Of a stretch of 64,000 nucleotides of DNA, positions 1 through 64,000 are shown piece after piece. Below the pieces are notes generated by a model. That model was not told where the DNA came from, did no database searches, and worked only from the letters and a program-made list of their open reading frames with translations. Where the stretch lies: assembly GCF_031202305.1 (NCBI RefSeq), contig NZ_CP101731.1, forward strand, positions 3,336,001-3,400,000, given 5' to 3'. This DNA is from Pelagibacterium sp. 26DY04 (GTDB lineage Bacteria; Pseudomonadota; Alphaproteobacteria; Rhizobiales; Devosiaceae). The position numbers and the translations under genes were made by a program. Every line of letters begins with the position of its first letter. The first letter of the stretch is position 1.

Positions 1-909
1 TTTGTCGATGACGGTCAGACGTGGCGAAAAGGTCGTTCCATGCCGCGCATAGATCGAGCCGTCGATGGCGCAGGAGAAGAGGATGCGGCCGCGTTCCTGG
101 ATCTGGGCGTAGGCATCGCGCCAGGCCGGAGCGTCCGGCGCGAAATTCGAGCCGGTGATGGCGACCAGCCGGCCGCCATCGGCCAGCCGTGCCAGGGCGG
201 AAGAGACGTGCCGGAAAGCGGCGTCCGCCATCCGGCCCGTCACATTCGCCATCACCGAGAACGGCGGATTCATTATGACGACGCTCGGAACGATGGCGGG
301 GTCGAGATGATCGTCGATCTGGGCAGCGTCGAACCGGGTGACGGTGAGATCGGGAAAGAGCGCGGCGAGGAGGTCGGCGCGGGTTTCGGCCAGTTCGTTG
401 AGGGCGAGCGTGCCCCTGTCGATCTCGGCGAGAATAGCGAGCAGGCCGGTGCCGGCCGACGGTTCGAGCACACGATCGGAGGGCGTGATACGCGCTGCGG
501 CAGCAACCGCCAGCCCAAGCGGAACCGGGGTTGAGAATTGCTGGAAGGACTGGCTTTCCTCCGAACGGCGCGTGTGGGTCGGCAGGAGCGCGGCGACCTT
601 TTCCAGCATGGGGAGTGCGAGCGCCGGAGATCCGGCCTTGCGCAGCAGCGCCTTGCCGTATTTGCGCAGGAACAAGACTGTCGCTGCCTCGCACGCCTCA
701 TAGGCGGATTTCCAGTCCCAGGCGCCGGAGGCGTCCGAGGCGCCGAAAGACGACTCCATTGCCGCGCGCAGAGCGACGGCATCGACACGGCGGCCCTGTT
801 CGAGATGGGGAAGGATAAGATGCGCGGCGGCGAGAATTGGAGGAAGAGATGGGCGAACGGTCGCGGCGTCGGCGGACGGCGCGCTCTGGACCGGCGATGG
901 CATGGACAT
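1..909 (-). CDS. Strawberry-notch-type protein, N-terminal DNA methyltransferase domain (partial)
   Basis: The gene begins at 909 and is still open when it leaves the window, giving 303 N-terminal residues. An alternative ATG lies at 903. A GAGG stands about ten bases upstream of the ATG. Residues around 155-165 carry VLEPSAGTGLLA, a SAM-binding motif I. About 70 residues later comes VVIMNPPFSVM, the NPPF catalytic motif of N6-adenine methyltransferases. This arrangement matches the N-terminal part of the long strawberry-notch family proteins on alphaproteobacterial ICEs, which continue into a helicase-like region. That region is not seen here, so the family call rests on the methyltransferase part and context. 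It is the last visible gene of the minus-strand backbone cluster. Confidence 0.75.
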   Translation of the reverse strand, partial: MSMPSPVQSAPSADAATVRPSLPPILAAAHLILPHLEQGRRVDAVALRAAMESSFGASDASGAWDWKSAYEACEAATVLFLRKYGKALLRKAGSPALALPMLEKVAALLPTHTRRSEESQSFQQFSTPVPLGLAVAAAARITPSDRVLEPSAGTGLLAILAEIDRGTLALNELAETRADLLAALFPDLTVTRFDAAQIDDHLDPAIVPSVVIMNPPFSVMANVTGRMADAAFRHVSSALARLADGGRLVAITGSNFAPDAPAWRDAYAQIQERGRILFSCAIDGSIYARHGTTFSPRLTVIDK

Positions 910-1030
910 GGGATAAAGCCTCGGGAGAGCGGGAGGGACACGAGCCGCGCGGCGCTCTCTCTCGACCGCACCGGCTCGAACCCTTCCCGGCCCCCCTCTC
1001 GCTCTCCATCGCGCTACGCGGAACAACATG

Positions 1031-1060
1031 AAAAAAGCGCCCCACCGAGAGGCGGGGCGC
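1031..1060 (-). terminator. Rho-independent terminator
   Basis: On the minus strand a 10-bp GC-rich stem (1037-1046 with 1051-1060, one G-U pair, GAGA-type loop) is followed by six T. It sits just after the stop of the gene at 1090-1350 and separates it from the methyltransferase gene. Confidence 0.8.
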
Positions 1061-1089
1061 TTGTGGTTGAGCATCGTTCGCGCTCAGAT

Positions 1090-1350
1090 TTAGGGGTGTG
1101 GCTCGGCCTTTGGCATGAAGGTGGTCGGATCGTCGGGGTCTGGCGGCAGGTAGGCGTCATAGGGATCGCCGTCCGCCAGATGTCCGAAGGGCGTGAACAC
1201 GTAGCCGGTTCCGTCGCGGCCCACGGCGCAGATCACGTAGCGCGGCTGTCCGCTCTCCGCGTCCGCGCATTCCATGAGGGCCAAATTGCCATCGCCAGCG
1301 GCGCGCAACAGGGTTTGAAAATTGGTGCGGGCATAGTCTGGGATGCTCAT
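1090..1350 (-). CDS. Small DUF6117-like hypothetical protein
   Basis: An 86-residue soluble protein that begins MSIPDYARTNFQTLLRAAGD and contains YVICAVGRDG. It resembles the small DUF6117 proteins I recall from conjugative elements of sphingomonads and rhizobia; that link is from memory. Its ATG overlaps the stop of the upstream gene (ATGA), so the two are translationally coupled, and an intrinsic terminator follows directly. No catalytic motif or membrane segment is visible and its function is unknown. Confidence 0.7.
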   Translation of the reverse strand: MSIPDYARTNFQTLLRAAGDGNLALMECADAESGQPRYVICAVGRDGTGYVFTPFGHLADGDPYDAYLPPDPDDPTTFMPKAEPHP

Positions 1351-1775
1351 GCCGGACCTCCATCGGTTGAGGACGGATCATCAGGACCGCGCGCGCCCGC
1401 CAGGATCGCCTCGGCCTTTTCGATGGCCCAGGACGCCTTGGCGAGCCAGTCCTCGGAAGTCGCCCGACCGGCAACAGCGTTAGCGGTCACGATTTTGAGG
1501 ACGCCGAGCAGAACTTCAAAGTGGGTGGCGCGGCGTTGGACGCCTTCCTCGAAACGAGGCGGCACCGGGATGGAGGGGCCTTCATAGGCCGCGTCGGCGC
1601 CCTGCCAGATCCCGGTGACATAGTTTTCCCCGGCGGTTTCATAGTCGAGCTTTTCGCCGGTCCAGTCCTCATCCTCGATGGCGAGGCGGCATGCCTGCGC
1701 AGGCGTTTCAGCTTCGTAGCTCCTGTGCCGATAGGCCGGCAGGTGGTAGGTCGTTTCAACGGTATAGATGGGCAT
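1347..1775 (-). CDS. Hypothetical ICE protein
   Basis: A 142-residue protein starting MPIYTVETTYHLPAYRH. I place the start at 1775 because GGAGG lies five bases upstream; the frame is open further upstream but that part overlaps a terminator. The N-terminal half looks like a small beta-rich domain (YTVETTYHLP, YEAETPAQACRLAIEDEDW). The C-terminal half is a predicted helix (FEVLLGVLKIVTANAVAG, WLAKASWAIEKAEAIL). No family is recognised. Its stop overlaps the start of the DUF6117-like gene by four bases. Confidence 0.65.
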   Translation of the reverse strand: MPIYTVETTYHLPAYRHRSYEAETPAQACRLAIEDEDWTGEKLDYETAGENYVTGIWQGADAAYEGPSIPVPPRFEEGVQRRATHFEVLLGVLKIVTANAVAGRATSEDWLAKASWAIEKAEAILAGARGPDDPSSTDGGPA

Positions 1776-1790
1776 TGGAGCCTCCATAAA

Positions 1791-1816
1791 GAAAAAGCCC
1801 GGCGCAGGGGCCGGGC
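1791..1816 (-). terminator. Rho-independent terminator
   Basis: A perfect 7-bp GC stem (1797-1803 with 1810-1816) is followed on the minus strand by a run of five T. It ends the transcript of the three small genes between 1844 and 2729. Confidence 0.8.
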
Positions 1817-1843
1817 GGGAGTTGCTGTGAGTGGAGGACGGGA

Positions 1844-2065
1844 TCAGTATCCGAATTGCCATGACGGCCAGGGCTGGCCGTCTTCTGCGGCGGCAAGGGC
1901 CTCGGCAAGATAGGCCGGGTCGCCCTCGACGCATTGCGGGTTCCGAATCGGCGTTTCGTCGATGACGGTAACACCGACCACAACGCCGTCCTCGACCTCG
2001 ACATGAACGGGCACGAGGTAGGAGAATACGACGTGCCGATTGGCGGCGCTGACCGGCCTATCCAT
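1844..2065 (-). CDS. Small hypothetical protein
   Basis: A 73-residue acidic protein starting MDRPVSAANRHVVFSYL and ending in a WPSWQFGY tail. The ATG at 2065 is chosen over one 27 bases upstream because it is preceded by a strong GAGGAGGAAG ribosome binding site. The start overlaps the stop of the 55-residue gene upstream by eight bases. Function is unknown. A terminator follows it. Confidence 0.6.
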   Translation of the reverse strand: MDRPVSAANRHVVFSYLVPVHVEVEDGVVVGVTVIDETPIRNPQCVEGDPAYLAEALAAAEDGQPWPSWQFGY

Positions 2066-2225
2066 CGTCTTCCTCCTCGTCGGCGAGGCCATCGAGATAG
2101 TCGATGAGCGGTTGGAACTGACCGTTGTCTTCCGCCCATCGCGCGATCAGCACCAGGAGGGTAAAGCTGTCCCAGCCGGCCCTCGCCGCAATGGCTTCGA
2201 ACTGCTCATGGGTTTCGTTGCGCAT
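2058..2225 (-). CDS. Very small hypothetical protein (55 residues)
   Basis: This ORF starts at an ATG with AAGGAGA seven bases upstream. It reads MRNETHEQFEAIAARAGWDS, then a leucine-rich helix (FTLLVLIARWAEDN), then an acidic tail DEEEDDG. Its stop lies inside the start region of the downstream gene, so the two are translationally coupled. The good ribosome binding site and tight packing argue that it is real despite its size. No family is recognised. Confidence 0.6.
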   Translation of the reverse strand: MRNETHEQFEAIAARAGWDSFTLLVLIARWAEDNGQFQPLIDYLDGLADEEEDDG

Positions 2226-2237
2226 GAGAGAGTCTCC

Positions 2238-2729
2238 TTAAAGGACGACGGCCGGCATAGCTGCCCGGCCTTCGACGACATCGGCGCCAACCTCGTCGGC
2301 CGTGATCTCCTCGAGACGGGCCGAGCTATAGCCCTTCCGGGACACCCAGAGCTCCGCCGCCTCTCGGCTTTCCGCCAGGTGCAGCAATTCGGCGTTTTCA
2401 CCGACGGGCTGGATAACGCGCACCATGCCGATGGCGGGCCGCTCGGCGACTTCGAAGCTGAGATCGGAGTCGACGGTGTACGAGCACATGACGCTTATGA
2501 GTGTCACGCCGCTTGCGCTGAATTTGCCCTCGTGCAGCACGAACGTGGCTGGTGACGAATAGGTCGGCCGCTCGTGCGCCGGCTCTTTCCTGACCAGCCG
2601 GCCAACACCGTTGCGACGTTCCCAAGCCTTGAGCTTTCGTGTGAACCGGGCGGGAGGCCGGGGGGTGCCGTCGGAATAGCGGATGAGCGAACCGAGCGGC
2701 GCGTTCTCATAGATGGTGAGTGCGGACAT
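2238..2729 (-). CDS. Hypothetical protein of the ICE backbone
   Basis: A 163-residue soluble protein starting MSALTIYENAPLGSLIRYSD. The ATG at 2729 is preferred over one at 2735 because GGAG then sits eight bases away. A basic N-terminal region (PPARFTRKLKAWERRNGVGR) is followed by a region with several beta strands. There is no signal peptide or membrane segment. It leads a three-gene transcript (with 2225-2058 and 2065-1844) that ends at the 1791 terminator. Function is unknown. Confidence 0.6.
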   Translation of the reverse strand: MSALTIYENAPLGSLIRYSDGTPRPPARFTRKLKAWERRNGVGRLVRKEPAHERPTYSSPATFVLHEGKFSASGVTLISVMCSYTVDSDLSFEVAERPAIGMVRVIQPVGENAELLHLAESREAAELWVSRKGYSSARLEEITADEVGADVVEGRAAMPAVVL

Positions 2730-2749
2730 TCTCATGTCTCCTGAAATGA

Positions 2750-2774
2750 AAACGGCCCGGCGAGAGGCCGGGCC
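2750..2774 (-). terminator. Rho-independent terminator after the ParB gene
   Basis: A perfect 8-bp GC stem (2754-2761 with 2767-2774) is followed on the minus strand by GTTTTC. It lies 40 bases past the stop of the ParB-domain gene. Confidence 0.7.
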
Positions 2775-2816
2775 GGAAAGGGAGGGGCGGGGCGGCAGAC
2801 ACCGTCCCAACAGGGT

Positions 2817-4949
2817 CTATTCGGCTGCGACGGGAGGGGTCGCCTTGTCCTCGAAGTCCACCGAGGCGTCTGCGTCGGGTTCCTCGCCGCCGGAAAGGTA
2901 GGCGGGTAACGCAGCGGCGTCGGCTCCCTGAGGGGTGTCCGATTCCACCTCAAGGGCACGGAGCGGTTCGGGCAGCCAGCCGCTATCGGCGAGCAGGCGT
3001 TCGGCCTCGCGCGCCATATCCGGCTTCTTGAGATGGTCGATGAGCTGCGCGGCCTGGTCGCCGACGCCCTCCCGCACCGCCTCGAGAATGTGCCGCTTGG
3101 TCACCCGCCCAAGATAGTTCTCGACGGTGGGCCGGAATCCTGCCTCCACCATGTCGAGCCCGGTGACATGGCCGATGCGTTCGGCTTCGGCCATACGCCG
3201 CTCAAGGCCGCGCTGGGTGATGCCGCTCGCACCGAACTGGTTCGGCCGCTCGTAAAGCGCGTTGACCCCGAAGGAGACGCAATGGGCCAGCAGGGCGTGC
3301 CGACTGGCATCGTCGAGCCCTTCGATCCAGCCCCAGAGCGCCTCGTCGTCGGACGGGATATCCGCCTTCCAGTTTTCATGGCGTTCCGTAAGCGCCTGCG
3401 CATAGGGCGTATCGGGAAGGTCCTTGCCCTGCTCACGGAAATGGACACGGTGGACGTTGGCCTCGATCACCGCGCCCTCGGTCCTGACCTGGCTGAAGGT
3501 GTCGCGCACGAGCTTGTGGAGAAGCGCCGTGACGGCGACATGGGGATTGGCCGCCAGGGCATCGCGCAGCGCGAGGGTGCGATGAGCTGTCAGCTCCATC
3601 ACGAGGCGCTCGGGCAAGGGCTTGACCGCCTCGCCTTCATCATCCTCATCCTCGGGCTGGGCGGGCTCGCCGCCAATAGTGATGACGACGGGGGTCGTTG
3701 CACCGTTCCCCTCGTCATCGCCGGTATCGGCGCCGGTGCCCTCGGCATCTGCATCGACCGGCGTTTCATCCTCGGGGCGCACATAGCCCCGATCGACAAT
3801 CAGCTCGCCATCGCGATCGAGGCCGACAAAGACGCCGGCCAGGGGAATGTCCAGCGGCTCGAAGATGACAGGGCGATTCTCGAACGCTTCCAGCGCCGTT
3901 TCGATCTCGCCGAGGCGCTGGTCGATCTCGTCGGGGTACTCCTCAACGTCCTCGTATTCGGCCTCGATCTTCGCGTACTCATCGCGCAGGCTTTCCCGCT
4001 CGGCACGTTCATCCTCGGTGAGATCGACCGTGGCGCGCGAGAGGGCACGCAACCCGTTGCTGTAGCCGTAGGGAAGGTTGACGTCGACGGCGATCCACTT
4101 CCAGCCCTCGGCTGCGATCTCGTCTGCGACCTCCTTGAGCTTGTCGGTGGTCAACCTGTCGAGGAGCGCCGGATCTTCGAGCCAATAGCCGACCTGCTCG
4201 GAAAAGAGATCGCGCAGTACGCCGCCGCCGGCCTGCTCATAGGCTTGGGTGCCGACGAAAATGGCTCTTTTGTCGGAAGATGGAACCGCGGATTCGGTCA
4301 GCATTTGCCGAATCTGCCAAGGCTGACGATAGGTATGCTGGATAGCGTCCCAAACCTGCTCCTGGCGGTCGTGGTCGGGATTGACGGTAAATGCCTCGAG
4401 CAGTTCGAGCGTCATTCCCCCGTCGGCATAGATGTCGAGCAGCTTGGGCGAAACGCTCGTGAGGCGCAAACGCTGTTCGACGAACCGCTCCGTGGTAAAG
4501 TAGGCGGCCGCGACCTCGGCTCGCGTCATGTTCTGGTCGATCATGCTCTTGAACGCGCGAAACTGATCGAGCGGATGCAGCCCAGCGCGCTGAACGTTCT
4601 CGGCCAGGGAATCGTCTTCCTTGAGGATCTTGGTGTCGGACTTGCGCACGACGCACGGCACCAGGCCGTCCTTGGGGAAGCGCTTGGCCTTGACCAGACG
4701 CGCGATAGCCCGATAGCGGCGGCCACCGGCGGGCACTTCGAAAAATCCGGTTTCCTCGCCGTTTTCGTCGACAAGGGCGCGGACATTGAGACCTTGGATC
4801 AGATCCTCGCGGCGGTCGATGTCCTGGGTCAACTCGTCCAGCCCGGTTTCGGGCCGGATCTGGCGGACATTGGCCTCGCTGATCACCAACTTGTCGAAGG
4901 GAATGTCGCGCGAGCGTGAGAAGACGATTTTCTTGGGCGACTTTGCCAT
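2817..4949 (-). CDS. ParB/RepB/Spo0J-type nuclease-domain protein, ICE type
   Basis: A 710-residue protein. The start at MAKSPKKIVFSRSRD is set by a GGAG eight bases upstream; the frame is open further upstream but without a site. The N-terminal 200 residues carry the ParB core: ISEANVRQIR, GGRRYRAIARL (equivalent to the GERRxRA box), and AENVQRAGLHPLDQ (ENxxR box), then a helix-turn-helix-like segment (FVEQRLRLTSVSPKLLDIY). A central acidic linker (about residues 390-460) separates a C-terminal region of unknown role. It is much longer than chromosomal ParB (about 300 residues) and has no ParA beside it, which fits the large ParB-like proteins of mobile elements rather than a partition pair. 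Confidence 0.85.
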   Translation of the reverse strand: MAKSPKKIVFSRSRDIPFDKLVISEANVRQIRPETGLDELTQDIDRREDLIQGLNVRALVDENGEETGFFEVPAGGRRYRAIARLVKAKRFPKDGLVPCVVRKSDTKILKEDDSLAENVQRAGLHPLDQFRAFKSMIDQNMTRAEVAAAYFTTERFVEQRLRLTSVSPKLLDIYADGGMTLELLEAFTVNPDHDRQEQVWDAIQHTYRQPWQIRQMLTESAVPSSDKRAIFVGTQAYEQAGGGVLRDLFSEQVGYWLEDPALLDRLTTDKLKEVADEIAAEGWKWIAVDVNLPYGYSNGLRALSRATVDLTEDERAERESLRDEYAKIEAEYEDVEEYPDEIDQRLGEIETALEAFENRPVIFEPLDIPLAGVFVGLDRDGELIVDRGYVRPEDETPVDADAEGTGADTGDDEGNGATTPVVITIGGEPAQPEDEDDEGEAVKPLPERLVMELTAHRTLALRDALAANPHVAVTALLHKLVRDTFSQVRTEGAVIEANVHRVHFREQGKDLPDTPYAQALTERHENWKADIPSDDEALWGWIEGLDDASRHALLAHCVSFGVNALYERPNQFGASGITQRGLERRMAEAERIGHVTGLDMVEAGFRPTVENYLGRVTKRHILEAVREGVGDQAAQLIDHLKKPDMAREAERLLADSGWLPEPLRALEVESDTPQGADAAALPAYLSGGEEPDADASVDFEDKATPPVAAE

Positions 4950-5071
4950 GTCGGTTTCTCCACGACGGGCGGCCGCAAGACTCTCTCGCGACCTCCAACC
5001 CGTCACAAAAAACCGACCCCTCTCTCCCTCTCCCTTCCCCGCGCCGCGGGAGAGCGAAAGGCCCGAGATCG

Positions 5072-5413
5072 TCACCAGGCCGGGCGGTGCAGTCGCTTGG
5101 CGTTGATGCGGTATTTCGAGCGCAGCGCTTCGATGGCAGCGTCCTGCCGTGCGATCCTGCCGTGCAGCCGGTTCAACTCCGGCCCGGACGTCTCCAGCAG
5201 GCGCCCGAGGATGCGCCGGTATTCGGCCTCGTCCGCCCCGGTCCATCGGCTCATTCTGCGATGGTAGTAGCGAGCCTTCGGCCTCCGGCGGATCGTCTCG
5301 GCTTCAGCACGATTGCGGAGCGCGTGTTCGACGCGGATCAGGTTGCTGCGCGTTTCGGCAAGACTGGCTTCCATGCGATCGAGTGCAGCATGCAACTGGG
5401 CGTGCGTCATCAT
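5072..5413 (-). CDS. Small basic coiled-coil protein
   Basis: A 113-residue, Arg-rich, mostly helical protein with probable coiled coil at both ends (LHAALDRMEASLAETRSNLI and LNRLHGRIARQDAAIEALRS). AGGAGG precedes the first of two adjacent ATG codons. The start overlaps the ardC stop (ATGA), so in the undisturbed element it was translated together with ArdC. After the insertions its translation would depend on its own ribosome binding site. Function is unknown. Confidence 0.6.
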   Translation of the reverse strand: MMTHAQLHAALDRMEASLAETRSNLIRVEHALRNRAEAETIRRRPKARYYHRRMSRWTGADEAEYRRILGRLLETSGPELNRLHGRIARQDAAIEALRSKYRINAKRLHRPAW

Positions 5414-5550
5414 GCGGCCCTCCTGTTGCTCTCATGGGCAGGGCGGTCGCCGCTGCCGTCGCTCTCCGGCAGGAAGAACAGAATCCAGTCGGCCGCCTTG
5501 CTCGCCTGCGTGGCCGCACGAACGATGGCGCAGTTGTCCTCGCGCAGCAC
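5410..5550 (-). pseudogene. ardC: ardC fragment 3 (C-terminal end)
   Basis: The minus strand reads VLREDNCAIVRAATQASKAA followed by a DWILFFLP-type ending and stops at 5410. This is the usual C-terminal tail of the ArdC/DUF1738 antirestriction proteins. It begins exactly at the edge of the first RIT element. Joined to the fragment at 9403-9576 (ending IGSWLE), the frame continues as IGSWLEVLREDN, as expected for the intact gene. Without a start it is not a gene on its own. Confidence 0.8.
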
Positions 5551-5552
5551 GT

Positions 5553-5590
5553 CAAGTTATCCGCAGCAGCCCGTAATGCGAAGGAAGGCG
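5553..5590. repeat. RIT element 1 terminal inverted repeat, left
   Basis: It matches the reverse complement of 9343-9380 at 33 of 38 positions by eye. The core is TCCGCAGCAG followed by a TAATG-type block and GAAGGAAGGCG. Confidence 0.8.
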
Positions 5591-5640
5591 ACTGAGTTGC
5601 CGGAAGTCCGGGGCTTCTGGCCACATTCCTCCGCATTATT

Positions 5641-6644
5641 TCAGAGCGTATCGAGCCAGGCGAGAACGCTCGTATCGCGTTTCCACGATGGCTGGCGGCT
5701 GGGTGTTTCGGGAGCACCGACCTTTTCCAATGCCTTGCGCTTTGTCTCGAGGTTGGCTCTGGCGTAGTGGTTGGTTGTGTCGAGGCTCACATGACCGAGC
5801 CAGCTACGGATGACCGTGACGTCGACGCCCGCCGATATGAGATGCACGGCGGTTGCATGCCGGAAGGCGCGGGGGTCACATGCTTGTCGCGCAGGGTTGG
5901 TGAGGTTTCGGCCGCAGCCTTCACATAGGCGGCAAGTTTGAACCGGACCCCCGATGCGCTGAGCGGTTCGCCATAGCGGTTGACGAACAGCCGCTGGTCT
6001 GGCGCCCGCGGTTGCCGTTCGAGCAGCTTCTTCAACAGTGTCACGGTTTCCGGCCAGAGCGGGCAGATGCGTTCTTTTCGACCCTTTCCGGTGAGGCGCA
6101 CGCAGCTCGGACTGTCGAACCGGACCGCATCGGGGCACAGATCGAGCGCTTCCTGTATTCGCGCGCCGCTGTTGTAGAGGAACGAGAGCAAGGCGTGGTC
6201 GCGCATACCTTCGAGTGTCGAACGATCAGGCTGAGCCAGGATGGCCGTCACTTCCGCCGGGTCCAGATAGCAGGGTTCCGACACCGGACCGCGCTTAATC
6301 GGGATGTTGAGGATTTCGACGCACTGGGCGATCGATCCGGGATCCCTGGTTGCAACGAAGTTGAAGAAGCTGCGTATCGCTGCAAGCCGGCAGTTTCGCG
6401 TGCCGATCTTGCCGCCACGTTCGTGTTCGGCGTGACCGAGGAACGCAATGACCTCTCCGGCAGTCAGATCCGCCAGCGTGATCATCGCCACCTTCTTGCC
6501 TGAGCGCTTTGCGACGAACCGGAGGAAGAGCCGCCAGGCATCGCGATACGACCGGACCGTATGGATGGAGGCATTGCGCTGCTCGACCAGCCATTCATAG
6601 AAGAACGCGCGCATCAGCCACGGGAACTGATTGTTCTTGCTCAT
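5641..6644 (-). pseudogene. RIT element 1 third tyrosine recombinase (RitC), frameshifted
   Basis: The gene starts at 6644 (MSKNNQFPWLMRAFFYEWLV, GGAGG upstream) and overlaps the preceding gene by four bases. The first part carries the SAM-like N-terminal domain and catalytic Arg and Lys (NSGARIQEAL, TGKGRKER). At a run of five G (5871-5875; C on the coding strand) the frame is lost just before the HxxR box. The rest, in the -1 frame, reads FRHATAVHL, SWLGHVSLDTTNHY and ends LAWLDTL at 5641. Restoring one base gives a complete recombinase of about 334 residues with R-K-HxxR-H-Y. Either the gene is dead or one base was missed in the homopolymer; programmed frameshifting is a less likely reading. 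Confidence 0.8.
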
Positions 6645-8005
6645 GCCCGCACCTCCTGCCCGATATTGAGGCATGGCGCTCCGAGCACGCGGAACCGCTC
6701 ATTGGCGTGATGCAGCAGATCCTGCGTGACGGTGATGTAGACCAGCGTCGAGTTGATGTCCCGATGGCCGAGATAGGTCGCAAGGAACGGCAGCCGGTCC
6801 TGTGGGTTGATGCCTGCTTCGTACCATTCGATAATCCGATTCACGACCATCGAATGCCGCAGGTCATGCAGGCGAGGTCCCGTTCGCCCCCGAGGCGGCT
6901 TCAGCCCGGCACGGCGTATGACGTCAACGAGCAGCCAGGCGACTGCCTGCTTCGTATAGCGGTCACCACGCTCTTCATGCCAGAACAGGCCAGAACGCGG
7001 ATCAAGGGAACCACCGGCGCGGCGTCGTGCTTCCGTATATGATCGAAGTTCTACCATCACGCTGTCGGGCAGCGGCAGTATCCTGGTCTTGTAGAACTTG
7101 GTTTGGCGGATCGTGATCGTACCGTCCTGGAAGTCCACGTCACCAAGATCTAGCCGAGCCAGTTCGCTTCGCCGCAGACCAGCGCAATAGGCGAGCAGCA
7201 GCATCGTGTAGATGCTCGACGGACGAAGCGGCGATCGAGGTGAAGGATAAGAGCGGGCGATGTCGAGCATACGCAGCACATCGGACGGTGTGTAAATATG
7301 CGGTTTTCGCCAATGTCTGGCTACTTCCTTTTCCGGGCGCGGGTCAGGTCGGCGGGGCGAGATTGATGGGTCCTGATGGCGCAGGATTTTCGCGAGGGCC
7401 CGTCGGAGCTTTTCGCACTCGTTGGGATGATTGCGCGTCGTTTTCGCCGCGGACCAGTGTTCAAGCATCACCTCAAGCGGCTGGTCCTGAAGCTCCGGGC
7501 TTAGCTGAAGGAAGCGGTCGAGCCGCCATAGCCGCATCGCTTGCGCAGTGTATTTGTAACCCCGGTTGTGCATCAATGTGACGTGCTCGACCATCATCTT
7601 GCCCAGCACGCTGCCGAATGGCCTGGGTCGGTATAGTTCGGCAAGCGCGCGATCCGGATCGCTGGAGGCCAGCGCGCGCCACACCGGCTTGCACTGTTTG
7701 ATATTGCAAGCCTCACGCAGACTGGCGACGGGATTGCGTTCGATCGCTCCAGTTTCTTCAAGGTGATCGAGGAAGCGGTCGATAATCCGGGTGCGGTGCA
7801 GCCGTGTCGTCGAGGCCCACCGGCCCGGCGATACATGCAGCCATGCCACCAGCATGTCCTTGTCGAGCTTGCCGTGGTGTTCGGCGACATCCTGGAAGAT
7901 GTTGAGCGTCTGTCTGTAGTAGATAGGGCTCTGCGTGGTGCGCAGGTTGAGGCCTGCCATGTACCGCGCGATCAGCTTGCGCTCAGGGTCGGGCCAATTC
8001 GTCAT
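6641..8005 (-). CDS. RIT element 1 second tyrosine recombinase (RitB)
   Basis: A 454-residue tyrosine recombinase/integrase. The C-terminal catalytic domain shows Arg in YCAGLRRSELARL, Lys in the beta hairpin (IRQTKFYKTR), the HDLRHSM box, a GH pair in ATYLGHRDINST and the nucleophile Tyr in TLVYI. The N-terminal half is a long DNA-binding domain, longer than in XerC/D. Start and stop overlap the neighbouring trio genes by four bases, so the three are made from one transcript. All catalytic residues are present. By analogy with other RIT elements it acts with its two partners at the element ends. Confidence 0.9.
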   Translation of the reverse strand: MTNWPDPERKLIARYMAGLNLRTTQSPIYYRQTLNIFQDVAEHHGKLDKDMLVAWLHVSPGRWASTTRLHRTRIIDRFLDHLEETGAIERNPVASLREACNIKQCKPVWRALASSDPDRALAELYRPRPFGSVLGKMMVEHVTLMHNRGYKYTAQAMRLWRLDRFLQLSPELQDQPLEVMLEHWSAAKTTRNHPNECEKLRRALAKILRHQDPSISPRRPDPRPEKEVARHWRKPHIYTPSDVLRMLDIARSYPSPRSPLRPSSIYTMLLLAYCAGLRRSELARLDLGDVDFQDGTITIRQTKFYKTRILPLPDSVMVELRSYTEARRRAGGSLDPRSGLFWHEERGDRYTKQAVAWLLVDVIRRAGLKPPRGRTGPRLHDLRHSMVVNRIIEWYEAGINPQDRLPFLATYLGHRDINSTLVYITVTQDLLHHANERFRVLGAPCLNIGQEVRA

Positions 8006-9234
8006 GACCGCACCTCCCGTCCCGGCACGTCGAGCGCGATGGCCCGGAGATCCTCGGTGGCGAGCTTCAGATAGGGAGCTGTGGACTCCGTAGAGCGATG
8101 CCCGAGCAGATCGCCGATCACCTTCTGCGGCACGGCGGCGCGCAACATTTCGACGGCGCGTGCATGGCGGAAGATATGAGCGCCGTTCTTACCAGCCGGC
8201 GTGACCCCGGCAGCCGTAAGTCGCCGCCGCACCATACTGGTCAGCAAGCCGAGCTTGCGATAAGGCGCGCGTGTTCGGACGAAGATCTCGCGAGCATCTG
8301 TGACAGGCCGCCCCGTCTGCAGATAGGCGAGCACGGCCTCACCCACCGGCGCCATCAATGGCAGGAATGAGTTGGCCCGGGTCTTGGTGTGCCTGATGCG
8401 GATTACTTCCGCCCGCCAGTCGATATCCTCGATCCGCAGGTTGCAGATTTCGCCCGATCTCAGGCCATAGGTCGCAAGCATTTGCAGGATAGCGTGATCC
8501 CGCAACCCCGTTGGCGTTCTATCCTCCCCCGAGGACCGCAAAACCGCCGTGACCTGATCCGGCGTAAGAATCGACGGCACACCTTCATATGCATAGAGCA
8601 AGGGGGCGATGACATGCGGCGATAAATCGATGGCGACGCGCCCTGTTCGATGGAGATAGCGCAGCATCGAGCGAAGGCGCTCCGCCACATCCTTCACGGA
8701 CCGGCGCGTCTGATGAGGGCTGCGCGTGTCCATGTAACGGTCGATGTCGCTGACGGTCATCGCCATCAGGCTATCGGGACCGTGCCGATCGAACTGCCAG
8801 ACCAGAAAGTTACGGCCCTCCCACATCAGCGCGTCGATGCTGGCCGTAGCAAGGCCTCGTTCTTCGCGCAGCCAGGTCTCGTACTCGTCGCAGATGGCAA
8901 AGCGCAGTGCGTCGGCCGCGCAGGTCGCTTTCGGCGGGGAAGGCCATTGACCCTGTGCGAGCCGCAGCAAGGCATGGATTCCGGAGCGCGGGATAGAGTG
9001 CCAGTATGGCCCCGGAGATCGACCATGGCGTTTCCGGAAAAGCGCTGCCGCATGATGCAGGTAATGAACCACTTGCGTCTCGGTCACCTCCACAACATCG
9101 ATGTTCTGCTGTGCAAGGTATTCGACGAACCCGCGCGCATAGGCGCAGTGGTTGCCGATCACCACCGGGCTGTATCGTTGCTTGGTCAGTAAAACTCTGA
9201 GCTCGGCGATGAGCTCGTAATCAGCATTCAACAT
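8002..9234 (-). CDS. RIT element 1 first tyrosine recombinase (RitA)
   Basis: A 410-residue tyrosine recombinase and the promoter-proximal gene of trio 1. It starts MLNADYELIAELRVLLTKQR with GAGGA seven bases upstream. The catalytic domain has Arg in TYGLRSGEICNL, Lys in IRHTKTRANS, a HIFRHARAVEM box, LLGHRSTEST and Tyr in APYLKLA. The N-terminal half contains the usual SAM-like core-binding fold (WLREERGLATASIDALMWEG). It overlaps RitB by four bases. The inverted repeat of the element lies about 110 bases upstream of its start. Confidence 0.9.
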   Translation of the reverse strand: MLNADYELIAELRVLLTKQRYSPVVIGNHCAYARGFVEYLAQQNIDVVEVTETQVVHYLHHAAALFRKRHGRSPGPYWHSIPRSGIHALLRLAQGQWPSPPKATCAADALRFAICDEYETWLREERGLATASIDALMWEGRNFLVWQFDRHGPDSLMAMTVSDIDRYMDTRSPHQTRRSVKDVAERLRSMLRYLHRTGRVAIDLSPHVIAPLLYAYEGVPSILTPDQVTAVLRSSGEDRTPTGLRDHAILQMLATYGLRSGEICNLRIEDIDWRAEVIRIRHTKTRANSFLPLMAPVGEAVLAYLQTGRPVTDAREIFVRTRAPYRKLGLLTSMVRRRLTAAGVTPAGKNGAHIFRHARAVEMLRAAVPQKVIGDLLGHRSTESTAPYLKLATEDLRAIALDVPGREVRS

Positions 9235-9342
9235 TGTTGATTCCTCTGCTTGTCAAAACGACAGCAAAGGTCCGGCACAAAATAATGCTGAGCAAATCCC
9301 GCTCGCGGAAGCTGGAACCCCGCGGATTTCAAGCGGTGCGGC

Positions 9343-9380
9343 CGCCTTCCTTCACATTATGGCCTGCTGCGGAGAACTGG
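9343..9380. repeat. RIT element 1 terminal inverted repeat, right
   Basis: Reverse complement of 5553-5590 with five differences. It lies between the first recombinase gene and the ardC fragment. Confidence 0.8.
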
Positions 9381-9382
9381 AG

Positions 9383-9402
9383 TTATGCTCACCTCGTCAT
9401 AA
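9383..9402. repeat. Junction inverted pair TTATG / CATAA at the RIT element 1 right end
   Basis: TTATG (9383-9387) and CATAA (9398-9402) face each other across ten bases, immediately next to ardC sequence. The left junction of the same element has no counterpart. It may be a recombinase core site or a coupling sequence left by insertion. Confidence 0.5.
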
Positions 9403-9576
9403 TTCGAGCCAGGAGCCGATATAGTCGGCGTGGCGTACCGTGGGCGTACTGCCGAGCGAAGCACAGCAGAAGGCTGCATTGATCTCGGCAACCAGCTCTT
9501 CGAAGGCGTACTTCTTCGAGCCGAAGCTGCCGGCGAGTTCGCGGTCAAGGCGCGAGCGATGTCCGGTGGCGTGGGT
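9403..9576 (-). pseudogene. ardC: ardC fragment 2 (middle)
   Basis: The minus strand reads THATGHRSRLDRELAGSFGS, then KKYAFEELVAEINAAF and ends DYIGSWLE at the edge of RIT element 1. This is the ArdC segment that normally follows the HELGH zinc site, with the conserved glutamate-containing FEELVAE helix. It is stranded between the two RIT elements without a start or stop. Fragment 1 supplies the N terminus and fragment 3 the tail. Confidence 0.85.
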
Positions 9577-9598
9577 CTTATGCCGATATCGGCATAAG
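9577..9598. repeat. Perfect 22-bp palindrome at the left junction of RIT element 2
   Basis: The half-site CTTATGCCGAT is followed by its exact reverse complement. It lies between ardC sequence and the terminal repeat. It contains the CGGCATAA block that recurs inside the terminal repeats. The right junction lacks it. It looks like a recombinase core site or a product of end joining. Confidence 0.7.
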
Positions 9599-9600
9599 GC

Positions 9601-9710
9601 CCATTATGCCGTGACCCGGATTATGCCGCATGGCCGAGTTGGATAGCTGGTTTGCCGTGGTTCGGCCATGCAGCGGTTCGGCATAATCAGAGCGATTCCA
9701 GGAATGCGAG
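9601..9710. repeat. RIT element 2 terminal inverted repeat, left (110 bp)
   Basis: It matches the reverse complement of 48459-48567 with about five differences. It holds ATTATGCCG twice as direct copies (9603 and 9620 regions) and once inverted (near 9680). Its inner end includes the last eight codons of the RitC gene. Confidence 0.9.
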
Positions 9711-10679
9711 CAACTCGTCGTTGGGACGATACCGCCCTAGATGCGTTTCGGGGCTGGCGACCTGCGCGAGCGCCTTTTCCTTCAGCCGCATGTCGGCGTG
9801 GATATAGATCTGGGTTGTTTCCACGGATTCGTGCCCGAGCCACAGTGCGATCACGGATTGGTCGACGCCATGATGGAGCAATTCCATTGCCGTGCTATGG
9901 CGCAGCGTGTGTGGCGTGACGCGTTTACCTGCGAGGCTCGGGCAATCTCGCGCTGCCGTCAGGCAATGCTTGCGCACCAGGTGCTCCAAAGCATCACGGC
10001 TGAGCCGCTCGCCACGGATCGACGGGAACAATGGCCCGTCGCCGTCACGGCGTTCGCCCATCCAGGCCTGGATCAGTTTCGCCGTATCGCGACGAAGAGG
10101 CGTCGTGCGTTCTTTTCGCCCCTTGCCGATGCAGCGGATGTAAGCGCCGGTGCCGAGAACCACGTCCTTGCAACGCAGGTTGATCAGTTCGGACGCCCGC
10201 AGCCCGGTCTGAAGTGCAAGCACCAGCAGGACGTGATCTCGCCGCCCCACCCACGTCGTTCGATCCGGCGCGGCCAGCAGCGCCGCTGTCTCCTGAACGT
10301 CGAGGAACGTCACGCTCCGCTTCACGTACCGCTTGTTCGGCATGGAGAGAATGCGCTGGCAATGAAGCAGCCAACTCGGGTCGGTCAATGTAACGTATCG
10401 GAAGAACGAGCGGATGGCAGCGAGACGCGTATTGCGGGTGCGTGCTGTGTTGCCGCGCGCCGTTTCCATATGGGTCAGGAAGTCGGCGACAAGATCGGCA
10501 TCGAGATCTTCGATCGTCAGCTTCGTGGGCGACTTTCCACACCGTGAACTTGCGTACTGAATCAGAAGCCGGAATGTGTCCCGGTAGCCAGCGACGGTGC
10601 GGCGGCTCGCTTCCATCTGTGTGCAGAGCCGATCGGTAAAGAAGCGCTGGATCAGCGTGGGGAAGTTGGTCGCCTTCAT
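9687..10679 (-). CDS. RIT element 2 third tyrosine recombinase (RitC)
   Basis: A 330-residue tyrosine recombinase. Start MKATNFPTLIQRFFTDRLC at 10679 overlaps the upstream gene (ATGA). The core-binding domain (ASRRTVAGYRDTFRLLIQYA) is followed by a catalytic domain with Arg in LQTGLRASELINL, Lys in IGKGRKERTTP, the TPHTLRHSTAM box, ALWLGHESVETTQ and Tyr in IYIHAD. All residues are intact, unlike the frameshifted RitC of element 1, with which it shares the ending DELLAFLESL versus SVLAWLDTL. The last codons fall inside the terminal repeat. Confidence 0.9.
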   Translation of the reverse strand: MKATNFPTLIQRFFTDRLCTQMEASRRTVAGYRDTFRLLIQYASSRCGKSPTKLTIEDLDADLVADFLTHMETARGNTARTRNTRLAAIRSFFRYVTLTDPSWLLHCQRILSMPNKRYVKRSVTFLDVQETAALLAAPDRTTWVGRRDHVLLVLALQTGLRASELINLRCKDVVLGTGAYIRCIGKGRKERTTPLRRDTAKLIQAWMGERRDGDGPLFPSIRGERLSRDALEHLVRKHCLTAARDCPSLAGKRVTPHTLRHSTAMELLHHGVDQSVIALWLGHESVETTQIYIHADMRLKEKALAQVASPETHLGRYRPNDELLAFLESL

Positions 10680-11617
10680 CGACTTTCCTCCGCCGCCGCG
10701 CCCGTTATTCGAGCGGAGGCCAGTTCCAGCAGTTCGGGGACCGCTTCCAGATACCAATAGGTGTTGGCGGGGTTCGCATGACCGAGCCATGTCGTAAGCT
10801 TGATCATCTCGCGTCCAACATCTTTGCCCGACCGATACCAACTCAGCATGGTACGCACCGCAAAGGTGTGACGAAGATCATGGATGCGCGGGCCGCGGCC
10901 GTGCCGAAGATAAATCTGCGGCTCTCGCAGCCCGATCTGCTGGCATACATGGGCGAAGTTGTAGCGCGCATTGCAGTCGCCAAGACGACGCCCCTCACAG
11001 TTCACGAAGAATGCTTCCGGCCTGCGCCCGAGCAGTCGATCCCGCTCGCCGCCGTAACTTTCCAGCCGTTCCACGACGCTCGGGTCCAGCGGCAGCAACC
11101 GCTCCTTGCCGAGCTTGCCCTGCCGGACATGAAGCACACCGGATTCGACATCGAGATCGGCAGGGTCGAGACCGAGAGCTTCGCTGATCCGAAGTCCGGT
11201 CACGGCGATCAGGCCGAACAGCGTCGAGCACGTCAGGCCATGCAGGCCGTAGACCGATGGCAGCATTCGCGCATGCTCGATGATCGCGACGATTTCGGCA
11301 TCATTATAAATATATGGATGCACACGTTGAACGCGACCGGGCACCAATCCCCGGGGCGGGGCCTCGTTCCGGGGGTCTATGCCATGCATCCACTCGGCAA
11401 ACTGGCCGGCTACCCTGAAGCGTGTTGCCCGCGTTCCGGGCCTTGCAGAGGGCAGACTTTCAAGCCAGCGCATGATCAGGCTGGCGCTGACTTGCTGTGC
11501 GCCGTCGTTGTCGGCGAAGGTGACGAAGCGGCGTAATATCCGTCCATCGGTGGTCATGGCAGTGCCGAGCTGCCTTCTGACGGTCAGATAGCGGTCCATT
11601 TCGGCAAGGAAGCTCAT
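10676..11617 (-). CDS. RIT element 2 second tyrosine recombinase (RitB)
   Basis: A 313-residue tyrosine recombinase starting MSFLAEMDRYLTVRRQLGTA, with GGAGGTGG upstream of the ATG. Catalytic residues: Arg in VTGLRISEALGL, Lys in VRQGKLGKERLLP, the HDLRHTFAVR box, TTWLGHANPANTY and a following YWYLEA tyrosine. It overlaps both partners by four bases. It is about 140 residues shorter than its counterpart in element 1, so the two trios are different lineages and not recent copies of each other. Confidence 0.9.
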   Translation of the reverse strand: MSFLAEMDRYLTVRRQLGTAMTTDGRILRRFVTFADNDGAQQVSASLIMRWLESLPSARPGTRATRFRVAGQFAEWMHGIDPRNEAPPRGLVPGRVQRVHPYIYNDAEIVAIIEHARMLPSVYGLHGLTCSTLFGLIAVTGLRISEALGLDPADLDVESGVLHVRQGKLGKERLLPLDPSVVERLESYGGERDRLLGRRPEAFFVNCEGRRLGDCNARYNFAHVCQQIGLREPQIYLRHGRGPRIHDLRHTFAVRTMLSWYRSGKDVGREMIKLTTWLGHANPANTYWYLEAVPELLELASARITGAAAEESR

Positions 11618-12833
11618 CGTGCCACCTCCGCGACAGGCCAAGGCTGGGCAATAGAACGCAGCCCGTCCGTATCGAGCTTGGCGTAGATCATCGTCGTCGC
11701 CCGCGATCGATGCCGCAGCAGATCGCCGATCTCTTCCAATGACGCACCGGCGCGAACCATGTTCGTCGCCAGGCTGTGACGCAGAACATGCGATCCGACA
11801 TAGGGTGTCGGGGGCTTTACGCCCGTCGCCGCGAACGCCTCCTTCAATATGGTGTTGATGACCTGGCTGTCCTTAAACGGACGGTTGGGTGCCCGATGCG
11901 TCACGAACAACATGCGCGTGGTCGCTGAAGTTCGCTCCTCCTGCAAATACCGAATGATGGCTTCGCCGACGTCCGGCGGGATTGGCAACCGATCATGTTG
12001 CTGCCCTTTTCCACGAACCATCAGTTCGCCGGCGCGCCAGTCTATGTCGTCCAACTGGATCGCCATCACTTCCGGAGCGCGCAGGCCGAGACGAGCCATC
12101 AGCAACAGCATGGCGTAGTCGCGGGCACCACGCCGCGGATTGGTGCGCACCGACGCCACGACGGCCTCCACCTCATCAGGCGACAGATAACGAGGAAGCC
12201 TCGCGCCCCAAGGTTTGTGGACTCTGGGGACGCAGAGCGAGAGGTTGGTCGTCGTGAAGCCCTGGGCGAACAGATACTGAAAGAAGCTGCGCAGATGCGT
12301 GGCCGGCGTCTTGTCGCGGAACGGGCGCTTGCGTGAGAGAAGGTCCTCCATGAACGCCACGACATCCTGCACGTTCAGCGCCGGCAGGTCGAGCATGTGG
12401 TCGCCGAAGCGATGATCGAGAAAGCGATCCGCGAACCGGAGCACATGATAGATCGTACGCGGGCTGAGACCGCGTTGCCGTAGAAGATAGGTTTCGAAGT
12501 TGCTCAGCAACTCGGCACGCTCGGCCTGCGCAGGTGTCAGCGGCGGTCGTGTTGCCACGCCGATTTCAATGAGATGTGCGACGAACATCCTGGCAAGATT
12601 GAGAACCTTGATCTGGCTCTTCGGTGTCGTTGGCAATCGCCGTCCCAATTCGACGGCAAGATCTGGCGTCAACGCCGATGGCGCAATGGCCTCGTCATCG
12701 AGCAAGCGGCCGAAGCGTCGAAGCAATAGCGATAATTTTTCAGCGTTTCGGGTTTGTAGTTCCTGGAGGAAAGACTTTCCTCGAATGACGCGAAGTAGGG
12801 ATCGAGGCAGGTGGCCTGGTCGGCTATTTCCAT
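11614..12833 (-). pseudogene. RIT element 2 first tyrosine recombinase (RitA), frameshifted near its N terminus
   Basis: The C-terminal 370 residues are intact: MARLGLRAPEVMAIQ (Arg), VRGKGQQHDRLP (Lys), SHVLRHSLATNM (HxxR), LLRHRSRATT and IYAKLD (Tyr). The true N terminus, MEIADQATCLDPYFASFEES at 12833 with GGAG upstream, is in another frame. It runs to PETLKNY, where a run of five A on the coding strand (12736-12740) precedes a required -1 shift. The frame holding the main domain is open upstream only by chance. Restoring one base gives about 407 residues. It could be dead, a sequencing error, or slippage-dependent. Confidence 0.75.
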
Positions 12834-13004
12834 TTCTTGTGCTCCATGTTGTTGGAGCGACAATCTTCACGCCAAATTCATATCGTTTTGCCAGCCTTGC
12901 GGCAGTTTCCGACCCCTTCGCGGACGTTCCGAACCAACCGGCGCGGATTCGAAAGCGGCCATGAGCGTCGCCTGGGGTTGCCAAGTCATTCAGACCTGCT
13001 TTAT

Positions 13005-13032
13005 ATCTCAATGGTCATTGAGTCATTGAGAT
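13005..13032 (+). promoter_or_regulatory. Likely ArsR operator
   Basis: ATCTCAATG and CATTGAGAT form perfect 9-bp inverted arms around ten bases, ending four bases before the arsR start. TCATTGAG also occurs twice in tandem inside it. Position and symmetry fit autorepression by ArsR, with arsenite releasing it. Confidence 0.7.
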
Positions 13033-13036
13033 AACG

Positions 13037-13393
13037 ATGAACGAACAACAAGCCCTCAGTGCATTTGCTGCGCTTTCCCAAGAAACGCGGCTGCGGATCG
13101 TTCGGCTGCTGGTGACGGCCGGACCCGATGGCATGGCCGCAGGCACGATCGGCGAGGCGATGGATGCTTCATCGTCCCGTATGTCGTTTCACTTGAGCCA
13201 CCTTGAGCATGCGGGACTGATTGAATCGCGCCGCGAGGGCCGGTCGATCATCTACAGCGCCACCTATCCAGCGCTCTCCGGTCTCGTCGAGTTTTTGATG
13301 CGGGATTGCTGCCAAGGTCATCCCGAAGTGTGCCAGCCAGCCGTTGCAGCTCTGACCTGCTGCGACCCAATCAAGAGTGATGCTCATGCCTGA
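13037..13393 (+). CDS. arsR: ArsR-family arsenite-responsive repressor
   Basis: A 118-residue winged-helix regulator starting MNEQQALSAFAALSQETRLR. The recognition helix region reads SSSRMSFHLSHLEHAGLI. Cysteines cluster at the C terminus (RDCCQGHPEVCQ and LTCCDP). This agrees with the ArsR type that binds arsenite through a C-terminal Cys pair rather than the helix-3 CVC motif. It heads the six-gene operon 13037-17403 and overlaps the next start. The operator immediately upstream supports autorepression. Confidence 0.92.
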   Translation: MNEQQALSAFAALSQETRLRIVRLLVTAGPDGMAAGTIGEAMDASSSRMSFHLSHLEHAGLIESRREGRSIIYSATYPALSGLVEFLMRDCCQGHPEVCQPAVAALTCCDPIKSDAHA

Positions 13394-13910
13394 CCCAATT
13401 TATAATGTGCTGTTTCTCTGCACTGGCAACTCCGCTCGCTCGATCCTTGCCGAAGCGATCTTGAACCAAATGGGAAATGGCCGATTCCGCGCCTATTCAG
13501 CCGGTAGCCAGCCCAAGGGACAGGTTCACCCGATGGCGATCGAGACGCTTCAACACTTCGATTTTCCGGCCGATGAGCTTCGCTCGAAGAGTTGGGACGA
13601 GTTTTCCGGCCCTTCGGCACCGGTCATGGATTTCGTCTTTACAGTTTGCGACAACGCTGCCGGCGAAGCCTGCCCGATTTGGCCGGGGCACCCGATGACC
13701 GCCCATTGGGGCATTGAAGATCCTGCGGCAATTTCCGATCCGGTCGAACAACGGACGGCCTTCGTGACCGCCCTACGGTACCTGATGAACCGAATTTCGG
13801 CTTTTACTGCCCTGCCTGTCGCTTCTCTCGATAAGTCGTCCCTCAAGGTGCGGCTCAACGAAATCGGGCAAGCCGAAGGGGCGACCAAGCCCCGAAACAG
13901 CGCGGCATGA
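13386..13910 (+). CDS. arsC: Arsenate reductase, low-molecular-weight phosphatase type
   Basis: A 174-residue protein with the phosphatase loop CTGNSARS (Cys-x5-Arg) near the N terminus, then SAGSQPKGQVHP and a central VCDNAAGEACP segment. This is the thioredoxin-coupled arsenate reductase family, in which three cysteines relay electrons while arsenate is reduced to arsenite. I start it at MPDPIYNVLFL because this matches family N termini; a GTG nine bases upstream is possible. It overlaps the arsR stop by eight bases. Confidence 0.9.
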   Translation: MPDPIYNVLFLCTGNSARSILAEAILNQMGNGRFRAYSAGSQPKGQVHPMAIETLQHFDFPADELRSKSWDEFSGPSAPVMDFVFTVCDNAAGEACPIWPGHPMTAHWGIEDPAAISDPVEQRTAFVTALRYLMNRISAFTALPVASLDKSSLKVRLNEIGQAEGATKPRNSAA

Positions 13911-13917
13911 GGGTGGC

Positions 13918-14343
13918 ATGGACATTATCATCTACCACAACCCGGACTGCGGAACCTCACGCAACACGCTCGGCCTGATCCGCAATTCGGACGTCGAGCC
14001 GCATATCATCGAATACCTCAAATGCCCGCCAACGCGGGCGCGGCTCGTTGACCTCATCGCCCGTATGGAGATCACGCCTCGTGACCTTCTACGGGAAAAG
14101 GGCACGCCCTATGCCGAATTGGGTTTGGGCGATTCCTCGCTAAGCGATGAAGCATTGATCGACGCGATGATTGACCACCCGATCCTGATCAACCGGCCCA
14201 TCGTCATAACACCTGCCGGCGTGCGCCTATGTCGGCCCTCCGAAGCGGTTCTCGATCTCCTCCCGCCACAGCGCGGGGAGTTCGTCAAGGAAGATGGCGA
14301 GCGCGTCGTGGATCAGCACGGCCGCCGGGTCGCGTCTGCCTGA
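13918..14343 (+). CDS. arsC: Arsenate reductase, glutaredoxin-dependent type
   Basis: A 141-residue protein of the ArsC/Spx thioredoxin-like fold. The active site is [12 protein letters not shown], with the single catalytic Cys near residue 11. [20 protein letters not shown] is the conserved substrate-side segment. It reduces arsenate using glutathione and glutaredoxin and is unrelated in fold to the reductase just upstream. It lies seven bases after that gene, in the same operon. Confidence 0.92.
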
Positions 14344-14374
14344 TCCTCATACCCGATTGTATTGGAGAGTTCCC

Positions 14375-15445
14375 ATGGCTTCCTCTGAGCCAGCCTCCCG
14401 CCTGTCGTTTCTCGACCGCTATTTGACGGTCTGGATTTTCGCGGCAATGGCCCTCGGTGTCGTCCTCGGCACGGTGTTCACCGGTCTGCCCCAGGCGCTC
14501 AACGCCATGTCGGTCGGATCGACGAACATTCCGATCGCGATCGGCCTCATCCTCATGATGTATCCGCCGCTTGCCAAGGTGAAGTACGAAGAGCTGCACC
14601 AGGTCTTCGCAGACAAGCGCGTGCTGGTCCTCTCGCTCATCCAGAATTGGTTGATCGGCCCAACCCTGATGTTCGTCCTGGCCGTGATCTTCCTTCGCGA
14701 CTACCCCGAATACATGACGGGGCTGATCCTGATCGGGCTGGCCCGCTGCATCGCCATGGTACTCGTCTGGAACCAGCTCGCGCGCGGTGACAACCAGTAT
14801 GTCGCCGGCCTCGTCGCCTTCAACTCGATTTTCCAGATCCTGTTCTTCTCGACCTACGCATGGCTGTTCCTCACGGTTCTGCCGCCGTTCTTCGGCCTCG
14901 AAGGCAGCATCGTGGACGTCGGGTTCTGGACCATCACCGAGGCGGTTCTGATCTATCTCGGCATCCCGTTCCTCGCCGGCTTCCTGACGCGGCGCATCCT
15001 GATCGCCCGCAAAGGAGAAGGCTGGTACGAGCGGGAATTCCTGCCGCGCATCGGCCCGATCACGCTTGCCGCTCTGCTCTTCACCATCGTCGCCATGTTC
15101 AGCCTCAAGGGCGCCGATGTAGTGCGGCTGCCGTTCGACGCCGTGATGATTGCGATCCCGCTGACCATCTATTTCGTGGTCCAGTTCGTCATCAGCTTCG
15201 CCACGGGCAAGCTGATCGAAGCCGACTACCCCCGTACGACCGCGATTGCCTTCACCGCTGCCGGTAACAATTTCGAGCTGGCGATTGCCGTTGCCATTGC
15301 CGCGTTCGGCCTGGCTTCACCGGTCGCTTTTGCAGCCGTCATCGGTCCTCTGGTCGAAGTGCCTGTGCTGGTGCTGCTCGTTCACGTCGCGCTGCGTCTC
15401 GGCCGTCGCTGGTTTCCCGCGACCGCGCCCGCGACAGTCCGATAG
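14375..15445 (+). CDS. acr3: ACR3-family arsenite efflux permease
   Basis: A 356-residue membrane protein with about ten hydrophobic segments. The ACR3 hallmark [17 protein letters not shown] contains the conserved Cys needed for arsenite transport, and [18 protein letters not shown] is the second conserved region. Start at 14375 ([18 protein letters not shown]) with TTGGAGAG upstream. It exports the arsenite made by the two reductases. Confidence 0.93.
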
Positions 15446-15456
15446 GAGAGCTCATC

Positions 15457-16209
15457 ATGCCACTACGAACACTCATCGATCCCGATTACCTGCCTGCTCT
15501 CGATCCGCGTTTCGCAATCGAGCGGCCTGGAATTGGCTTGGGTCCGGCGGATCACCCTCCGCGCATCCTTCTGCTCTACGGATCGCTCCGGCCTCGGTCC
15601 TTCTCCCGGCTGGCGACGGAAGAAGCCGCGCGACTGCTGCAATTCTTCGGCGCGGAAACCCGAATTTTCGATCCGAGCGAATTGCCATTTCCCGATCAGG
15701 TGACGAAGGACGATCACCCCGCCGTCCATGAGCTGCGGGAACATGCGCTCTGGTCGGAAGGCATGGTTTGGTGTTCGCCGGAACGCCATGGTCAGGTCAC
15801 GGGCCTGATGAAAGCGCAGATCGATCATTTGCCGCTCTCGATCGGCAGTGTTCGGCCGACGCAAGGTCGGACGCTCGCGGTCATGCAGGTATCGGGCGGC
15901 TCTCAGAGCTTCAACGCCGTCAACACGCTCCGGCTTCTCGGCCGCTGGATGCGCATGTTTACGATCCCGAACCAGTCGAGCGTCGCCAAGGCTTATCAGG
16001 AATTCGATGAAAACGACCGCATGAAGCCGTCGAGCTATTACGACCGGATCGTGGACGTTATGGAGGAACTGGTCCGGTTCACCATACTGACGCGACCGCA
16101 TGCCGGTCAGCTCGTCGACCGCTACTCAGAGCGAAAGGCGGCAGCGCTAAAGCACGATCCAACGACCGACAAAAGCGCAATCAGCGCACCTCAAAAGCAG
16201 CCCGCATAG
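15457..16209 (+). CDS. arsH: ArsH, NADPH-dependent FMN oxidoreductase
   Basis: A 250-residue flavodoxin-like protein. [20 protein letters not shown] is the FMN phosphate-binding loop, [20 protein letters not shown] and [15 protein letters not shown] are typical ArsH segments. ArsH proteins oxidise trivalent organoarsenicals and reduce quinones or metals, depending on source. It follows acr3 by eleven bases, in the common acr3-arsH order. Confidence 0.93.
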
Positions 16210-16212
16210 ACG

Positions 16213-17403
16213 ATGGCCAGAGCGAATCGGCTGACGGTCCACGCTCTTGGCGTGGTGATGATCTTCACCTGGGGCAGCACCTACTATCTGATCGCCGTTC
16301 TTGCCGCGCCGATCGTTAACGATACGGGTTGGCCGCTTGAATGGGTGGTCGGTTCTCTTTCGCTCGGGTTGCTGGTCGCAGGGCTTTCCGCGCCTACAAT
16401 TGGGGATGCAATATCGAGACACGGCGGACGGCCAATTCTGGCGCTTGGCTGTCTCATTATCGCCGTAGGTCTGGCAATGATTGCGGCCGCGCCAAACCTG
16501 GCGATCTTCATGGCCGGGTGGGCGGTTCTCGGCATTGGCATGACCGCCGGGCTGTACGATGCCGCATTCTCGACCCTCGGCGGGATTTATGGCGAGAAGG
16601 CCCGTCCTTCGATCACAACGCTGACACTGTGGGGAGGCTTTGCGAGCACGGTTTGCTGGCCACTTTCAGCCGCTATGGTCGACGCGGTCGGCTGGCGTGG
16701 GGCTTGTTTCGCTTATGCGGCTATTCTCGTTGGCGTTTGTCTGCCCTTGACCCTCGCCATGGTGCCGCAAGCCACACGGCCGCTTAAACAGTCGAGTGTC
16801 GACGCCGATGCAACGCTCGTGCTCTCGCCTCGGGAACGAGCCATGTTCTGGCTATTCGCCTCGATCCAGATCATCGCAGGCCTGTTCGTCACGATCGTCT
16901 CGGTACATCTGCTCACGCTCCTGCAAGCCAGAGGCATATCCCTGGCCGAGGCGGTCACACTCGGCGCGCTGATCGGGCCAGCCCAAGTCGGCGCGCGGGT
17001 TCTGGAAATGCTCGGTCGCGGTCGCCATCATCCAATGTGGACGCTAAGTGCAGCGGTTGTTTTATGCGCTGGCGGATTGATCGTGCTAGCGGCAGGGCTG
17101 CCGATTGTTGGACTGGCGTTGATCCTCTACGGCGCAGGGAACGGCATCTTTTCGATCGCGCGAGGGGCGCTTCCGCTCAGTCTCTTTGGTCCGGGGCAAT
17201 ATGCACCTATCATGGGACGGCTCGCCCGCCCCGGCCTGATCGCTCAAGCTGCTGCCCCTATGGTCGGCGCAATTTTGATTTCCAGGCTTGGCTATGACGC
17301 TCTTCTTCATGTCATAGCAGCATTGGCGGCGATCAACGTCTTGATCGCCGGCATGCTTTGGCAGGTCGTTCGACAACGTCCGCTTGGAAGGGTTGACTGC
17401 TGA
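16213..17403 (+). CDS. MFS transporter of the ars operon
   Basis: A 396-residue major facilitator protein with about twelve membrane segments. It starts MARANRLTVHALGVVMIFTW three bases after the arsH stop. The loop between segments 2 and 3 (SAPTIGDAISRHGGRPILALG) is the MFS signature. MFS proteins at the ends of alphaproteobacterial ars operons can export arsenite or organoarsenicals (ArsK, ArsP-like roles). Which substrate applies here cannot be told from the sequence. Confidence 0.8.
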   Translation: MARANRLTVHALGVVMIFTWGSTYYLIAVLAAPIVNDTGWPLEWVVGSLSLGLLVAGLSAPTIGDAISRHGGRPILALGCLIIAVGLAMIAAAPNLAIFMAGWAVLGIGMTAGLYDAAFSTLGGIYGEKARPSITTLTLWGGFASTVCWPLSAAMVDAVGWRGACFAYAAILVGVCLPLTLAMVPQATRPLKQSSVDADATLVLSPRERAMFWLFASIQIIAGLFVTIVSVHLLTLLQARGISLAEAVTLGALIGPAQVGARVLEMLGRGRHHPMWTLSAAVVLCAGGLIVLAAGLPIVGLALILYGAGNGIFSIARGALPLSLFGPGQYAPIMGRLARPGLIAQAAAPMVGAILISRLGYDALLHVIAALAAINVLIAGMLWQVVRQRPLGRVDC

Positions 17404-17472
17404 AAGCTGCCTTTCCGCTTTCTTGACCATCTCAGACATTCGATTGAAGGGTTCACTGTTAGGTGGGGCATG

Positions 17473-17514
17473 TGTCGCATCTCTAAGTGGCCCAAGTGTC
17501 GCATTACTAAATGG
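17473..17514 (+). repeat. Two 18-bp direct repeats, possible insertion-sequence end
   Basis: TGTCGCATCTCTAAGTGG (17473-17490) and TGTCGCATTACTAAATGG (17497-17514) are tandem with a 24-bp period, just after the ars operon. They resemble the multiple subterminal repeats of IS21-type ends, but no transposase is nearby, so this is at most a relic. Confidence 0.35.
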
Positions 17515-17634
17515 CTGCTACACGCCAAATTCGCATAATTAACATTATGGAACTAAGTCATTGATATTTCTAGCATAACTGGTTTCAGGCGGTTCCGCAA
17601 TTACTGCCGTACGGGCGTCTTTTGCGCCGTGCAG

Positions 17635-18513
17635 CTACCTGCTTTGAGAATGGTAGCTCTGGACCGGTCGCGCCACCAGATTTAGTCGCCACATTGCTAT
17701 GACGGCAACTATCATGCTCATGGCAAAAACCTGCCAACCAGCCGAAATGCCGAGGATGAGACTGAAATTGAATGACAGGGTTAGCCATGGGTCTAGACCA
17801 TGGACCGTCCCGGCCCAAGTCGCCTCGAAAATCGCGGTCCCAAAGGTGACGCACAAACCAAGGACGAACAATGCAACGGGATCTGATCCTAGCCCACGCC
17901 GGTCCAGGATGCGCCACACCATCAACCAAATAAAGACCCCGGTAAAGGTGAACGGCAAACCGCCCGCTGAGGACGGCGAGAGAAGGAAGTGGAAGATCGC
18001 CAGCGCGACCGTCGGATAAATGAGGTAGTGAAGACGTTGCCAGGTTTGGCCGCCCAATTTTTGCACTGCAGCGTCGAAGGAAGTGCCAGCCAGCATCGAC
18101 AGCCCTACGAAACTGACAAGCGCAACCATGAGCGTGAAGCGCTCTCCGACCTCTTCGACAAGCACAGGCGGGTCGAATTGCTCGAGGGCCGCAAAATAAT
18201 AGACATGAACGAGCGTGTAGGCAAAGGCCCCTACCCCAACCGTCCGTCGGATATGGATTAGCTTTCCCCACCTGAACAATTTGCGAGCTGGAGTCACGAA
18301 TAGCGTGGCCAGCAACAAAATCGTGGCCCATACGCCAGACCAATAGAGGAGCCATGCAGTAGGACGCAGGTGGAATTGTGCCGTGAGAAATCCATGCGCG
18401 ATCAGTACAGCGGGAATAAACATCCCGACGAAGGCGGTCAGCTTAAGCGGTGAGAACTGATCGTTCTTCAGCCGCCAGGGTGGATTCCGGAACTCGGAGG
18501 GAACGATACTCAT
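17635..18513 (-). CDS. Ferric reductase-like heme-binding membrane protein (MsrQ/YedZ-like)
   Basis: A 292-residue protein with about eight membrane helices. Histidines in AYTLVHVYYFA and RLHYLIYPTVALAIFHFLL are placed like the heme b ligands of the ferric-reductase/MsrQ fold. It is longer than E. coli MsrQ (about 210 residues), with extra C-terminal helices, and no MsrP partner is adjacent. In this copper island it may pass electrons to a periplasmic repair or reduction system; that role is inference. It is transcribed away from the copper-storage-like gene. Confidence 0.7.
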   Translation of the reverse strand: MSIVPSEFRNPPWRLKNDQFSPLKLTAFVGMFIPAVLIAHGFLTAQFHLRPTAWLLYWSGVWATILLLATLFVTPARKLFRWGKLIHIRRTVGVGAFAYTLVHVYYFAALEQFDPPVLVEEVGERFTLMVALVSFVGLSMLAGTSFDAAVQKLGGQTWQRLHYLIYPTVALAIFHFLLSPSSAGGLPFTFTGVFIWLMVWRILDRRGLGSDPVALFVLGLCVTFGTAIFEATWAGTVHGLDPWLTLSFNFSLILGISAGWQVFAMSMIVAVIAMWRLNLVARPVQSYHSQSR

Positions 18514-18743
18514 GTGAGCCTCCAGCGAAACACACTACATCTAAACCCGGCCCGGAGGGAAACGCCTGCACGAAACGATCAAGCGTAAGTGGAATGTGCA
18601 TGGAAACGCCAATCTGGCGCGATTTTCCCAAAGCCAATTGGATCAATCCATCTGGCCGCCCGTTCACATCAGACGTGGGCAGAGTCCTTTATGGCCTCGC
18701 CAGCGTCTCACTCTATGTCGAGCCCTTTGCAATGGAGAGCGAA

Positions 18744-19145
18744 ATGCACGTTCGCGAAATGATTAGCACCCACCCAGACGTCCAGGGTAGCGCCGCCGAC
18801 GCACTGATTAAGTGCATCGAGGAATGTTACGCCTGTTCCCAGACCTGCACCTCGTGTGCCGACGCCTGCCTAGCTGAAGACATGGTGGCAGAGCTGCGCC
18901 AGTGTATTCGGTTAAACCTCGACTGCGCAGATATCTGTCTTGCCACGGGCGCCATGGCATCACGTCGTACTGGATCTAATGTCGAAGTTCTGCAGGCGAC
19001 GATCCAGGCCTGCGCCGATGCCTGCCGGGTGTGTGCCGAGGAGTGCGCTCGCCACTCGGAACAGCACGACCACTGCAGGATCTGTGCGGATTCGTGCCGT
19101 TCTTGCGAATCTGCCTGCAGGGACGCCCTGTCGCAGGTCCACTAA
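18744..19145 (+). CDS. Four-helix-bundle copper-storage-like protein (DUF326/Csp type)
   Basis: A 133-residue protein with 18 cysteines, mostly CxxC or CxxxC spaced within helices (KCIEECYACSQTCTSCADAC; ACADACRVCAEEC; HCRICADSCRSCESAC). This is the pattern of Csp copper-storage proteins, in which Cys side chains line a four-helix bundle and bind many Cu(I) ions. GGAG precedes MHVREMISTHP; a second ATG lies twelve bases upstream. No signal peptide is seen, so it is likely cytosolic, as Csp3. Confidence 0.88.
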   Translation: MHVREMISTHPDVQGSAADALIKCIEECYACSQTCTSCADACLAEDMVAELRQCIRLNLDCADICLATGAMASRRTGSNVEVLQATIQACADACRVCAEECARHSEQHDHCRICADSCRSCESACRDALSQVH

Positions 19146-19233
19146 GACCAGCAGCTTTCGCCTCAAGTGAGCGTCCGGCCGCACGGCCACACTTCGAGCA
19201 GCCGGGTTCGTCACCGTATCCGGGCGGACATAC

Positions 19234-21273
19234 TCATCGCTCCATGTCGAGGCGGCGCAGCAACTGTGCGTTGAGTGCAACGATCACCGTGCTGGCTGAC
19301 ATTAGAACTGCACCGGCAGCTGGAGCCAGCACGATACCTGCCCAATAGAGCACACCAGCGGCGAGTGGGATGGCGACAATGTTGTAGCCAGCCGCCCACC
19401 AAAGGTTTTGGATCATCTTCCGGTAGCTCGCCCGGCTCAGCGTGACGATCCGCGCGATGTCGCGCGGGTCGGACCGGACCAGGATCACATCACCTGCTTC
19501 GACGGCCACATCGGTTCCCGCTCCAACGGCGACGCCTACATCAGCGGTCACTAGCGCCGGCGCATCATTGACGCCATCGCCCACCATGGCAACCCGTTTG
19601 CCCTGGGCCTGCAACTCCTTAATTTTTTTCGACTTCTGGTCGGGCAACACACCCGCAAAGACGGTGTCGATGCTCAGTTCACGAGCGACTGAGCGAGCCA
19701 CGGCTTCGGAGTCGCCAGTCAAGATTGCGACCTCGATGCCCATGGTCTGCAGTTTTGCAACGGCCTCCTTGGATTCGGGACGCACTTGGTCGGCGACGGC
19801 GAAAGCCGCCAATATCCGATTACCTTCCGAGAGGAAGATTGCAGCTTGTCCGCTTTCTTCGAAACGAGCCACTGCGCGTTTGATATCGTTATCGAGATCA
19901 ATGTTGTGATCACGCAGCATGGCCGGCCCTCCTACGGCTAACCGACGGCCACTCACGTTGGCCTCGACGCCCTTGCCTGCTGCCGCCTCGAAATCTGACG
20001 AGGGGAGCAGTCGGAGGCCCTTGTCCTCAGCACTCTTGACGAGAGCCTGGGCGATGGGGTGCTCGCTATCCCGCTCGACCGCCGCCGCCAAACTCAACGC
20101 CTCATCGGATCCGACTCCCCCTGTTGCGACAATCTCGATGACGCGATGGGAGCCGAGGGTCAGCGTTCCGGTCTTGTCGAATACCACAGTGTCAAGGTTG
20201 CGGGCGTCCTCGAGACCGCGCCGATCGCGCACCAGCAACCCATTTTGGGCTCCCAACGTTGTCGAAATTGCCGTCACAAGCGGAACCGCGAGTCCTAGTG
20301 CGTGCGGACAGGCAATGACGAGTACGGTCACGACGCGGGTGACTGTGAAATCGATCTCAGCACCCAGCAGGAACCACGCCGCCAACGTTGCCCCACCAGC
20401 CACTATGGCCACGATCGTCAGCAGATACGCCGCCCGGTCGGCCAGAGCCTGTGCTCGGGAGCGCGAGTTTTGTGCCTGCGAGACGAGCCGCATGATGCCA
20501 GCGAGCGCCGTGCCTTGCCCTGTCTTGAGCACGCGAATGCGAAGCGAGCCTTGTCCGTTTACCGTCCCACCAAGAACCTCCGCCCCGTCGGCCTTATCGA
20601 TCAGCTGCGATTCCCCAGTGATCATGGACTCATTCACAGCGCTCTTTCCGGAAACTACGACACCGTCAGCAGGTATGGCGGCCCCGGGACGAACCAGAAC
20701 GATATCGTCGGCACGAAGGTCGGAAACAAGAACTTCCTCGCTCTGATCGTCGCCGATCACACGAACCGCCATATCCGGCAGCAGCTTTGCGAGTTCGTTG
20801 AGAGCTCCCTGCGCTTGAGAGATCGAGCGCATCTCAATCCAATGCCCCAACAGCATGATGGTAACTAGAGTGGCCAATTCCCACCATAACGGGTGTCCAT
20901 CAAGCCCAAGAAGGACGGCAACGCTGTAGAGAAAGGCCACCATGATAGCGAGAGAGATCAAGGTCATCATGCCTGGCAAGCGGGCTTGAAGTTCTCCCAG
21001 GGCGCTACGAAGAAAAACCCAGCCGCCATAGAAAAAAACGATGGTGCCAAACACCGCAGGTATGAAGGCCGATCCCGGAAATTGAGGTGCGGTATAGCCA
21101 AACCATTCCTGGATCATCGGCTCCCAAATAACAGTGGGCACTGTCAGCGCTAACGAAAGCCAAAACTTGTCGCGAAACATGGCGACCGAGTGTCCGGCGT
21201 GCTTGTCGTGCTCCCCGGCATCGCCGCTGTTTGGCCCGCTATGATCGTGGTCGTGGTGGTTATGGTGGTCCAT
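19234..21273 (-). CDS. copB: Copper P-type ATPase, CopB type (CPH motif)
   Basis: A 679-residue P1B ATPase. It has a His-rich N terminus (MDHHNHHDHDHSG) in place of CxxC metal-binding domains. The membrane motif is CPH (VIACPHALGLAV), followed by DKTGTLT phosphorylation, the HP pair (SEHPIAQAL) and GDGVNDAP. CPH with a His-rich tail marks the CopB subgroup, which exports copper (Cu(II) or Cu(I)) or silver. The start at 21273 is preferred over one 39 bases upstream because the His-rich tail begins there with AAGGGA upstream. A CueR-type promoter faces it. Confidence 0.92.
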   Translation of the reverse strand: MDHHNHHDHDHSGPNSGDAGEHDKHAGHSVAMFRDKFWLSLALTVPTVIWEPMIQEWFGYTAPQFPGSAFIPAVFGTIVFFYGGWVFLRSALGELQARLPGMMTLISLAIMVAFLYSVAVLLGLDGHPLWWELATLVTIMLLGHWIEMRSISQAQGALNELAKLLPDMAVRVIGDDQSEEVLVSDLRADDIVLVRPGAAIPADGVVVSGKSAVNESMITGESQLIDKADGAEVLGGTVNGQGSLRIRVLKTGQGTALAGIMRLVSQAQNSRSRAQALADRAAYLLTIVAIVAGGATLAAWFLLGAEIDFTVTRVVTVLVIACPHALGLAVPLVTAISTTLGAQNGLLVRDRRGLEDARNLDTVVFDKTGTLTLGSHRVIEIVATGGVGSDEALSLAAAVERDSEHPIAQALVKSAEDKGLRLLPSSDFEAAAGKGVEANVSGRRLAVGGPAMLRDHNIDLDNDIKRAVARFEESGQAAIFLSEGNRILAAFAVADQVRPESKEAVAKLQTMGIEVAILTGDSEAVARSVARELSIDTVFAGVLPDQKSKKIKELQAQGKRVAMVGDGVNDAPALVTADVGVAVGAGTDVAVEAGDVILVRSDPRDIARIVTLSRASYRKMIQNLWWAAGYNIVAIPLAAGVLYWAGIVLAPAAGAVLMSASTVIVALNAQLLRRLDMER

Positions 21274-21352
21274 TGGTGAAGTCCCTTCGCAATGGCGGCT
21301 ATGAAGGCTCATGAATTCCCCACCCTAGCGAGATCAAGAGCCTTCACACCGA

Positions 21353-21383
21353 AGCATGCACCTTCCAACCGTAGGAAGGTCAA
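21353..21383 (-). promoter_or_regulatory. CueR-type promoter for copB
   Basis: On the minus strand, -35 TTGACC (21378-21383) and -10 CATGCT (21353-21358) are 19 bp apart. Between them is the dyad CCTTCC-N7-GGAAGG (21361-21379). The over-long spacer with a dyad is the hallmark of MerR/CueR-activated promoters. Confidence 0.75.
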
Positions 21384-21390
21384 GAGAACA

Positions 21391-22236
21391 ATGCTCAATC
21401 CTTTGTTGATGCCATGGTGTTATGAGGCGACATCAAGGAGGCTGCCAGTGTTCTTCTTTCTGTCTCAAATCCTCGACTTCTTCGCCACTCCGTCCAACGT
21501 CCTTATTCTAATGCTCCTGGTAGCATGGGGATTCTGGATCTTGCGATACCGAAGGCTGGCGGCGACACTCGGCATCATTTCAACCTCCGTCTTGGTGTTG
21601 GCTGCCTGGACACCGATGGGCCTCCTTGCTCTGGCAGCCCTCGAGAACCGGTTCCCGCGGCAGTCGTTGCCCACTGACGTCTCTGGTGTGATTGTGCTCG
21701 GAGGCGCAGTCGACACGCACATCTCCCATGACCGCGATGCGCTGTCGCTCAATGAAGCAGGAGAGCGTATTGTAGAAACTCTTGTCCTCGCCGAGCGGTA
21801 TCCACAATCCGCAATTTTCCTCTCGGGGGGAGGCGGACACCTGTCAAACGATGGTTCCCTGACCGAGTCCGAGCTTGCCCGGCAAGCCCTTTTAGCCGGC
21901 GGGGTCGAGGCGGACCGCATCACTATGGAAGAAATCTCGCGCAACACCTGCGAAAACGCTTGGGAAACAGCGGCTGCCCTTCCGGATAACGCACGGGGGG
22001 CATGGGTTCTCTTAACGTCGGCAAGTCACATGCCACGCGCAATGGCCTGCTTCAGGACGACGAACCTCACGGTCATCCCCTACTCGGTCGATTACCGCAC
22101 CAAATCCCTGGATGACAACTGGCCGGTTACGGCATCGAGCGGATTATCAGCAATCGATCTGGCCGCGCATGAATGGATTGGCCTAATAACCTATCGTCTG
22201 GCAGGGTTTACCGAAGAATTGTTTCCGTCGCCGTAG
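21391..22236 (+). CDS. YdcF-family (DUF218) membrane protein
   Basis: A 281-residue protein with two N-terminal membrane helices (NVLILMLLVAWGFWI, LGIISTSVLVLAAWT) and a periplasmic DUF218 domain. The domain shows VIVLGGAV, FLSGGGGHLSNDG, the acidic TESELARQ segment and SASHMPRA. DUF218 proteins include the SanA/ElyC envelope proteins, and the exact reaction is unknown. The ATG at 21391 follows the copB operator directly. The cytochrome c gene follows by 15 bases. Confidence 0.82.
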   Translation: MLNPLLMPWCYEATSRRLPVFFFLSQILDFFATPSNVLILMLLVAWGFWILRYRRLAATLGIISTSVLVLAAWTPMGLLALAALENRFPRQSLPTDVSGVIVLGGAVDTHISHDRDALSLNEAGERIVETLVLAERYPQSAIFLSGGGGHLSNDGSLTESELARQALLAGGVEADRITMEEISRNTCENAWETAAALPDNARGAWVLLTSASHMPRAMACFRTTNLTVIPYSVDYRTKSLDDNWPVTASSGLSAIDLAAHEWIGLITYRLAGFTEELFPSP

Positions 22237-22251
22237 AATGAGAATGCACGA

Positions 22252-22707
22252 ATGCCCCGCAATGCCATAGTGTTGATCGCTGTCATCTTGCTAGTCGCGG
22301 CCGTTTCAGTGGCCGTCTTTTGGTATGGACGTTCCGCGATCGGCCCGGGAAACGCTGAGCACCTTGCTGAGGGGCAGCAGCTTTATCTCGACAACTGCGC
22401 CGCATGCCATGGCGAAGCGCTTGAGGGCCAACCGGAGTGGCGCACACGTCTACCCAGCGGCCGCATGCCGGCTCCCCCACATGATGAAACAGGCCATACA
22501 TGGCACCACAGCGACGAACAGCTCTTTCGTATTACACGCGACGGGGTAGCTGCGATCGTCGGCGGCAATTACGAGAGCGATATGCCAGGGTTTGGTGATC
22601 TTCTCACCGACCGCGAAATACAAGACATTCTCGACTACATCAAGAGCACCTGGCCCGAGCGCGAACGAGCCTATCAGGCAGAGATGTCAAACCGTGATAA
22701 CGGGTAA
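22252..22707 (+). CDS. Membrane-anchored monoheme cytochrome c
   Basis: A 151-residue protein with an uncleaved-looking N-terminal helix (IVLIAVILLVAAVSVAVFW). The heme motif is CAACH (about residue 46), and the Met in YESDMPGF is the likely axial ligand. GFGDLLTDREIQDILDYIKS is the usual class I C-terminal helix. It probably works in the periplasm as an electron carrier. Its place in a copper island next to an oxidase gene suggests a link to copper redox handling, but this is inference. Confidence 0.85.
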   Translation: MPRNAIVLIAVILLVAAVSVAVFWYGRSAIGPGNAEHLAEGQQLYLDNCAACHGEALEGQPEWRTRLPSGRMPAPPHDETGHTWHHSDEQLFRITRDGVAAIVGGNYESDMPGFGDLLTDREIQDILDYIKSTWPERERAYQAEMSNRDNG

Positions 22708-22741
22708 ACGATCTCTCTTGTCTTAAATAGCGCCATCCAGA

Positions 22742-23203
22742 TCAGGTGGTTTTTGCGGAAGCGAGCGCCGCAGCGCCGAAGCGTGGCTCGCGCTTCGGCT
22801 TTTGCGTGGGCGGTTCGGACTTTGCGAAATCCTCTATAATGGGACAGTCGGGACGATCGTCTCCATGACAATGGGCGGCGAGGTGCTTGAGGGTAGCACT
22901 CATCTGCTGCAACGCTTTCGCCTTTTCCTCGAGCATCTTCACATGCTCCAGCGCTATGGCCTTGACGTCGGCACTGGCCCGCCCGCGATCACGCCAAAGC
23001 GCCAGAAGCTCACGCATCTGGTCTACTGAAAAGCCAAGATCCCGAGCACGGTTGATGAAGCGCAGGGCATGAATGTCCTGATTTTCGTAGATGCGATAAC
23101 CTGCCTCAGTCCGATGTGCCGACGATATAAGCCCGATGGATTCGTAATAACGGATCATCTTGGCCGACACGCCAGAAGCACGGGCTGCCTGTCCAATGTT
23201 CAT
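22742..23203 (-). CDS. cueR: CueR-type MerR-family copper regulator
   Basis: A 153-residue MerR protein starting [20 protein letters not shown] with the helix-turn-helix and wing at the N terminus and a long dimerisation helix. The metal loop is CHGDDRPDC (Cys-x7-Cys), the CueR pattern for Cu(I)/Ag(I)/Au(I). The extended basic tail after it (KPKREPRF) is unusual. The start overlaps the copA stop by four bases, so regulator and pump are one transcript. It is the obvious candidate to bind the dyads upstream of copB, copA and copZ. Confidence 0.92.
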
Positions 23204-25740
23204 TGTACATGCTCCAGTGTAATCGCGCCGCGCGGTTGTTCCGCGGCGCCATTTTGATGGCCGCCCGGCCGAGGCGAGAACCGCCTCAGCCGTAATGCGT
23301 TGCTCAGTACGAATACGCTCGACAAAGCCATCGCTCCTGCCGCCAAGGCAGGCGAGAGCAGAACTCCGTAGACCGGATACAAGATACCCGCAGCCACCGG
23401 AATTAGGGTGGTGTTGTAAGCGAAAGCCCAAAAGAGGTTCTGCTTGATGTTGCGGATCGTTGCCTTGCTCATGGCGATGGCGTCAGCAACGGCTCTTAGG
23501 TCTCCCGACATTAACACTACGTCGGCACTTTCGATGGCGATATCGGTTCCCGTTCCAACGGCTATACCCACATCCGCTTCTGCCAGCGCTGGCGCGTCGT
23601 TGATGCCGTCGCCGACGAAAGCCAGTTGGCGTCCTGCCCCGCGGAGCCGTTTGATGGCATCGACCTTGCCGCTCGGCAGGACCTCGGCAACCACCTCGTC
23701 AATCCCCAACTGGTGTGCGACGGCATGGGCGGTTTTCTCGTTATCGCCTGTGATCATCGCTACGCTGAGGCCCAAAGCGTGCAGACGTTCGACCGCCTCT
23801 CGCGATGTCGGCTTAATAGGGTCGGCGACCGCGATGATGGCCGCGAGCTTTCCATCAATTGCAGCATAGAGCGGTGACTTGCCCGCCCCGGCAAGTAACC
23901 CGGCTTGATCCGCGAATGCGTCAATAGAGACGCCGGCACGCTGCATGGCGCGATCAGCGCCGACGAGCACTTTGCGACCATCAACAAGGCCGGTAACTCC
24001 GAAGCCAGGGTCGGCTTCGAATTCATGCGCTACCGTAAATTCAATGCTCCTGTTTTGGGCTCCCCGCACGATCGCTTCTGCAATCGGGTGTTCAGAGAGT
24101 TGTTCCAGGCTGGCGACCATCTTGAGTACGCCTGCCTCTTTGAAGCCCGGAGCAACTATCAGATCGGTAAGCTCGGGCTGGCCCTGCGTTAGGGTGCCGG
24201 TCTTGTCGAGCGCGACGATTTCGGCCGAACGCAGGCTTTGCAGTGCCTCGCCCTTGCGGAACAGGATACCCAGTTCAGCGGCTCGGCCCGTGCCCACCAT
24301 GATCGACGTTGGTGTCGCGAGGCCCATGGCACAGGGGCAAGCGATAATCAGCACGGCGACGGCGTTGACGAGAGCAAAGCTCAGTTGCGGCGAAGGTCCG
24401 AAGACAAGCCAAACCAGAAACGTCAGAGCCGCCACGCCGATCACGATCGGCACGAAAACGCCCGTCACCCGGTCAACAAGGGCCTGAATCGGCAGCTTGG
24501 CCCCTTGGGCAGCTTCGACCATGGTAATGATTTGAGCCAGCACGGTATCGCGGCCAATACGCGTCGCCTCGAATGTGAAGGCACCGGTCTTGTTTATTGT
24601 TCCGCCGACAACCTCGGCCCCTTCGGATTTCTGGACTGGGACCGGCTCCCCGGTGATCATGGCTTCATCCACGAAGGACGAGCCCGACAGCACACGCCCA
24701 TCGACCGGGATCTTCTCTCCGGGCCGAATGTGGATGACATCTCCAACGATAACCGCCTCGAGTGCAATCTCGACAGTTTCCCCTTCGCGCTCAACACGCG
24801 CCGTCTTGGCCTGCAACCCAACGAGCCGCTTGATGGCCTGACTGGTGCGGCCCTTCGCCCGCGATTCAAGATAACGTCCCAACAGGACCAGAGTCACGAT
24901 GACCGCGGCCGCTTCGTAATAGACATTTCCCGTGCCGGCCGGGAGTAGTTGCGGCGAGAAGGTTGCGACCACCGAAAAGCCCCAGGCCGCCGTTGTCCCG
25001 AGCGCGACAAGGGAGTTCATGTCGGGAGAACCGCGCCAGAGGTTGGGATAGCCCTTCAAAAAAAACCGGCGCCCCGGCCCGAACAGCACGATCGAGGCGA
25101 GAACAAATTGCAGATAGCGATTTGCCTCCATCCCAATTGTGTCCATGATGAGCATATGAACCGCTGGGATGAAGTGCGAGCCCATCTCGATGATGAAAAG
25201 CGGAGCCGTGAGCAGGGCTGCAAGAAGCGTCGAATTGCGCAGCGAGATCGCCTCGGCCTCCTTGACACTCTCTCGAGTGGGTGCCCCTGCTCCTTGTTCG
25301 ACATCGCGTACAGAATAACCCGCCGTCTCAACGGCTCGCGCTAACGCCTCTTTCGTCGCCGTTCCCTGGAGAACTTCGACAGTAGCGCGTTCGGTTGCAA
25401 GGTTAACCGCTGCATCGACAACGCCGTCTACGAGCTTAAGCGCTTTTTCGACACGGCCCACGCAGGATGCGCAGGTCATCCCTTCGATCTCGAGCGTGAA
25501 GGTGTCGGCGGCTGCGGGCTTATATCCCGAGTTTCGAACCGCTTCAACGACCTCACGAGGGTCGGTTTGGCTCGAAAGTTCAACCCGTGCCCGTTCGGTA
25601 GCCAGATTTACAGAAGCCGAAGAGACGCCCGGAACGGTGCGAATGGCTTTTTCAACGCGGGAGACGCAAGACGCGCAGGTCATGCCCTCAATACCCAGAT
25701 CTAAAGTCTTGAAGCGTTCGATTGATTGCATCTGATTCAT
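23200..25740 (-). CDS. copA: Copper P-type ATPase, CopA type (CPC motif)
   Basis: An 846-residue Cu(I) exporter with two N-terminal heavy-metal-associated domains, each with GMTCASC (about residues 19 and 87). Then come the membrane CPC motif (IIACPCAMG), [17 protein letters not shown] and GDGINDAP. The transmembrane layout is that of P1B-1 ATPases. It pumps cytosolic Cu(I) to the periplasm. A CueR-type promoter faces it, and cueR is its downstream partner. Confidence 0.95.
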
Positions 25741-25772
25741 TTTCTGCAGTCCTTACTCGGCAACTGCACAAT

Positions 25773-25803
25773 GATATAATCCTTCCAACCATGGGAAGGT
25801 CAA
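25773..25803 (-). promoter_or_regulatory. CueR-type promoter for copA-cueR
   Basis: -35 TTGACC (25798-25803) and -10 TATATC (25773-25778) on the minus strand are separated by 19 bp. The dyad CCTTCC-N7-GGAAGG lies at 25781-25799. Confidence 0.8.
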
Positions 25804-25818
25804 GACTGAAAAACTTAC

Positions 25819-25849
25819 TTGACCTTGCCACCGTGGGAAGCTCCATCCT
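25819..25849 (+). promoter_or_regulatory. Second CueR-type promoter, driving copZ
   Basis: -35 TTGACC at 25819-25824 and a weak -10 (CATCCT) lie 19 bp apart on the plus strand. An imperfect dyad (CTTGCC...GGGAAG) lies between. It is back to back with the copA promoter. Confidence 0.6.
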
Positions 25850-25880
25850 CACCTCACTGGTAACTGGAAGGAATGAACCG

Positions 25881-26078
25881 ATGCATGAGTATAAAGTAGA
25901 GGACATGACGTGTGGCCATTGCGCCGGAACGGTCGAGAAGGCCATAAAGGCGACCGACCCAGCCGCGAAGGTCGAGGTTGACCTAAGCAACCATACCGTC
26001 CGCATCGAGAGCGCGCAGCCGAGCGAAGCATTCAAGCGCGTCATCGAAAACGCCGGATACTCGCCTGAGCCGAAATGA
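25881..26078 (+). CDS. copZ: CopZ-like copper chaperone
   Basis: A 65-residue single heavy-metal-associated domain, with MTCGHC (CxxC) near residue 9 and the expected beta-alpha-beta length. GGAAGGA stands upstream of MHEYKVEDMTC. It would carry Cu(I) in the cytosol to CopA/CopB or to CueR. It is transcribed divergently from copA. Confidence 0.9.
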   Translation: MHEYKVEDMTCGHCAGTVEKAIKATDPAAKVEVDLSNHTVRIESAQPSEAFKRVIENAGYSPEPK

Positions 26079-26533
26079 GCCACGACCCTGGTGCGATGTG
26101 TCGCGCCGGGGTCGACAATGATCGTCTTGATGGCGTTTCCGCCCAGGATTACTATTCAACTATGTTCGTGCTCGCCTCGTACATCATGCGGATTGTTGCT
26201 GTTGTCACAGTGGTTCTGTCGATGACAACCATGTCGTGGGTACAGATGTCCGGCGATGGCAGTCGCATGCAGCACCACAAGGCGCCTCAGGTCAGCGCGG
26301 ATGCCGCGGTTTCGACGACTGGGCACGAATCCGAGCACAAGAACACCGGGCTGCACCACAACACGCTTTGCGCAACAGCGTGCGCCCTTGCTGGAACATT
26401 TCCGACGGCCTTAGATTTTAACTACCCCCTTAGCTTAGAACTGAAGTCCACGCCATTTGACGACATAGGGCGGCCTTCCTTCGGCCCCGAGCCGGGCCGT
26501 CGCCCTCCAAAACCCGATCCGACCCTCGTCTGA
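26075..26533 (+). CDS. Small exported His-rich hypothetical protein
   Basis: Up to 152 residues. The frame starts at an ATG overlapping the copZ stop (ATGA); a second candidate (MFVLASYIMRIVAVV, 26162) would begin at the signal-like helix. After the hydrophobic segment comes a His/Met-rich stretch (QHHKAP, TGHESEHKNTGLHHN), a Cys pair (LCATACALAG) and a proline-rich end. It resembles the small DUF2946-type exported proteins of copper operons, and two similar genes lie near 30.6 and 31.1 kb. Metal binding is inferred only from composition. Confidence 0.6.
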   Translation: MSHDPGAMCRAGVDNDRLDGVSAQDYYSTMFVLASYIMRIVAVVTVVLSMTTMSWVQMSGDGSRMQHHKAPQVSADAAVSTTGHESEHKNTGLHHNTLCATACALAGTFPTALDFNYPLSLELKSTPFDDIGRPSFGPEPGRRPPKPDPTLV

Positions 26534-26597
26534 AGCTCCGTCTCTCTGGGCGGAAAACGTACAGTCGCGCCTTCGCGCGCAAAGATCGGATAATGGA

Positions 26598-28058
26598 ATG
26601 ACTATCACCTTGAACCGCCGTGGTTTTCTCACGGCGACAGCCGCGCTTGCGGCATCCACTGCCTTCCCTTTTTCAAGTCAGGCCCAAGGACCTCTCCGCC
26701 GCCTCGTGGCCTCCACCCGTACGATCGAAGTCAATGGAAAGGCCGCCTCCATCTATGGCATTTCCGGCCCGGATGGACGGCAGGGGCTCACTCTCGACCC
26801 AGGTGATCGCTTCGCACTAACCCTCGAAAACAGCCTGGACGTCGAGACTATCATTCACTGGCATGGGCAGCTTCCCCCCAATGCGCAGGACGGCGTCCCC
26901 GGCATGCCGATGCCCAAACTCGCTAGTGGTGAAACCCGGTCGTACGATTTCGAACCTCTGGCAGGAACCCACTGGATGCACAGCCATGTGCCGATCCAGG
27001 AGATGAACATGCTTGCCGCCCCGCTCATCGTCCGCCGCGTAGAGGACGTGGCTGAGGATCGGCAGGAGGTCGTCATGTTCCTTCACGATTTTTCGTTCAA
27101 GAACCCCGAAGCAATCCTCGAAGAAATCACCAGCGGAACCGGGCACGGGGATATGAATCACGGCTCGTCGATGCCGATGAACCATGGCGGCATGGATATG
27201 GGGCGAATGGACATGAGCGACATGGCGAGCATGTCCACGATGGCCATGGACCTCAACGATTTCGATTTCGACGCGTACCTTGTCAACGATCGGACCCTGG
27301 ACGATCCCGAGCTCGTGCATGTCGATCGCCGCGGACGGGTCAAGCTGCGCATCATCAACGGGTCATCGGCGACTTCTTACTGGATTGATACGGGGATCGA
27401 TGGACGTCTGATGGCCGTCGATGGCCACAAGGTTGCTCCGATCACCAGGCGCCGGTTCGGGCTTGCCATGGGACAGCGTCTCGACATCGACCTCGATCTG
27501 CCTGCGGAGACCCGGGCCTTCCCCATTCTGGCGCTCCGCGAAGGTGAGCGAGAACGCACCGGCTTGATTCTCGTACCGCGAGGAGCAGCAGTCTCGAGGA
27601 TGTCGGGGATGAGCGAGACTGGTGCCCCGGCGTTCGACGTCGACTTTTCGCAGGAGGCAGCATTACGGGCTATCGACCCTCTGCCCGAACGGACGGTTTC
27701 CAATAGCCGGATGGTGATGCTGGAAGGAACCATGACGCCCTATGTCTGGACAATCGATGGTCGCGGCTGGGGTGAACATGAACCGATCGTCGCCAAGAGC
27801 GGCGAGCGTGTCGAACTCACTTTCCACAACATGTCGATGATGGGCCACCCCATGCACCTTCATGGCCACGCCTTTCAAGTCGTGGGGATCGGATCGCGAC
27901 GCTTTGCGGGCGCAGTACGCGACACAGTCTACGTGCCGCCGATGGCAAGCGTGACCATCGCCATTGATGCTGGCGAAGCGGCCAGATGGATGCTCCATTG
28001 CCACCACATGCCGCACCTCTCGACAGGCATGATGACCGAGTTCCGCGTCGAGGCCTGA
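26598..28058 (+). CDS. Periplasmic multicopper oxidase (CopA/CueO class)
   Basis: A 486-residue enzyme with a Tat signal (RRGFLTATAALAAS). All four copper motifs are present: HWHGQLPP, HWMHSHVP, HPMHLHGHAF and HCHHMPHLSTGM. A His/Met-rich insert follows the second motif (MNHGGMDMGRMDMSDMASM, about residues 190-215), as in PcoA/CopA oxidases that bind extra copper. It would oxidise Cu(I) to the less toxic Cu(II) in the periplasm. It is shorter than classic CopA (about 600 residues). Confidence 0.92.
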   Translation: MTITLNRRGFLTATAALAASTAFPFSSQAQGPLRRLVASTRTIEVNGKAASIYGISGPDGRQGLTLDPGDRFALTLENSLDVETIIHWHGQLPPNAQDGVPGMPMPKLASGETRSYDFEPLAGTHWMHSHVPIQEMNMLAAPLIVRRVEDVAEDRQEVVMFLHDFSFKNPEAILEEITSGTGHGDMNHGSSMPMNHGGMDMGRMDMSDMASMSTMAMDLNDFDFDAYLVNDRTLDDPELVHVDRRGRVKLRIINGSSATSYWIDTGIDGRLMAVDGHKVAPITRRRFGLAMGQRLDIDLDLPAETRAFPILALREGERERTGLILVPRGAAVSRMSGMSETGAPAFDVDFSQEAALRAIDPLPERTVSNSRMVMLEGTMTPYVWTIDGRGWGEHEPIVAKSGERVELTFHNMSMMGHPMHLHGHAFQVVGIGSRRFAGAVRDTVYVPPMASVTIAIDAGEAARWMLHCHHMPHLSTGMMTEFRVEA

Positions 28059-28115
28059 ACCGAAACCAGCCGGCCTCGGACAACGGGGTCGGCGCTGACA
28101 TATGAGGAGATGACC

Positions 28116-28976
28116 ATGTCATTTTTCAAGTTCGTTCTGGTCACATTGGTCGCCGCGTTGTTGGGTTTGCCACACCTCGCACTGAGCCAGGAAGCGCGCC
28201 CGCTGGGCGAAGTCCTTGAGCAGACCCACATTCACGGTCTGGCACCTGAGCTGAACTCGAGCCGTATCCTGATGGCCACGCACCACGGCTTATGGGCTGT
28301 CGATCTCGATCAGGAGACAGCACATCTGCTGGGAGACAGCCGCAACGATTTTATGGGTTTCTCGTCCCACCCTGCCGATGCTGGAAGGTTTTGGGCAAGT
28401 GGCCATCCGATTACTGGTGGCAATCTCGGTGTGATCATGAGTATGGACGGTGGTGTAAACTGGACGAAAGTTGCCGAGGGTGTCGGCGGTCCCGTCGACT
28501 TCCACCAAATGACCATTAGCCAAGCTGATCCAAACGTACTTTACGGCGTTCACCAGGGGGCGAGCCTTCAGAAGAGCGACGACGGTGGACGCAGCTGGGA
28601 TGAAGTCGGACTTCTGCCCGACGGCATTATCGATCTCGCTGCCTCCGCAATCGCGCCAAACACTCTATTCGCGGCCACCAACACGGGACTTTTCAAGAGT
28701 GAAGATGCAGGCCGGACGTGGATGCGGATCTATGAGAGTAGCGCCCCGGTTTCTTCGATTCACGTAGACGAGACCGGTGTCGTCGCCTTCATCCTCGGCG
28801 TCGGGATAGTTACGGCGAGCGAGAACGACCTCGCCTTTTCTGTTGTCGCCGACGACTTTGGCAACACTTACCTGTTGCATCTGACGTCCATCGAGGCAGG
28901 GTTCGTCGCCGTGACGGATCAAAACGCCCTTGTCGTCCTGTCACCCGAAGGCCAACCGGTAAAAACGATTTCTTGA
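28116..28976 (+). CDS. Exported BNR/Asp-box repeat protein (F510_1955-like)
   Basis: A 286-residue protein with a signal peptide (FVLVTLVAALLGLPHLALSQ). It has at least three Asp-box repeats of the type S-x-D-G-G-x-x-W (MDGGVNWTKV, SDDGGRSWDEV, SEDAGRTWMRI), forming a beta propeller. Homologues labelled F510_1955 glycosylhydrolase-like are common beside multicopper oxidases, and enzymatic activity is unproven. GAGGAG lies six bases before the ATG at 28116. Confidence 0.75.
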   Translation: MSFFKFVLVTLVAALLGLPHLALSQEARPLGEVLEQTHIHGLAPELNSSRILMATHHGLWAVDLDQETAHLLGDSRNDFMGFSSHPADAGRFWASGHPITGGNLGVIMSMDGGVNWTKVAEGVGGPVDFHQMTISQADPNVLYGVHQGASLQKSDDGGRSWDEVGLLPDGIIDLAASAIAPNTLFAATNTGLFKSEDAGRTWMRIYESSAPVSSIHVDETGVVAFILGVGIVTASENDLAFSVVADDFGNTYLLHLTSIEAGFVAVTDQNALVVLSPEGQPVKTIS

Positions 28977-28983
28977 CGAAGAG

Positions 28984-29011
28984 CGTTGGGGGCGCATTGG
29001 CGCCCCCAACG
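28984..29011. terminator. Perfect 12-bp hairpin between convergent genes
   Basis: 28984-28995 pairs exactly with 29000-29011 around a four-base loop, between the stops of two convergent genes. No clear T run follows on either strand, so it may be a bidirectional terminator or an RNA-protecting hairpin. Confidence 0.65.
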
Positions 29012-29019
29012 GCACGGTC

Positions 29020-29448
29020 CTACCATCGAAGTTCGAGCTGTCCGAACTCATCAGCGAACTGAATTCGAACCTCCCAGGTTCCAGGCATGGGAAGAATGGC
29101 ACTTGCTTGGTAAGCTCCTGGCCCAGCAGACAGAATCTCGACCGGGACACTCATCTGATGTGCAGGCATATTGACTTGCACATCAGGTTCTGGGGGTTCC
29201 TGTTGGCCGATCGGCACATCGATGAACACGGTCAGGACTCCGCTGCCGTTGATACTGGCACTGGCGTCAAACGACATGTCGTCGGCATCGGCTGCCGACA
29301 TTCCACCTGATCCCGGAGGAATCCGAGCGATCCATGGGATACTGGCGAGCATCAAGACCAATCCCAGAAACAAGGCGCCTGCCGTCCAAATGGCCACGGA
29401 CGGGAAGGTGTATCGGCGTCGACGATGGCTCTCATTTCGCAGCTTCAT
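29020..29448 (-). CDS. FixH/YtkA-like membrane-anchored periplasmic protein
   Basis: A 142-residue protein starting MKLRNESHRRRRYTF, with one membrane helix (WTAGALFLGLVLMLASIPWI) and a beta-sandwich-like periplasmic part (SINGSGVLTVFIDVP, MPGTWEVRIQFADEFGQLEL). The pattern is that of FixH/YtkA-like domains often found with copper oxidase maturation or copper export. The ATG overlaps the stop of the acyltransferase gene (ATGA); the longer frame upstream is an artefact of that gene's DNA. The role is inferred from fold-like pattern only. Confidence 0.7.
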   Translation of the reverse strand: MKLRNESHRRRRYTFPSVAIWTAGALFLGLVLMLASIPWIARIPPGSGGMSAADADDMSFDASASINGSGVLTVFIDVPIGQQEPPEPDVQVNMPAHQMSVPVEILSAGPGAYQASAILPMPGTWEVRIQFADEFGQLELRW

Positions 29449-30548
29449 AGTACCTTTTCCTCTGCTCGCGCCTTGAGTTGAAGCGCGGGTTTTTCGATCC
29501 ATCGCCAAGACAGATAAGCCAGGCCCCCGGCGATGGTGCCGGAAAGGACGAAAAGTACCAGGACCTGGGGACCGGCCCAGATCGGTTCGCGCGTCAGAAC
29601 CTGCTGAACTGGCCAAGCGAGAAGGTAGATCCCATAGGACAAATCGTGCCGCCGTGCGAAAGCACCCAGGCCGCCCCAGCTCGATCCGCCTGCATAGAGC
29701 GCCACATAGCCGATGCCGACGATCCAGGTGATTTCGGCAAAGGGGCTCCCTGTACCCGCGAGAGCCAAGGCAACCGCAGCCGCCGACCATCCGAACCGCA
29801 TGGGAACGAGCGTTCCGAGCTGCCTCCCGACCACCCCGGTGAGAAAGGCGAAGGAAAATCGCAGTAGGCTTTCGAGCGGCGGCTCCCCAGTCGGGTCGGC
29901 CCCGACGTCGCCTGCCAGGGTTACGGCAACCGCCAACCAGGCCGCGATCGCGAACGATCGATGACGGAGGAAGCCGAGTGCTGCCGCAACACCGAAGACT
30001 ATGTAGCTCAGGATCTCATATTTTATCGTCCAGAGCGGAACATTGACGTCGCCGGGGTATCGCCCGTGCTCGAACATCGATGGCAGGACAGCGCCCTCGA
30101 AGTTCCAAGCCACGTTGATCGGGTAGAGCCAGGTCCCGGGATCGAGAAAATACGACGGCAAAGCAGCACTGGTCCCGAAAGGGCCCACGAACAGTGCGGT
30201 GAACGCCGCGCTCGCGACCAGAGCGGGATAGATTCGAAGGAAGCGATTGCGTGCGAAACGACGCAGGCCGCCCTGATGAAGCAGGCTGTGGGTCAGCATG
30301 GCGCCCGAGAGTACGAAGAATATGTTCACGGCAGTGGCACCAAGGTCGTAGACGGCCCAGGCCAAGGGATCGTGATCGGGCGAGCTGAATCCGAGGAGCA
30401 GCGAATGGGAAAGGACGACGCTCAATGCAGCGATCAGGCGCACCGCGCCATAGCTGTTGTCTGGAGCGGAGAATGCGGACGAAAGCACCATGGGCGCGCC
30501 TGCGCCTGAAACTGGCGCCGGCTCATCGACGGGTCGGGTCATTGTCAT
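29445..30548 (-). CDS. Acyltransferase-3 family membrane protein
   Basis: A 367-residue protein with about ten membrane helices. The N-terminal signature GAVRLIAALSVVLSHSLLLG holds the conserved Arg and His of the acyltransferase-3 family, and RNRFLRIYPALVASA is the second conserved box. These enzymes O-acylate sugars or lipids at the membrane. There is no obvious reason for one in a copper block except envelope modification. It is coupled to the FixH-like gene. No good ribosome binding site is seen, so the start is uncertain. Confidence 0.8.
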   Translation of the reverse strand: MTMTRPVDEPAPVSGAGAPMVLSSAFSAPDNSYGAVRLIAALSVVLSHSLLLGFSSPDHDPLAWAVYDLGATAVNIFFVLSGAMLTHSLLHQGGLRRFARNRFLRIYPALVASAAFTALFVGPFGTSAALPSYFLDPGTWLYPINVAWNFEGAVLPSMFEHGRYPGDVNVPLWTIKYEILSYIVFGVAAALGFLRHRSFAIAAWLAVAVTLAGDVGADPTGEPPLESLLRFSFAFLTGVVGRQLGTLVPMRFGWSAAAVALALAGTGSPFAEITWIVGIGYVALYAGGSSWGGLGAFARRHDLSYGIYLLAWPVQQVLTREPIWAGPQVLVLFVLSGTIAGGLAYLSWRWIEKPALQLKARAEEKVL

Positions 30549-30570
30549 ACCGGGATCTGAGATTGAACAG

Positions 30571-30612
30571 ACCTCTTGCCCGCAGAGACTTGGGCTCTGC
30601 GGTTCAAGAGGT
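30571..30612 (-). terminator. Long hairpin upstream of the acyltransferase gene
   Basis: ACCTCTTG...CCGCAGAG pairs with CTCTGCGG...CAAGAGGT (30571-30587 with 30595-30612), broken by a small bulge. It lies just after the gene at 30628-31005. There is no T run, so its termination role is uncertain. Confidence 0.5.
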
Positions 30613-30627
30613 CAGCGAGCGATGGCG

Positions 30628-31005
30628 CTAGACCGATCTCGGCGGTTGTTCGATCCGGGTCGGCACACCGGACAATTGGGCGTCGGGATGCAACGCGCCC
30701 CAAGCACCGGGGCGTTCGGGTCCATGCGCTGCGCCGGGCTCAATCGCCATCGGCGTCTCATGGACGTGATCGCTGCTGTCGTGTTGAGCGAACCCGGCGC
30801 CGCCGGGTTCCTGCTCGAACATCGCCATCGCCGCAGAATGGGTCTCGCCCACAGCTTTGTGCGCCATGCCCGGATGGAGGGGCGCATGGGTGGCCTGGAG
30901 AGGGAAAGCGACGACTGCTACGCACACAATCATGACAAAGCGCAGGAACGCTTGCCAACCTGACGCGTTTGTTGCTTGACCCGTCACTGTTTCATTGGTC
31001 TCCAT
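30628..31005 (-). CDS. Small exported His/Met-containing hypothetical protein
   Basis: A 125-residue ORF with a hydrophobic segment (FLRFVMIVCVAVVAFPLQA) that looks like a signal peptide, then HAPLHPGMAHKAVGETHSAAM, HDSSDHVHE and a proline-rich end. It is similar in layout, not in detail, to the small exported proteins at 26.1 and 31.1 kb. No family is recognised and the ribosome binding site is weak. It is divergent from the next gene. Confidence 0.45.
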   Translation of the reverse strand: METNETVTGQATNASGWQAFLRFVMIVCVAVVAFPLQATHAPLHPGMAHKAVGETHSAAMAMFEQEPGGAGFAQHDSSDHVHETPMAIEPGAAHGPERPGAWGALHPDAQLSGVPTRIEQPPRSV

Positions 31006-31104
31006 CCGGCCATCAGCGTCGGCAGCATAATCAACGTGATCGACGAGGTCCAGCCGCGCGAGCCTCGGGGCGCATCATTGGGCCCACTCCAGTCGAAGGT
31101 TTCA

Positions 31105-31404
31105 ATGGGCCAGTTCTTGAAGTTCATTCTTGTCCCGCTTCTCGTCACCGCAAGTCTTCTCGCGGCGCCAGCGGCAATGAGTGAGCCGTCCCCCTCGATC
31201 GACCATTTCGCCGCCGCCCATCACGATGATGGCAACGGCATTCATGACGAATGCCCGACGCTCGGCTGTTGTCTGTTGCCGGCCCCAACTGTGCGGCCGA
31301 CCAATTCGACGCGCCCAGGGGATTCGATCTTCCCCCTGCGGGCCGCGATCCTTTCGGGCGAACGTCCGAGCGTACCGGCACCCCCTCCAAAGCCTCCGGT
31401 TTGA
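31105..31404 (+). CDS. Small exported His/Cys hypothetical protein
   Basis: A 99-residue protein starting MGQFLKFILVPLLVTASLLA (signal peptide ending near AAPAAMSEP). The mature part has AAAHHDDGNGIHDECPTLGC, a CC pair and a PAPPPKPPV end. The frame is open upstream but GAAGG supports 31105. It lies 37 bases before the DUF305 gene and is probably in its operon. Layout and ending resemble the protein at 26075-26533. A periplasmic copper-binding role is a guess from composition. Confidence 0.6.
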   Translation: MGQFLKFILVPLLVTASLLAAPAAMSEPSPSIDHFAAAHHDDGNGIHDECPTLGCCLLPAPTVRPTNSTRPGDSIFPLRAAILSGERPSVPAPPPKPPV

Positions 31405-31441
31405 AGAACAACACCACTGAATTCGAAACCGGAGAATTAAA

Positions 31442-31924
31442 ATGAAAACCTTCAAGATCCTCGGCGTGGCGATGCTCATCGCGGGCACGTCATCCGTCGC
31501 CCTCGCACAGGGGATGGACCACTCCAATATGGACGCTTCGGCCGGAGACGGCATGTCCATGGAAGCCGAAGCCGCCAGCACCTCGGACCTGCCCGAGATC
31601 TGCCTCCAGAACGCCGACCACATGGCCGGAATGTCCATGGATATGGACATGAGCGCGATGATGGAGGGCATGAGCGAGGGTCATCGGGCCATGATGGAGA
31701 ACATGGGCGAGATGCACAGCGAGATGATGGCGGCCATGATGGTCGAGGACTTCGACGTCGCCTTCATCTGCGGGATGATCCCACACCACCAGGGCGCTCT
31801 TGATATGGCCAACGCTGCGCTCGAATATGCCGAAGACGAATGGGTGAAGGAAATCGCCCAGGAAATCGTCGATGCTCAAGAGCGCGAAATTGCCGAGATG
31901 CGCGAGTGGCTGGAGGACCGATAG
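31442..31924 (+). CDS. DUF305 (CopM-type) periplasmic copper-binding protein
   Basis: A 160-residue protein with a signal peptide (LGVAMLIAGTSSVALAQ) and a Met-rich stretch (MAGMSMDMDMSAMMEGM). The DUF305 core reads FICGMIPHHQGALDMANAAL and ends EREIAEMREWLE. DUF305 proteins such as CopM bind copper in the periplasm through His and Met. A T-rich terminator follows. Confidence 0.88.
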   Translation: MKTFKILGVAMLIAGTSSVALAQGMDHSNMDASAGDGMSMEAEAASTSDLPEICLQNADHMAGMSMDMDMSAMMEGMSEGHRAMMENMGEMHSEMMAAMMVEDFDVAFICGMIPHHQGALDMANAALEYAEDEWVKEIAQEIVDAQEREIAEMREWLEDR

Positions 31925-31930
31925 AAACTG

Positions 31931-31960
31931 CTGGCCGGGTCATCCCCGGCCAGTTCTTTC
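31931..31960 (+). terminator. Terminator after the DUF305 gene
   Basis: Perfect 9-bp stem CTGGCCGGG / CCCGGCCAG (31931-31939 with 31945-31953), then TTCTTTC. Confidence 0.7.
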
Positions 31961-32228
31961 GGATCGCGTCGGTGCGCTCTACAGTACGAGCACGGCCGTA
32001 GGTCATACGGCAAGATCACGGGAGCTCATTCCTGCACAGTCGCCGCCCGGCGGCGGCTCAGTTTGCTGGCATATAAAGACTGTTCCTCGGGTGATCTGAT
32101 GCAGAACCGAAAATGACCCCGTCGTCTGCCCGTTGGAATCCCCCCAACCCGCTGGCGCTCAAGCAATGGCTGATCTTCGCACCGAGAGTGCCGGGCTCGC
32201 TTCCCGATCGAATAGAAGGGACTATGAC

Positions 32229-32735
32229 ATGGACCGTTCTTCACACCCGTCAGGAAATCACGATCACCGTCATGGCGGCCGCCCCTATCTGATGTTCTGG
32301 ATCAACATGGCGTTGGGCCTCCTCGTCATGTACGTCGTAATGTTCTCGATGATCGACGGATGGCACGATTTCCGGAACAACCTGAACATGTTCTACATGG
32401 CGGTGACCATGTGGGCGCCGATGGGTATCTTCATGCTCGCCACCATGCCGGGCATGTTCCCGAACAAGCGGCTCAACATCGCGCTGTATCTCGCATTCAT
32501 CGTCCTGACCGGAGCGTCCTTCGCGGGGACGCGCACGCAGGCGCTGATCGACGATCAGCGCTTCATCGATTCCATGATCCCGCACCATTCAGGAGCAATC
32601 CTCATGTGCCGTGAGGCCAACATCGACGATGCGGAACTCACCGCATTATGCGACGAGATCGTGGAAGCTCAACGCTCTGAAATCAATCAAATGGAAAACA
32701 TCGCCCAACGGCTTGAAGCCGCCCCAGGAGGCTGA
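32229..32735 (+). CDS. Membrane-anchored DUF305 protein
   Basis: A 168-residue protein with a His-rich N-terminal tail (MDRSSHPSGNHDHRHGGRP) and three membrane helices (INMALGLLVMYVVMFSM, YMAVTMWAPMGIFML, IALYLAFIVLTGASF). A short DUF305 core follows (RFIDSMIPHHSGAILMCREA, EIVEAQRSEINQME). This is the integral-membrane variant of the preceding gene's family. AAGGGA supports the start at 32229. It is the last copper gene before the SOS polymerase genes. Confidence 0.82.
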   Translation: MDRSSHPSGNHDHRHGGRPYLMFWINMALGLLVMYVVMFSMIDGWHDFRNNLNMFYMAVTMWAPMGIFMLATMPGMFPNKRLNIALYLAFIVLTGASFAGTRTQALIDDQRFIDSMIPHHSGAILMCREANIDDAELTALCDEIVEAQRSEINQMENIAQRLEAAPGG

Positions 32736-32830
32736 TCGGGAACTTGCAATACGCTGCTAAACGCGAGTCGACTATCGTGGCGGCGAGGCCTCGCTCGCAG
32801 AGCGGAGAGTCGCCGAGACTTGATAAGCGC

Positions 32831-34105
32831 CTAACACTTCGCTCTCGGCAGATCATCGAGGCGCGTCGTGTAACGGAGCGATCGCCGGTCGAACTTCGTT
32901 TGCCATTCCCGTTTTCGGATACCAGTTGCCGCCGGCACCAATGTTGCGCGGCCGAACCTGTCATTGATCGCATCGAGGGCGCCCATGAGCCGCGCGGACT
33001 TTTCCCGGTCCCGCGCGTCGAACAACGGCCGCGGCGCGCTGCCGGCGACGATCAGATCATCCATGATGATGCCGGCCTTCGAATAGCGGAACCCGTCACG
33101 GAAGATCGCCAGCGCGCCGCGCTTGGCCGCATCGATCAAATCGAGCGTGTCGGCCGAGGCTTCGGGCAGGTTTACCGTCTTTGACGCCGAGTGCGACGGA
33201 TCGCGACGGTTGAACGGCGACGTGTGCATGAAAACCACCATATGGGCAGTTTCCAGCCCATGCCGGCGCAACTTCTCCCCTGCCCTGGTCGCGTAGGCCG
33301 AAACCGCCTCGAGCATGCCGTCGAGCGTCGTCACCGGCGTCCCAAAGCTCCGCGTGACCGCGCAGCCTTTCCGCCGCGGCGCGACCTCTTCGAGATCCAT
33401 GCAGGAGATGCCGCGCAGCTCGAGCACGGTCTTTTCGCCCACGACCGTCATGCGCTGACGCGCCAGACGTGCCGGCATGTCGCGCAGATCGGCCGCACTC
33501 TCGATGCCGAGCGCCATCAGTTTGGCCTCTGACGCCGAGCCGATGCCCCACACATCGCCAACCTCGACGCGCGGCAACCAACGGTCCCGCTCGCGCGGGT
33601 CCGTCAGGTCGCAAACGCCATCGAGCTCCGGATTTTTCTTGGCGATGTGGTTTGCCAATTTCGCCAGGGTTTTCGTCGGGCCAATGCCGACACAGGTCGG
33701 AATCCCCGTCCACTGGCGCACCGTCGCGCGCAGATCGCGGCCATAGGCCACGCGATCGCGCGCGGGAACGCCCGTCAGATCGAGAAAGCTTTCATCGATC
33801 GAGTAAACCTCGACCTCGGGCGCCCACTCCCGATAGATCGCGTTCATGCGCGCGCTCATGTCGCCGTAGAGCGTATAGTTCGAGCTGAAGACCGCAACCC
33901 GATTGTCGGCGCACAGGTCTCGAATCTTGAAATACGGTTCCCCCATGCGGATGCCGAGCGCCTTCGCCTCGGCCGTCCGTGCGACCGCGCAGCCGTCATT
34001 GTTCGAGAGCACAATCACCGGCCTGGTTGCAAGCTTGGGATCGAAAACCCGCTCGCACGAGCAATAGAATGAATTGCCGTCAATCAGGGCCACGGCGCGG
34101 CTCAT
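32831..34105 (-). CDS. umuC: Y-family DNA polymerase V catalytic subunit
   Basis: A 424-residue protein starting [20 protein letters not shown] (catalytic Asp and steric-gate region), with SIDESFLDL holding the second pair of acidic residues and the helix-hairpin-helix segment ([14 protein letters not shown]). The C-terminal DUF4113-like end is present ([20 protein letters not shown]). It carries out error-prone lesion bypass together with processed UmuD. The start overlaps the umuD stop by four bases; the open frame upstream is umuD DNA read in another frame. Confidence 0.93.
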
Positions 34106-34536
34106 TGGCCCCTGCCCTGCCGGCGCAGCCAATGGATGTTGCACACCACCACGCCCCAAATCTCGACTTCGGCAATCTCGGGCAACTCGAAAAACGGCAT
34201 TTCCCGGTTCTCGAAAATCAACCGCGGCCGCCCGCCGGCGATCCGAAGCCGTTTTAGCGATTGCTCGCCATCGATGATCGCCACGACAATATCGCCATCG
34301 ACGGGATTGAGCGATCGGTCGACGACCAGCAGGTCGCCATGAAAGATTCCGGCGTCGCGCATCGAGTGCCCGTCGACCCGCCACAGGAAGGTCGCCGGCC
34401 TGTTGCGGACCAGAAGCGCATTGAGATCGATCGCCTCGTCGAGAAAGTCATCCGCCGGCGACGGAAAGCCGGCGCAGAGCCCATGCGCGAACACCGGGAC
34501 CAGAATTTCGGCCTCGAATTTGAGTTCGATAAGCAT
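34102..34536 (-). CDS. umuD: UmuD-type S24 peptidase, polymerase V subunit
   Basis: A 144-residue LexA-like protein. The self-cleavage site is in [10 protein letters not shown] (Ala-Gly bond near residue 25). The nucleophilic Ser is in [10 protein letters not shown] and the general-base Lys in DGEQSLKRL. RecA-stimulated cleavage yields the active UmuD' partner of Umu[14 protein letters not shown] at 34536 is the usual start. A LexA box lies about 35-50 bases upstream. Confidence 0.92.
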
Positions 34537-34568
34537 GAGAAAATGAGCCTTTCGACGAGCAGTGAAAG

Positions 34569-34583
34569 GAACAAAGCAGGAAC
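34569..34583 (-). promoter_or_regulatory. Alphaproteobacterial LexA (SOS) box
   Basis: On the minus strand GTTC-CTGCTTT-GTTC is an exact GTTC-N7-GTTC site, upstream of umuDC. A TTGACC element lies further upstream. It predicts DNA-damage induction of the pair by the host LexA. Confidence 0.85.
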
Positions 34584-34926
34584 ATAATCCCATCGTCAGG
34601 TCAAGATAAATCGCGGTGCGCAAGCGCCGCAGCACCGGCCGCCATGAGCAGAAATCGACTCAATGAACGGCAGCTTCGCGCCAATTCGGTTCAACGGCCA
34701 GATCGATCTATTGCGTCGAACACCCCGGAATCAGGCGCTTTTCATCACCAGCCTTGAAAATCGATGGCCGATTGGTGTCTCATTTGCTTCGCGATCCGAA
34801 GTGACGCGGCGATGCCCATTTCGCTCTTGCCCGCACGTTTCGGCATCGCCGCACTGTGCGGAGCGGGCAAGAGCGAGGGCAGGCTACGCCTGCCACACAG
34901 AACAGCGGCCCGGGAGGCAAGGCCAG

Positions 34927-35460
34927 ATGATTTCCTCGAACGCAATTTTCCAGGCCCTCGTTGAAACCTCCGTGTATCTCAACAACGAAGATCTCGGCCC
35001 GATCGCCGGCGAAGCCTTTGACCGCCAGCTCGGCCGGTTCAACGCGCTGCAGGGCCTCAAAAACCAGATCGCCCGCCAGGAGCTGTTCGCAAGAGCCAAT
35101 ACGATTGCCGTCTATTGCGGGTTCACGGCGTTGAAAGCCTATTGCCAGGAGCTCGATGAGGAAGGGATTTCGACGCCCTATCGGTTGTCGGCCGACCAGG
35201 TGGAATCGATCGATCGCGACCATGAAGGCATGCGGTTTTTAGCGGTCATGGACGTCTATGAAATGGCGAAAACCGGGGCAAATCTCGGCTGGAAACGGCA
35301 GTGGTGTCCGTTTCGGGGACCGGCGGAAACCTTGTGGCATGCAGCGTTCAGAGGCGAATTGTTCTATGGCCGGCTCCGCGCAGCCGGAGTGTTGCTCGAA
35401 CAGCAGATCGTGCGGTTTCATTCCGAAAGCGCGACCGAGTTCGGCCAGAGGGCAAACTGA
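34927..35460 (+). CDS. Hypothetical plasmid/ICE protein
   Basis: A 177-residue soluble, mostly helical protein starting MISSNAIFQALVETSVYLNN. The frame is open for 88 codons upstream, but that part is low-complexity and overlaps the umuD promoter side. An Arg/Lys/Trp-rich C-terminal part (GWKRQWCPFRGPAETLWHAA) is notable. No family is recognised. It stands alone, without a clear operon. Confidence 0.55.
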   Translation: MISSNAIFQALVETSVYLNNEDLGPIAGEAFDRQLGRFNALQGLKNQIARQELFARANTIAVYCGFTALKAYCQELDEEGISTPYRLSADQVESIDRDHEGMRFLAVMDVYEMAKTGANLGWKRQWCPFRGPAETLWHAAFRGELFYGRLRAAGVLLEQQIVRFHSESATEFGQRAN

Positions 35461-36105
35461 CGTGACAAAGATTTGGGCACGTCGCTTCGCGACCGCGCTC
35501 TATGCGCAAGCGCACGGAGCCAGCCCTTCGGTCCGTCTCCGCCCATCCGGGTTACGATCGCATCGTGCAACGGCCGCCCCTGGGCGGCCCAACCGATGCC
35601 TGAAACGACCGGACGCATCGTTTACACCCGCCGACCCACTTCCATATAGGTCAAGGCCGGTTACGGCAGTCGTGCGCTGACGGGTTGCTAGCCCTTCTCG
35701 TCACGTATGACGGGGGAGTTGCCTGCGGGCAGCTCCCCTTTTTCGGTCAGGAAGATCGGCGGAGGCCGCAAGACGCGGCCGCTTCCGTTTTCCTGGCAGG
35801 GAGAAAGGACCCTGCCCTCTCTCCCCCACAAGCACAAAATCCGGTCTCCCCGTCCTTCCTCGCCTTACTCGAGCGCAAACCGCTCGAGCCGGCTCGTGCA
35901 GGATCGGCGCGGATCCGCATGCACGGATCTTGCGCCGCCCCTTCGCACACGCTCGGGCGGGCGAACCCCCTCCGGATTTTGCACTTGCCCCCCTCTCTCC
36001 CGGTCCTCGCCGGACGGTCAGGCGGACAGGCGCGGGCCTGTCCGCTGCCGTCAACGGAAAATGGCTTTCCGGCACCCGGACTGCCAGAGAGAAAGGGCAA
36101 AACCC
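35461..36105. other. 645-bp gap; possible small RNA ending at an intrinsic terminator
   Basis: I see no convincing protein gene here. The first part runs 250 bases past the preceding stop to a strong terminator at 35713-35744. That is far for a 3' UTR and could mark an unannotated small RNA. The remainder (35745-36105) is GC-rich leader of the next gene. Confidence 0.35.
35713..35744 (+). terminator. Rho-independent terminator
   Basis: GGGGAG (35713-35718) pairs with CTCCCC (35733-35738). Further pairing runs through the inner stem, and TTTTT follows. Confidence 0.8.
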
Positions 36106-36561
36106 ATGAAAAACAACACCGCATCGCTCTACGTGCTGGACCCCGAAACGACCCTGTTTCGGCCCATGCTGATGTCCACCGAACACGGCTTTAAGCCGCT
36201 TTACGCGGCGATGGGCTGCACGCTGGTCGAGGCGTTGCGCTTCGATGACCGCCACCTGCTGTTTGCCGACGAGGACGGCTTGCGGGACGGGCTTACGGCC
36301 TTCACGATCTTTGACGGATACCCCCAGCCCTTGGCCGGAAAGCTGGTGCTGGCATGTCTTGACGACGAGCCGTTCGCAACGCCGCTGATCAGCATCGAGG
36401 ACGCGGCCAAGCGCTTCGAATGCGCCCGCCCGCTGCTCGATCCTGTGTTTTCGTCGGAGGAAGGCACGCGCGGCAGCGGCCTTGTCTTCTCAACCATTCT
36501 GCAGGGCTTTCAGACCCGCATTGAACGGCGCGCCCCCACCATCACCGAAGGGGCCGCATGA
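36106..36561 (+). CDS. Hypothetical protein
   Basis: A 151-residue soluble protein starting MKNNTASLYVLDPETTLFRP, with a purine-rich GAAAGGGC upstream. Sequence suggests an alpha/beta fold without recognisable motifs. It opens a run of four genes that overlap each other by 4-8 bases (36106-38036), which together look like a plasmid or ICE housekeeping operon. Confidence 0.6.
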   Translation: MKNNTASLYVLDPETTLFRPMLMSTEHGFKPLYAAMGCTLVEALRFDDRHLLFADEDGLRDGLTAFTIFDGYPQPLAGKLVLACLDDEPFATPLISIEDAAKRFECARPLLDPVFSSEEGTRGSGLVFSTILQGFQTRIERRAPTITEGAA

Positions 36562-37571
36562 TGACCATAGCCCTGATCGAAAACGCGACCCTTGTCGTTT
36601 CGGTTGGTTCCTTTGCCGCGTCCATCGCGGCAAAGGGGATCGAGCACAAGTTTGACGCCCTCACCCACTATCCCGACCGGCGCGCCCGTATCGAACTGGA
36701 CGAGCTGGCCGACCGGCTCAATCGCTTCGCGACCTTCGCCCGCGACCTGGCCGAAGATAGCAATATCGTCGCCGGTTTCGACGGCAGCGGCGAAGTCGAG
36801 CGGTTCGCGCGAAAGCACGTCGCCTTGACCCGCGCCTTTTGGGAGGCCGAAAGCCGTTGCCTGAACTGGTTCATCACCGGCCCGGCGAACTTCCCCAAGG
36901 CCCGAAACGAAAAGCGGCAGGCAACCGCGCAGAAGCGACGGCAGGAAATCAGCGACCACGAAGCCAAGGCCCGCAAGGCGATCCGGGCGCGCGCTCTGCC
37001 CTTCGGCGCCGAAGGCGATCCGATCCGCTCCAATGATCCCGATGCCATCGCCAAGATCGAGGCGAAAATTGCCGCCCTGTCCGATGCCATCGACAGCGCC
37101 AAAGCCGCCAATCGCATCATTCGGCGGATGGAAAAGGCCAATGCCGAGGAAGCCGATATGGTCAAAGCCGTGGTGGCCGAGACCAACGCCACCCCGGAAA
37201 TCGCCGTGCGCGCCATCGTCTTGCAGCCATGGCAGACCCGGCGCGGCTACGACACGACCGGCGACCGTGCCGAGATTCGACGCCTCAAGATACGGCTGGC
37301 AACGCTGCGCCGCACCCAGGAGCGCGGCACGATCAGCCAGACCGTCGAGACCGAAACGGCGGCGTTCGAGGTCAAGGAAAATGCCGACATCGCGCGGCTG
37401 CAACTGATCTTTCCCGGCAAGCCGGACGCCGAAACGCGCGCCCTGCTCAAATCGAACGGGTTTCGATGGTCCCCGAGGGAAACCGCTTGGCAACGGCATT
37501 TGAACGAGGCGGGCCGCTGGGCGGCAAAGCGCGTCATGGCCGCGCTGGAGGGGCGTGTGTCCGATGCCTGA
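36558..37571 (+). CDS. Hypothetical coiled-coil protein with a phage/plasmid-type C-terminal domain
   Basis: A 337-residue protein with long basic helices (RQATAQKRRQEISDHEAKAR; IEAKIAALSDAIDSAKAA). The C-terminal domain LIFPGKPDAETRALLKSNGF followed by RWSPRETAWQR recurs at the ends of phage and plasmid proteins of varied N termini. The start overlaps the upstream stop. It may bind nucleic acid, judging by charge; no activity is known to me. Confidence 0.6.
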   Translation: MMTIALIENATLVVSVGSFAASIAAKGIEHKFDALTHYPDRRARIELDELADRLNRFATFARDLAEDSNIVAGFDGSGEVERFARKHVALTRAFWEAESRCLNWFITGPANFPKARNEKRQATAQKRRQEISDHEAKARKAIRARALPFGAEGDPIRSNDPDAIAKIEAKIAALSDAIDSAKAANRIIRRMEKANAEEADMVKAVVAETNATPEIAVRAIVLQPWQTRRGYDTTGDRAEIRRLKIRLATLRRTQERGTISQTVETETAAFEVKENADIARLQLIFPGKPDAETRALLKSNGFRWSPRETAWQRHLNEAGRWAAKRVMAALEGRVSDA

Positions 37572-37800
37572 TTTCACAGCACACCGGCACCCGGTTCTTG
37601 CCGTTCGGTGCCCGTCATGCGGCAAGGCGGTTGGCATCTGGTGCATTCGCCCCAGCGGCCATAAGGCGAGCGATTTGCATCGCCGTCGCCGGATCGAAGC
37701 GGATCGCGTGTTCGTCTGCCAGCATGGCGAAGCGGCCAGCATAGAAAGGCGCGGCGACGAGTGGGCGATTGACCCGCACGGACGGGAGCAACGGCCATGA
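37564..37800 (+). CDS. Small zinc-finger-like protein
   Basis: A 78-residue protein. CPSCGKAVGIWC then PSGHKASDLHRRRR fits the small zinc-binding C-x2-C...C...H modules that read like CPTCGAPPGxPC...SGxxHxxR in actinobacterial and phage proteins. The ATG at 37564 overlaps the upstream stop by eight bases. It is probably a DNA- or RNA-binding accessory. Confidence 0.6.
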   Translation: MPDFTAHRHPVLAVRCPSCGKAVGIWCIRPSGHKASDLHRRRRIEADRVFVCQHGEAASIERRGDEWAIDPHGREQRP

Positions 37801-38036
37801 CGGAAGTGCGTTCGGTCCGGGTTTTCGACACCCCGTCAGGCATGGGCGGCAGCTTCACCGTCTCGATTGTCGAGACCCTGCCGGACGGGGAAACCGTCCG
37901 GCTGCGCGTCTGGTATGGCCGCGCCTCGCTGCATGGCTGGGTGCCGTGGCCCGATTGGGACGGCTACCGCTTCGAGGCGAAGAAATCGGCGCTTTCCAAT
38001 GAACGCGACATGCCGCTTTTCAAGGAGCCGTCATAG
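37797..38036 (+). CDS. Small hypothetical protein
   Basis: A 79-residue beta-rich protein (VRVFDTPSGMGGSFTVSIVE; LRVWYGRASLHGWVPWPDWD). Its ATG overlaps the previous stop by four bases. It is the last gene of the overlapping four-gene run. Function is unknown. Confidence 0.55.
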   Translation: MTEVRSVRVFDTPSGMGGSFTVSIVETLPDGETVRLRVWYGRASLHGWVPWPDWDGYRFEAKKSALSNERDMPLFKEPS

Positions 38037-38099
38037 GCGCGAGGCTGGGAGCTATCGTTTCGCATGGTTCCCAGCCGCCCGAGGCTCCGCGCCGTCGCA

Positions 38100-38170
38100 C
38101 CCGCATCGAGCGGCTGCGACGGAGACGAGGGAAGCCCCTTGGCCCCTTCCCTCGCGCTCCCTTCCCACCC
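38100..38170. repeat. Intergenic repeat, copy 1
   Basis: About 70 bases nearly identical to 39233-39303. The shared part starts CCCGCATCGAGCGG and contains facing arms GAGGGAAG and CTTCCCTC that can form a hairpin. Confidence 0.7.
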
Positions 38171-38181
38171 ATGGTTTCAGT

Positions 38182-38217
38182 TTGCAGAATAATCAGAAAC
38201 TCTGTATATTCTGCAAA
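38182..38217 (+). promoter_or_regulatory. Antitoxin-operon promoter with overlapping operator
   Basis: -35 TTGCAG (38182-38187), 17-bp spacer, -10 TATATT (38205-38210). Perfect 10-bp inverted arms TTTGCAGAAT (38181-38190) and ATTCTGCAAA (38208-38217) cover both elements. This fits autorepression by the toxin-antitoxin pair downstream. Confidence 0.8.
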
Positions 38218-38238
38218 ACACAAATCGAGGTCCGCACC

Positions 38239-38481
38239 ATGAAAGAATTTGCTGCCGCCGATCTCACCCGCAAGACGGGCGACCTGTTCGAAGCGGCGAC
38301 CCTCTCGCCGGTCGCGATCACCAAGCATCGCAAGCCACGATACGTCATCATGTCGATGGAGCGCTATGAAAGTCTGACCCACGGTCACGACACCCGCCGC
38401 GCCTTCCACGTCGACGATCTTGACGACCAGGAGGCCGAAAAGCTGATCGGCGACCTGCAAAACAGCATCGACAATGACTGA
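38239..38481 (+). CDS. Phd/YefM-type antitoxin
   Basis: An 80-residue protein starting MKEFAAADLTRKTGDLFEAA, with the PVAITKHRKPRYVIMSMERY segment typical of Phd/YefM antitoxins, followed by an acidic C-terminal tail (DDLDDQEAEKLIGDLQN) that would wrap the toxin. Its stop overlaps the next start by eight bases. The promoter-operator upstream supports autoregulation. Confidence 0.85.
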   Translation: MKEFAAADLTRKTGDLFEAATLSPVAITKHRKPRYVIMSMERYESLTHGHDTRRAFHVDDLDDQEAEKLIGDLQNSIDND

Positions 38482-38893
38482 CGCATCCGGCCCAAGCCTT
38501 GGCGATGTGTGGCGGTTCCCGTTCCTGTGGAGCCGCGAGGCGGCGCGCGGGGAAACCGAGGGCCGGAAAGATCGGCCCGTCGTCCTGGCGCTGCTCGTGC
38601 GCAACCGCAATGACGAGCTCGTGGTGCTCATGGTGCCGATCACCAGCGTTCCGCAAACGGCGAGATACGCGATCGAGGTTCCCGAGATCGAGAAGCGCCG
38701 CGCCGGCCTCGATGCCCATATGCGGCTCTGGATCATCGCCGACGAGGCCAATGAGGACGTTCCGGCCCGCAGCTTTTATTTCGAGCCGGGCAACCGGATC
38801 GGCAAATTCAGCGCGCCGTTCACCAAGCAGGTGCAGGCCCTCATGATCGAGGCCCTGAAGGCGCGCCGACTGCAACGCACCAGCCGAGGCTAG
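38474..38893 (+). CDS. Probable toxin partner (PemK/MazF-like)
   Basis: A 139-residue protein. Its start GDVWRFPFLWSREAARGETE-GRKDRPVVLALL resembles the GDIW...RP(A/V)LVL pattern of PemK/MazF ribonucleases, and LVVLMVPITSVP is the next conserved strand. It is coupled to the antitoxin by an eight-base overlap. The family call is tentative because the sequence is divergent; context makes a toxin the best reading. Confidence 0.65.
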   Translation: MTDASGPSLGDVWRFPFLWSREAARGETEGRKDRPVVLALLVRNRNDELVVLMVPITSVPQTARYAIEVPEIEKRRAGLDAHMRLWIIADEANEDVPARSFYFEPGNRIGKFSAPFTKQVQALMIEALKARRLQRTSRG

Positions 38894-38896
38894 ACC

Positions 38897-39223
38897 ATGC
38901 AAGGCGAAACCGCCCGACCCGACCGCTGCATGAACGATTTCGAGCGCGCCGCCTTCGAGCGCCTTTTGAAACTTGCCAAGCGCGATACCGGGCAATGCCG
39001 CATCGTGGCGAACTTCATTCTGGCGTGGTGGAACGCTGGCTCTCTTGGCGGCTTTGACCTGGCCGACCTGTTTGCGCTCGACCACGCGATTTCGTCGGAC
39101 ATGGCGACGATCGTCGTTTGCCTGTCGCGCAACAGCATGGCGTTCTATCCCGAGGAATACCGCAGCGACATCGAGGCGGTCATCGCGCAATGGCGTCCTG
39201 ACATCTGGAACGCCAGCCGCTAA
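38897..39223 (+). CDS. DUF7673-like hypothetical protein
   Basis: A 108-residue helical protein. The segment AFERLLKLAKRDTGQCRIVA followed by NFILAWWNAGSLGGFDLADL matches what I recall of the DUF7673 family found on plasmids and integrative elements. It lies three bases after the toxin gene and may be co-transcribed. Function is unknown. Confidence 0.65.
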   Translation: MQGETARPDRCMNDFERAAFERLLKLAKRDTGQCRIVANFILAWWNAGSLGGFDLADLFALDHAISSDMATIVVCLSRNSMAFYPEEYRSDIEAVIAQWRPDIWNASR

Positions 39224-39650
39224 CCTGCCGCGCCCGCATCGAGCGGGCGCACCCGATACGAGGGAAGCCCCAAAGCCCCTTCCCTCGCGCTCCCTTCCCC
39301 ATCCACGGACATACGCGCCTAAGGGGCGCTTAGGCCGGTTTTCCAGCCGCGCCGGGGCTCGTGGTGTCGAAAAGCGCTGCATGCCGATGGAAAGGGCGAT
39401 CTGCCCCGATCGGGCAGACCGGCCGACTGACCCGCAACCGGCGGCCGAGCGTTCAAACCCCGCGTTTTCGCATCTCCAAAGTGGCCGTTCGCAATCCTCA
39501 AGCTGCGCACGATACGCCCCGGTCCCGCCTCGTGAACGCAACCCTTCGGGTTCTTCACTGACGTTGCGACCGCTGCGCGGTGCGTTCGGCGGTCCCTGCT
39601 CTCCTTCGAGCTCCGCGATTGCGCACAACCACTTTGGAAGGAGATGCAAC
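39224..39650. other. 427-bp gap with the second intergenic repeat
   Basis: No gene is supported. The start holds repeat copy 2 (39233-39303). The rest is GC-rich and ends in GGAAGGAG, the ribosome binding site of the small gene at 39651. Confidence 0.5.
39233..39303. repeat. Intergenic repeat, copy 2
   Basis: Near-identical to 38100-38170, including the GAGGGAAG / CTTCCCTC arms and the following CGCGCTCCCTTCCC. Confidence 0.7.
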
Positions 39651-39839
39651 ATGAAAACGCTCGTAGATTTCTGCCTGATGACCGGCCGCCGGGTTTCTCG
39701 CTGGGTCAATCGGCTGCTCCGCCGCCTGGCCCATAAGGGCCAGTTGCGGATCACCCTTTCCATCGGCATTCCGCTCCTTGCCCGGATCGAGCTCGCCTAC
39801 ATCATCGCGCTCGAGGGCGCGGCTGGAAAACCGGCCTGA
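39651..39839 (+). CDS. Small hypothetical protein (62 residues)
   Basis: A 62-residue basic protein (MKTLVDFCLMTGRRVSRWVN) with a hydrophobic C-terminal half (ITLSIGIPLLARIELAYIIA) that may be a membrane helix. A strong GGAAGGAG ribosome binding site and a terminator just after the stop argue that it is a real monocistronic gene. Function is unknown. Confidence 0.6.
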   Translation: MKTLVDFCLMTGRRVSRWVNRLLRRLAHKGQLRITLSIGIPLLARIELAYIIALEGAAGKPA

Positions 39840-39847
39840 AGGCCCAG

Positions 39848-39867
39848 CGCCCCGCTTCGGCGGGGCG
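39848..39867 (+). terminator. Hairpin terminator after the 62-residue gene
   Basis: Perfect 8-bp stem CGCCCCGC / GCGGGGCG with a TTCG loop, followed by a T-rich tail. Confidence 0.7.
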
Positions 39868-39978
39868 TTCGTCTTCGTCCGTGCACCCATCATCAAACAC
39901 CACGTCAGCTCTCGACCCCATCCCAGTCGCTCGTGTGGTCAGTCGTCCCTCCTGAAACCGGACTTCCGCTGGCCCTCG

Positions 39979-41076
39979 TCATCGGCCCCTATCGTCGCCG
40001 AAGCAGTATTGCACGCACAAGGGGACAACTACGGAAGCATCTTCGCCGGCACCCATAACGAGGGCTGAAGCACGATTCCGCTGCCATGGGCGACCTAGAT
40101 GAAAAAGGCCAGGTACTGGAGCTAACCCGCCCTCTTGCAGAAAGCTTCCGTTGGAATGCGTACTGCCTGGAATCTGGAGCCAAGCGCTGTCGTCGCGGTA
40201 TCCAATGCACCAAATGACGGAATCAATCGCCCGTTTAGACTTATCGGAAAAGGTAGCGGTTCGGCCGTTTGCTGACACCAAGCGTCCTGAGATGGCCACG
40301 CCCATCCGTTGCAGGTCGCCAAGGCTGCGTCCCCGGTCAGGAAATGGGTCGGCGCGCCGCATCAGGCGGCCTATCGCCGAACCGGGCCTTGCTCTCATCA
40401 AGCCGAGTGCGCGCAGCCACCACCACGTGCTCTTGCCCAAAATCCGCTCCGGAAACAGTCGTCGGCCGCGTCCAACAGCCAGTACGACGTCATGGGTAGC
40501 GGACAGTTCCGCCGCAATGTCGCGCCCGCTTGCTCCATCTCCCACGACGAGAACGGTGCCAGTCTGGACGTCAGCAGTATTGCGATAGCTCTCCGGTGTC
40601 AGTTGCGTAACTGCACTGTCGAAGTCGGTACCGATCGTTGGGAGAATCGGTTCCTGAAACGCACCCGTCGCGACGATCACCGCCTTGGCGATTATGTGCC
40701 TGCCATCATCGAGTTGCGCGGCGAAACGCTCATCAGTTTGGGGTTCGAGCTGAGCCACGCCATTTCCGGAGAGCACGGGTAGGTCGAAATGGCTGGCGTA
40801 GGCGTCGAGATAGTCCGCAAACTCATCTCGCGCTGGATAGCCTTCCGGATCGCCGTCGAGCGTAAGACCGGGCAGCGTACTAAATGCGCGCGGGGTGAAC
40901 AGGGTCAGCGAATCGTAGCGACAGCGCCAACTGTCGCCAATGCGGGCATGGCGATCAACGATTACGAATGAAAGCTTTGTTCTGGCAAGATGGTAGCCGG
41001 CAGCGAGCCCCGCTTGACCAGCGCCGATCACCAGAACGTCTATTTCCTGCAAAGCTTGGGTCACGGATACCTGCAA
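39979..41076 (-). CDS. Flavin-dependent monooxygenase-like oxidoreductase
   Basis: A 365-residue protein with an N-terminal FAD Rossmann motif (VLVIGAGQAGLAAGYHLA), GDSWRCRYDSLTLFTPR as in flavin monooxygenases, a second NADPH motif (VLVVGDGASGRDIAAEL) and the VIWCIGYR segment. It resembles the ArsO/CzcO-type oxidoreductases found beside metal-resistance genes. Substrate unknown. It is the last gene of the leftward cadmium-type block, about 95 bases past lspA's stop. Confidence 0.8.
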   Translation of the reverse strand: MQVSVTQALQEIDVLVIGAGQAGLAAGYHLARTKLSFVIVDRHARIGDSWRCRYDSLTLFTPRAFSTLPGLTLDGDPEGYPARDEFADYLDAYASHFDLPVLSGNGVAQLEPQTDERFAAQLDDGRHIIAKAVIVATGAFQEPILPTIGTDFDSAVTQLTPESYRNTADVQTGTVLVVGDGASGRDIAAELSATHDVVLAVGRGRRLFPERILGKSTWWWLRALGLMRARPGSAIGRLMRRADPFPDRGRSLGDLQRMGVAISGRLVSANGRTATFSDKSKRAIDSVIWCIGYRDDSAWLQIPGSTHSNGSFLQEGGLAPVPGLFHLGRPWQRNRASALVMGAGEDASVVVPLCVQYCFGDDRGR

Positions 41077-41171
41077 TCACGCTCCTGGTGGCCGGGACCA
41101 TCAGACCACCTTTGGGGTTGATTGTTGCCTGCCAGACGCCGGAGCTTGGATCTTTCCATTGGGCCGAGCCA

Positions 41172-41645
41172 CTATGGGCGTGTCAGGAAACGCATTTCCC
41201 TCCTGAATGCATCGAATAATAAGAGCATAACCCCGAGCACGATCGCCGTGTCAGCAAGGTTGAAGGCAGGCCAATGAATTCCTCCGATATGAAAATCGAG
41301 GAAGTCGGTAACGCCGCTGTGACGTAGCCGATCGAGCATATTGCCCAAGGCACCTCCAATTATGAGGCCCAGAGCCACGGCCGTTATCGGTTGTCTTTCC
41401 CGGCTCGCCCATACCAAAAGCATAAGCACGATTGCCAGGGTGATTCCGACAAGGAGCCAAGGCGGCGCTTCGGTGAAAAGTCCGAAACTGACACCCGTGT
41501 TGCGCCCCAGGACCAAGTTGAAGAAGCCCGTGACGGATATTTCCGTATGGCCTTCCATCACTTGGATCGCCCACCACTTGGATAACTGGTCAGCTCCGAA
41601 GGCGATGGCGGCCGCGAGCGATGTATATTTTAGAACTCCACGCAT
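41172..41645 (-). CDS. lspA: Signal peptidase II
   Basis: A 157-residue membrane protein with four helices. The two catalytic Asp are in GALGNMLDRLRHSGVTDFLD and AFNLADTAIV. It cleaves prolipoprotein signals. Cargo-borne lspA copies are regular companions of Cd/Zn/Pb pumps (as in pbrBC systems). The start at 41645 is two bases after the ccdA stop; the longer frame upstream is ccdA DNA. Confidence 0.92.
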   Translation of the reverse strand: MRGVLKYTSLAAAIAFGADQLSKWWAIQVMEGHTEISVTGFFNLVLGRNTGVSFGLFTEAPPWLLVGITLAIVLMLLVWASRERQPITAVALGLIIGGALGNMLDRLRHSGVTDFLDFHIGGIHWPAFNLADTAIVLGVMLLLFDAFRREMRFLTRP

Positions 41646-41647
41646 CG

Positions 41648-42391
41648 TCAGCCGATCTGACCCAAAGCGGGGAAAGTAATCAGGAGCCAAATAGCGAAGC
41701 GCGTGAGTTGACCGGTCATCATGGCAAGTCCCATAACAATCATAATCACGCCCGCTAACACTCGTAAGTATCGGCCAGCCCAACGTAAGGTTGGCATGCC
41801 TGCAATGAAGCGCTGCATGAAAAGAGCTGCCAAGATAAATGGCACTCCGAGCCCCAAGGAGTACACAGTCAACAGGATTGCGCCGGTTCCGACAGTCGCA
41901 TTTGCAGCTGAAAGAGTTAGAATAGAGCCTAGTACCGGCCCAATGCACGGGGTCCAGCCAAAGGCGAAGGCCAATCCAAGCAGGTAGCTCGTCCAAGGGC
42001 CAGCAACGTGCGGCCGGGGATGAAATCGCATTTCACGATCAAACCACGGGATAGGCACCAAACCTGTTGTTACCACACCGAAAATGATAACGACCGCGCC
42101 GCCTATTAGGTTGGCTTCGTACAGGTAGGAGCGAAATAAGGCCCCCAATGCAGTTGCAGTAGCCCCTAACAACACAAAGATCGTTGTGAATCCGAGGACA
42201 AAATAAAGACTGTTGACGAGAGCCTGCCAGTTTGCCCTCAGACGATTTTGAACAGCAGGCTCCATGCGCGCGCCACCAGTGACGAACGAAATATAGCCGG
42301 GAACAAGGGGCAGAACGCACGGCGAAAGAAAGGAGATCGCCCCCGCAGCAAACACCGTTAGTAGGCCGACAAACGTGAAATCCAAATCCAT
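41648..42391 (-). CDS. ccdA: CcdA/DsbD-type thiol-reducing membrane protein
   Basis: A 247-residue protein with six membrane helices. The two reactive cysteines are in SFLSPCVLPLVPGY and FGWTPCIGPVLGS. This family moves electrons from cytosolic thioredoxin to periplasmic thiol proteins. Here it may reduce SCO, which lies upstream in the same operon. Its start directly follows the stop of the 36-codon ORF. Confidence 0.9.
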   Translation of the reverse strand: MDLDFTFVGLLTVFAAGAISFLSPCVLPLVPGYISFVTGGARMEPAVQNRLRANWQALVNSLYFVLGFTTIFVLLGATATALGALFRSYLYEANLIGGAVVIIFGVVTTGLVPIPWFDREMRFHPRPHVAGPWTSYLLGLAFAFGWTPCIGPVLGSILTLSAANATVGTGAILLTVYSLGLGVPFILAALFMQRFIAGMPTLRWAGRYLRVLAGVIMIVMGLAMMTGQLTRFAIWLLITFPALGQIG

Positions 42392-42502
42392 CTACTCCGA
42401 AGCGACTATCAGCGCCGCTGTCGCGGCGCTCCCTGTGATGAGCATCGCAGAAGCCCCAAAGGCACCTCTGACAGTGGGCGTCATCATCACATAATCGTTC
42501 AT
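42392..42502 (-). CDS. 36-residue membrane peptide ORF between sco and ccdA
   Basis: The start ATG overlaps the sco stop (ATGA). The stop lies directly before the ccdA ATG. The frame encodes MNDYVMMTPTVRGAFGASAM then LITGSAATAALIVASE, a single hydrophobic helix. It fills the whole gap between the two genes, which suggests a real translationally coupled micro-gene rather than spacer. No family is recognised. Confidence 0.5.
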   Translation of the reverse strand: MNDYVMMTPTVRGAFGASAMLITGSAATAALIVASE

Positions 42503-43119
42503 GCGCTACCCCCCGCCAAACGCCGGAGCTTCTGCAATCGGGTCTCGCGCGGCTCATGCATGTCGAGCGTGCCCACGAAATTGCTTTCGGCATCCATCAT
42601 GTAGACGCCGGCGGTGTGATCCATCGTGTATTCGCCCCCCTCCAGAGGCACTTTTCGCGCATAGGCGGCAAAGGCCTTCACCACGGCGTCCGTTTCTTGT
42701 CGATTTCCCCGCAGTGCGAGGATGCGATCATCAAAGGCTGTCATGTATTGAGCCAGCAATTCTTGGGTGTCCCGTTCGGGATCGACGGTGAAGAACAGTA
42801 CGTTGAACTGGTCAGCCACCGGCCCGAGCTCGTTCATGAGATCGCTTAGCTCAAAGAGCGTCGTCGGGCACACATCAGGACAATGGGTGAAGCCGAAGAA
42901 GGCAAGATAGGGTTTTCCAGCCAACACGGCATTGTCGATCGTCTCGCCTCGATGGGATGTGAGCTGGAACGGGCCGCCGATGGCTGCGATGCCTGTCGAG
43001 GACGCTACCGATACGGTTTGCTGTAGCCAGGGCTTGGACATAGACAGGCCGATGAAGAGCCCGCCGACGACGGCGACGGCAATCCAGGTAACTAGACGGA
43101 AGAGTTTGATGCCGCTCAT
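42499..43119 (-). CDS. sco: SCO-family copper-binding thioredoxin-like protein
   Basis: A 206-residue protein with an N-terminal membrane anchor (LVTWIAVAVVGGLFIGL). The copper site is FTHCPDVCPTTL (Cys-x3-Cys) with the partner His in TMDHTAGVY. SCO proteins deliver copper to, or reduce, the CuA site of cytochrome oxidase. It overlaps the PCuAC gene by four bases. The SCO-PCuAC pair is a known functional set. Confidence 0.92.
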   Translation of the reverse strand: MSGIKLFRLVTWIAVAVVGGLFIGLSMSKPWLQQTVSVASSTGIAAIGGPFQLTSHRGETIDNAVLAGKPYLAFFGFTHCPDVCPTTLFELSDLMNELGPVADQFNVLFFTVDPERDTQELLAQYMTAFDDRILALRGNRQETDAVVKAFAAYARKVPLEGGEYTMDHTAGVYMMDAESNFVGTLDMHEPRETRLQKLRRLAGGSA

Positions 43120-43619
43120 TGCGCCGGCTCCCCGTGCCCGTCATGCTCGTTCGTTGTGGCCGGACCTGCACCCATACCCTGCACGGCAAACTCGACCTCG
43201 ACGGTTCCGGCCTGCTCGAATGTGAGCTTCGCGGCAAACCGTTCCCCTTCCTTCAAAGGACGCGATGGCTTCATGAACATGATGTGCATACCGCCAGGCT
43301 GAAGCTCGACCGTCTCGCCCGCCCCGATCTCGACGCCATTTGGCACTGGCCTCATGCTAGCAACCCCATTGCTTACGGCCGACTCGTGGATCTCCACCCG
43401 TTCTGACAGGGGTGATGAGATCGACACCAGGCGGTCGGCTATGTCGCCATCGTTCGTCAGCGTCAGATAGCCACCGGCTACCGGCGTGACCGGCGGAGTC
43501 GCGCGCGACCACGGATGATTGATGGTGATCGAACCGGCTTGGAAGTCGTGGCCCACGGCAGGAGAGATCGTTACTGCCAGGACAAGGAAGGCGGCGGACA
43601 GGGCTCGTGCACTAATCAT
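43116..43619 (-). CDS. PCuAC-type periplasmic copper chaperone
   Basis: A 167-residue exported protein (signal SARALSAAFLVLAVTISPAVG). The Cu(I) ligands follow the family pattern: HESAVSNGVASM (His-x10-Met) and GGMHIMFM (His-x-Met). A His-rich tail (NEHDGHGEP) adds possible ligands. It passes copper to SCO or directly to the oxidase. It overlaps both the upstream CDF stop and the sco start. Confidence 0.92.
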   Translation of the reverse strand: MISARALSAAFLVLAVTISPAVGHDFQAGSITINHPWSRATPPVTPVAGGYLTLTNDGDIADRLVSISSPLSERVEIHESAVSNGVASMRPVPNGVEIGAGETVELQPGGMHIMFMKPSRPLKEGERFAAKLTFEQAGTVEVEFAVQGMGAGPATTNEHDGHGEPAQ

Positions 43620-44226
43620 ATTGTTTTCCTTTTTCTCCAGCTTCCCCGGCTTTCTCAAGAATTTCGAGGCCGCTTCTGACGACGACAACAACCACGCCCA
43701 AGCCAATGATCAGATCCGGGTAGGGCGAGCTGAAAAGGATCACGGCAAGACCCGAAACAGCGATCGCCGAGTTCACGAGCATGTCGTTTGTCGTGAAAAT
43801 CCATGAGGCCTGCAAATGCACGCCGCCTTCGCGATGCGATTTCAGGAACCACATGCAGGCCATATTCGTCAGAGCGCTCGCGATCGCCACGGCAATCATG
43901 ATCGGCCCTATTGGATCTGAGCCAGTAAAGAAGCGTCTGCCGACTTCAAGCAGAAGGAGGCCGGCGAATACCATCAGAAGGACACCCGACAACCGGGCAA
44001 CTCGAACTTTCGCCGCCAATCCCCGCCCCACAACGAAAAGGCTGATGGCGTAGACACCTGCGTCGCCAAGATTATCGAGCGCGGAACCCATCAGTCCTGT
44101 TGACTGGGCCCACCAACCCAGGCTTCCTACAATGGCCGCTTGGGCAGTATTGATCGCAAGCACCCATGCGAGCGCCCATTGTTCGCTCTTCTCAGATGAT
44201 TTTGCTTTCCGGGGCTGACTACTCAT
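43612..44226 (-). CDS. Short CDF-type cation transporter
   Basis: A 204-residue membrane protein of the cation diffusion facilitator fold. The Asp pair of the metal site is in GSALDNLGDAGVYAIS, and HREGGVHLQASWIFTTNDML is the segment with the second site (Asp). It ends right after the sixth helix, so it lacks the cytosolic C-terminal dimerisation domain of CzcD (about 300 residues). Such short forms are known near Cd/Zn regulators. It probably exports Zn, Cd or related divalent cations. A damaged relative lies at 48.24-48.44 kb. Confidence 0.82.
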   Translation of the reverse strand: MSSQPRKAKSSEKSEQWALAWVLAINTAQAAIVGSLGWWAQSTGLMGSALDNLGDAGVYAISLFVVGRGLAAKVRVARLSGVLLMVFAGLLLLEVGRRFFTGSDPIGPIMIAVAIASALTNMACMWFLKSHREGGVHLQASWIFTTNDMLVNSAIAVSGLAVILFSSPYPDLIIGLGVVVVVVRSGLEILEKAGEAGEKGKQYD

Positions 44227-44292
44227 AATTTACACATCGGCTTTCTCGGCAGGAAGCAGAAGCCGCAACCTGCACGCGCTCACTGTTTAAGC

Positions 44293-46425
44293 TCATTTGT
44301 CGCGGGTGCCGCGCCACGCGAGAAGGCGCAGCGCATTGGCCGTGACGAGGACCGTAGCGCCCGTATCGGCAAGGATGGCCATCCAGAGCGTGGTAACGCC
44401 CAACAGAGTCGTCACGAGGAAAACCGCCTTCAGTCCAAGGGCTAATGCGATGTTCTGCCAGATATTGCCGAGCGTGGCCTGCGACAACCCGATGAGATCG
44501 GCGATACCCGTCACCCGGTTTTTAAGCAGCGCCGCATCGGCGGTTTCCAGCGCTACGTCGGTGCCCGCGCCCATGGCAACGCCAACAGAAGCCGCAGCAA
44601 GCGCCGGCGCGTCATTGATACCGTCTCCAACCATGGCAATCGGCCCTTCAGCCTTTAATCGCCCGATTTCGGCAAGCTTGGCATCGGGCAGTAGTTCGGC
44701 TCTCGCCTCAAGACCGAGATGAGCCGCGATGGCGTCGGCCATGCGCTTGTTGTCGCCGGTCAGCATCAGAGGGCGCACACCGCGGTCCGTCAGCCGCTTC
44801 ACACCTTCGATAGAGTCATCGCGTGGCTCGTCGCGCAACCCGATCAATCCCTCGACGGTCTTGCCCTTTGTAAGCACGACGACCGTCTTGCCCTGGCTTT
44901 CCAGCGTGGTAATCGTCTGGGCGATGCTCTCTTCAAGGGCGGCCTGTTCGGCCGCGTGGCGGGGAGACCCGACCGAAGCGAAGCCGTCCTTCAACCGCGC
45001 TGTGACGGCCTTGCCGGGTGTGGCCATGCCGCCTCCGAAGGTGGCGGGCAATTCGAGCCCGCGCGCCTCTGCCGCCTCCACGATTGCGACCCCGAGCGGA
45101 TGGCTGGTGCTGCGCTCGACAGCCGCCGCGATGGCAAGGACGGAGTTCTCGTCACCTGTGATCGGCACAATGTCTGTCACCTGGGGACGGCCGCGCGTCA
45201 GCGTTCCCGTCTTATCGAAGGCAACGGTTATGACTTTGCCAAGTGTTTCCAGCGCCGCGCCGCCCTTGATCAGCAGGCCCTGCCGCGCGCCGGCGGCAAG
45301 ACCGGAGGCGATGGCCGCGGGCGTGGAGATCACGAGCGCGCAGGGGCACGCAATCAGCAGCGTGGCGAGGCCGCGATACACCCACGTCATCCAGTCACCA
45401 TCGAAGGCGAGCGGCGGCACGATAACGATCAGAGCCGCCACGACCATCGCGCCTGGCGTATACCACCGGCTGAAACGGTCGATCATGCGCGCCGTGGGGG
45501 CCTTTGATTCCTGGGCTTCCTCCACCATGTGGATTATGCGGGCTATGGTGTTATCGGCCGCGACATGGCTGATCGACACCCGCAGCTCGCCATTGGCATT
45601 GATGCTGCCGGCATAGACAGTTGCGCCGGATTCTTTCAGCACGGGCACGGATTCGCCTGTCACGGGAGCCTCATCGACCTCCGATACACCGTCGATCACC
45701 GTGCCGTCAGACGGCACACGGTCTCCAGGCCGAACAACGACGACATCACCGATGGCCAGCTCTTCGGCAGCGACCTTCTCAACGGCACCATCACGCTCGC
45801 GGAAAGCGACTCGGGGCACGAGATCGATCAGCGCCTCAATGCCTGCCCGCGCGCGGCCAGCCGCTACGGTTTCAAGCAGTTCGCCCACTGCGAACAGGAA
45901 GATTACGACAGCCGCTTCTTCGGCCTCGCCGATGCCGACCGCGCCCAGTGCTGCCACCGTCATCAGTGTCTCGATGGTGAAGGGCGAGCCAGACATCGCG
46001 CCGGCGATCGCCCGCCTCGCGAACGGGATGACGCTGATCAACGCCGCGCCTGAATAGAGCCATCGCTCCCATTCCGGCAGGAGACGTGCGAGAGCGAAGG
46101 CAAGGACGAACAGCGCGCCGGTAAGGAGCACAAGCCGACCCTTGCTGCCTTTCCACCATGCCTCTGTGATGCGCTTCCGAGGCGGACTCGCCTTTGGCTC
46201 GGCCTGCTCAATCACTGGGGTATAGCCGAGCGCCCGGATCTTTTGCTCAATAGCGGCGAGGGGCGTGCGGTCCTCGTCAAGACGCAATGCAAGCGTCTCG
46301 TTGGCGTAGCTGACATTGATGTCGCTAACGCCCGGCAGGCGTTGCATGGCCGTTTCGATTTTCAACGCGCAAGATGCACAGTCCATGCCTTCTACACGCA
46401 GTCTATAAGGGCTCGCTGCCGTCAT
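44293..46425 (-). CDS. zntA: Cd/Zn/Pb-exporting P-type ATPase (ZntA/CadA type)
   Basis: A 710-residue P1B-2 ATPase. There is one N-terminal metal domain (GMDCASC), then the membrane CPC motif (LIACPCALVIS), DKTGTLTRG, STSHPLGVA and [10 protein letters not shown]. The conserved Asp in the last helix (AILADTGATVLV) is the P1B-2 hallmark for divalent Zn/Cd/Pb rather than copper. A MerR-type promoter lies about 30 bases upstream. Confidence 0.94.
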   Translation of the reverse strand: MTAASPYRLRVEGMDCASCALKIETAMQRLPGVSDINVSYANETLALRLDEDRTPLAAIEQKIRALGYTPVIEQAEPKASPPRKRITEAWWKGSKGRLVLLTGALFVLAFALARLLPEWERWLYSGAALISVIPFARRAIAGAMSGSPFTIETLMTVAALGAVGIGEAEEAAVVIFLFAVGELLETVAAGRARAGIEALIDLVPRVAFRERDGAVEKVAAEELAIGDVVVVRPGDRVPSDGTVIDGVSEVDEAPVTGESVPVLKESGATVYAGSINANGELRVSISHVAADNTIARIIHMVEEAQESKAPTARMIDRFSRWYTPGAMVVAALIVIVPPLAFDGDWMTWVYRGLATLLIACPCALVISTPAAIASGLAAGARQGLLIKGGAALETLGKVITVAFDKTGTLTRGRPQVTDIVPITGDENSVLAIAAAVERSTSHPLGVAIVEAAEARGLELPATFGGGMATPGKAVTARLKDGFASVGSPRHAAEQAALEESIAQTITTLESQGKTVVVLTKGKTVEGLIGLRDEPRDDSIEGVKRLTDRGVRPLMLTGDNKRMADAIAAHLGLEARAELLPDAKLAEIGRLKAEGPIAMVGDGINDAPALAAASVGVAMGAGTDVALETADAALLKNRVTGIADLIGLSQATLGNIWQNIALALGLKAVFLVTTLLGVTTLWMAILADTGATVLVTANALRLLAWRGTRDK

Positions 46426-46456
46426 GGCGTCACCTCGACCGTTAGATGTGACACCG

Positions 46457-46487
46457 CAGATAGACCCTGTAGCAACTACAGGGTCAA
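46457..46487 (-). promoter_or_regulatory. CadR/PbrR-type promoter and operator for zntA
   Basis: On the minus strand -35 TTGACC (46482-46487) and -10 TATCTG (46457-46462) are 19 bp apart. The spacer is a perfect dyad with 10-bp arms GACCCTGTAG / CTACAGGGTC around three bases (46463-46485). Confidence 0.88.
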
Positions 46488-46559
46488 GGGCCGACCCTGT
46501 TTATTCCGTTTGCGGACGATCCATGTGCGAATTCGCCGCAGAACTTCATGCAAAGAGAC

Positions 46560-46591
46560 TTGACCCTGTAGTGGGTAGAGGGTGCAGTTAT
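46560..46591 (+). promoter_or_regulatory. CadR/PbrR-type promoter for dsbB-dsbA
   Basis: -35 TTGACC (46560-46565), an imperfect ACCCTGTAG...AGAGGGT dyad, and -10 AGTTAT (46586-46591) after 20 bp. An ATG at 46590 sits within the -10, so it cannot be the start of dsbB. Confidence 0.7.
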
Positions 46592-46643
46592 GCCCCACGC
46601 AAGGCTGATTGGAGCGAAACGAAACGATGCGAAAGCGAGTGCT

Positions 46644-47084
46644 ATGACCATCAGGGCGGGCACAACAGCAAATGCCTGGGGGTTCGTGTTCCTGGCATGG
46701 CTCGTCGCGCTTGCCGCCTCGCTTGGCGCTCTCTTCATTGGCGAGATCATGGGGCAGACGCCGTGCAATCTGTGCTGGCATCAGCGCGCCTTCATGTTTC
46801 CGCTGGCCGTCATTCTGGCCGTCGCTAGCTTTCGGAGCGACGCCAGCGTTTCTTGGTATGGGCTTCCACTCGCCGTCGTCGGCGCGGCCATAGCGGCGTT
46901 CCATTCCCTACTTTATGCGGGCATCATTCCCGCAGCCATCGAGCCATGTGGACGAGACGGCCCATCCTGTTCGAGCGCCGATATGACAATACTCGGCGTT
47001 TTGCCGCTCCCCTACCTATCGCTCGCCGCTTTCTTGAGCATCGCCCTTCTTCTCCTTCTCGCGCGCCGGAGGCGTTCAGCATGA
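46644..47084 (+). CDS. dsbB: DsbB-type disulfide oxidoreductase
   Basis: A 146-residue membrane protein with four helices. The first redox pair is TPCNLCWHQR (CxxC) and the second is CGRDGPSC in the other periplasmic loop. It re-oxidises DsbA and passes electrons to quinone. I start it at MTIRAGTTANAWGF because the upstream ATG falls in the promoter. The stop overlaps dsbA. Confidence 0.88.
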   Translation: MTIRAGTTANAWGFVFLAWLVALAASLGALFIGEIMGQTPCNLCWHQRAFMFPLAVILAVASFRSDASVSWYGLPLAVVGAAIAAFHSLLYAGIIPAAIEPCGRDGPSCSSADMTILGVLPLPYLSLAAFLSIALLLLLARRRRSA

Positions 47085-47740
47085 CCAGACGGTCCATCGT
47101 TTTTCTCACCGGCCTAGTCGCACTGATCGTCTTTGCCGGCGGTGTCTTTCTCTACGATCGCTACGGCGGCAATTCGGCACAGCCGGTTGCAGCGGCGCAA
47201 GGCGATGCGTTGGTCAGGGCACATTCGCCGATCATCGGCCCAGCAAATGCTCCCGTGACGATCGTGGAATTTCTCGACCCGTCCTGCGAAGCGTGCAGGG
47301 CTTTCTATCCAGCCGTTAAGCAGATCATGGCGAATTTTCCTGACGAAACGCGCCTTGTCATCCGATACACGCCCTTCCATGAGGGATCGGAGGAAGCCGT
47401 CAGGATACTGGAAACGGCCCGTCTTCAGGACCGCTTCGAACCCGTTCTGGAAGCGCTGCTGGCGCAACAGCCGGAATGGGCCGTGCATGGTGCGCCAGAT
47501 CTCGAAAAAGCCTGGGAGATTGCGGGGGCGGCGGGACTGGACGTCGAGCAGGCACGGCGTGAGATGTCCTCGGACGAGATCGATGCCGTTCTTGAGCAGG
47601 ACCTAGCCGACGTCCAAAGCAACAACGTCCGCCAGACGCCAACTTTTTTCGTTAATGGCCGGCCGCTGGAATCCTTCGGCCCGCAACAACTCTACGATCT
47701 GGTGCGTGAAGAGGTGGAGACCGCCAGAGCAACGCAATAG
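47081..47740 (+). CDS. dsbA: DsbA-family thiol oxidase
   Basis: A 219-residue thioredoxin-fold protein with an N-terminal membrane helix (IVFLTGLVALIVFAGGVFLY). The active site is DPSCEACRAF (CEAC), and the cis-Pro loop is RQTPTFFVNG. It introduces disulfides into exported proteins. Coupled to dsbB by an ATGA overlap and placed under a Cd-type operator, it probably repairs the periplasmic thiols that Cd, Pb or Hg attack. Confidence 0.88.
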   Translation: MTRRSIVFLTGLVALIVFAGGVFLYDRYGGNSAQPVAAAQGDALVRAHSPIIGPANAPVTIVEFLDPSCEACRAFYPAVKQIMANFPDETRLVIRYTPFHEGSEEAVRILETARLQDRFEPVLEALLAQQPEWAVHGAPDLEKAWEIAGAAGLDVEQARREMSSDEIDAVLEQDLADVQSNNVRQTPTFFVNGRPLESFGPQQLYDLVREEVETARATQ

Positions 47741-47783
47741 GCGAGCGATCAAGATCGACAAACACCCACATCGAACCTACGTT

Positions 47784-47806
47784 GACCCTGTATTCGCTAC
47801 AGGGTC
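47784..47806 (+). promoter_or_regulatory. CadR/PbrR-type operator at the regulator's own start
   Basis: GACCCTGTA and TACAGGGTC (perfect 9-bp arms, five-base centre) end five bases before the regulator's ATG, after a TTGACC. The -10 is poor (ACACCA), so this site may mainly repress. Confidence 0.75.
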
Positions 47807-47811
47807 ACACC

Positions 47812-48228
47812 ATGAACTCATCCATTCTGACGATAGGCCACCTTGCAAGGCAAACTGGCACCAAAGTAGAGACGATCCGGTTCTACGAGAAAAATGGCCT
47901 CCTACCGCAACCTTCCCGCACGGGGGGAAACTACCGCTCCTACGAGCAGGATCACCTTAATCGGTTGAGCTTCATCCGACGTGCACGAGAGCTCGGCTTC
48001 TCGCTCGATCAGATCAGGGAATTTCTCAACCTCGCTGACGATCGTTCGCAATCCTGCGCCGCCGTCGATGCGATCGCTAAGGCACATCGGAAGGAGGTCG
48101 AGCGAAAAATCGAAGACTTGGTTGCGCTCAAGTCCGAACTGGACAGGATGATTGACCAGTGTGGATGCGGCCTGGTCGCAGATTGCAGAATAATAGAGAG
48201 CCTGTCTCCGCTGCCAGCGAGAACCTAA
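47812..48228 (+). CDS. CadR/PbrR-type MerR-family regulator
   Basis: A 138-residue MerR protein (ILTIGHLARQTGTKVETIRF, wing LPQPSRTGGNYRSY). Metal ligands would be the Cys in DDRSQSCAAVDAIA and the C-terminal CGCGLVADC. These match the Cd/Pb/Zn group (CadR, PbrR, ZntR) rather than CueR's Cys-x7-Cys. It should bind the three ACCCTGTA-type dyads nearby. The start at 47812 is the only ATG before the helix-turn-helix. Confidence 0.88.
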   Translation: MNSSILTIGHLARQTGTKVETIRFYEKNGLLPQPSRTGGNYRSYEQDHLNRLSFIRRARELGFSLDQIREFLNLADDRSQSCAAVDAIAKAHRKEVERKIEDLVALKSELDRMIDQCGCGLVADCRIIESLSPLPART

Positions 48229-48239
48229 CGACCTGTGTC

Positions 48240-48440
48240 CCCGCAGCAGTCGGGCTTCTCGCTGCCAAGATCGTCGCGGCTATCGGTGACGTAATCATCT
48301 GGATCTCGGCGGAGAAGGCGGCAGGCACGGCAATTTCCGATAGCAGGCCGGATGCCGCCACGAACATCTTGGGCGCATGCAAGTGCATCCCGCCTTCGCG
48401 GAGCAGAGAATGTCGGCTCTTCGCTAATCCAAGCCGACAG
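48240..48440 (-). pseudogene. Remnant of a CDF transporter gene
   Basis: The minus strand reads LLREGGMHLHAPKMFVAASG, like REGGVHLQASWIFTTND of the intact CDF gene at 43612-44226, and the DNA is similar over about 150 bases (for example TGCAAGTGCATCCCGCCTTC versus TGCAAATGCACGCCGCCTTC). The Asp of the metal site is lost and there is no start. It suggests an older regulator-CDF arrangement beside the MerR gene. Confidence 0.45.
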
Positions 48441-48458
48441 TCAGCTTCCCACGCCATA

Positions 48459-48567
48459 CTCGCATTCCTGGAATCGCTCTGATTATGCCGAACCGCTGCA
48501 TGGCCGAACCCCGGCAAACCAGCCCCCAACTCGGCCATACGGCATAATCCGGGTCACGGCATAATGG
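48459..48567. repeat. RIT element 2 terminal inverted repeat, right (109 bp)
   Basis: Reverse complement of 9601-9710 with about five differences, including one 1-bp gap. It also contains the last codons of a RitC-type gene, although no recombinase gene lies beside it. Confidence 0.9.
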
Positions 48568-49214
48568 CCCAGTTCGTGCAGGGCGGTGCGGTGCCAGTTG
48601 ATCGGTTCGTGATAGGCTTGCGGCGGCGGCACCTGCACATAGTCGAGCGCGGGAACATAGAAAGCCCTATTGCCACCTATGCGAAAATCGACCCTGGTCG
48701 AGCGAATGAGCGCCTCGACCCTTGGTTCGATAAGACCCTCCGGGGAGGGCGGCGCCTCGCCTTCAATGTCCTCGGGCAGACCCTCGCATTGGTCCACGTT
48801 GAAGACCGTGAACCTTTTGAGGAACGGGATCGCCTGAGCGTCCTCGCCGGTTTCGCGCGCACGCGCCATTTCGTCCTCTGGAACGAACCTGTCCGCATAG
48901 ACGACGGTGGTGCCCCGCTCGCCCCGGCGCACATGGCCGCCAAGCGAGAGCGCCTGCCGGAAGGTCAGCCAGTGCTGTGTGGGAAAGCCATGTTCTACGA
49001 CGGCGCCCCAGAGGATGAGGATATTGATGCCGGAATATTGCCGCCGGGTGGCGGCGTTTTTCGGCATGGCGAGCGAAGCCTTTGCGTTGGCGGTGCCCCA
49101 GGGTTGGACCCAGGGCAAGTGACCAGCTTCCAGCTCGGCTATGATCTTGTCGGTGATTTCGTCGTAAAGGTTCGCCCGGTCATTTCCGGCGCGGCGTTCG
49201 CGAGTGCTGGCCAT
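48483..49214 (-). pseudogene. ardC: ardC fragment 1 (N-terminal part, truncated by RIT element 2)
   Basis: The frame starts MASTRERRAGNDRANLYDEI (GGAG upstream) and has the DUF1738 N-terminal domain (HLPWVQPWG, YSGINILILWGAVVEHGFPT, VRRGERGTTVVYAD). It reaches HRTALHELGH, the zinc-binding HExxH site. Genuine sequence stops there at about 48567. The following 28 residues (YAVTRIMPYG...) are read from the RIT terminal repeat and end at 48483. Intact ArdC protects incoming DNA from restriction during conjugation. The truncated product lacks the conserved region carrying the third zinc ligand, so it is probably inactive. Confidence 0.88.
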
Positions 49215-49606
49215 CGGGATGATCTCCGCGAGGGGTCGGGAGCCTCTCTCCCGATCCTCAACCCGTCACGGACATCCCCGTCCGCACTCTCACTCTTGGC
49301 TGTGCGTCGAGGTATCTCCCTGCCATGCCAACAGACATGCATGTGCATGACAGCAAGGAGGCAAATCCGGGCAGGCAACATCAGGGGGTGACCACCGAGA
49401 GCATCATACTCCCAATCGGGACCTAGGCTTATGCCTGGGAAGAGCCAGCGCCCCGCCGAAGCGAGTCAGATTGTCGCACCCTAAACGGCAAGCGGGCCGG
49501 GAAACCTTCGTCCCAGCGCTTCCAGTATGCTTCCAGTGGGAATTTGTCGCTGAATTTTCGGAGGTTTGGACGCCCGAGAAAGCCCTTAAATTTCAAAGAC
49601 TTAGAA
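49215..49606. other. 392-bp gap at the element-chromosome boundary
   Basis: No gene is supported. It holds the upstream region of ardC and runs to the tRNA 3' end. If the ICE integrates at the tRNA, one attachment site would be at its right edge. Confidence 0.45.
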
Positions 49607-49683
<77 letters not shown>

Positions 49684-49917
49684 TCAAGAATGTCGGCGAA
49701 TTGCGGTTCAGGCGAACCGCTCGGACGCCGCCTATATAGGGGGGCAAATCCGGTTTGCAAACCCCTTTCCGCCATCCAACACGACATTTTTTTGACAGTT
49801 CCCGGAAGGCGCCGGAAACTCAAGGCGATTGCGCACCGGAGCCGTGGCGGTTAGACATGGGTAAAGGGCCCTGCCCTTTTTCCTTTCGACTCGCGACGAT
49901 CCAGGATTTTTCGATTC

Positions 49918-50952
49918 ATGCAGCAGCGCACCCTTGGCCGCACCGGCATTTCCGTGAGCAAAATCTGCCTCGGCACCATGACCTGGGGCGAGCAGAACAC
50001 CGAGGCCGAAGGGCATGCGCAGATGAACTATGCCCTCGATCAGGGCATCAATTTCATCGACACCGCCGAGCTTTATTCGACGCCCGGCCGGGCCGAGACG
50101 CAAGGGTCGACCGAAACCATCATCGGCAACTGGTTCAAGGCCAATGGCCGGCGCGAGGATTGGGTGCTCGCCTCGAAAATCTGCGGTCCCGGCAATGAAT
50201 GGATTCGCGGCGGCCGGCCGATGGACGCCAGGGAGATCGTTGCCGCCCTCGATGGCAACCTCAAGCGCCTGGGCACCGATTATATCGATCTCTATCAATT
50301 GCACTGGCCCAACCGGCGCCACTACAATTTCTCCAATTCCTGGACCTTCGACCCCTATGGTCAGGATCGCGAGAAGGTGCGCGACAACCTGCTCGAAGTG
50401 CTCCAGGCGCTCGATGCCGAGGTCAAGGCGGGCAAGATCCGCGCCATCGGCGTTTCCAACGAAACGAGCTGGGGGGTGATGCAATATCTCTCGCTGGCCG
50501 AACGGCACGGGCTGGCCCGCATGGCGACCATCCAGAACGAATACAGCCTGCTGCGCCGCCAGTTCGATCTCGATCTGGCCGAAGTGTGCGCTTTCGAGGA
50601 TGTGGGCCTGCTGGGCTATTCGCCCCTGGCCGCCGGCCTGCTCAGCGGCAAATACAACAACGGGGCCGTGCCGGCCGGAACCCGCGGCGCGCTTGGGGCG
50701 ATGTGGCGGCTCAATCCCCATTCGGAGACCGCCACCAAGGCCTATATCGCCCTGGCCGAGGAACACGGGCTCGATGTCTGCCAGATGGGCATCGCCTTCT
50801 GCCTTTCGCGCCCCTTCATGGCCTCGGTGATCATCGGCGCCACGAACATGGACCAGCTCCGGACCGATATCGCGGCCCACCAGCTGGTCCTGCCCGATGC
50901 GGTGCTCAAGGGCATCGAGGAGATCAACCGCCTCTACCCGCGCACCATCTAG
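49918..50952 (+). CDS. Aldo/keto reductase, Tas-like
   Basis: A 344-residue NADP(H)-dependent (beta/alpha)8-barrel enzyme. Catalytic Asp and Tyr are in NFIDTAELYS, Lys in WVLASKICG and His in DLYQLHWPN. LGYSPLAAGLLSGKY and SVIIGATNMDQL are the cofactor-binding ends. The length and N terminus (MQQRTLGRTGISVSKICLGT) match the Tas subfamily. Substrate unknown. It is the first chromosomal gene after the tRNA. Confidence 0.92.
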   Translation: MQQRTLGRTGISVSKICLGTMTWGEQNTEAEGHAQMNYALDQGINFIDTAELYSTPGRAETQGSTETIIGNWFKANGRREDWVLASKICGPGNEWIRGGRPMDAREIVAALDGNLKRLGTDYIDLYQLHWPNRRHYNFSNSWTFDPYGQDREKVRDNLLEVLQALDAEVKAGKIRAIGVSNETSWGVMQYLSLAERHGLARMATIQNEYSLLRRQFDLDLAEVCAFEDVGLLGYSPLAAGLLSGKYNNGAVPAGTRGALGAMWRLNPHSETATKAYIALAEEHGLDVCQMGIAFCLSRPFMASVIIGATNMDQLRTDIAAHQLVLPDAVLKGIEEINRLYPRTI

Positions 50953-51068
50953 GCTGAGGACTCATTGATCACAGCCAGAAGATGACGGCGGCGGCGATGT
51001 TCGGCCTCCCACGGAAATTTCGGAAACCGAGCTGAAATCTGATCCATCTCACTTTGTGGATCCTGAGC

Positions 51069-52163
51069 CTAGCTCACCCCGGCAAAGCTGGCGGTGAGCG
51101 CAAGATCGGGGTGGTAGGTCGCGGGCTTGTCCCCCAATGTGACGCCGCCGGTGAACCCGCCCTGAATCTCGGGTCCGAAAAAGGAATAGGGGAAGGTGGC
51201 CTCAAGCGCGCTGACGGCATCCAGCCGCTCGCGCAGGGCGGGAGGGATGGTGAAATCGAGAGCGCCGAGATTATCCTGCAATTGGGCCAGCGTCCGCGCC
51301 CCGATGATCGCCGAAGCGACGCCCGGCTGGGTCAACGTCCAGTTGAGCGCCACCTGGGCCATGGACCGCCCGATCTCGCCGGCCACCGCTTCGAGCTCGG
51401 CAACGATTGCGAAATTGCGCTCGGTGAATTTCTGGAAACCCGGATTGGACGAACCACGCAGGGTTTCGAGCCGCCCTTGCGCGCCGGCGCGGTATTTGCC
51501 GCTCAGCAAGCCGCTGGCCAGCGGGCTCCACGCCATGAGGCCGGCGCCATAGCGGGTGCCCAGGGCGACAAACTCGTTTTCGATGTACCGTTCGGCCAGG
51601 GAATATTCGAGCTGCAGCGCGGAGATCGGTTCGTAGCCGAACCGCTCGGCCACCGCCTGGGCACGGCTCGCATACCATGCGGGGACATCGGAAAGCCCTA
51701 TATGGCGGATTTTGCCGGCGCGCACCAGATCGTCGAGCGTGCGCATCACCTCCTCGGGCGGCGTGAGCCGGTCCCAGCAATGGAGGATGTAGAGGTCGAC
51801 ATAGTCGGTGCCTAGGCGCTTGAGCGAGCCATCCAGCGCCCGGATGATGTTCTTGCGCCCATTGCCGGCCGCGTTCGGATTGGTCGCCGAAAGATTCATC
51901 GTGAACTTGGTGGCGATCACCGCCTCGTCGCGCATGCCGCGCTCGGCGATGAATTCGCCCAGCCAGGCCTCCGCCGTGCCCCCGGTATAGGCATCCGCTG
52001 TGTCGAAGAAATTGCCGCCGGCATCGGCATAGGCGCCAAAGATTTCGCGCGCGGCGTCCTTGTCGGCGCCCCAGCCCCATTCGGTGCCGAACGTCATCGT
52101 GCCCAGCGCCAGTTGCGGCACTTTCAGCCCGCTATTGCCAAGGGTGTAATAGGTCATGGCCAT
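51069..52163 (-). CDS. Aldo/keto reductase
   Basis: A 364-residue enzyme of the same fold, with Asp/Tyr in NFFDTADAYTGGTAE, Lys in VIATKFTMNL and His in DLYILHCWDRL. The start at 52163 (MAMTYYTLGNSGLKVP) has GGAG eight bases upstream. It is divergent from the LysR gene, which may control it. Substrate unknown. Confidence 0.92.
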   Translation of the reverse strand: MAMTYYTLGNSGLKVPQLALGTMTFGTEWGWGADKDAAREIFGAYADAGGNFFDTADAYTGGTAEAWLGEFIAERGMRDEAVIATKFTMNLSATNPNAAGNGRKNIIRALDGSLKRLGTDYVDLYILHCWDRLTPPEEVMRTLDDLVRAGKIRHIGLSDVPAWYASRAQAVAERFGYEPISALQLEYSLAERYIENEFVALGTRYGAGLMAWSPLASGLLSGKYRAGAQGRLETLRGSSNPGFQKFTERNFAIVAELEAVAGEIGRSMAQVALNWTLTQPGVASAIIGARTLAQLQDNLGALDFTIPPALRERLDAVSALEATFPYSFFGPEIQGGFTGGVTLGDKPATYHPDLALTASFAGVS

Positions 52164-52275
52164 CGTCGTTTCTCCGTTCTGGTGTCTGCCCCTGCAGATC
52201 GCCACTAACATCGCCGTTGACGGAGCAGACGATAAGATCGCTTAATTCGCACGGACTATGCGATGGAGGTCAGCA

Positions 52276-53184
52276 ATGGACCGTGATCTGCTCCCCCATC
52301 TCTCGGTCGTCGCCAGCGTGGCCCGCCGGGGCGGATTTGCCGCCGCGGCGCGCGAATTGTCCATGAGCGCTTCGGCGGTGAGCCATGCGGTGCGGCTGGT
52401 TGAGGAGCGGCTGGGGCAACCGCTTTTCGCCCGCACCACCCGCAGCGTCGCGCTGACCGAGGCGGGCAAGTCCTTCATGGCGACCATCGCTCCCGCGCTT
52501 GGGGAAATCGACGAACAGATCGAGCGGCTGCGCGGCGTCAAGGGCCGGGCCAGCGGGCTCTTGCGCATCAACGCGGCGCGGGTGTCCCTGCCTCTGGCGC
52601 TGACGCCGGTGATCGCCGCCATGGCCGAGCGCTACCCGGACGTCGAGGTCGAGTTGTTTTCCGATGAACGGCTGGCCGATATCGTCGCCGAGGGGTTCGA
52701 TGCCGGGATCAGGGTGGGCGAAATGCTGGCCCAGGATATGGTGGCGATCCGGCTTACGCCGCCCTTCAAATCGGTCGTCTTTGCCTCACCGGACTATATC
52801 GGGCGCCATGGCCGGCCGCAAACGCTGGACGAATTGGCCAAGCACAATTGCATCGGCTATCGGCTGATCCGCTCGAGCGGGCTCTATCGTTGGGAATTCA
52901 ACCTCGATGGGCGCGAGGTGGCGGTTGCGGTCAAGGGCAGCGCCATCGTCACCGAATCCCATTCGGCGATCGAATTGGCGCTGGCCGGCGTCGGGCTGGG
53001 CTATGCCTTCGAGCCCCTGGTGCGGGCCGATATCGCCGCGGGCCGGCTGGTGCAGGTGCTCGACCAATTCGCCGTCGATGAAGCGGGACTGTTCCTTTAT
53101 TTCCCGCGCCGGGCGTCGCTGGCGCCCAAGCTGCGCGCCTTTATCGATACGACGCGCGAGGTGATGCGCGCGGGCGCGTTTTGA
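52276..53184 (+). CDS. LysR-family transcriptional regulator
   Basis: A 302-residue protein with an N-terminal winged helix (GGFAAAARELSMSASAVSHA then VRLVEERLGQPLFART) and a periplasmic-binding-like effector domain. GGAGGT stands five bases before the ATG at 52276. It belongs to the large DsdA/YafC-type group that often regulates divergent oxidoreductase genes, here the aldo/keto reductase. Confidence 0.93.
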   Translation: MDRDLLPHLSVVASVARRGGFAAAARELSMSASAVSHAVRLVEERLGQPLFARTTRSVALTEAGKSFMATIAPALGEIDEQIERLRGVKGRASGLLRINAARVSLPLALTPVIAAMAERYPDVEVELFSDERLADIVAEGFDAGIRVGEMLAQDMVAIRLTPPFKSVVFASPDYIGRHGRPQTLDELAKHNCIGYRLIRSSGLYRWEFNLDGREVAVAVKGSAIVTESHSAIELALAGVGLGYAFEPLVRADIAAGRLVQVLDQFAVDEAGLFLYFPRRASLAPKLRAFIDTTREVMRAGAF

Positions 53185-53247
53185 GGGTCGCCACGCGGGC
53201 TCCCAATCGGTATCGTCGGCCCCAGATCAGCCCCTGGGGAAGCCGAT

Positions 53248-53925
53248 TTGGACACGATCAATCTCTTTTCGCTCTTTGCGTCCGTGCTGCCGCTCGCTGC
53301 GTTCTATTTTTATCGCGTTGCGGCCAATCTCCTCGATCGCCGGCGCCCCGCGCTTTCGACGCTGATGAACGAGCAGCGCTTCAACTGGGTGACCCAGGCA
53401 GCGCGGCGCGATACCCCGCTCGATGCCATCCTTTCGGGCAACATCATGAGTTCGGTTTCGTTTTTCGCCTCGACCACCGCCCTGCTGATCCTGGCGCTGT
53501 TCACAGTGATCGGCCAGTTGCACGAATATGCACCGGCGCTTTCGGCCATAACCTTCGGCACGCATCATACGGAAATCGACCTGCAGATCCATGTGGTGGT
53601 GATGCTGGTGCTGTTCGTCTACGCCTTTCTCTCCTTCACCCTGTCGCTGCGCCAGTTCAACCATTTCTGCATTCTGCTCGGGGCCATGGACCATGACAAA
53701 CCCGCCTCGGCCGACGCAATCAGGACGATCGCGCGGATCAACGCCATGGCCGCCCAGCGCTTCAACGCCGGTATCCGGTCCTATTATTTCGCCATTCCCA
53801 TGGTCGCCTGGTTCGTCTCGGGCTGGGCGGCGGTTGTCGTGACGGTGGGAACGGTGTTCTTTCTGCTCCACCGCGAATATTTTTCCGATGCGCGCTGGCT
53901 GGTGGCCCGCATCACCCCGCATTGA
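53248..53925 (+). CDS. DUF599 membrane protein
   Basis: A 225-residue protein with about four membrane helices (FFASTTALLILALFTVIGQL; VVVMLVLFVYAFLSFTLSLR; PMVAWFVSGWAAVVVTVGTV). The RRDTPLDAILSGNIMSSVSF region is the DUF599 signature. It begins at a TTG codon (LDTINLFSLFAS). Function of the family is unknown. Confidence 0.85.
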   Translation: MDTINLFSLFASVLPLAAFYFYRVAANLLDRRRPALSTLMNEQRFNWVTQAARRDTPLDAILSGNIMSSVSFFASTTALLILALFTVIGQLHEYAPALSAITFGTHHTEIDLQIHVVVMLVLFVYAFLSFTLSLRQFNHFCILLGAMDHDKPASADAIRTIARINAMAAQRFNAGIRSYYFAIPMVAWFVSGWAAVVVTVGTVFFLLHREYFSDARWLVARITPH

Positions 53926-53940
53926 AGGAGTTCTTCGACG

Positions 53941-54435
53941 ATGAGAATTGCCGCCTCGCTTTCCGCCCTACTGATCGTCTTCCCCGCCGGCGCGCAGGAG
54001 ACGACCTTTACCCCCGAGGACGCCAAGTTGATGACCGAATGCATCGAGGGGCTGGCGGCGTCCAACAACGCCGAATCCGATTTCGCCGATGTGCGGCCCC
54101 AGACCCAATGCATCGGCGCGGCATCCAACATTTGCATGCAAACCGATTATTCCACGCTCGGCATGACCGAGTGCATGGGACGGGAGACCGACTGGTGGGA
54201 TAGCCAGCTCAACGTTCATTATGCGAGCCTTGAGGAGTCCCTCGAGCCCAGCCTGTTCACCTCGCTCCAGCAGGCCCAGCGCGCCTGGATCGCATTCCGG
54301 GACGCAAGTTGCGGCTTTGAATACGAGCTCTGGAGTGAAGGCACCATACGGTCCATCGTGGGCGCAAGCTGCATGCTGGAGCTGACCGCGCAGCGCGCCG
54401 ATGCCCTCTCGGGCTATGTCAACCGGACACCCTGA
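53941..54435 (+). CDS. Exported LprI-type (DUF1311) protein
   Basis: A 164-residue exported protein (signal MRIAASLSALLIVFPAGAQE). Six cysteines and the core QRAWIAFRDASCGFEYELWS, followed by CMLELTAQRADAL, are the lysozyme-inhibitor LprI family pattern. It may inhibit lysozymes or simply be a periplasmic protein; only the family is clear. Confidence 0.85.
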   Translation: MRIAASLSALLIVFPAGAQETTFTPEDAKLMTECIEGLAASNNAESDFADVRPQTQCIGAASNICMQTDYSTLGMTECMGRETDWWDSQLNVHYASLEESLEPSLFTSLQQAQRAWIAFRDASCGFEYELWSEGTIRSIVGASCMLELTAQRADALSGYVNRTP

Positions 54436-54454
54436 GCGCTTTCAAGGAGCCGCC

Positions 54455-54694
54455 ATGAACAACGACGCCAACCACCCCTGGTTCAAGCCCGCCTGGCGCC
54501 GGGCGCTCATGGTGGCCATTCCGGCCGGCGTGGCCGGCTGGGACGCCTTCAACGGCAATTGGGGCTGGACGCTGATCTTCGGCGGGGTCGCCGCCTATGC
54601 TGTCTATATCTTTTTCATCGCCTGGAACGGCGACGCGCCGCCAAGCAAAAGTGAACGGGACGACGGCAAAGCTGACGTTGACAATCAGCTTTAA
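54455..54694 (+). CDS. Small membrane protein
   Basis: A 79-residue protein with two hydrophobic segments (ALMVAIPAGVAGWDAF; WTLIFGGVAAYAVYIFFIAW) and an acidic C-terminal tail. AAGGAG precedes the ATG. It is 19 bases after the LprI-like gene and probably co-transcribed. Function is unknown. Confidence 0.7.
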   Translation: MNNDANHPWFKPAWRRALMVAIPAGVAGWDAFNGNWGWTLIFGGVAAYAVYIFFIAWNGDAPPSKSERDDGKADVDNQL

Positions 54695-54705
54695 GCCCGT
54701 ATGTA
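54678..54705 (+). promoter_or_regulatory. Probable sigma-70 promoter for bfd-bfr
   Basis: TTGACA (54678-54683), a 16-bp spacer and TATGTA (54700-54705), about 40 bases upstream of bfd. Confidence 0.6.
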
Positions 54706-54745
54706 TGGGGCGATAAAGTTAAGCGTCCCTCACATCGCCTTCGCC

Positions 54746-55060
54746 ATGCTCGTCTGCCAGTGCAATCTGATATCGACCAAGGACATCGAAGAGATCGTCG
54801 TCGCAATACTCGATGAGGATCCCTGGCAGCTCGTCGTGCCGGCGCGGATCTACCGCGAAGCGGGCAAGCGCGGCCAATGTTGCGGCTGCGTGCCGAACAT
54901 TGTGGACATTATCCAAAAGGTCACCGAAACTTACCACCTCAAACTGGCCGGGAACGCCGCCAATCTTGTCGACGTTAGGACCAGGTTGAAACGCTTGCGC
55001 AAATCCACGCGACCTGGAGGTGAAAGTGAAAGGCGACGCAAAGATCATCGAGCGGCTTAA
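54746..55060 (+). CDS. bfd: Bacterioferritin-associated [2Fe-2S] ferredoxin
   Basis: A 104-residue protein starting [18 protein letters not shown]. The four cluster ligands are CQC at the N terminus and CCGC in the middle ([11 protein letters not shown]). Bfd reduces bacterioferritin heme to release stored iron. The longer frame upstream overlaps the promoter. Its 3' end overlaps the bfr start by 35 bases, and it is longer than E. coli Bfd (64) because of a basic tail. Confidence 0.9.
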
Positions 55061-55511
55061 CGAGGCGCTCTTTCTCGAACTGGGGGCCATCAACCAGTAC
55101 TGGGTTCACTACCGCCTGCTGGACGATTGGGGCTTCAAGCGCCTGGCCGACAAGGAACGCGCCGAATCCATCGAGGAAATGCATCACGCCGACAAGCTGA
55201 TCGAGCGCATCATCTTCCTTGAAGGTCATCCCAACCTGCAGCGCGTGGCTCCACTGCGCATTGGCCAGAACATCAAGGAAGTGCTCGAAGCCGACCTCGC
55301 CGGCGAACTCGACGCCATCAAGTCGTACCGGGAATCGCGAGCCATCTGCAACGAGCTGGGTGACTACGTCACCCAGAAGCTGTTCGAGGAGCTTTTGACC
55401 GACGAGGAAGGGCACACCGACTTCCTCGAAACCGAGCTCGATCTGCTCAACACCATCGGGGTTGAGAAATACGGCCAGCTCAACGCCAAGCCGGCCGACG
55501 AGGCCGAATAG
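55026..55511 (+). CDS. bfr: Bacterioferritin
   Basis: A 161-residue four-helix ferritin. Ferroxidase-site ligands are in [27 protein letters not shown] and [13 protein letters not shown]; the heme ligand Met is in IEEMHHAD. I choose the GTG at 55026 ([14 protein letters not shown]) because GGAGG is five bases away and this gives the standard length; a GTG six bases earlier is possible. It stores iron and detoxifies peroxide. Confidence 0.95.
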
Positions 55512-55525
55512 GTCCGATTTTCACA

Positions 55526-55555
55526 CCCCCGCAGCGGCCCGCTGCGGGGGTTTTT
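55526..55555 (+). terminator. Rho-independent terminator after bfr
   Basis: 10-bp stem CCCCCGCAGC / GCTGCGGGGG followed by TTTTT. Confidence 0.9.
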
Positions 55556-55910
55556 CAACACCTGTCATTCAATACCAAAAACCGCGCGGTAACATGGCCC
55601 TTCAACACAGGCATCTGAGGTGGCTTTGCGGCCGATGTTGACGCCTTTCTGTTGCACGCATGCAAAATTCTTTCGCTATGGATCGGCCATGACAACGATT
55701 TCGCTTTTCAGGGCTGGCACTTGGCTGTAATGCGGAAATCGACCTTTTTATGCCTAGCGGTCGGGTCCGCGCGCGGGGTTTGATCCTCGTACTCGATTGG
55801 TGAAGCGGCGAAGGGAGTGCCGTGTGGTTGACGCCGCCAAGAGGTAACTCCAAGGGCTCGCACGACACTGTCACCATCTCTTTTTTGACCTAAAAGGGGA
55901 CCCCCGTCAC
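55556..55910. other. 355-bp gap upstream of potF
   Basis: No gene is supported on either strand. It should hold the potF promoter, but I could not pick one with confidence. AAAAGGGGA just upstream of 55911 serves as ribosome binding site. Confidence 0.4.
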
Positions 55911-57002
55911 ATGCACAAGCCGTTGTTTCTCCTCTCGTTTTCCGCTGCATTGATGGCCAGCTCGGCCATCGCGCAGGACCAGACCGTCAACATCTACAAC
56001 TGGTCGGACTATATCGCCGAGGACACGCTCGAAAAGTTCACCGCCGAAACCGGCATCGCCGCAAATTACGATGTCTTCGATTCCAACGAGATCGTGGAAG
56101 CCCGCCTTCTCGCCGGCTCCTCGGGCTATGACGTCGTTGTTCCCTCAGGCTTTTTCCTCGAGCGCCAGATCCCCATCGGCCTCTTCCAGCCCCTCGACAA
56201 GTCCAAGCTGCCCAACCTCGAAAATCTCGACCCCGCCATCATGGAAATCGTCGAGGCCCACGATCCGGGCGCGCAATACGCGGTCCCCTATATGTGGGGT
56301 ACCACCGGCATCGGCTACAATGTGGGGGCGGTGACGGAACGGTTGGGCGAAGACGGCCCGCTCAATTCCTGGGACTTGCTGTTCGACCCCGAAATCGCCT
56401 CCCAGCTCGCCGATTGCGGCATTTCGATCCTCGACGCTCCGGTCGAAATGGTCGCCGCCGCGCTCAACTATCTCGGCCGCGACCCCAATTCGGAAGCCCC
56501 CGAGGATCTCGAAGCGGCCGAGCAGTTGATCGGCGCAGTGCGCCCCTATATCCGCTCGTTCAACTCCTCCCAGTATATTTCCGACCTCGCCAATGGCGAG
56601 GTGTGCCTGGCCGTGGGGTACTCCGGTGACGTGTTCATCGCCGCCGACCGTGCCGCCGAGGCCGGACAGGGGATCGAAGTAGCCTATGTCATTCCCGATG
56701 AAGGGGCTTCGCTCTGGTTCGATATGATGGCCATTCCCGCCGACGCTCCGAACCCGGACGCCGCGCACGCCTTCATCAACTTCGTCCTTCAGCCCCAGAT
56801 TGCCGCCGACATCACCAATTATGTCTGGTACGCCAATCCCAATGCGGCCTCGATGGAGTTCGTCGATCCCGAAATTGCGAACGATCCCGCGATCTTCCCG
56901 ACCGAGGACGTGATGGCCAATCTCTTCCCGCTGACCGCCCGCTCGCCCGGATACGACCGGCTGCTGACCCGCGCCTGGACCCGGATCAAGACCGGCCAGT
57001 AA
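55911..57002 (+). CDS. potF: Polyamine-binding periplasmic protein
   Basis: A 363-residue solute-binding protein with a signal peptide (FLLSFSAALMASSAIAQ). VNIYNWSDYIAEDTLEKFTA, then VPYMWGTTGIGYN and LPNLENLDPA, are PotD/PotF hallmarks. The Trp and acidic residues (WSDY, DSNEIVEA) line the polyamine site. It feeds the permease encoded downstream; putrescine specificity is likely from gene order but not proven. Confidence 0.92.
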   Translation: MHKPLFLLSFSAALMASSAIAQDQTVNIYNWSDYIAEDTLEKFTAETGIAANYDVFDSNEIVEARLLAGSSGYDVVVPSGFFLERQIPIGLFQPLDKSKLPNLENLDPAIMEIVEAHDPGAQYAVPYMWGTTGIGYNVGAVTERLGEDGPLNSWDLLFDPEIASQLADCGISILDAPVEMVAAALNYLGRDPNSEAPEDLEAAEQLIGAVRPYIRSFNSSQYISDLANGEVCLAVGYSGDVFIAADRAAEAGQGIEVAYVIPDEGASLWFDMMAIPADAPNPDAAHAFINFVLQPQIAADITNYVWYANPNAASMEFVDPEIANDPAIFPTEDVMANLFPLTARSPGYDRLLTRAWTRIKTGQ

Positions 57003-57020
57003 GCGAGAACCCGCTTGCGG

Positions 57021-57049
57021 GGCGGGGCATTTTTGTGATGCCCTGCCCT
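57021..57049 (+). promoter_or_regulatory. Hairpin between potF and potG
   Basis: GGGCGGGGCAT (57021-57031) pairs with ATGCCCTGCCC (57039-57049) around a T-rich loop. Such hairpins behind binding-protein genes protect that part of the mRNA or partly stop transcription, giving more PotF than permease. Confidence 0.6.
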
Positions 57050-57137
57050 TCGCTTGATTGTGTTGACCACGCTTTGCGAAACCAGACGGAACACCCGTTC
57101 AAGTTTTGAAAGCTCCCGAGGGTTGGGAAGTCCTCTA

Positions 57138-58280
57138 TTGAAAAAGCCTCAGATCGCCGCCGATACGCGTCCCTGGCGCGATCCCGACGCCAAGCCCTTC
57201 GTGCGCATCCGCAACGTCACCAAGACCTTTGGCGACGTCTACGCCGTCGATGACGTTTCGCTCGATATCTACAAGGGCGAACTTTTCTGCCTTTTGGGCG
57301 GTTCGGGCTCGGGCAAGTCGACGCTGCTGCGCATGCTCGCCGGATTTGAAAGCGTAACCACCGGCACCATCGAGATCGACGGCCAGAACATGGCCGATGT
57401 GCCGCCCTATCAGCGGCCGGTCAACATGATGTTCCAGTCCTACGCGCTGTTTCCGCACATGAGCGTGGAAAACAACATCGCCTATGGTTTGAAGCGCCAG
57501 GGCATGGCCAAGAGCGAGATCGGCGACCGCGTCGCCGAGCTCCTAAAGCTTGTCCGGCTCGATCAGTTCGGCAAGCGCAAGCCGCACCAGCTTTCCGGCG
57601 GCCAGCGCCAGCGCGTGGCGCTGGCCCGCTCGCTGGCTCGGCGGCCCAAGCTCCTGCTGCTCGATGAACCGTTGGGCGCGCTCGACAAGAAGCTGCGCGA
57701 AGACACCCAGTACGAATTGGTCAAGATCCAGGAGACGCTTGGCGTCACCTTTATCGTCGTCACTCACGACCAGGAGGAGGCCATGACGCTCTCCACCCGG
57801 ATCGGGGTGATGAATGACGGCAAGATCGCCCAGATCGGCGAGCCGCAGGAAATCTACGAATTCCCCAATTCCCGCTTCGTTGCCGGCTTTATCGGTTCGG
57901 TCAACATGTTCGAAGGCGTGGTGACCGAAGACGAGGCCGACCATATCCGCATCGACGCGACCGCTGAGGCGGGCTGCGACATCTTTGTGAACCACGGCGT
58001 CGACTGCGCCCCTGAACAGATCCTCTGGTACGCTATCCGCCCCGAAAAGATGGTGCTCAGTCGCGAGCGGCCCGAAGGCGACGCCAACATCACCCATGGG
58101 CTGGTGGAAGATGTGGCCTATCTGGGCGACATGAGCGTGTTCCGCATCGTGCTCGACAGCGGCAAGCGCATCCACGTCTCCCAGACCAACAGCTCGCGCT
58201 ATGACGAGGAAGCCATTTCCTGGGACGAGAAGGTCTATATCTCCTGGGCGGCGGACTCCGGGGCGGTACTGGTCTCATGA
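57138..58280 (+). CDS. potG: Polyamine ABC transporter ATP-binding protein
   Basis: A 380-residue ABC ATPase. Walker A GGSGSGKST, Q-loop, signature LSGGQRQRVALARSL, Walker B LLLLDEPLGALD and the switch His (VTHDQEEAM) are all present, followed by a TOBE domain. I start it at the TTG at 57138 (LKKPQIAADTRPWRDPD) with a GGGAAG upstream; an ATG in frame further upstream is within the leader. Its stop overlaps potH. Confidence 0.93.
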   Translation: MKKPQIAADTRPWRDPDAKPFVRIRNVTKTFGDVYAVDDVSLDIYKGELFCLLGGSGSGKSTLLRMLAGFESVTTGTIEIDGQNMADVPPYQRPVNMMFQSYALFPHMSVENNIAYGLKRQGMAKSEIGDRVAELLKLVRLDQFGKRKPHQLSGGQRQRVALARSLARRPKLLLLDEPLGALDKKLREDTQYELVKIQETLGVTFIVVTHDQEEAMTLSTRIGVMNDGKIAQIGEPQEIYEFPNSRFVAGFIGSVNMFEGVVTEDEADHIRIDATAEAGCDIFVNHGVDCAPEQILWYAIRPEKMVLSRERPEGDANITHGLVEDVAYLGDMSVFRIVLDSGKRIHVSQTNSSRYDEEAISWDEKVYISWAADSGAVLVS

Positions 58281-59233
58281 GCACGGGCGGCTTCGATACG
58301 CCCCCCCGCCGCGCCTGGGGATTTGTGACGGCGGGATTGAACCGCATCGGCATTTCGGGTCGGACGGCGGTGATCCTGGCGCCGATGCTGTGGCTCACCG
58401 TGTTTTTCCTGATTCCGCTGCTCGTGGTCTTCAAGATCGCCCTGAGCACCTTTGCGCTGGGCCAACCGCCCTATGCGCCCATGTTCATCTGGGGCGGTGA
58501 CGGCAAGCTCTCGATCGAGCTGGACTTCTCCAACTTCCTGTTCATCCTTTCCGACAGCCTCTACGCCAACGCCTATATCAATTCGGTGCGGATCGCCGCG
58601 ATCTCGACCCTGATCGCGCTGGCGATCGCCTTCCCGATGGCGTGGTTTATCGCGCGCTCGGACGAAAAATACCGCCATATCTGGCTGATGCTGGTGATCC
58701 TGCCGTTCTGGACCTCGTTCCTTTTGCGCGTCTATGCATGGATGGGATTCCTGGGGCGCAACGGCATAATCAACAACATATTGATGAGCCTGGGGATCAT
58801 CGATGATCCGCTCCTGATGCTCCAGACCGAAGGCGCCGTGTTCATCGGCATCGTCTATACGTACCTGCCCTTCATGGTGCTGCCGCTCTATACGAACCTG
58901 GTCAAGCTCGACCAGAACCTGATCGAGGCCTCGGCCGATCTCGGCGCGCGGCCGTTCATGACATTCCTCACCGTTATCGTGCCGCTCGCCATGCCGGGCG
59001 TCATAGCCGGCTCGATGCTGGTCTTCATCCCCGCCATCGGCGAATTCGTCATCCCCTCGCTTCTTGGCGGCGCCGATACGCTGATGATCGGGCGCGTGCT
59101 TTGGGACGAGTTCTTCGCCAACCGTGACTGGACCGTGGCCTCGGCCGTCGCCATCGTCATGCTTGTGATCCTGGTGGTGCCCATCATGCTGCTCAACCGG
59201 GCACAGGACGCGGTGGTGGAGAGCGAGAAATGA
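58277..59233 (+). CDS. potH: Polyamine ABC transporter permease
   Basis: A 318-residue membrane protein with six helices. EASADLGARPFMTFLTVIVPLAMPG is the EAA loop that docks on PotG. The extra N-terminal segment before the first helix is usual for PotH. Overlaps potG and potI by four bases each. Confidence 0.93.
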   Translation: MSTGGFDTPPRRAWGFVTAGLNRIGISGRTAVILAPMLWLTVFFLIPLLVVFKIALSTFALGQPPYAPMFIWGGDGKLSIELDFSNFLFILSDSLYANAYINSVRIAAISTLIALAIAFPMAWFIARSDEKYRHIWLMLVILPFWTSFLLRVYAWMGFLGRNGIINNILMSLGIIDDPLLMLQTEGAVFIGIVYTYLPFMVLPLYTNLVKLDQNLIEASADLGARPFMTFLTVIVPLAMPGVIAGSMLVFIPAIGEFVIPSLLGGADTLMIGRVLWDEFFANRDWTVASAVAIVMLVILVVPIMLLNRAQDAVVESEK

Positions 59234-60030
59234 GGCGCGGCTTCATCATTCCCACCCTTGCCGTGCTCGGCTTTGCATTCCTTTATGCGCCGATCATTTC
59301 GCTCATCGTCTTCTCGTTCAACGAGAGCCGGCTGGTGACGGTGTGGACTGGTTTTTCAACCCAGTGGTATGCGGCGCTCTTCAATGACTCCCAGATTGTC
59401 TCGGCCGCCATTTTGAGCCTACAGATCGCGGCGGTGAGCGCCACGATCGCGACGGTGCTGGGCACGCTCGCAGGCATCGCGCTGTCCCGGCTCGGGCGCT
59501 TCCGCGGCAAGACGGCTCTGACCGGCATGGCCTCTGCCCCGCTGGTGATGCCCGACGTGATTACCGGCTTGTCGCTGCTGCTGTTGTTCGTCTCGATGGA
59601 AGGGCTGCTCGGCTGGCCGTCCGGACGCGGCTTTACCACCATCACCATCGCCCATTCGACCTTCTGCATGGCCTATGTGACAGTGGTGGTACGGGCGCGG
59701 CTTTCCGACATGGACCGCTCGCTGGACGAAGCCGCGATGGATTTGGGCGCCACTCCGCTGCGGGTGTTTTTCGACATCACCTTGCCCATCATTTCTCCCG
59801 CCCTGATTTCGGGATGGCTCTTGGCGTTCACCCTCTCGCTGGACGATCTGGTGATCGCGAGCTTTGTTTCAGGTCCAGGCGCCTCGACACTTCCCATGGT
59901 GATCTTTTCCAAGATCCGCCTGGGGGTTTCACCGGACGTCAACGCCCTTGCCACCATCATCATCGGCATTGTGGCCCTGGGCGTCGTCGGGGCGACGCTG
60001 ATCGGAATGCGCGCCCAGCGCAAGGTTTAA
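59230..60030 (+). CDS. potI: Polyamine ABC transporter permease
   Basis: A 266-residue permease with six helices and the EAA loop DEAAMDLGATPLRVFFDITL. It forms the channel with PotH. The aminotransferase gene follows by 15 bases, likely in the same operon. Confidence 0.93.
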   Translation: MRRGFIIPTLAVLGFAFLYAPIISLIVFSFNESRLVTVWTGFSTQWYAALFNDSQIVSAAILSLQIAAVSATIATVLGTLAGIALSRLGRFRGKTALTGMASAPLVMPDVITGLSLLLLFVSMEGLLGWPSGRGFTTITIAHSTFCMAYVTVVVRARLSDMDRSLDEAAMDLGATPLRVFFDITLPIISPALISGWLLAFTLSLDDLVIASFVSGPGASTLPMVIFSKIRLGVSPDVNALATIIIGIVALGVVGATLIGMRAQRKV

Positions 60031-60045
60031 GGTTTTCTTTTTGCT

Positions 60046-61215
60046 ATGACTGCGACTGCCCGCCCCGAAGTTCTCGCACTCTCGTCCTCGCGCATCCGCG
60101 ACATAGCCAATGCCGGCATGGGGCGCTCCGATATCGCCGCGTTCTGGTTCGGCGAAGGTGACGAGGTCACCCCCCAATTCATCCGGGACGCAGCGCAGAA
60201 AGCGATCTCGGATGGCGAAACCTTTTACGTCCACAATCTGGGCCTCCCGGCACTGCGTGAGGCGATTGCCACCTATGAGAGCAAGCTGCAGGGCTTTGCT
60301 TCGTCTCCCGATCGGATCGCGGTCACCGGATCTGGTGTCTCGGCGTTGATGATCGCCAACCAGCTCGTCGTTTCGCCGGGGAGCAAGGTGGTTGTCGTTA
60401 CCCCCATCTGGCCCAATATCGCCGAGGCGCCGCGCCTGATCGGGGCGGAGGTCACCCGCTTTGCTCTCGGCGTGGAGAACGGTCGCTGGACGCTCGATCT
60501 CGATCGGCTGCTCGAGACGCTGACGCCCGATACGCGGATGCTGATCATCAACGCGCCGAACAACCCCACCGGCTTTACGCTCGATGCCGAGGCCCAGCGC
60601 GCGATTCTTGCCCATTGCCGCAAGCATGGCATCTGGATCTTGAGCGATGAGGTTTATGAGCGGTTGGTCTTCGATGGCGGCGCGGCGGCGCCCTCCATGC
60701 TCGTCCATGCCGGGCCTGAAGACCGGGTGATCAGGGTCAATTCGTTCTCGAAAGCCTGGCGCATGACCGGCTGGCGGCTCGGCTGGCTGACCCTCCCGGA
60801 AACCATGATGCCGGATGTGCCCAAGGTGATCGAATACAACACCTCCTGCGCTCCGGCTTTTATCCAGAAAGGGGGTATCGCCGCGCTCAGCGATCCGCGC
60901 GGCGAGCAATCGGTCGCCGAACTCAGGGCCGGGCTTTCGGCCTCACGCAAGCTGCTGCTCGACGGGCTGGACCATCTGGGCGGCATCGAAGCGCCACGCA
61001 GCGACGGGGCCATGTACGCCTTCTTCCGCATCGAAGGCGAAACCGACGACATGAATGTCGCCAAGACGCTGGTGACCGAACACGGCCTGGGCCTTGCGCC
61101 GGGCAGCGCCTTTGGGCCCGAGGGCGCTGGCTGGTTGCGCTGGTGCTTTGCCGCACGGCCCGAAAAGATCGCCACGGGCCTCGAACGGCTCGAGGCCTTC
61201 CTGCGCGCGCGTTAG
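60046..61215 (+). CDS. Class I/II PLP-dependent aminotransferase
   Basis: A 389-residue fold-type I enzyme. The PLP lysine is in NSFSKAWRMTGWRLGW, the conserved Asn/Pro in NAPNNPTGFT and the Asp/Tyr in LSDEVYERLVF. The C-terminal Arg (WLRWCFA) binds the substrate carboxylate. Its place after potI suggests use of a polyamine- or amino-acid-derived substrate, but the substrate is not predictable. Its stop overlaps the stop of the convergent hydrolase. Confidence 0.92.
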   Translation: MTATARPEVLALSSSRIRDIANAGMGRSDIAAFWFGEGDEVTPQFIRDAAQKAISDGETFYVHNLGLPALREAIATYESKLQGFASSPDRIAVTGSGVSALMIANQLVVSPGSKVVVVTPIWPNIAEAPRLIGAEVTRFALGVENGRWTLDLDRLLETLTPDTRMLIINAPNNPTGFTLDAEAQRAILAHCRKHGIWILSDEVYERLVFDGGAAAPSMLVHAGPEDRVIRVNSFSKAWRMTGWRLGWLTLPETMMPDVPKVIEYNTSCAPAFIQKGGIAALSDPRGEQSVAELRAGLSASRKLLLDGLDHLGGIEAPRSDGAMYAFFRIEGETDDMNVAKTLVTEHGLGLAPGSAFGPEGAGWLRWCFAARPEKIATGLERLEAFLRAR

Positions 61216-62108
61216 GCGTCCAGCGCCCCGAGACTGGCGTAGAAATTGACCATGTCGTCGAGCACCGGAGCGCGCCATCTGAGCATGGCGCCCAGCGCTG
61301 TTACGATTTCCATGTGTCCAATTCCGTCATAGTATCGCTCATCGACCGGCACGTTGTGCTCGCGCAGTTTCGCGGCAAGCGCCGTCGTGTTGTCGGTCTT
61401 GACGATCAGATCCAGATTGCCGGTCGCAAGGAACATGGGTGGGGCATCGGAGGTGACGAGCCTGACCGGCTGCGTGCCCTCGGGATTGGGCGCATAGCCG
61501 AACGCCGCCCGCACCTCGTTGAATTCGAAGGGGTAGAAATCATAGGGTCCGGCAAGCCCGGCTACGCCACGCACCTTGAGGCCGCACCCGGCATCTCTGA
61601 AAAACGAGGGATCGAGCCCCATCATCACGGCGTTGTAGGCGCCTGCGGAGTGCCCGGCCATGAAGAGCTTATCGGGGTTGCCGCCGAAGGTCGTGATATT
61701 GTCTTCCACCCATTTGGCGGCCACGGCCACATCGTAGAGGAAGGCCGGATAGGTGACTTCCGGCACCAAGCGATAATCGGGAATGACCGTGACGAAGCCG
61801 CGCGAGGCCAAGGCACGGCCGACGAAATCATATTCCCAGCGCTCGCCCCTGTTCCAGCCGCCGCCATAGATGAACATCACCACCGGCGCATTGGCGCTCG
61901 GGTTCTGCTTCACATAGACATCGAGCTTGCCGCGCGGCCCGCCGGCATAGGCGATGCCGTCACCGATCTTGACCACGCCGCCATCGACGGCGGTTGGCAG
62001 GTTGAAAGGGTCCATGAGCGATACGGCCTGGGCCTGGCTCGGCAATAGCCCCGCGCCCAAAGCGAACGCGCTCATCGAGCCGAGGAAAGAACGACGCGAA
62101 ATGTCCAT
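61212..62108 (-). CDS. Exported alpha/beta hydrolase (esterase-like)
   Basis: A 298-residue enzyme with a Tat-like signal (SRRSFLGSMSAFALGAGL). Nucleophile Ser is in MAGHSAGAYN, oxyanion-hole glycines in IYGGGWNRG and the His in DGIGHMEIV. It belongs to the carboxylesterase/kynurenine-formamidase-like group. It converges on the aminotransferase gene with a four-base stop overlap. Confidence 0.88.
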   Translation of the reverse strand: MDISRRSFLGSMSAFALGAGLLPSQAQAVSLMDPFNLPTAVDGGVVKIGDGIAYAGGPRGKLDVYVKQNPSANAPVVMFIYGGGWNRGERWEYDFVGRALASRGFVTVIPDYRLVPEVTYPAFLYDVAVAAKWVEDNITTFGGNPDKLFMAGHSAGAYNAVMMGLDPSFFRDAGCGLKVRGVAGLAGPYDFYPFEFNEVRAAFGYAPNPEGTQPVRLVTSDAPPMFLATGNLDLIVKTDNTTALAAKLREHNVPVDERYYDGIGHMEIVTALGAMLRWRAPVLDDMVNFYASLGALDA

Positions 62109-62282
62109 TTTCTATCTTGGTCAGAAGTGGCGACAGCAGCCTTCTCAATGGTCCAATAAGGCGACCAATTTTGGACCGCATAGCGGCACGCTGCGCCACA
62201 CGATTTAAGGTCGCGTTAACGAAAGCCGCACCGCGCGATGTTTAAGCCCCGATGGGGCTTGTGGTTTGTGTTTTTGGACAAC

Positions 62283-62310
62283 AAAAAGCCCCGCGTTTGC
62301 GGGGCTTTTT
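62283..62310. terminator. Bidirectional terminator beyond the rRNA operon
   Basis: AAAAAGCCCCGC (62283-62294) and GCGGGGCTTTTT (62299-62310) form a perfect 12-bp stem with T runs on both strands. It ends the leftward rRNA transcript. Confidence 0.9.
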
Positions 62311-62353
62311 GTTTTGTGTTTTGTATTGAGAAGGGTTTGACAGGCTTGTTAGA

Positions 62354-62468
62354 TCTGGCGGCGACCTACTCTCCCGTGCCTTGAGACACAGTACCATTGG
62401 CGCTGAAGTGTTTAACGGTCGAGTTCGGAATGGGATCGGGTTCTGGGCACTTCGCCATAGCCACCAGA
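62354..62468 (-). rRNA. 5S ribosomal RNA
   Basis: The minus strand begins TCTGGTGGCTATGGCGAAGT and contains CCGATCCCATTCCGAACTCG, the conserved 5S core; its two ends pair. It lies about 60 bases after the 23S 3' end. Confidence 0.95.
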
Positions 62469-62529
62469 TCAAACAAACCTGTCTGACGTGTAACTGGTCT
62501 TATGATCTTTACGATCATTGGTAAATGAG

Positions 62530-64000
<1,471 letters not shown>

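Follow-up and report, generated by a model that had tools for sequence, protein, structure and literature searches.

A 39-kb metal-resistance block bounded by RIT-type inverted ends within an ardC gene of Pelagibacterium sp. 26DY04

The 39-kb block and its site in ardC

We analysed a window of 64,000 bp from the genome of Pelagibacterium sp. 26DY04 (Table 1). A preliminary description, made from the sequence alone, had placed here a 39-kb block with a recombinase trio at one end and the same sequence of about 110 bp, inverted, at both ends. The inverted repeat pair proved to be 113 bp long (9598–9710 on the plus strand, 48459–48570 on the minus strand) and identical at 107 of 113 positions (95%), with one gap and E 3e-48. 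Elsewhere in the window, the best ungapped minus-strand 113-mer matched the left repeat at 51/113 positions, and the genome itself (one contig of 3.89 Mb) held only 2 copies of the end repeat at E ≤ 0.001. We confirmed that the terminal inverted repeats are real and bound the 39-kb block, which measures 38,965 bp from repeat to repeat (9602–48566), with the palindrome lying outside this span. Coincidental repeats or a misassembly could be suspected from a single genome; however, chance was rejected on the 107/113 identity against the 51/113 background, and the single contig and the recurrence of this end architecture across many other records make an artefact of either kind exceedingly improbable.

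Table 1. Features in and around the 39-kb block (window coordinates)
Feature	Position	Strand	Basis or remark
ardC, third (C-terminal) piece	5410–5553	-	frame runs to stop; collinear with uninterrupted G007
Second, distant RIT-like trio, outside the 39-kb unit	5554–9408	-	ritC-like gene truncated; absent from G007
ardC, middle piece, after the HExxH cut, adjoining the palindrome	9409–9577	-	domain and G007 comparison
Palindrome TTATGCCGATATCGGCATAA, 20 bp, perfect	9578–9597		ardC-3' side
Left terminal repeat, ritC end	9602–9710	+	outer 27 bp (9602–9628) identical to right end
ritC, tyrosine recombinase	9687–10679	-	ORF, homology
ritB, tyrosine recombinase	10676–11617	-	ORF, homology
ritA, tyrosine recombinase	11614–12833	-	frameshifted near codon 35 when compared with intact relatives
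Arsenic operon: ArsR, two ArsC types, ACR3, ArsH, ArsK-like MFS	13037–17403	+	Pfam/homology
Ferric-reductase-like protein, copper P-type ATPase (19234–21312), DUF218, cytochrome c	17635–22707
CopA-like ATPase, multicopper oxidase, YtkA-like protein	23200–29790
DUF305 proteins, UmuC-/UmuD-like pair	31442–34635
Plasmid-type genes, weak Phd-like antitoxin, DUF7673	34663–39839
SCO/PCuAC/CcdA copper block, Cd/Zn ATPase, DsbA/DsbB, MerR regulator	39979–48228
Right terminal repeat, ritC type	48459–48566	-	retains 23 bp of ritC 3' end
ardC, N-terminal piece, up to the HExxH cut	48567–49214	-	domain and G007 comparison

The gene interrupted by the block is ardC, which by its name we take to be an antirestriction-type gene. 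Its zincin domain (PF18818) is split, with profile positions 48–117 on the left and 2–57 on the right, and the cut lies at the HExxH codons. Both halves were nearest to the uninterrupted ardC of one genome of the same genus, G007 (N-half 94.6%, C-half 90.4%, with 3 nt between the matches); the runner-up relatives reached 78.7% (L188) and 82.4% (L216), respectively. An origin of the two halves from different genes was ruled out, since both are nearest to the same G007 allele, and the claim that the junctions lie in one host gene was upheld. G007 also provided the empty site that had been proposed for relatives: it was collinear in blocks with window positions 2–5553, 9409–9574 and 48565–64000, and was without 9575–48564, which is the insert as defined by this comparison. 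The edges of the insert fell within about 3 bp of the RIT end/palindrome and the ardC site. By this sequence comparison, the two junctions lie on opposite sides of a single point of insertion in ardC. The second RIT-like trio has its own inverted repeat (5554–5590 and 9343–9379) and interrupts the same ardC, which thus lies in three pieces.

The cargo list of the preliminary description held for the ars, cop, umuDC-like and Cd/Zn/Cu genes, whereas its toxin-antitoxin system is represented by a sub-threshold Phd match. Several parts of the cargo have relatives elsewhere. Positions 26074–29626 were 91.6% identical to Martelella pMM259; three shorter stretches (35476–35576, 35798–36031 and 38069–38897) were 84–92% identical to a 160-kb contig of genome G008; and pieces occur on plasmids of Martelella, Nitratireductor and Paracoccus. 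No transposase or other integrase was found by Pfam scans among 47 distinct, chosen cargo ORFs (a subset of all ORFs), as the preliminary description had stated. This bears on whether the block is a genomic island placed by other machinery, such as a tRNA-linked integrase, an IS or Tn3, with the RIT as a passenger at its edge. A tRNA-Met does adjoin ardC, and similar copper/cadmium modules elsewhere adjoin a Tn3-family transposase and IS elements. However, the tRNA-Met also sits beside the uninterrupted ardC of G007 and thus belongs to the older context, the scanned ORFs held no such enzyme, and the empty site coincides with the RIT ends. Placement by another integrase was rejected on this last ground, and we regard an island of this kind as very unlikely.

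The trio and its relatives

The three recombinase genes (9687–12833) lie at one end of the block, as described previously, with ATGA overlaps at both joints (ritC/ritB and ritB/ritA), and the DNA adjoining them, about 35 kb, consists largely of metal-resistance genes. The best match of each protein was its counterpart in a Cupriavidus pHG1 trio, in the order A-B-C (40, 36 and 53% identity); this one trio was our RIT reference, its status being taken from papers with gene numbers unmatched. In their available text, PMC2864759 and PMC3414803 name pHG1 as RIT-rich. An alignment revealed the catalytic R-H-R-Y in all three proteins, in invariant GLR, HxLRH, LxH and Y columns. The frameshift in the window's ritA is located upstream of the catalytic residues, and ritA reads through in genomes G586 and P. 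halophilus, as it does in G008. The terminal repeats agree with the RIT repeat length of about 28–34 bp, their outer 27 bp being identical at 27/27 positions, the variable 7-mer included. Protein homology, gene order and ends support assignment of the trio to the RIT family. The block exceeds the other RIT hallmark, a size of about 3.5 kb with recombinases only, by its length and its cargo; that size describes earlier members of the family, not the mechanism.

Relatives of the trio enclosed by inverted ends, with different cargo, were found elsewhere, as the preliminary description had suggested. Our survey, whose end profile and motif derive from the window element's own family, yielded at least 52 end pairs enclosing Rit genes, a count that was not dereplicated (L006/L015 and L023/L171 are identical elements, and copies of one MAG were counted separately). 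Fifty-one pairs spanned 3.0–10.8 kb and the window element 39 kb; 21 of the 52 (window included) exceeded 4 kb. Matches occurred in 52 plasmid records, and 13 of the 15 fetched gave an end pair with Rit genes. The exact end pattern occurred in 3/385 genomes of a class-wide sample, the window's own included. Cargo in several pairs comprised chromate and probable mercury genes, FabMG, catalase and sulfate permease. Pfam scans of 18 cargo ORFs from 12 elements left 2 unmatched and 1 with a sub-cut-off match only, and 2 were DDE transposases. Pairs longer than 4 kb do not all hold true cargo: L109 extends about 0.4 kb beyond the trio span, and some hold IS genes.

Stretches beside single ends (40–50 kb in 8 records and 6–20 kb in 4 more) contained no giant element. 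Five of these 12 stretches were without any Rit match; thus, orphan or decayed ends exist. Extra pairs near single ends, of about 3.45 kb in Jannaschia and about 5.7–5.9 kb in Sulfitobacter, had a mismatch at one end and stand outside the 52. Microvirga and R. tropici carried the left end, with no right end within about 49 kb.

The palindrome marks one side of these elements. Among the 46 pairs with long-enough flanks, it was present (≤6 mismatches) on exactly one side in 36, on both in 1 and on neither in 9, compared with a chance rate of 0.0016 per window 30-mer. One-sided palindromes lay at the ritC end in 19 cases and at the other end in 17. Wherever one of these 36 pairs was flanked by ArdC-N and ArdC-C, the palindrome was on the ArdC-C side (16/16, window included), and ritC was at this end in 13 of 16 scorable cases. 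Three pairs between two ArdC N-halves (L020, L060 and L180), counted among the nine with neither, break the rule and may reflect recombination between copies.

The two junctions of an element differed in a 6-bp stretch. All three ritC-end flanks in P. halophilus read CTGTCA on the ardC-3' side, and the three other-end flanks carried the bases of three different ardC genes (flanks read from contigs and taken as unpaired). Both G008 and G586 kept the TGTACA of the intact allele at the 5' junction and had GGTCCA at the 3' junction. The target's 6 bp stay at one junction, and a different, apparently donor-borne 6 bp lies at the other, a pattern also reported for SEs and Tn554.

Comparative evidence argues that cargo RITs are mobile. 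A 5.9-kb chromate RIT was 99.93% identical between G008 and P. halophilus over 5,945 bp, palindrome included, and lay in different ardC genes in the two species, indicating that such elements move. Similarly, a Sinorhizobium element that has a ritC tail at each end occurred in two different ardC genes, 99.91% identical and oppositely oriented. The 5,945-bp chromate RIT of G586 was 100% identical to that of G008 and sat in the same ardC allele; it may represent transfer of a larger stretch and was left out of the cases of independent movement.

Assembly and movement of the 39-kb block

The right repeat is of the ritC type and matched the ritC tail at 23/24 positions, and it is thus probably what remains, as a stump, of a second RIT that was oppositely oriented. 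That is, a second, decayed RIT end was probably fused to a mosaic island. The preliminary description had raised a separate decayed RIT, inserted independently in the same place, as a challenge to its own reading; the stump speaks for such a RIT, whereas the two junctions flank a single insertion point. It had likewise named cargo without the right repeat, and this occurs: genome G004 matched 39917–48456 at 95.8% (8.5 kb of cargo) without the right repeat, and other cargo modules sit on three plasmid stretches without RIT ends. The G004 match stops 3 bp short of the right repeat and gives way to unrelated DNA. The joint between cargo and right repeat looks like illegitimate joining, and could equally postdate insertion. 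An end-profile scan of the window picked up the two ends, also in reverse reading, and nothing else below E 3, and TTATGCCG and CGGCATAA were both absent between the two repeats.

We lean slightly towards the view that the block is a composite cargo RIT, with a trio and a mosaic metal island between outward RIT ends, that was built elsewhere and entered ardC as a unit. Its right end would be the fragment of a second RIT's ritC end. The recombinases would bring the two ends together to form a circle in which the 20-bp palindrome separates them, and this circle would recombine with the HExxH codons of an ardC gene through a 6-bp overlap. The target's 6 bp would be kept at the ardC-5' junction, and the donor's 6 bp and the palindrome would go to the ardC-3' junction; the near-symmetric ends would make either orientation possible. 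The 39-kb unit would have been assembled elsewhere, probably on a plasmid, before a single entry into the window's ardC. This reading draws on the exact empty site in G007, the outer 27 bp shared by both ends, the palindrome rule, the 6-bp pattern and the recurrence of smaller cargo RITs, and the plasmid origin on the cargo pieces present on plasmids of other genera. We infer the circle, the order of assembly and the movement of the whole 39 kb.

A different history, which we consider a real possibility though short of probable, is assembly in place: a small RIT enters ardC, a second lands beside it in inverted orientation, metal genes recombine in, and a deletion removes the second trio, such that the block never moved as a unit. 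The ritC-type stump, the illegitimate-looking joint at which G004 diverges, and the occurrence of the mosaic cargo elsewhere without RIT ends would all fit this history. So would the presence of two RITs in one ardC, and the size of the next largest pair among the matches listed, 10.8 kb. The composite reading is further weakened in that the 39-kb unit is known as one copy, and that 9 of the 46 pairs have no palindrome and 1 has two. In contrast, the window shows exactly one main palindrome and one cut, as with a single insertion, and neither a second main palindrome nor a native right end has left a remnant inside the block. For the composite cargo RIT, the proposal of a tyrosine-recombinase cargo transposon stands as to RIT identity and the mobility of related cargo RITs; the 39-kb unit itself may or may not be mobile, and its ritA is frameshifted.

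We hold in even balance a broader proposal, that this subfamily consists of site-specific cargo transposons whose palindrome-bearing circles enter ardC at its HExxH codons, in either orientation, and leave a donor signature of 6 bp. DNA lying between any two ritC-type ends that face outward could be mobilised, and the system would thus range in size from 3.3 kb up to 39 kb or more, assembling multi-metal islands.

Relation to known elements and significance

The block shares with RITs three adjacent tyrosine-recombinase genes in the order A-B-C, ATGA overlaps and inverted ends. The available text of PMC3414803 describes RIT ends as a 28–29 bp inverted repeat with an overlapping palindromic sequence, and that of PMC8138268 assigns two core-binding domains to RitA and an extra C-terminal helix to RitC. 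In the sources as available, RITs have a size of about 3.5 kb and cargo goes unmentioned; relative to these, the window element differs in its 39 kb, its cargo, its ritC-type right end, and its defined ardC target with an empty site. A printed hint of target preference is the interruption of radC by RITs in two genera (available text of PMC2864759), and a 2023 comparison marks RIT target specificity, empty site and movement as untested (PMC10214605, available text).

Three other groups were compared, largely from the available portions of PMC10214605. Strand-biased circularizing integrative elements (SEs) likewise combine tyrosine recombinases, cargo and imperfect inverted ends, and their 6-bp target/donor junction pattern recurs in the related RITs studied here. 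However, the SE gene set is IntA-Tfp-IntB-Srap rather than RitA-B-C, and those portions mention no SE palindrome. The three window genes keep their catalytic residues and match Rit proteins (with the one pHG1 trio as comparison), which speaks against an SE gene set; the element works like an SE and is not classed as one. The Tn554 family also consists of tyrosine-recombinase transposons with target specificity and a 6-bp footprint, and with resistance cargo according to titles in the reference list, but is described with TnpA/B/C in place of RitA/B/C and without mention of an ardC target. GInts are genomic islands with three integrase-like genes (PMC5385486 and PMC10214605, as available); unlike our trio, in which all three recombinases keep the catalytic residues, they carry four genes, ginABCD, and a third protein without the catalytic motif (PMC10214605). 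The shortest ardC members leave about 160 bp outside the trio, and thus no room for a fourth, GInt-type gene.

The literature searched contained no earlier account of RITs with cargo or of ardC as their target, and an earlier mention may exist. Of the points marked as untested in the 2023 comparison, our data address all but experimental movement: the target is precisely defined, at the codons of the ardC zinc motif; two empty sites are known; the palindrome is one-sided; donor and target leave a 6-bp pattern; and different ardC genes carry near-identical copies with cargo. With this signature, cargo RITs can readily be annotated. Insertion of a RIT interrupts ardC, often on plasmids, and cargo RITs would spread genes for chromate and probably mercury, joined here by those for arsenic, copper and cadmium, mostly among Alphaproteobacteria in our sample.

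Ends and insertion site of the 39-kb block

The genome holding the window is a single contig of 3.89 Mb. The preliminary description had placed a 110-bp sequence in inverted orientation at both ends of the block; we found a 113-bp pair with 107/113 identity and one gap. A genome-wide search (E ≤ 0.001) matched only these two copies, and the best other minus-strand 113-mer in the window reached 51/113 in an ungapped comparison. The third tyrosine-recombinase gene runs with its 3' end into the left repeat. The trio described at this end was also confirmed: both gene joints are ATGA overlaps, its members match those of the Cupriavidus pHG1 trio in order (40, 36 and 53% identity), and the catalytic columns R, HxxR, H and Y are present in all three recombinases. 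The genomes G008, G586 and P. halophilus, used for comparison, have an intact ritA, against which the window's copy shifts frame at about codon 35; for this reason the trio may be inactive today.

Both junctions had been assigned to one host gene, and the empty site in G007, a genome of the same genus, bears this out. The ArdC zincin domain is divided between the two flanks of the block. G007 is collinear in blocks with window 2–5553, 9409–9574 and 48565–64000, and is without 5554–9408 and 9575–48564. Its ardC is the nearest relative of both ArdC pieces (N piece 94.6%, C piece 90.4%, against 78.7% and 82.4% for the respective second-nearest). Because the G007 gene is uninterrupted, collinear and nearest to both pieces, the block is an exact insertion within a single ardC. 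The region around the neighboring tRNA-Met may be an older island at that tRNA.

Features of the window and their coordinates
Feature	Position	Remark
Second RIT-like trio	5554–9408	in the same ardC, 166 bp from the main element
Near-palindrome of second trio	9383–9402	one-sided; five mismatches to the main palindrome
Left repeat	9598–9710	inverted copy of the right repeat
71-bp direct repeats	38096–38166 / 39229–39299	86% identical, 1.1 kb apart, enclosing a DUF7673 gene
Match in compared genome G004	39917–48456	95.8%; stops 3 bp short of the right repeat
Right repeat	48459–48570	inverted copy of the left repeat
tRNA-Met	49607–49683	adjoins ardC, as it does the uninterrupted ardC of G007

Palindrome and junction signature

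A palindrome was scored when sequence just outside an element end had at most 6 mismatches to TTATGCCGATATCGGCATAA (chance rate 0.0016 among window 30-mers). It stood at exactly one end in 36/46 pairs with judgeable flanks, at both ends in 1 and at neither in 9. The one-sided palindromes were at the ritC end in 19 cases and at the other end in 17. All 16 of the 36 flanked by N- and C-terminal ArdC pieces had it on the C-terminal side, and ritC lay at the palindrome end in 13 of these 16. Locus L145 is another such pair, counted among the nine because its palindrome has 8 mismatches. The ArdC cut site is residue 234/235 (numbering of locus L188), within HExxH.

Judged from the alleles compared, the 6 bp at the junctions appear to distinguish target from donor. 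At the window's 5' junction stands GGGCCA, as in the G007 target, and its 3' junction reads GACCCA. The intact allele of the G008 and G586 site persists in the genome of the window; its TGTACA is retained at their 5' junction, and GGTCCA stands at the 3' junction. CTGTCA occurred in 3/3 flanks of the palindrome end in P. halophilus; the three other-end flanks match three different ardC genes, on contigs whose flanks cannot be paired. The same pattern is reported for SEs and Tn554, known tyrosine-recombinase elements (PMC10214605).

The second trio belongs to a distant RIT-like subfamily; its inverted ends are 34/39 identical, its ritC-like gene is truncated, and its near-palindrome is far from self-complementary (8/20 mismatched). 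Pairs or flanks at loci L180, L178/L179, L060 and L020 have two ArdC N-halves and no palindrome, which suggests that RIT copies sitting in different ardC genes have recombined. Four loci of the viral collection (L049, L046, L034, L031) are bare 3.34-kb RITs with a one-sided palindrome (1–2 mismatches) and flanks such as GGCTGGCAG; because these flanks are not ArdC, other RIT subfamilies seem to use other targets.

Cargo and origin of the block

The interior of the block carries an ars operon, genes for copper ATPases and a multicopper oxidase, a pair resembling umuDC, genes of plasmid type and a copper/cadmium block, in agreement with the ars, cop, umuDC and cad cargo first described. A short inverted repeat, CGAGGGAAG...CTTCCCTCG, sits inside the 71-bp direct repeat. 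Against the initial reading of the block as one cargo transposon counts G004, which carries cargo without the right repeat. Its match sits on a 38.9-kb contig where no RIT end was found and the sole recombinase match is remote (27%). Further cargo modules were found on plasmid stretches without RIT ends.

We compared both ends of 31 elements for ritC-tail positions. The right end keeps 38–65% of them in 28 elements (loci L005 and L060 highest), little above a gapped alignment of unrelated DNA; the window keeps 23/24 and a Sinorhizobium element (two records) 18/24. By these 23 positions the window's right end is of ritC type, probably what is left of a second RIT. A separate decayed RIT at the right repeat had been named at the outset as refuting the single-transposon reading; this applies in part, but both junctions belong to one exact ardC insertion. 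We lean slightly toward a composite RIT assembled elsewhere, which would then have entered ardC as a whole. Assembly of the block in place within ardC is possible but somewhat doubtful, the plasmid-like cargo mildly favoring assembly elsewhere. The 39-kb element may have moved as a unit, a claim held back by the frameshift in ritA and the lack of a second copy.

The RIT family and its movement

Relatives of the left end occurred in 52 of 72,556 plasmid records. The outer-end pattern CATWATGCCG-N7-SATTATGCCG matched 21 loci of the viral collection and at least 119 of the genome collection; the reversed pattern was absent from both genome sets searched with it (36 and 385 genomes). Adjacent ends enclosing at least two Rit genes formed 52 pairs among the matches listed (not dereplicated): 31 of 3.0–3.7 kb, 20 of 4.0–10.8 kb, and one, that of the window, of 39.0 kb. 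Inverted end pairs with different cargo beside related trios, for which a search had been proposed, were found. Chromate-resistance RITs occur in G008 (Pfam), P. halophilus (DNA identity) and Novosphingobium pSA3 (annotation), and other cargo includes a catalase (Thioclava), a sulfate permease (Sinorhizobium), an ABC transporter (P. halophilus) and a FabMG enoyl-ACP reductase gene (Paracoccus fontiphilus; L183, 2942–8080). A Sphingopyxis MAG contig (L164; 6,844 bp, RIT ends at its bounds) encodes a disulphide oxidoreductase and a MerR regulator, which together point to a probable mercuric reductase and mercury-resistance RIT. DDE transposases made up 2/18 scanned cargo ORFs of larger RITs. A 333-bp interval between inverted RIT end motifs in a Kiritimatiellia MAG (L097, 51–383), with no Rit gene, looks like a non-autonomous (MITE-like) derivative. 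Loci L192–L195, L202 and L205–L207 had RIT end motifs and no Rit gene within the adjoining 20–40 kb; we regard them as orphan or decayed ends.

The published descriptions consulted give RITs of about 3.5 kb that have terminal repeats and a palindromic sequence and whose mobility is unproven; RITs interrupting radC are described in two genera (PMC2864759). In contrast, the 39-kb element carries cargo, targets ardC and has a one-sided palindrome. A literature search, the main RIT descriptions aside, found no mention of cargo in RITs, of ardC as their target or of a rule for a one-sided palindrome, and priority for these is uncertain.

Over 5,945 bp that take in the palindrome, G008 and P. halophilus share the chromate RIT at 99.93% identity; in the latter its ends sit in three other ardC genes. 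The G586 copy is 100% identical to that of G008, in the same ardC allele, and does not have to represent an independent movement. Two plasmids carry a 5.69-kb Sinorhizobium element in opposite orientations; the copies are 99.91% identical, and the ardC genes that host them are about 77–80% alike. Judging from this Sinorhizobium pair, elements whose ends are both of ritC type seem able to move.
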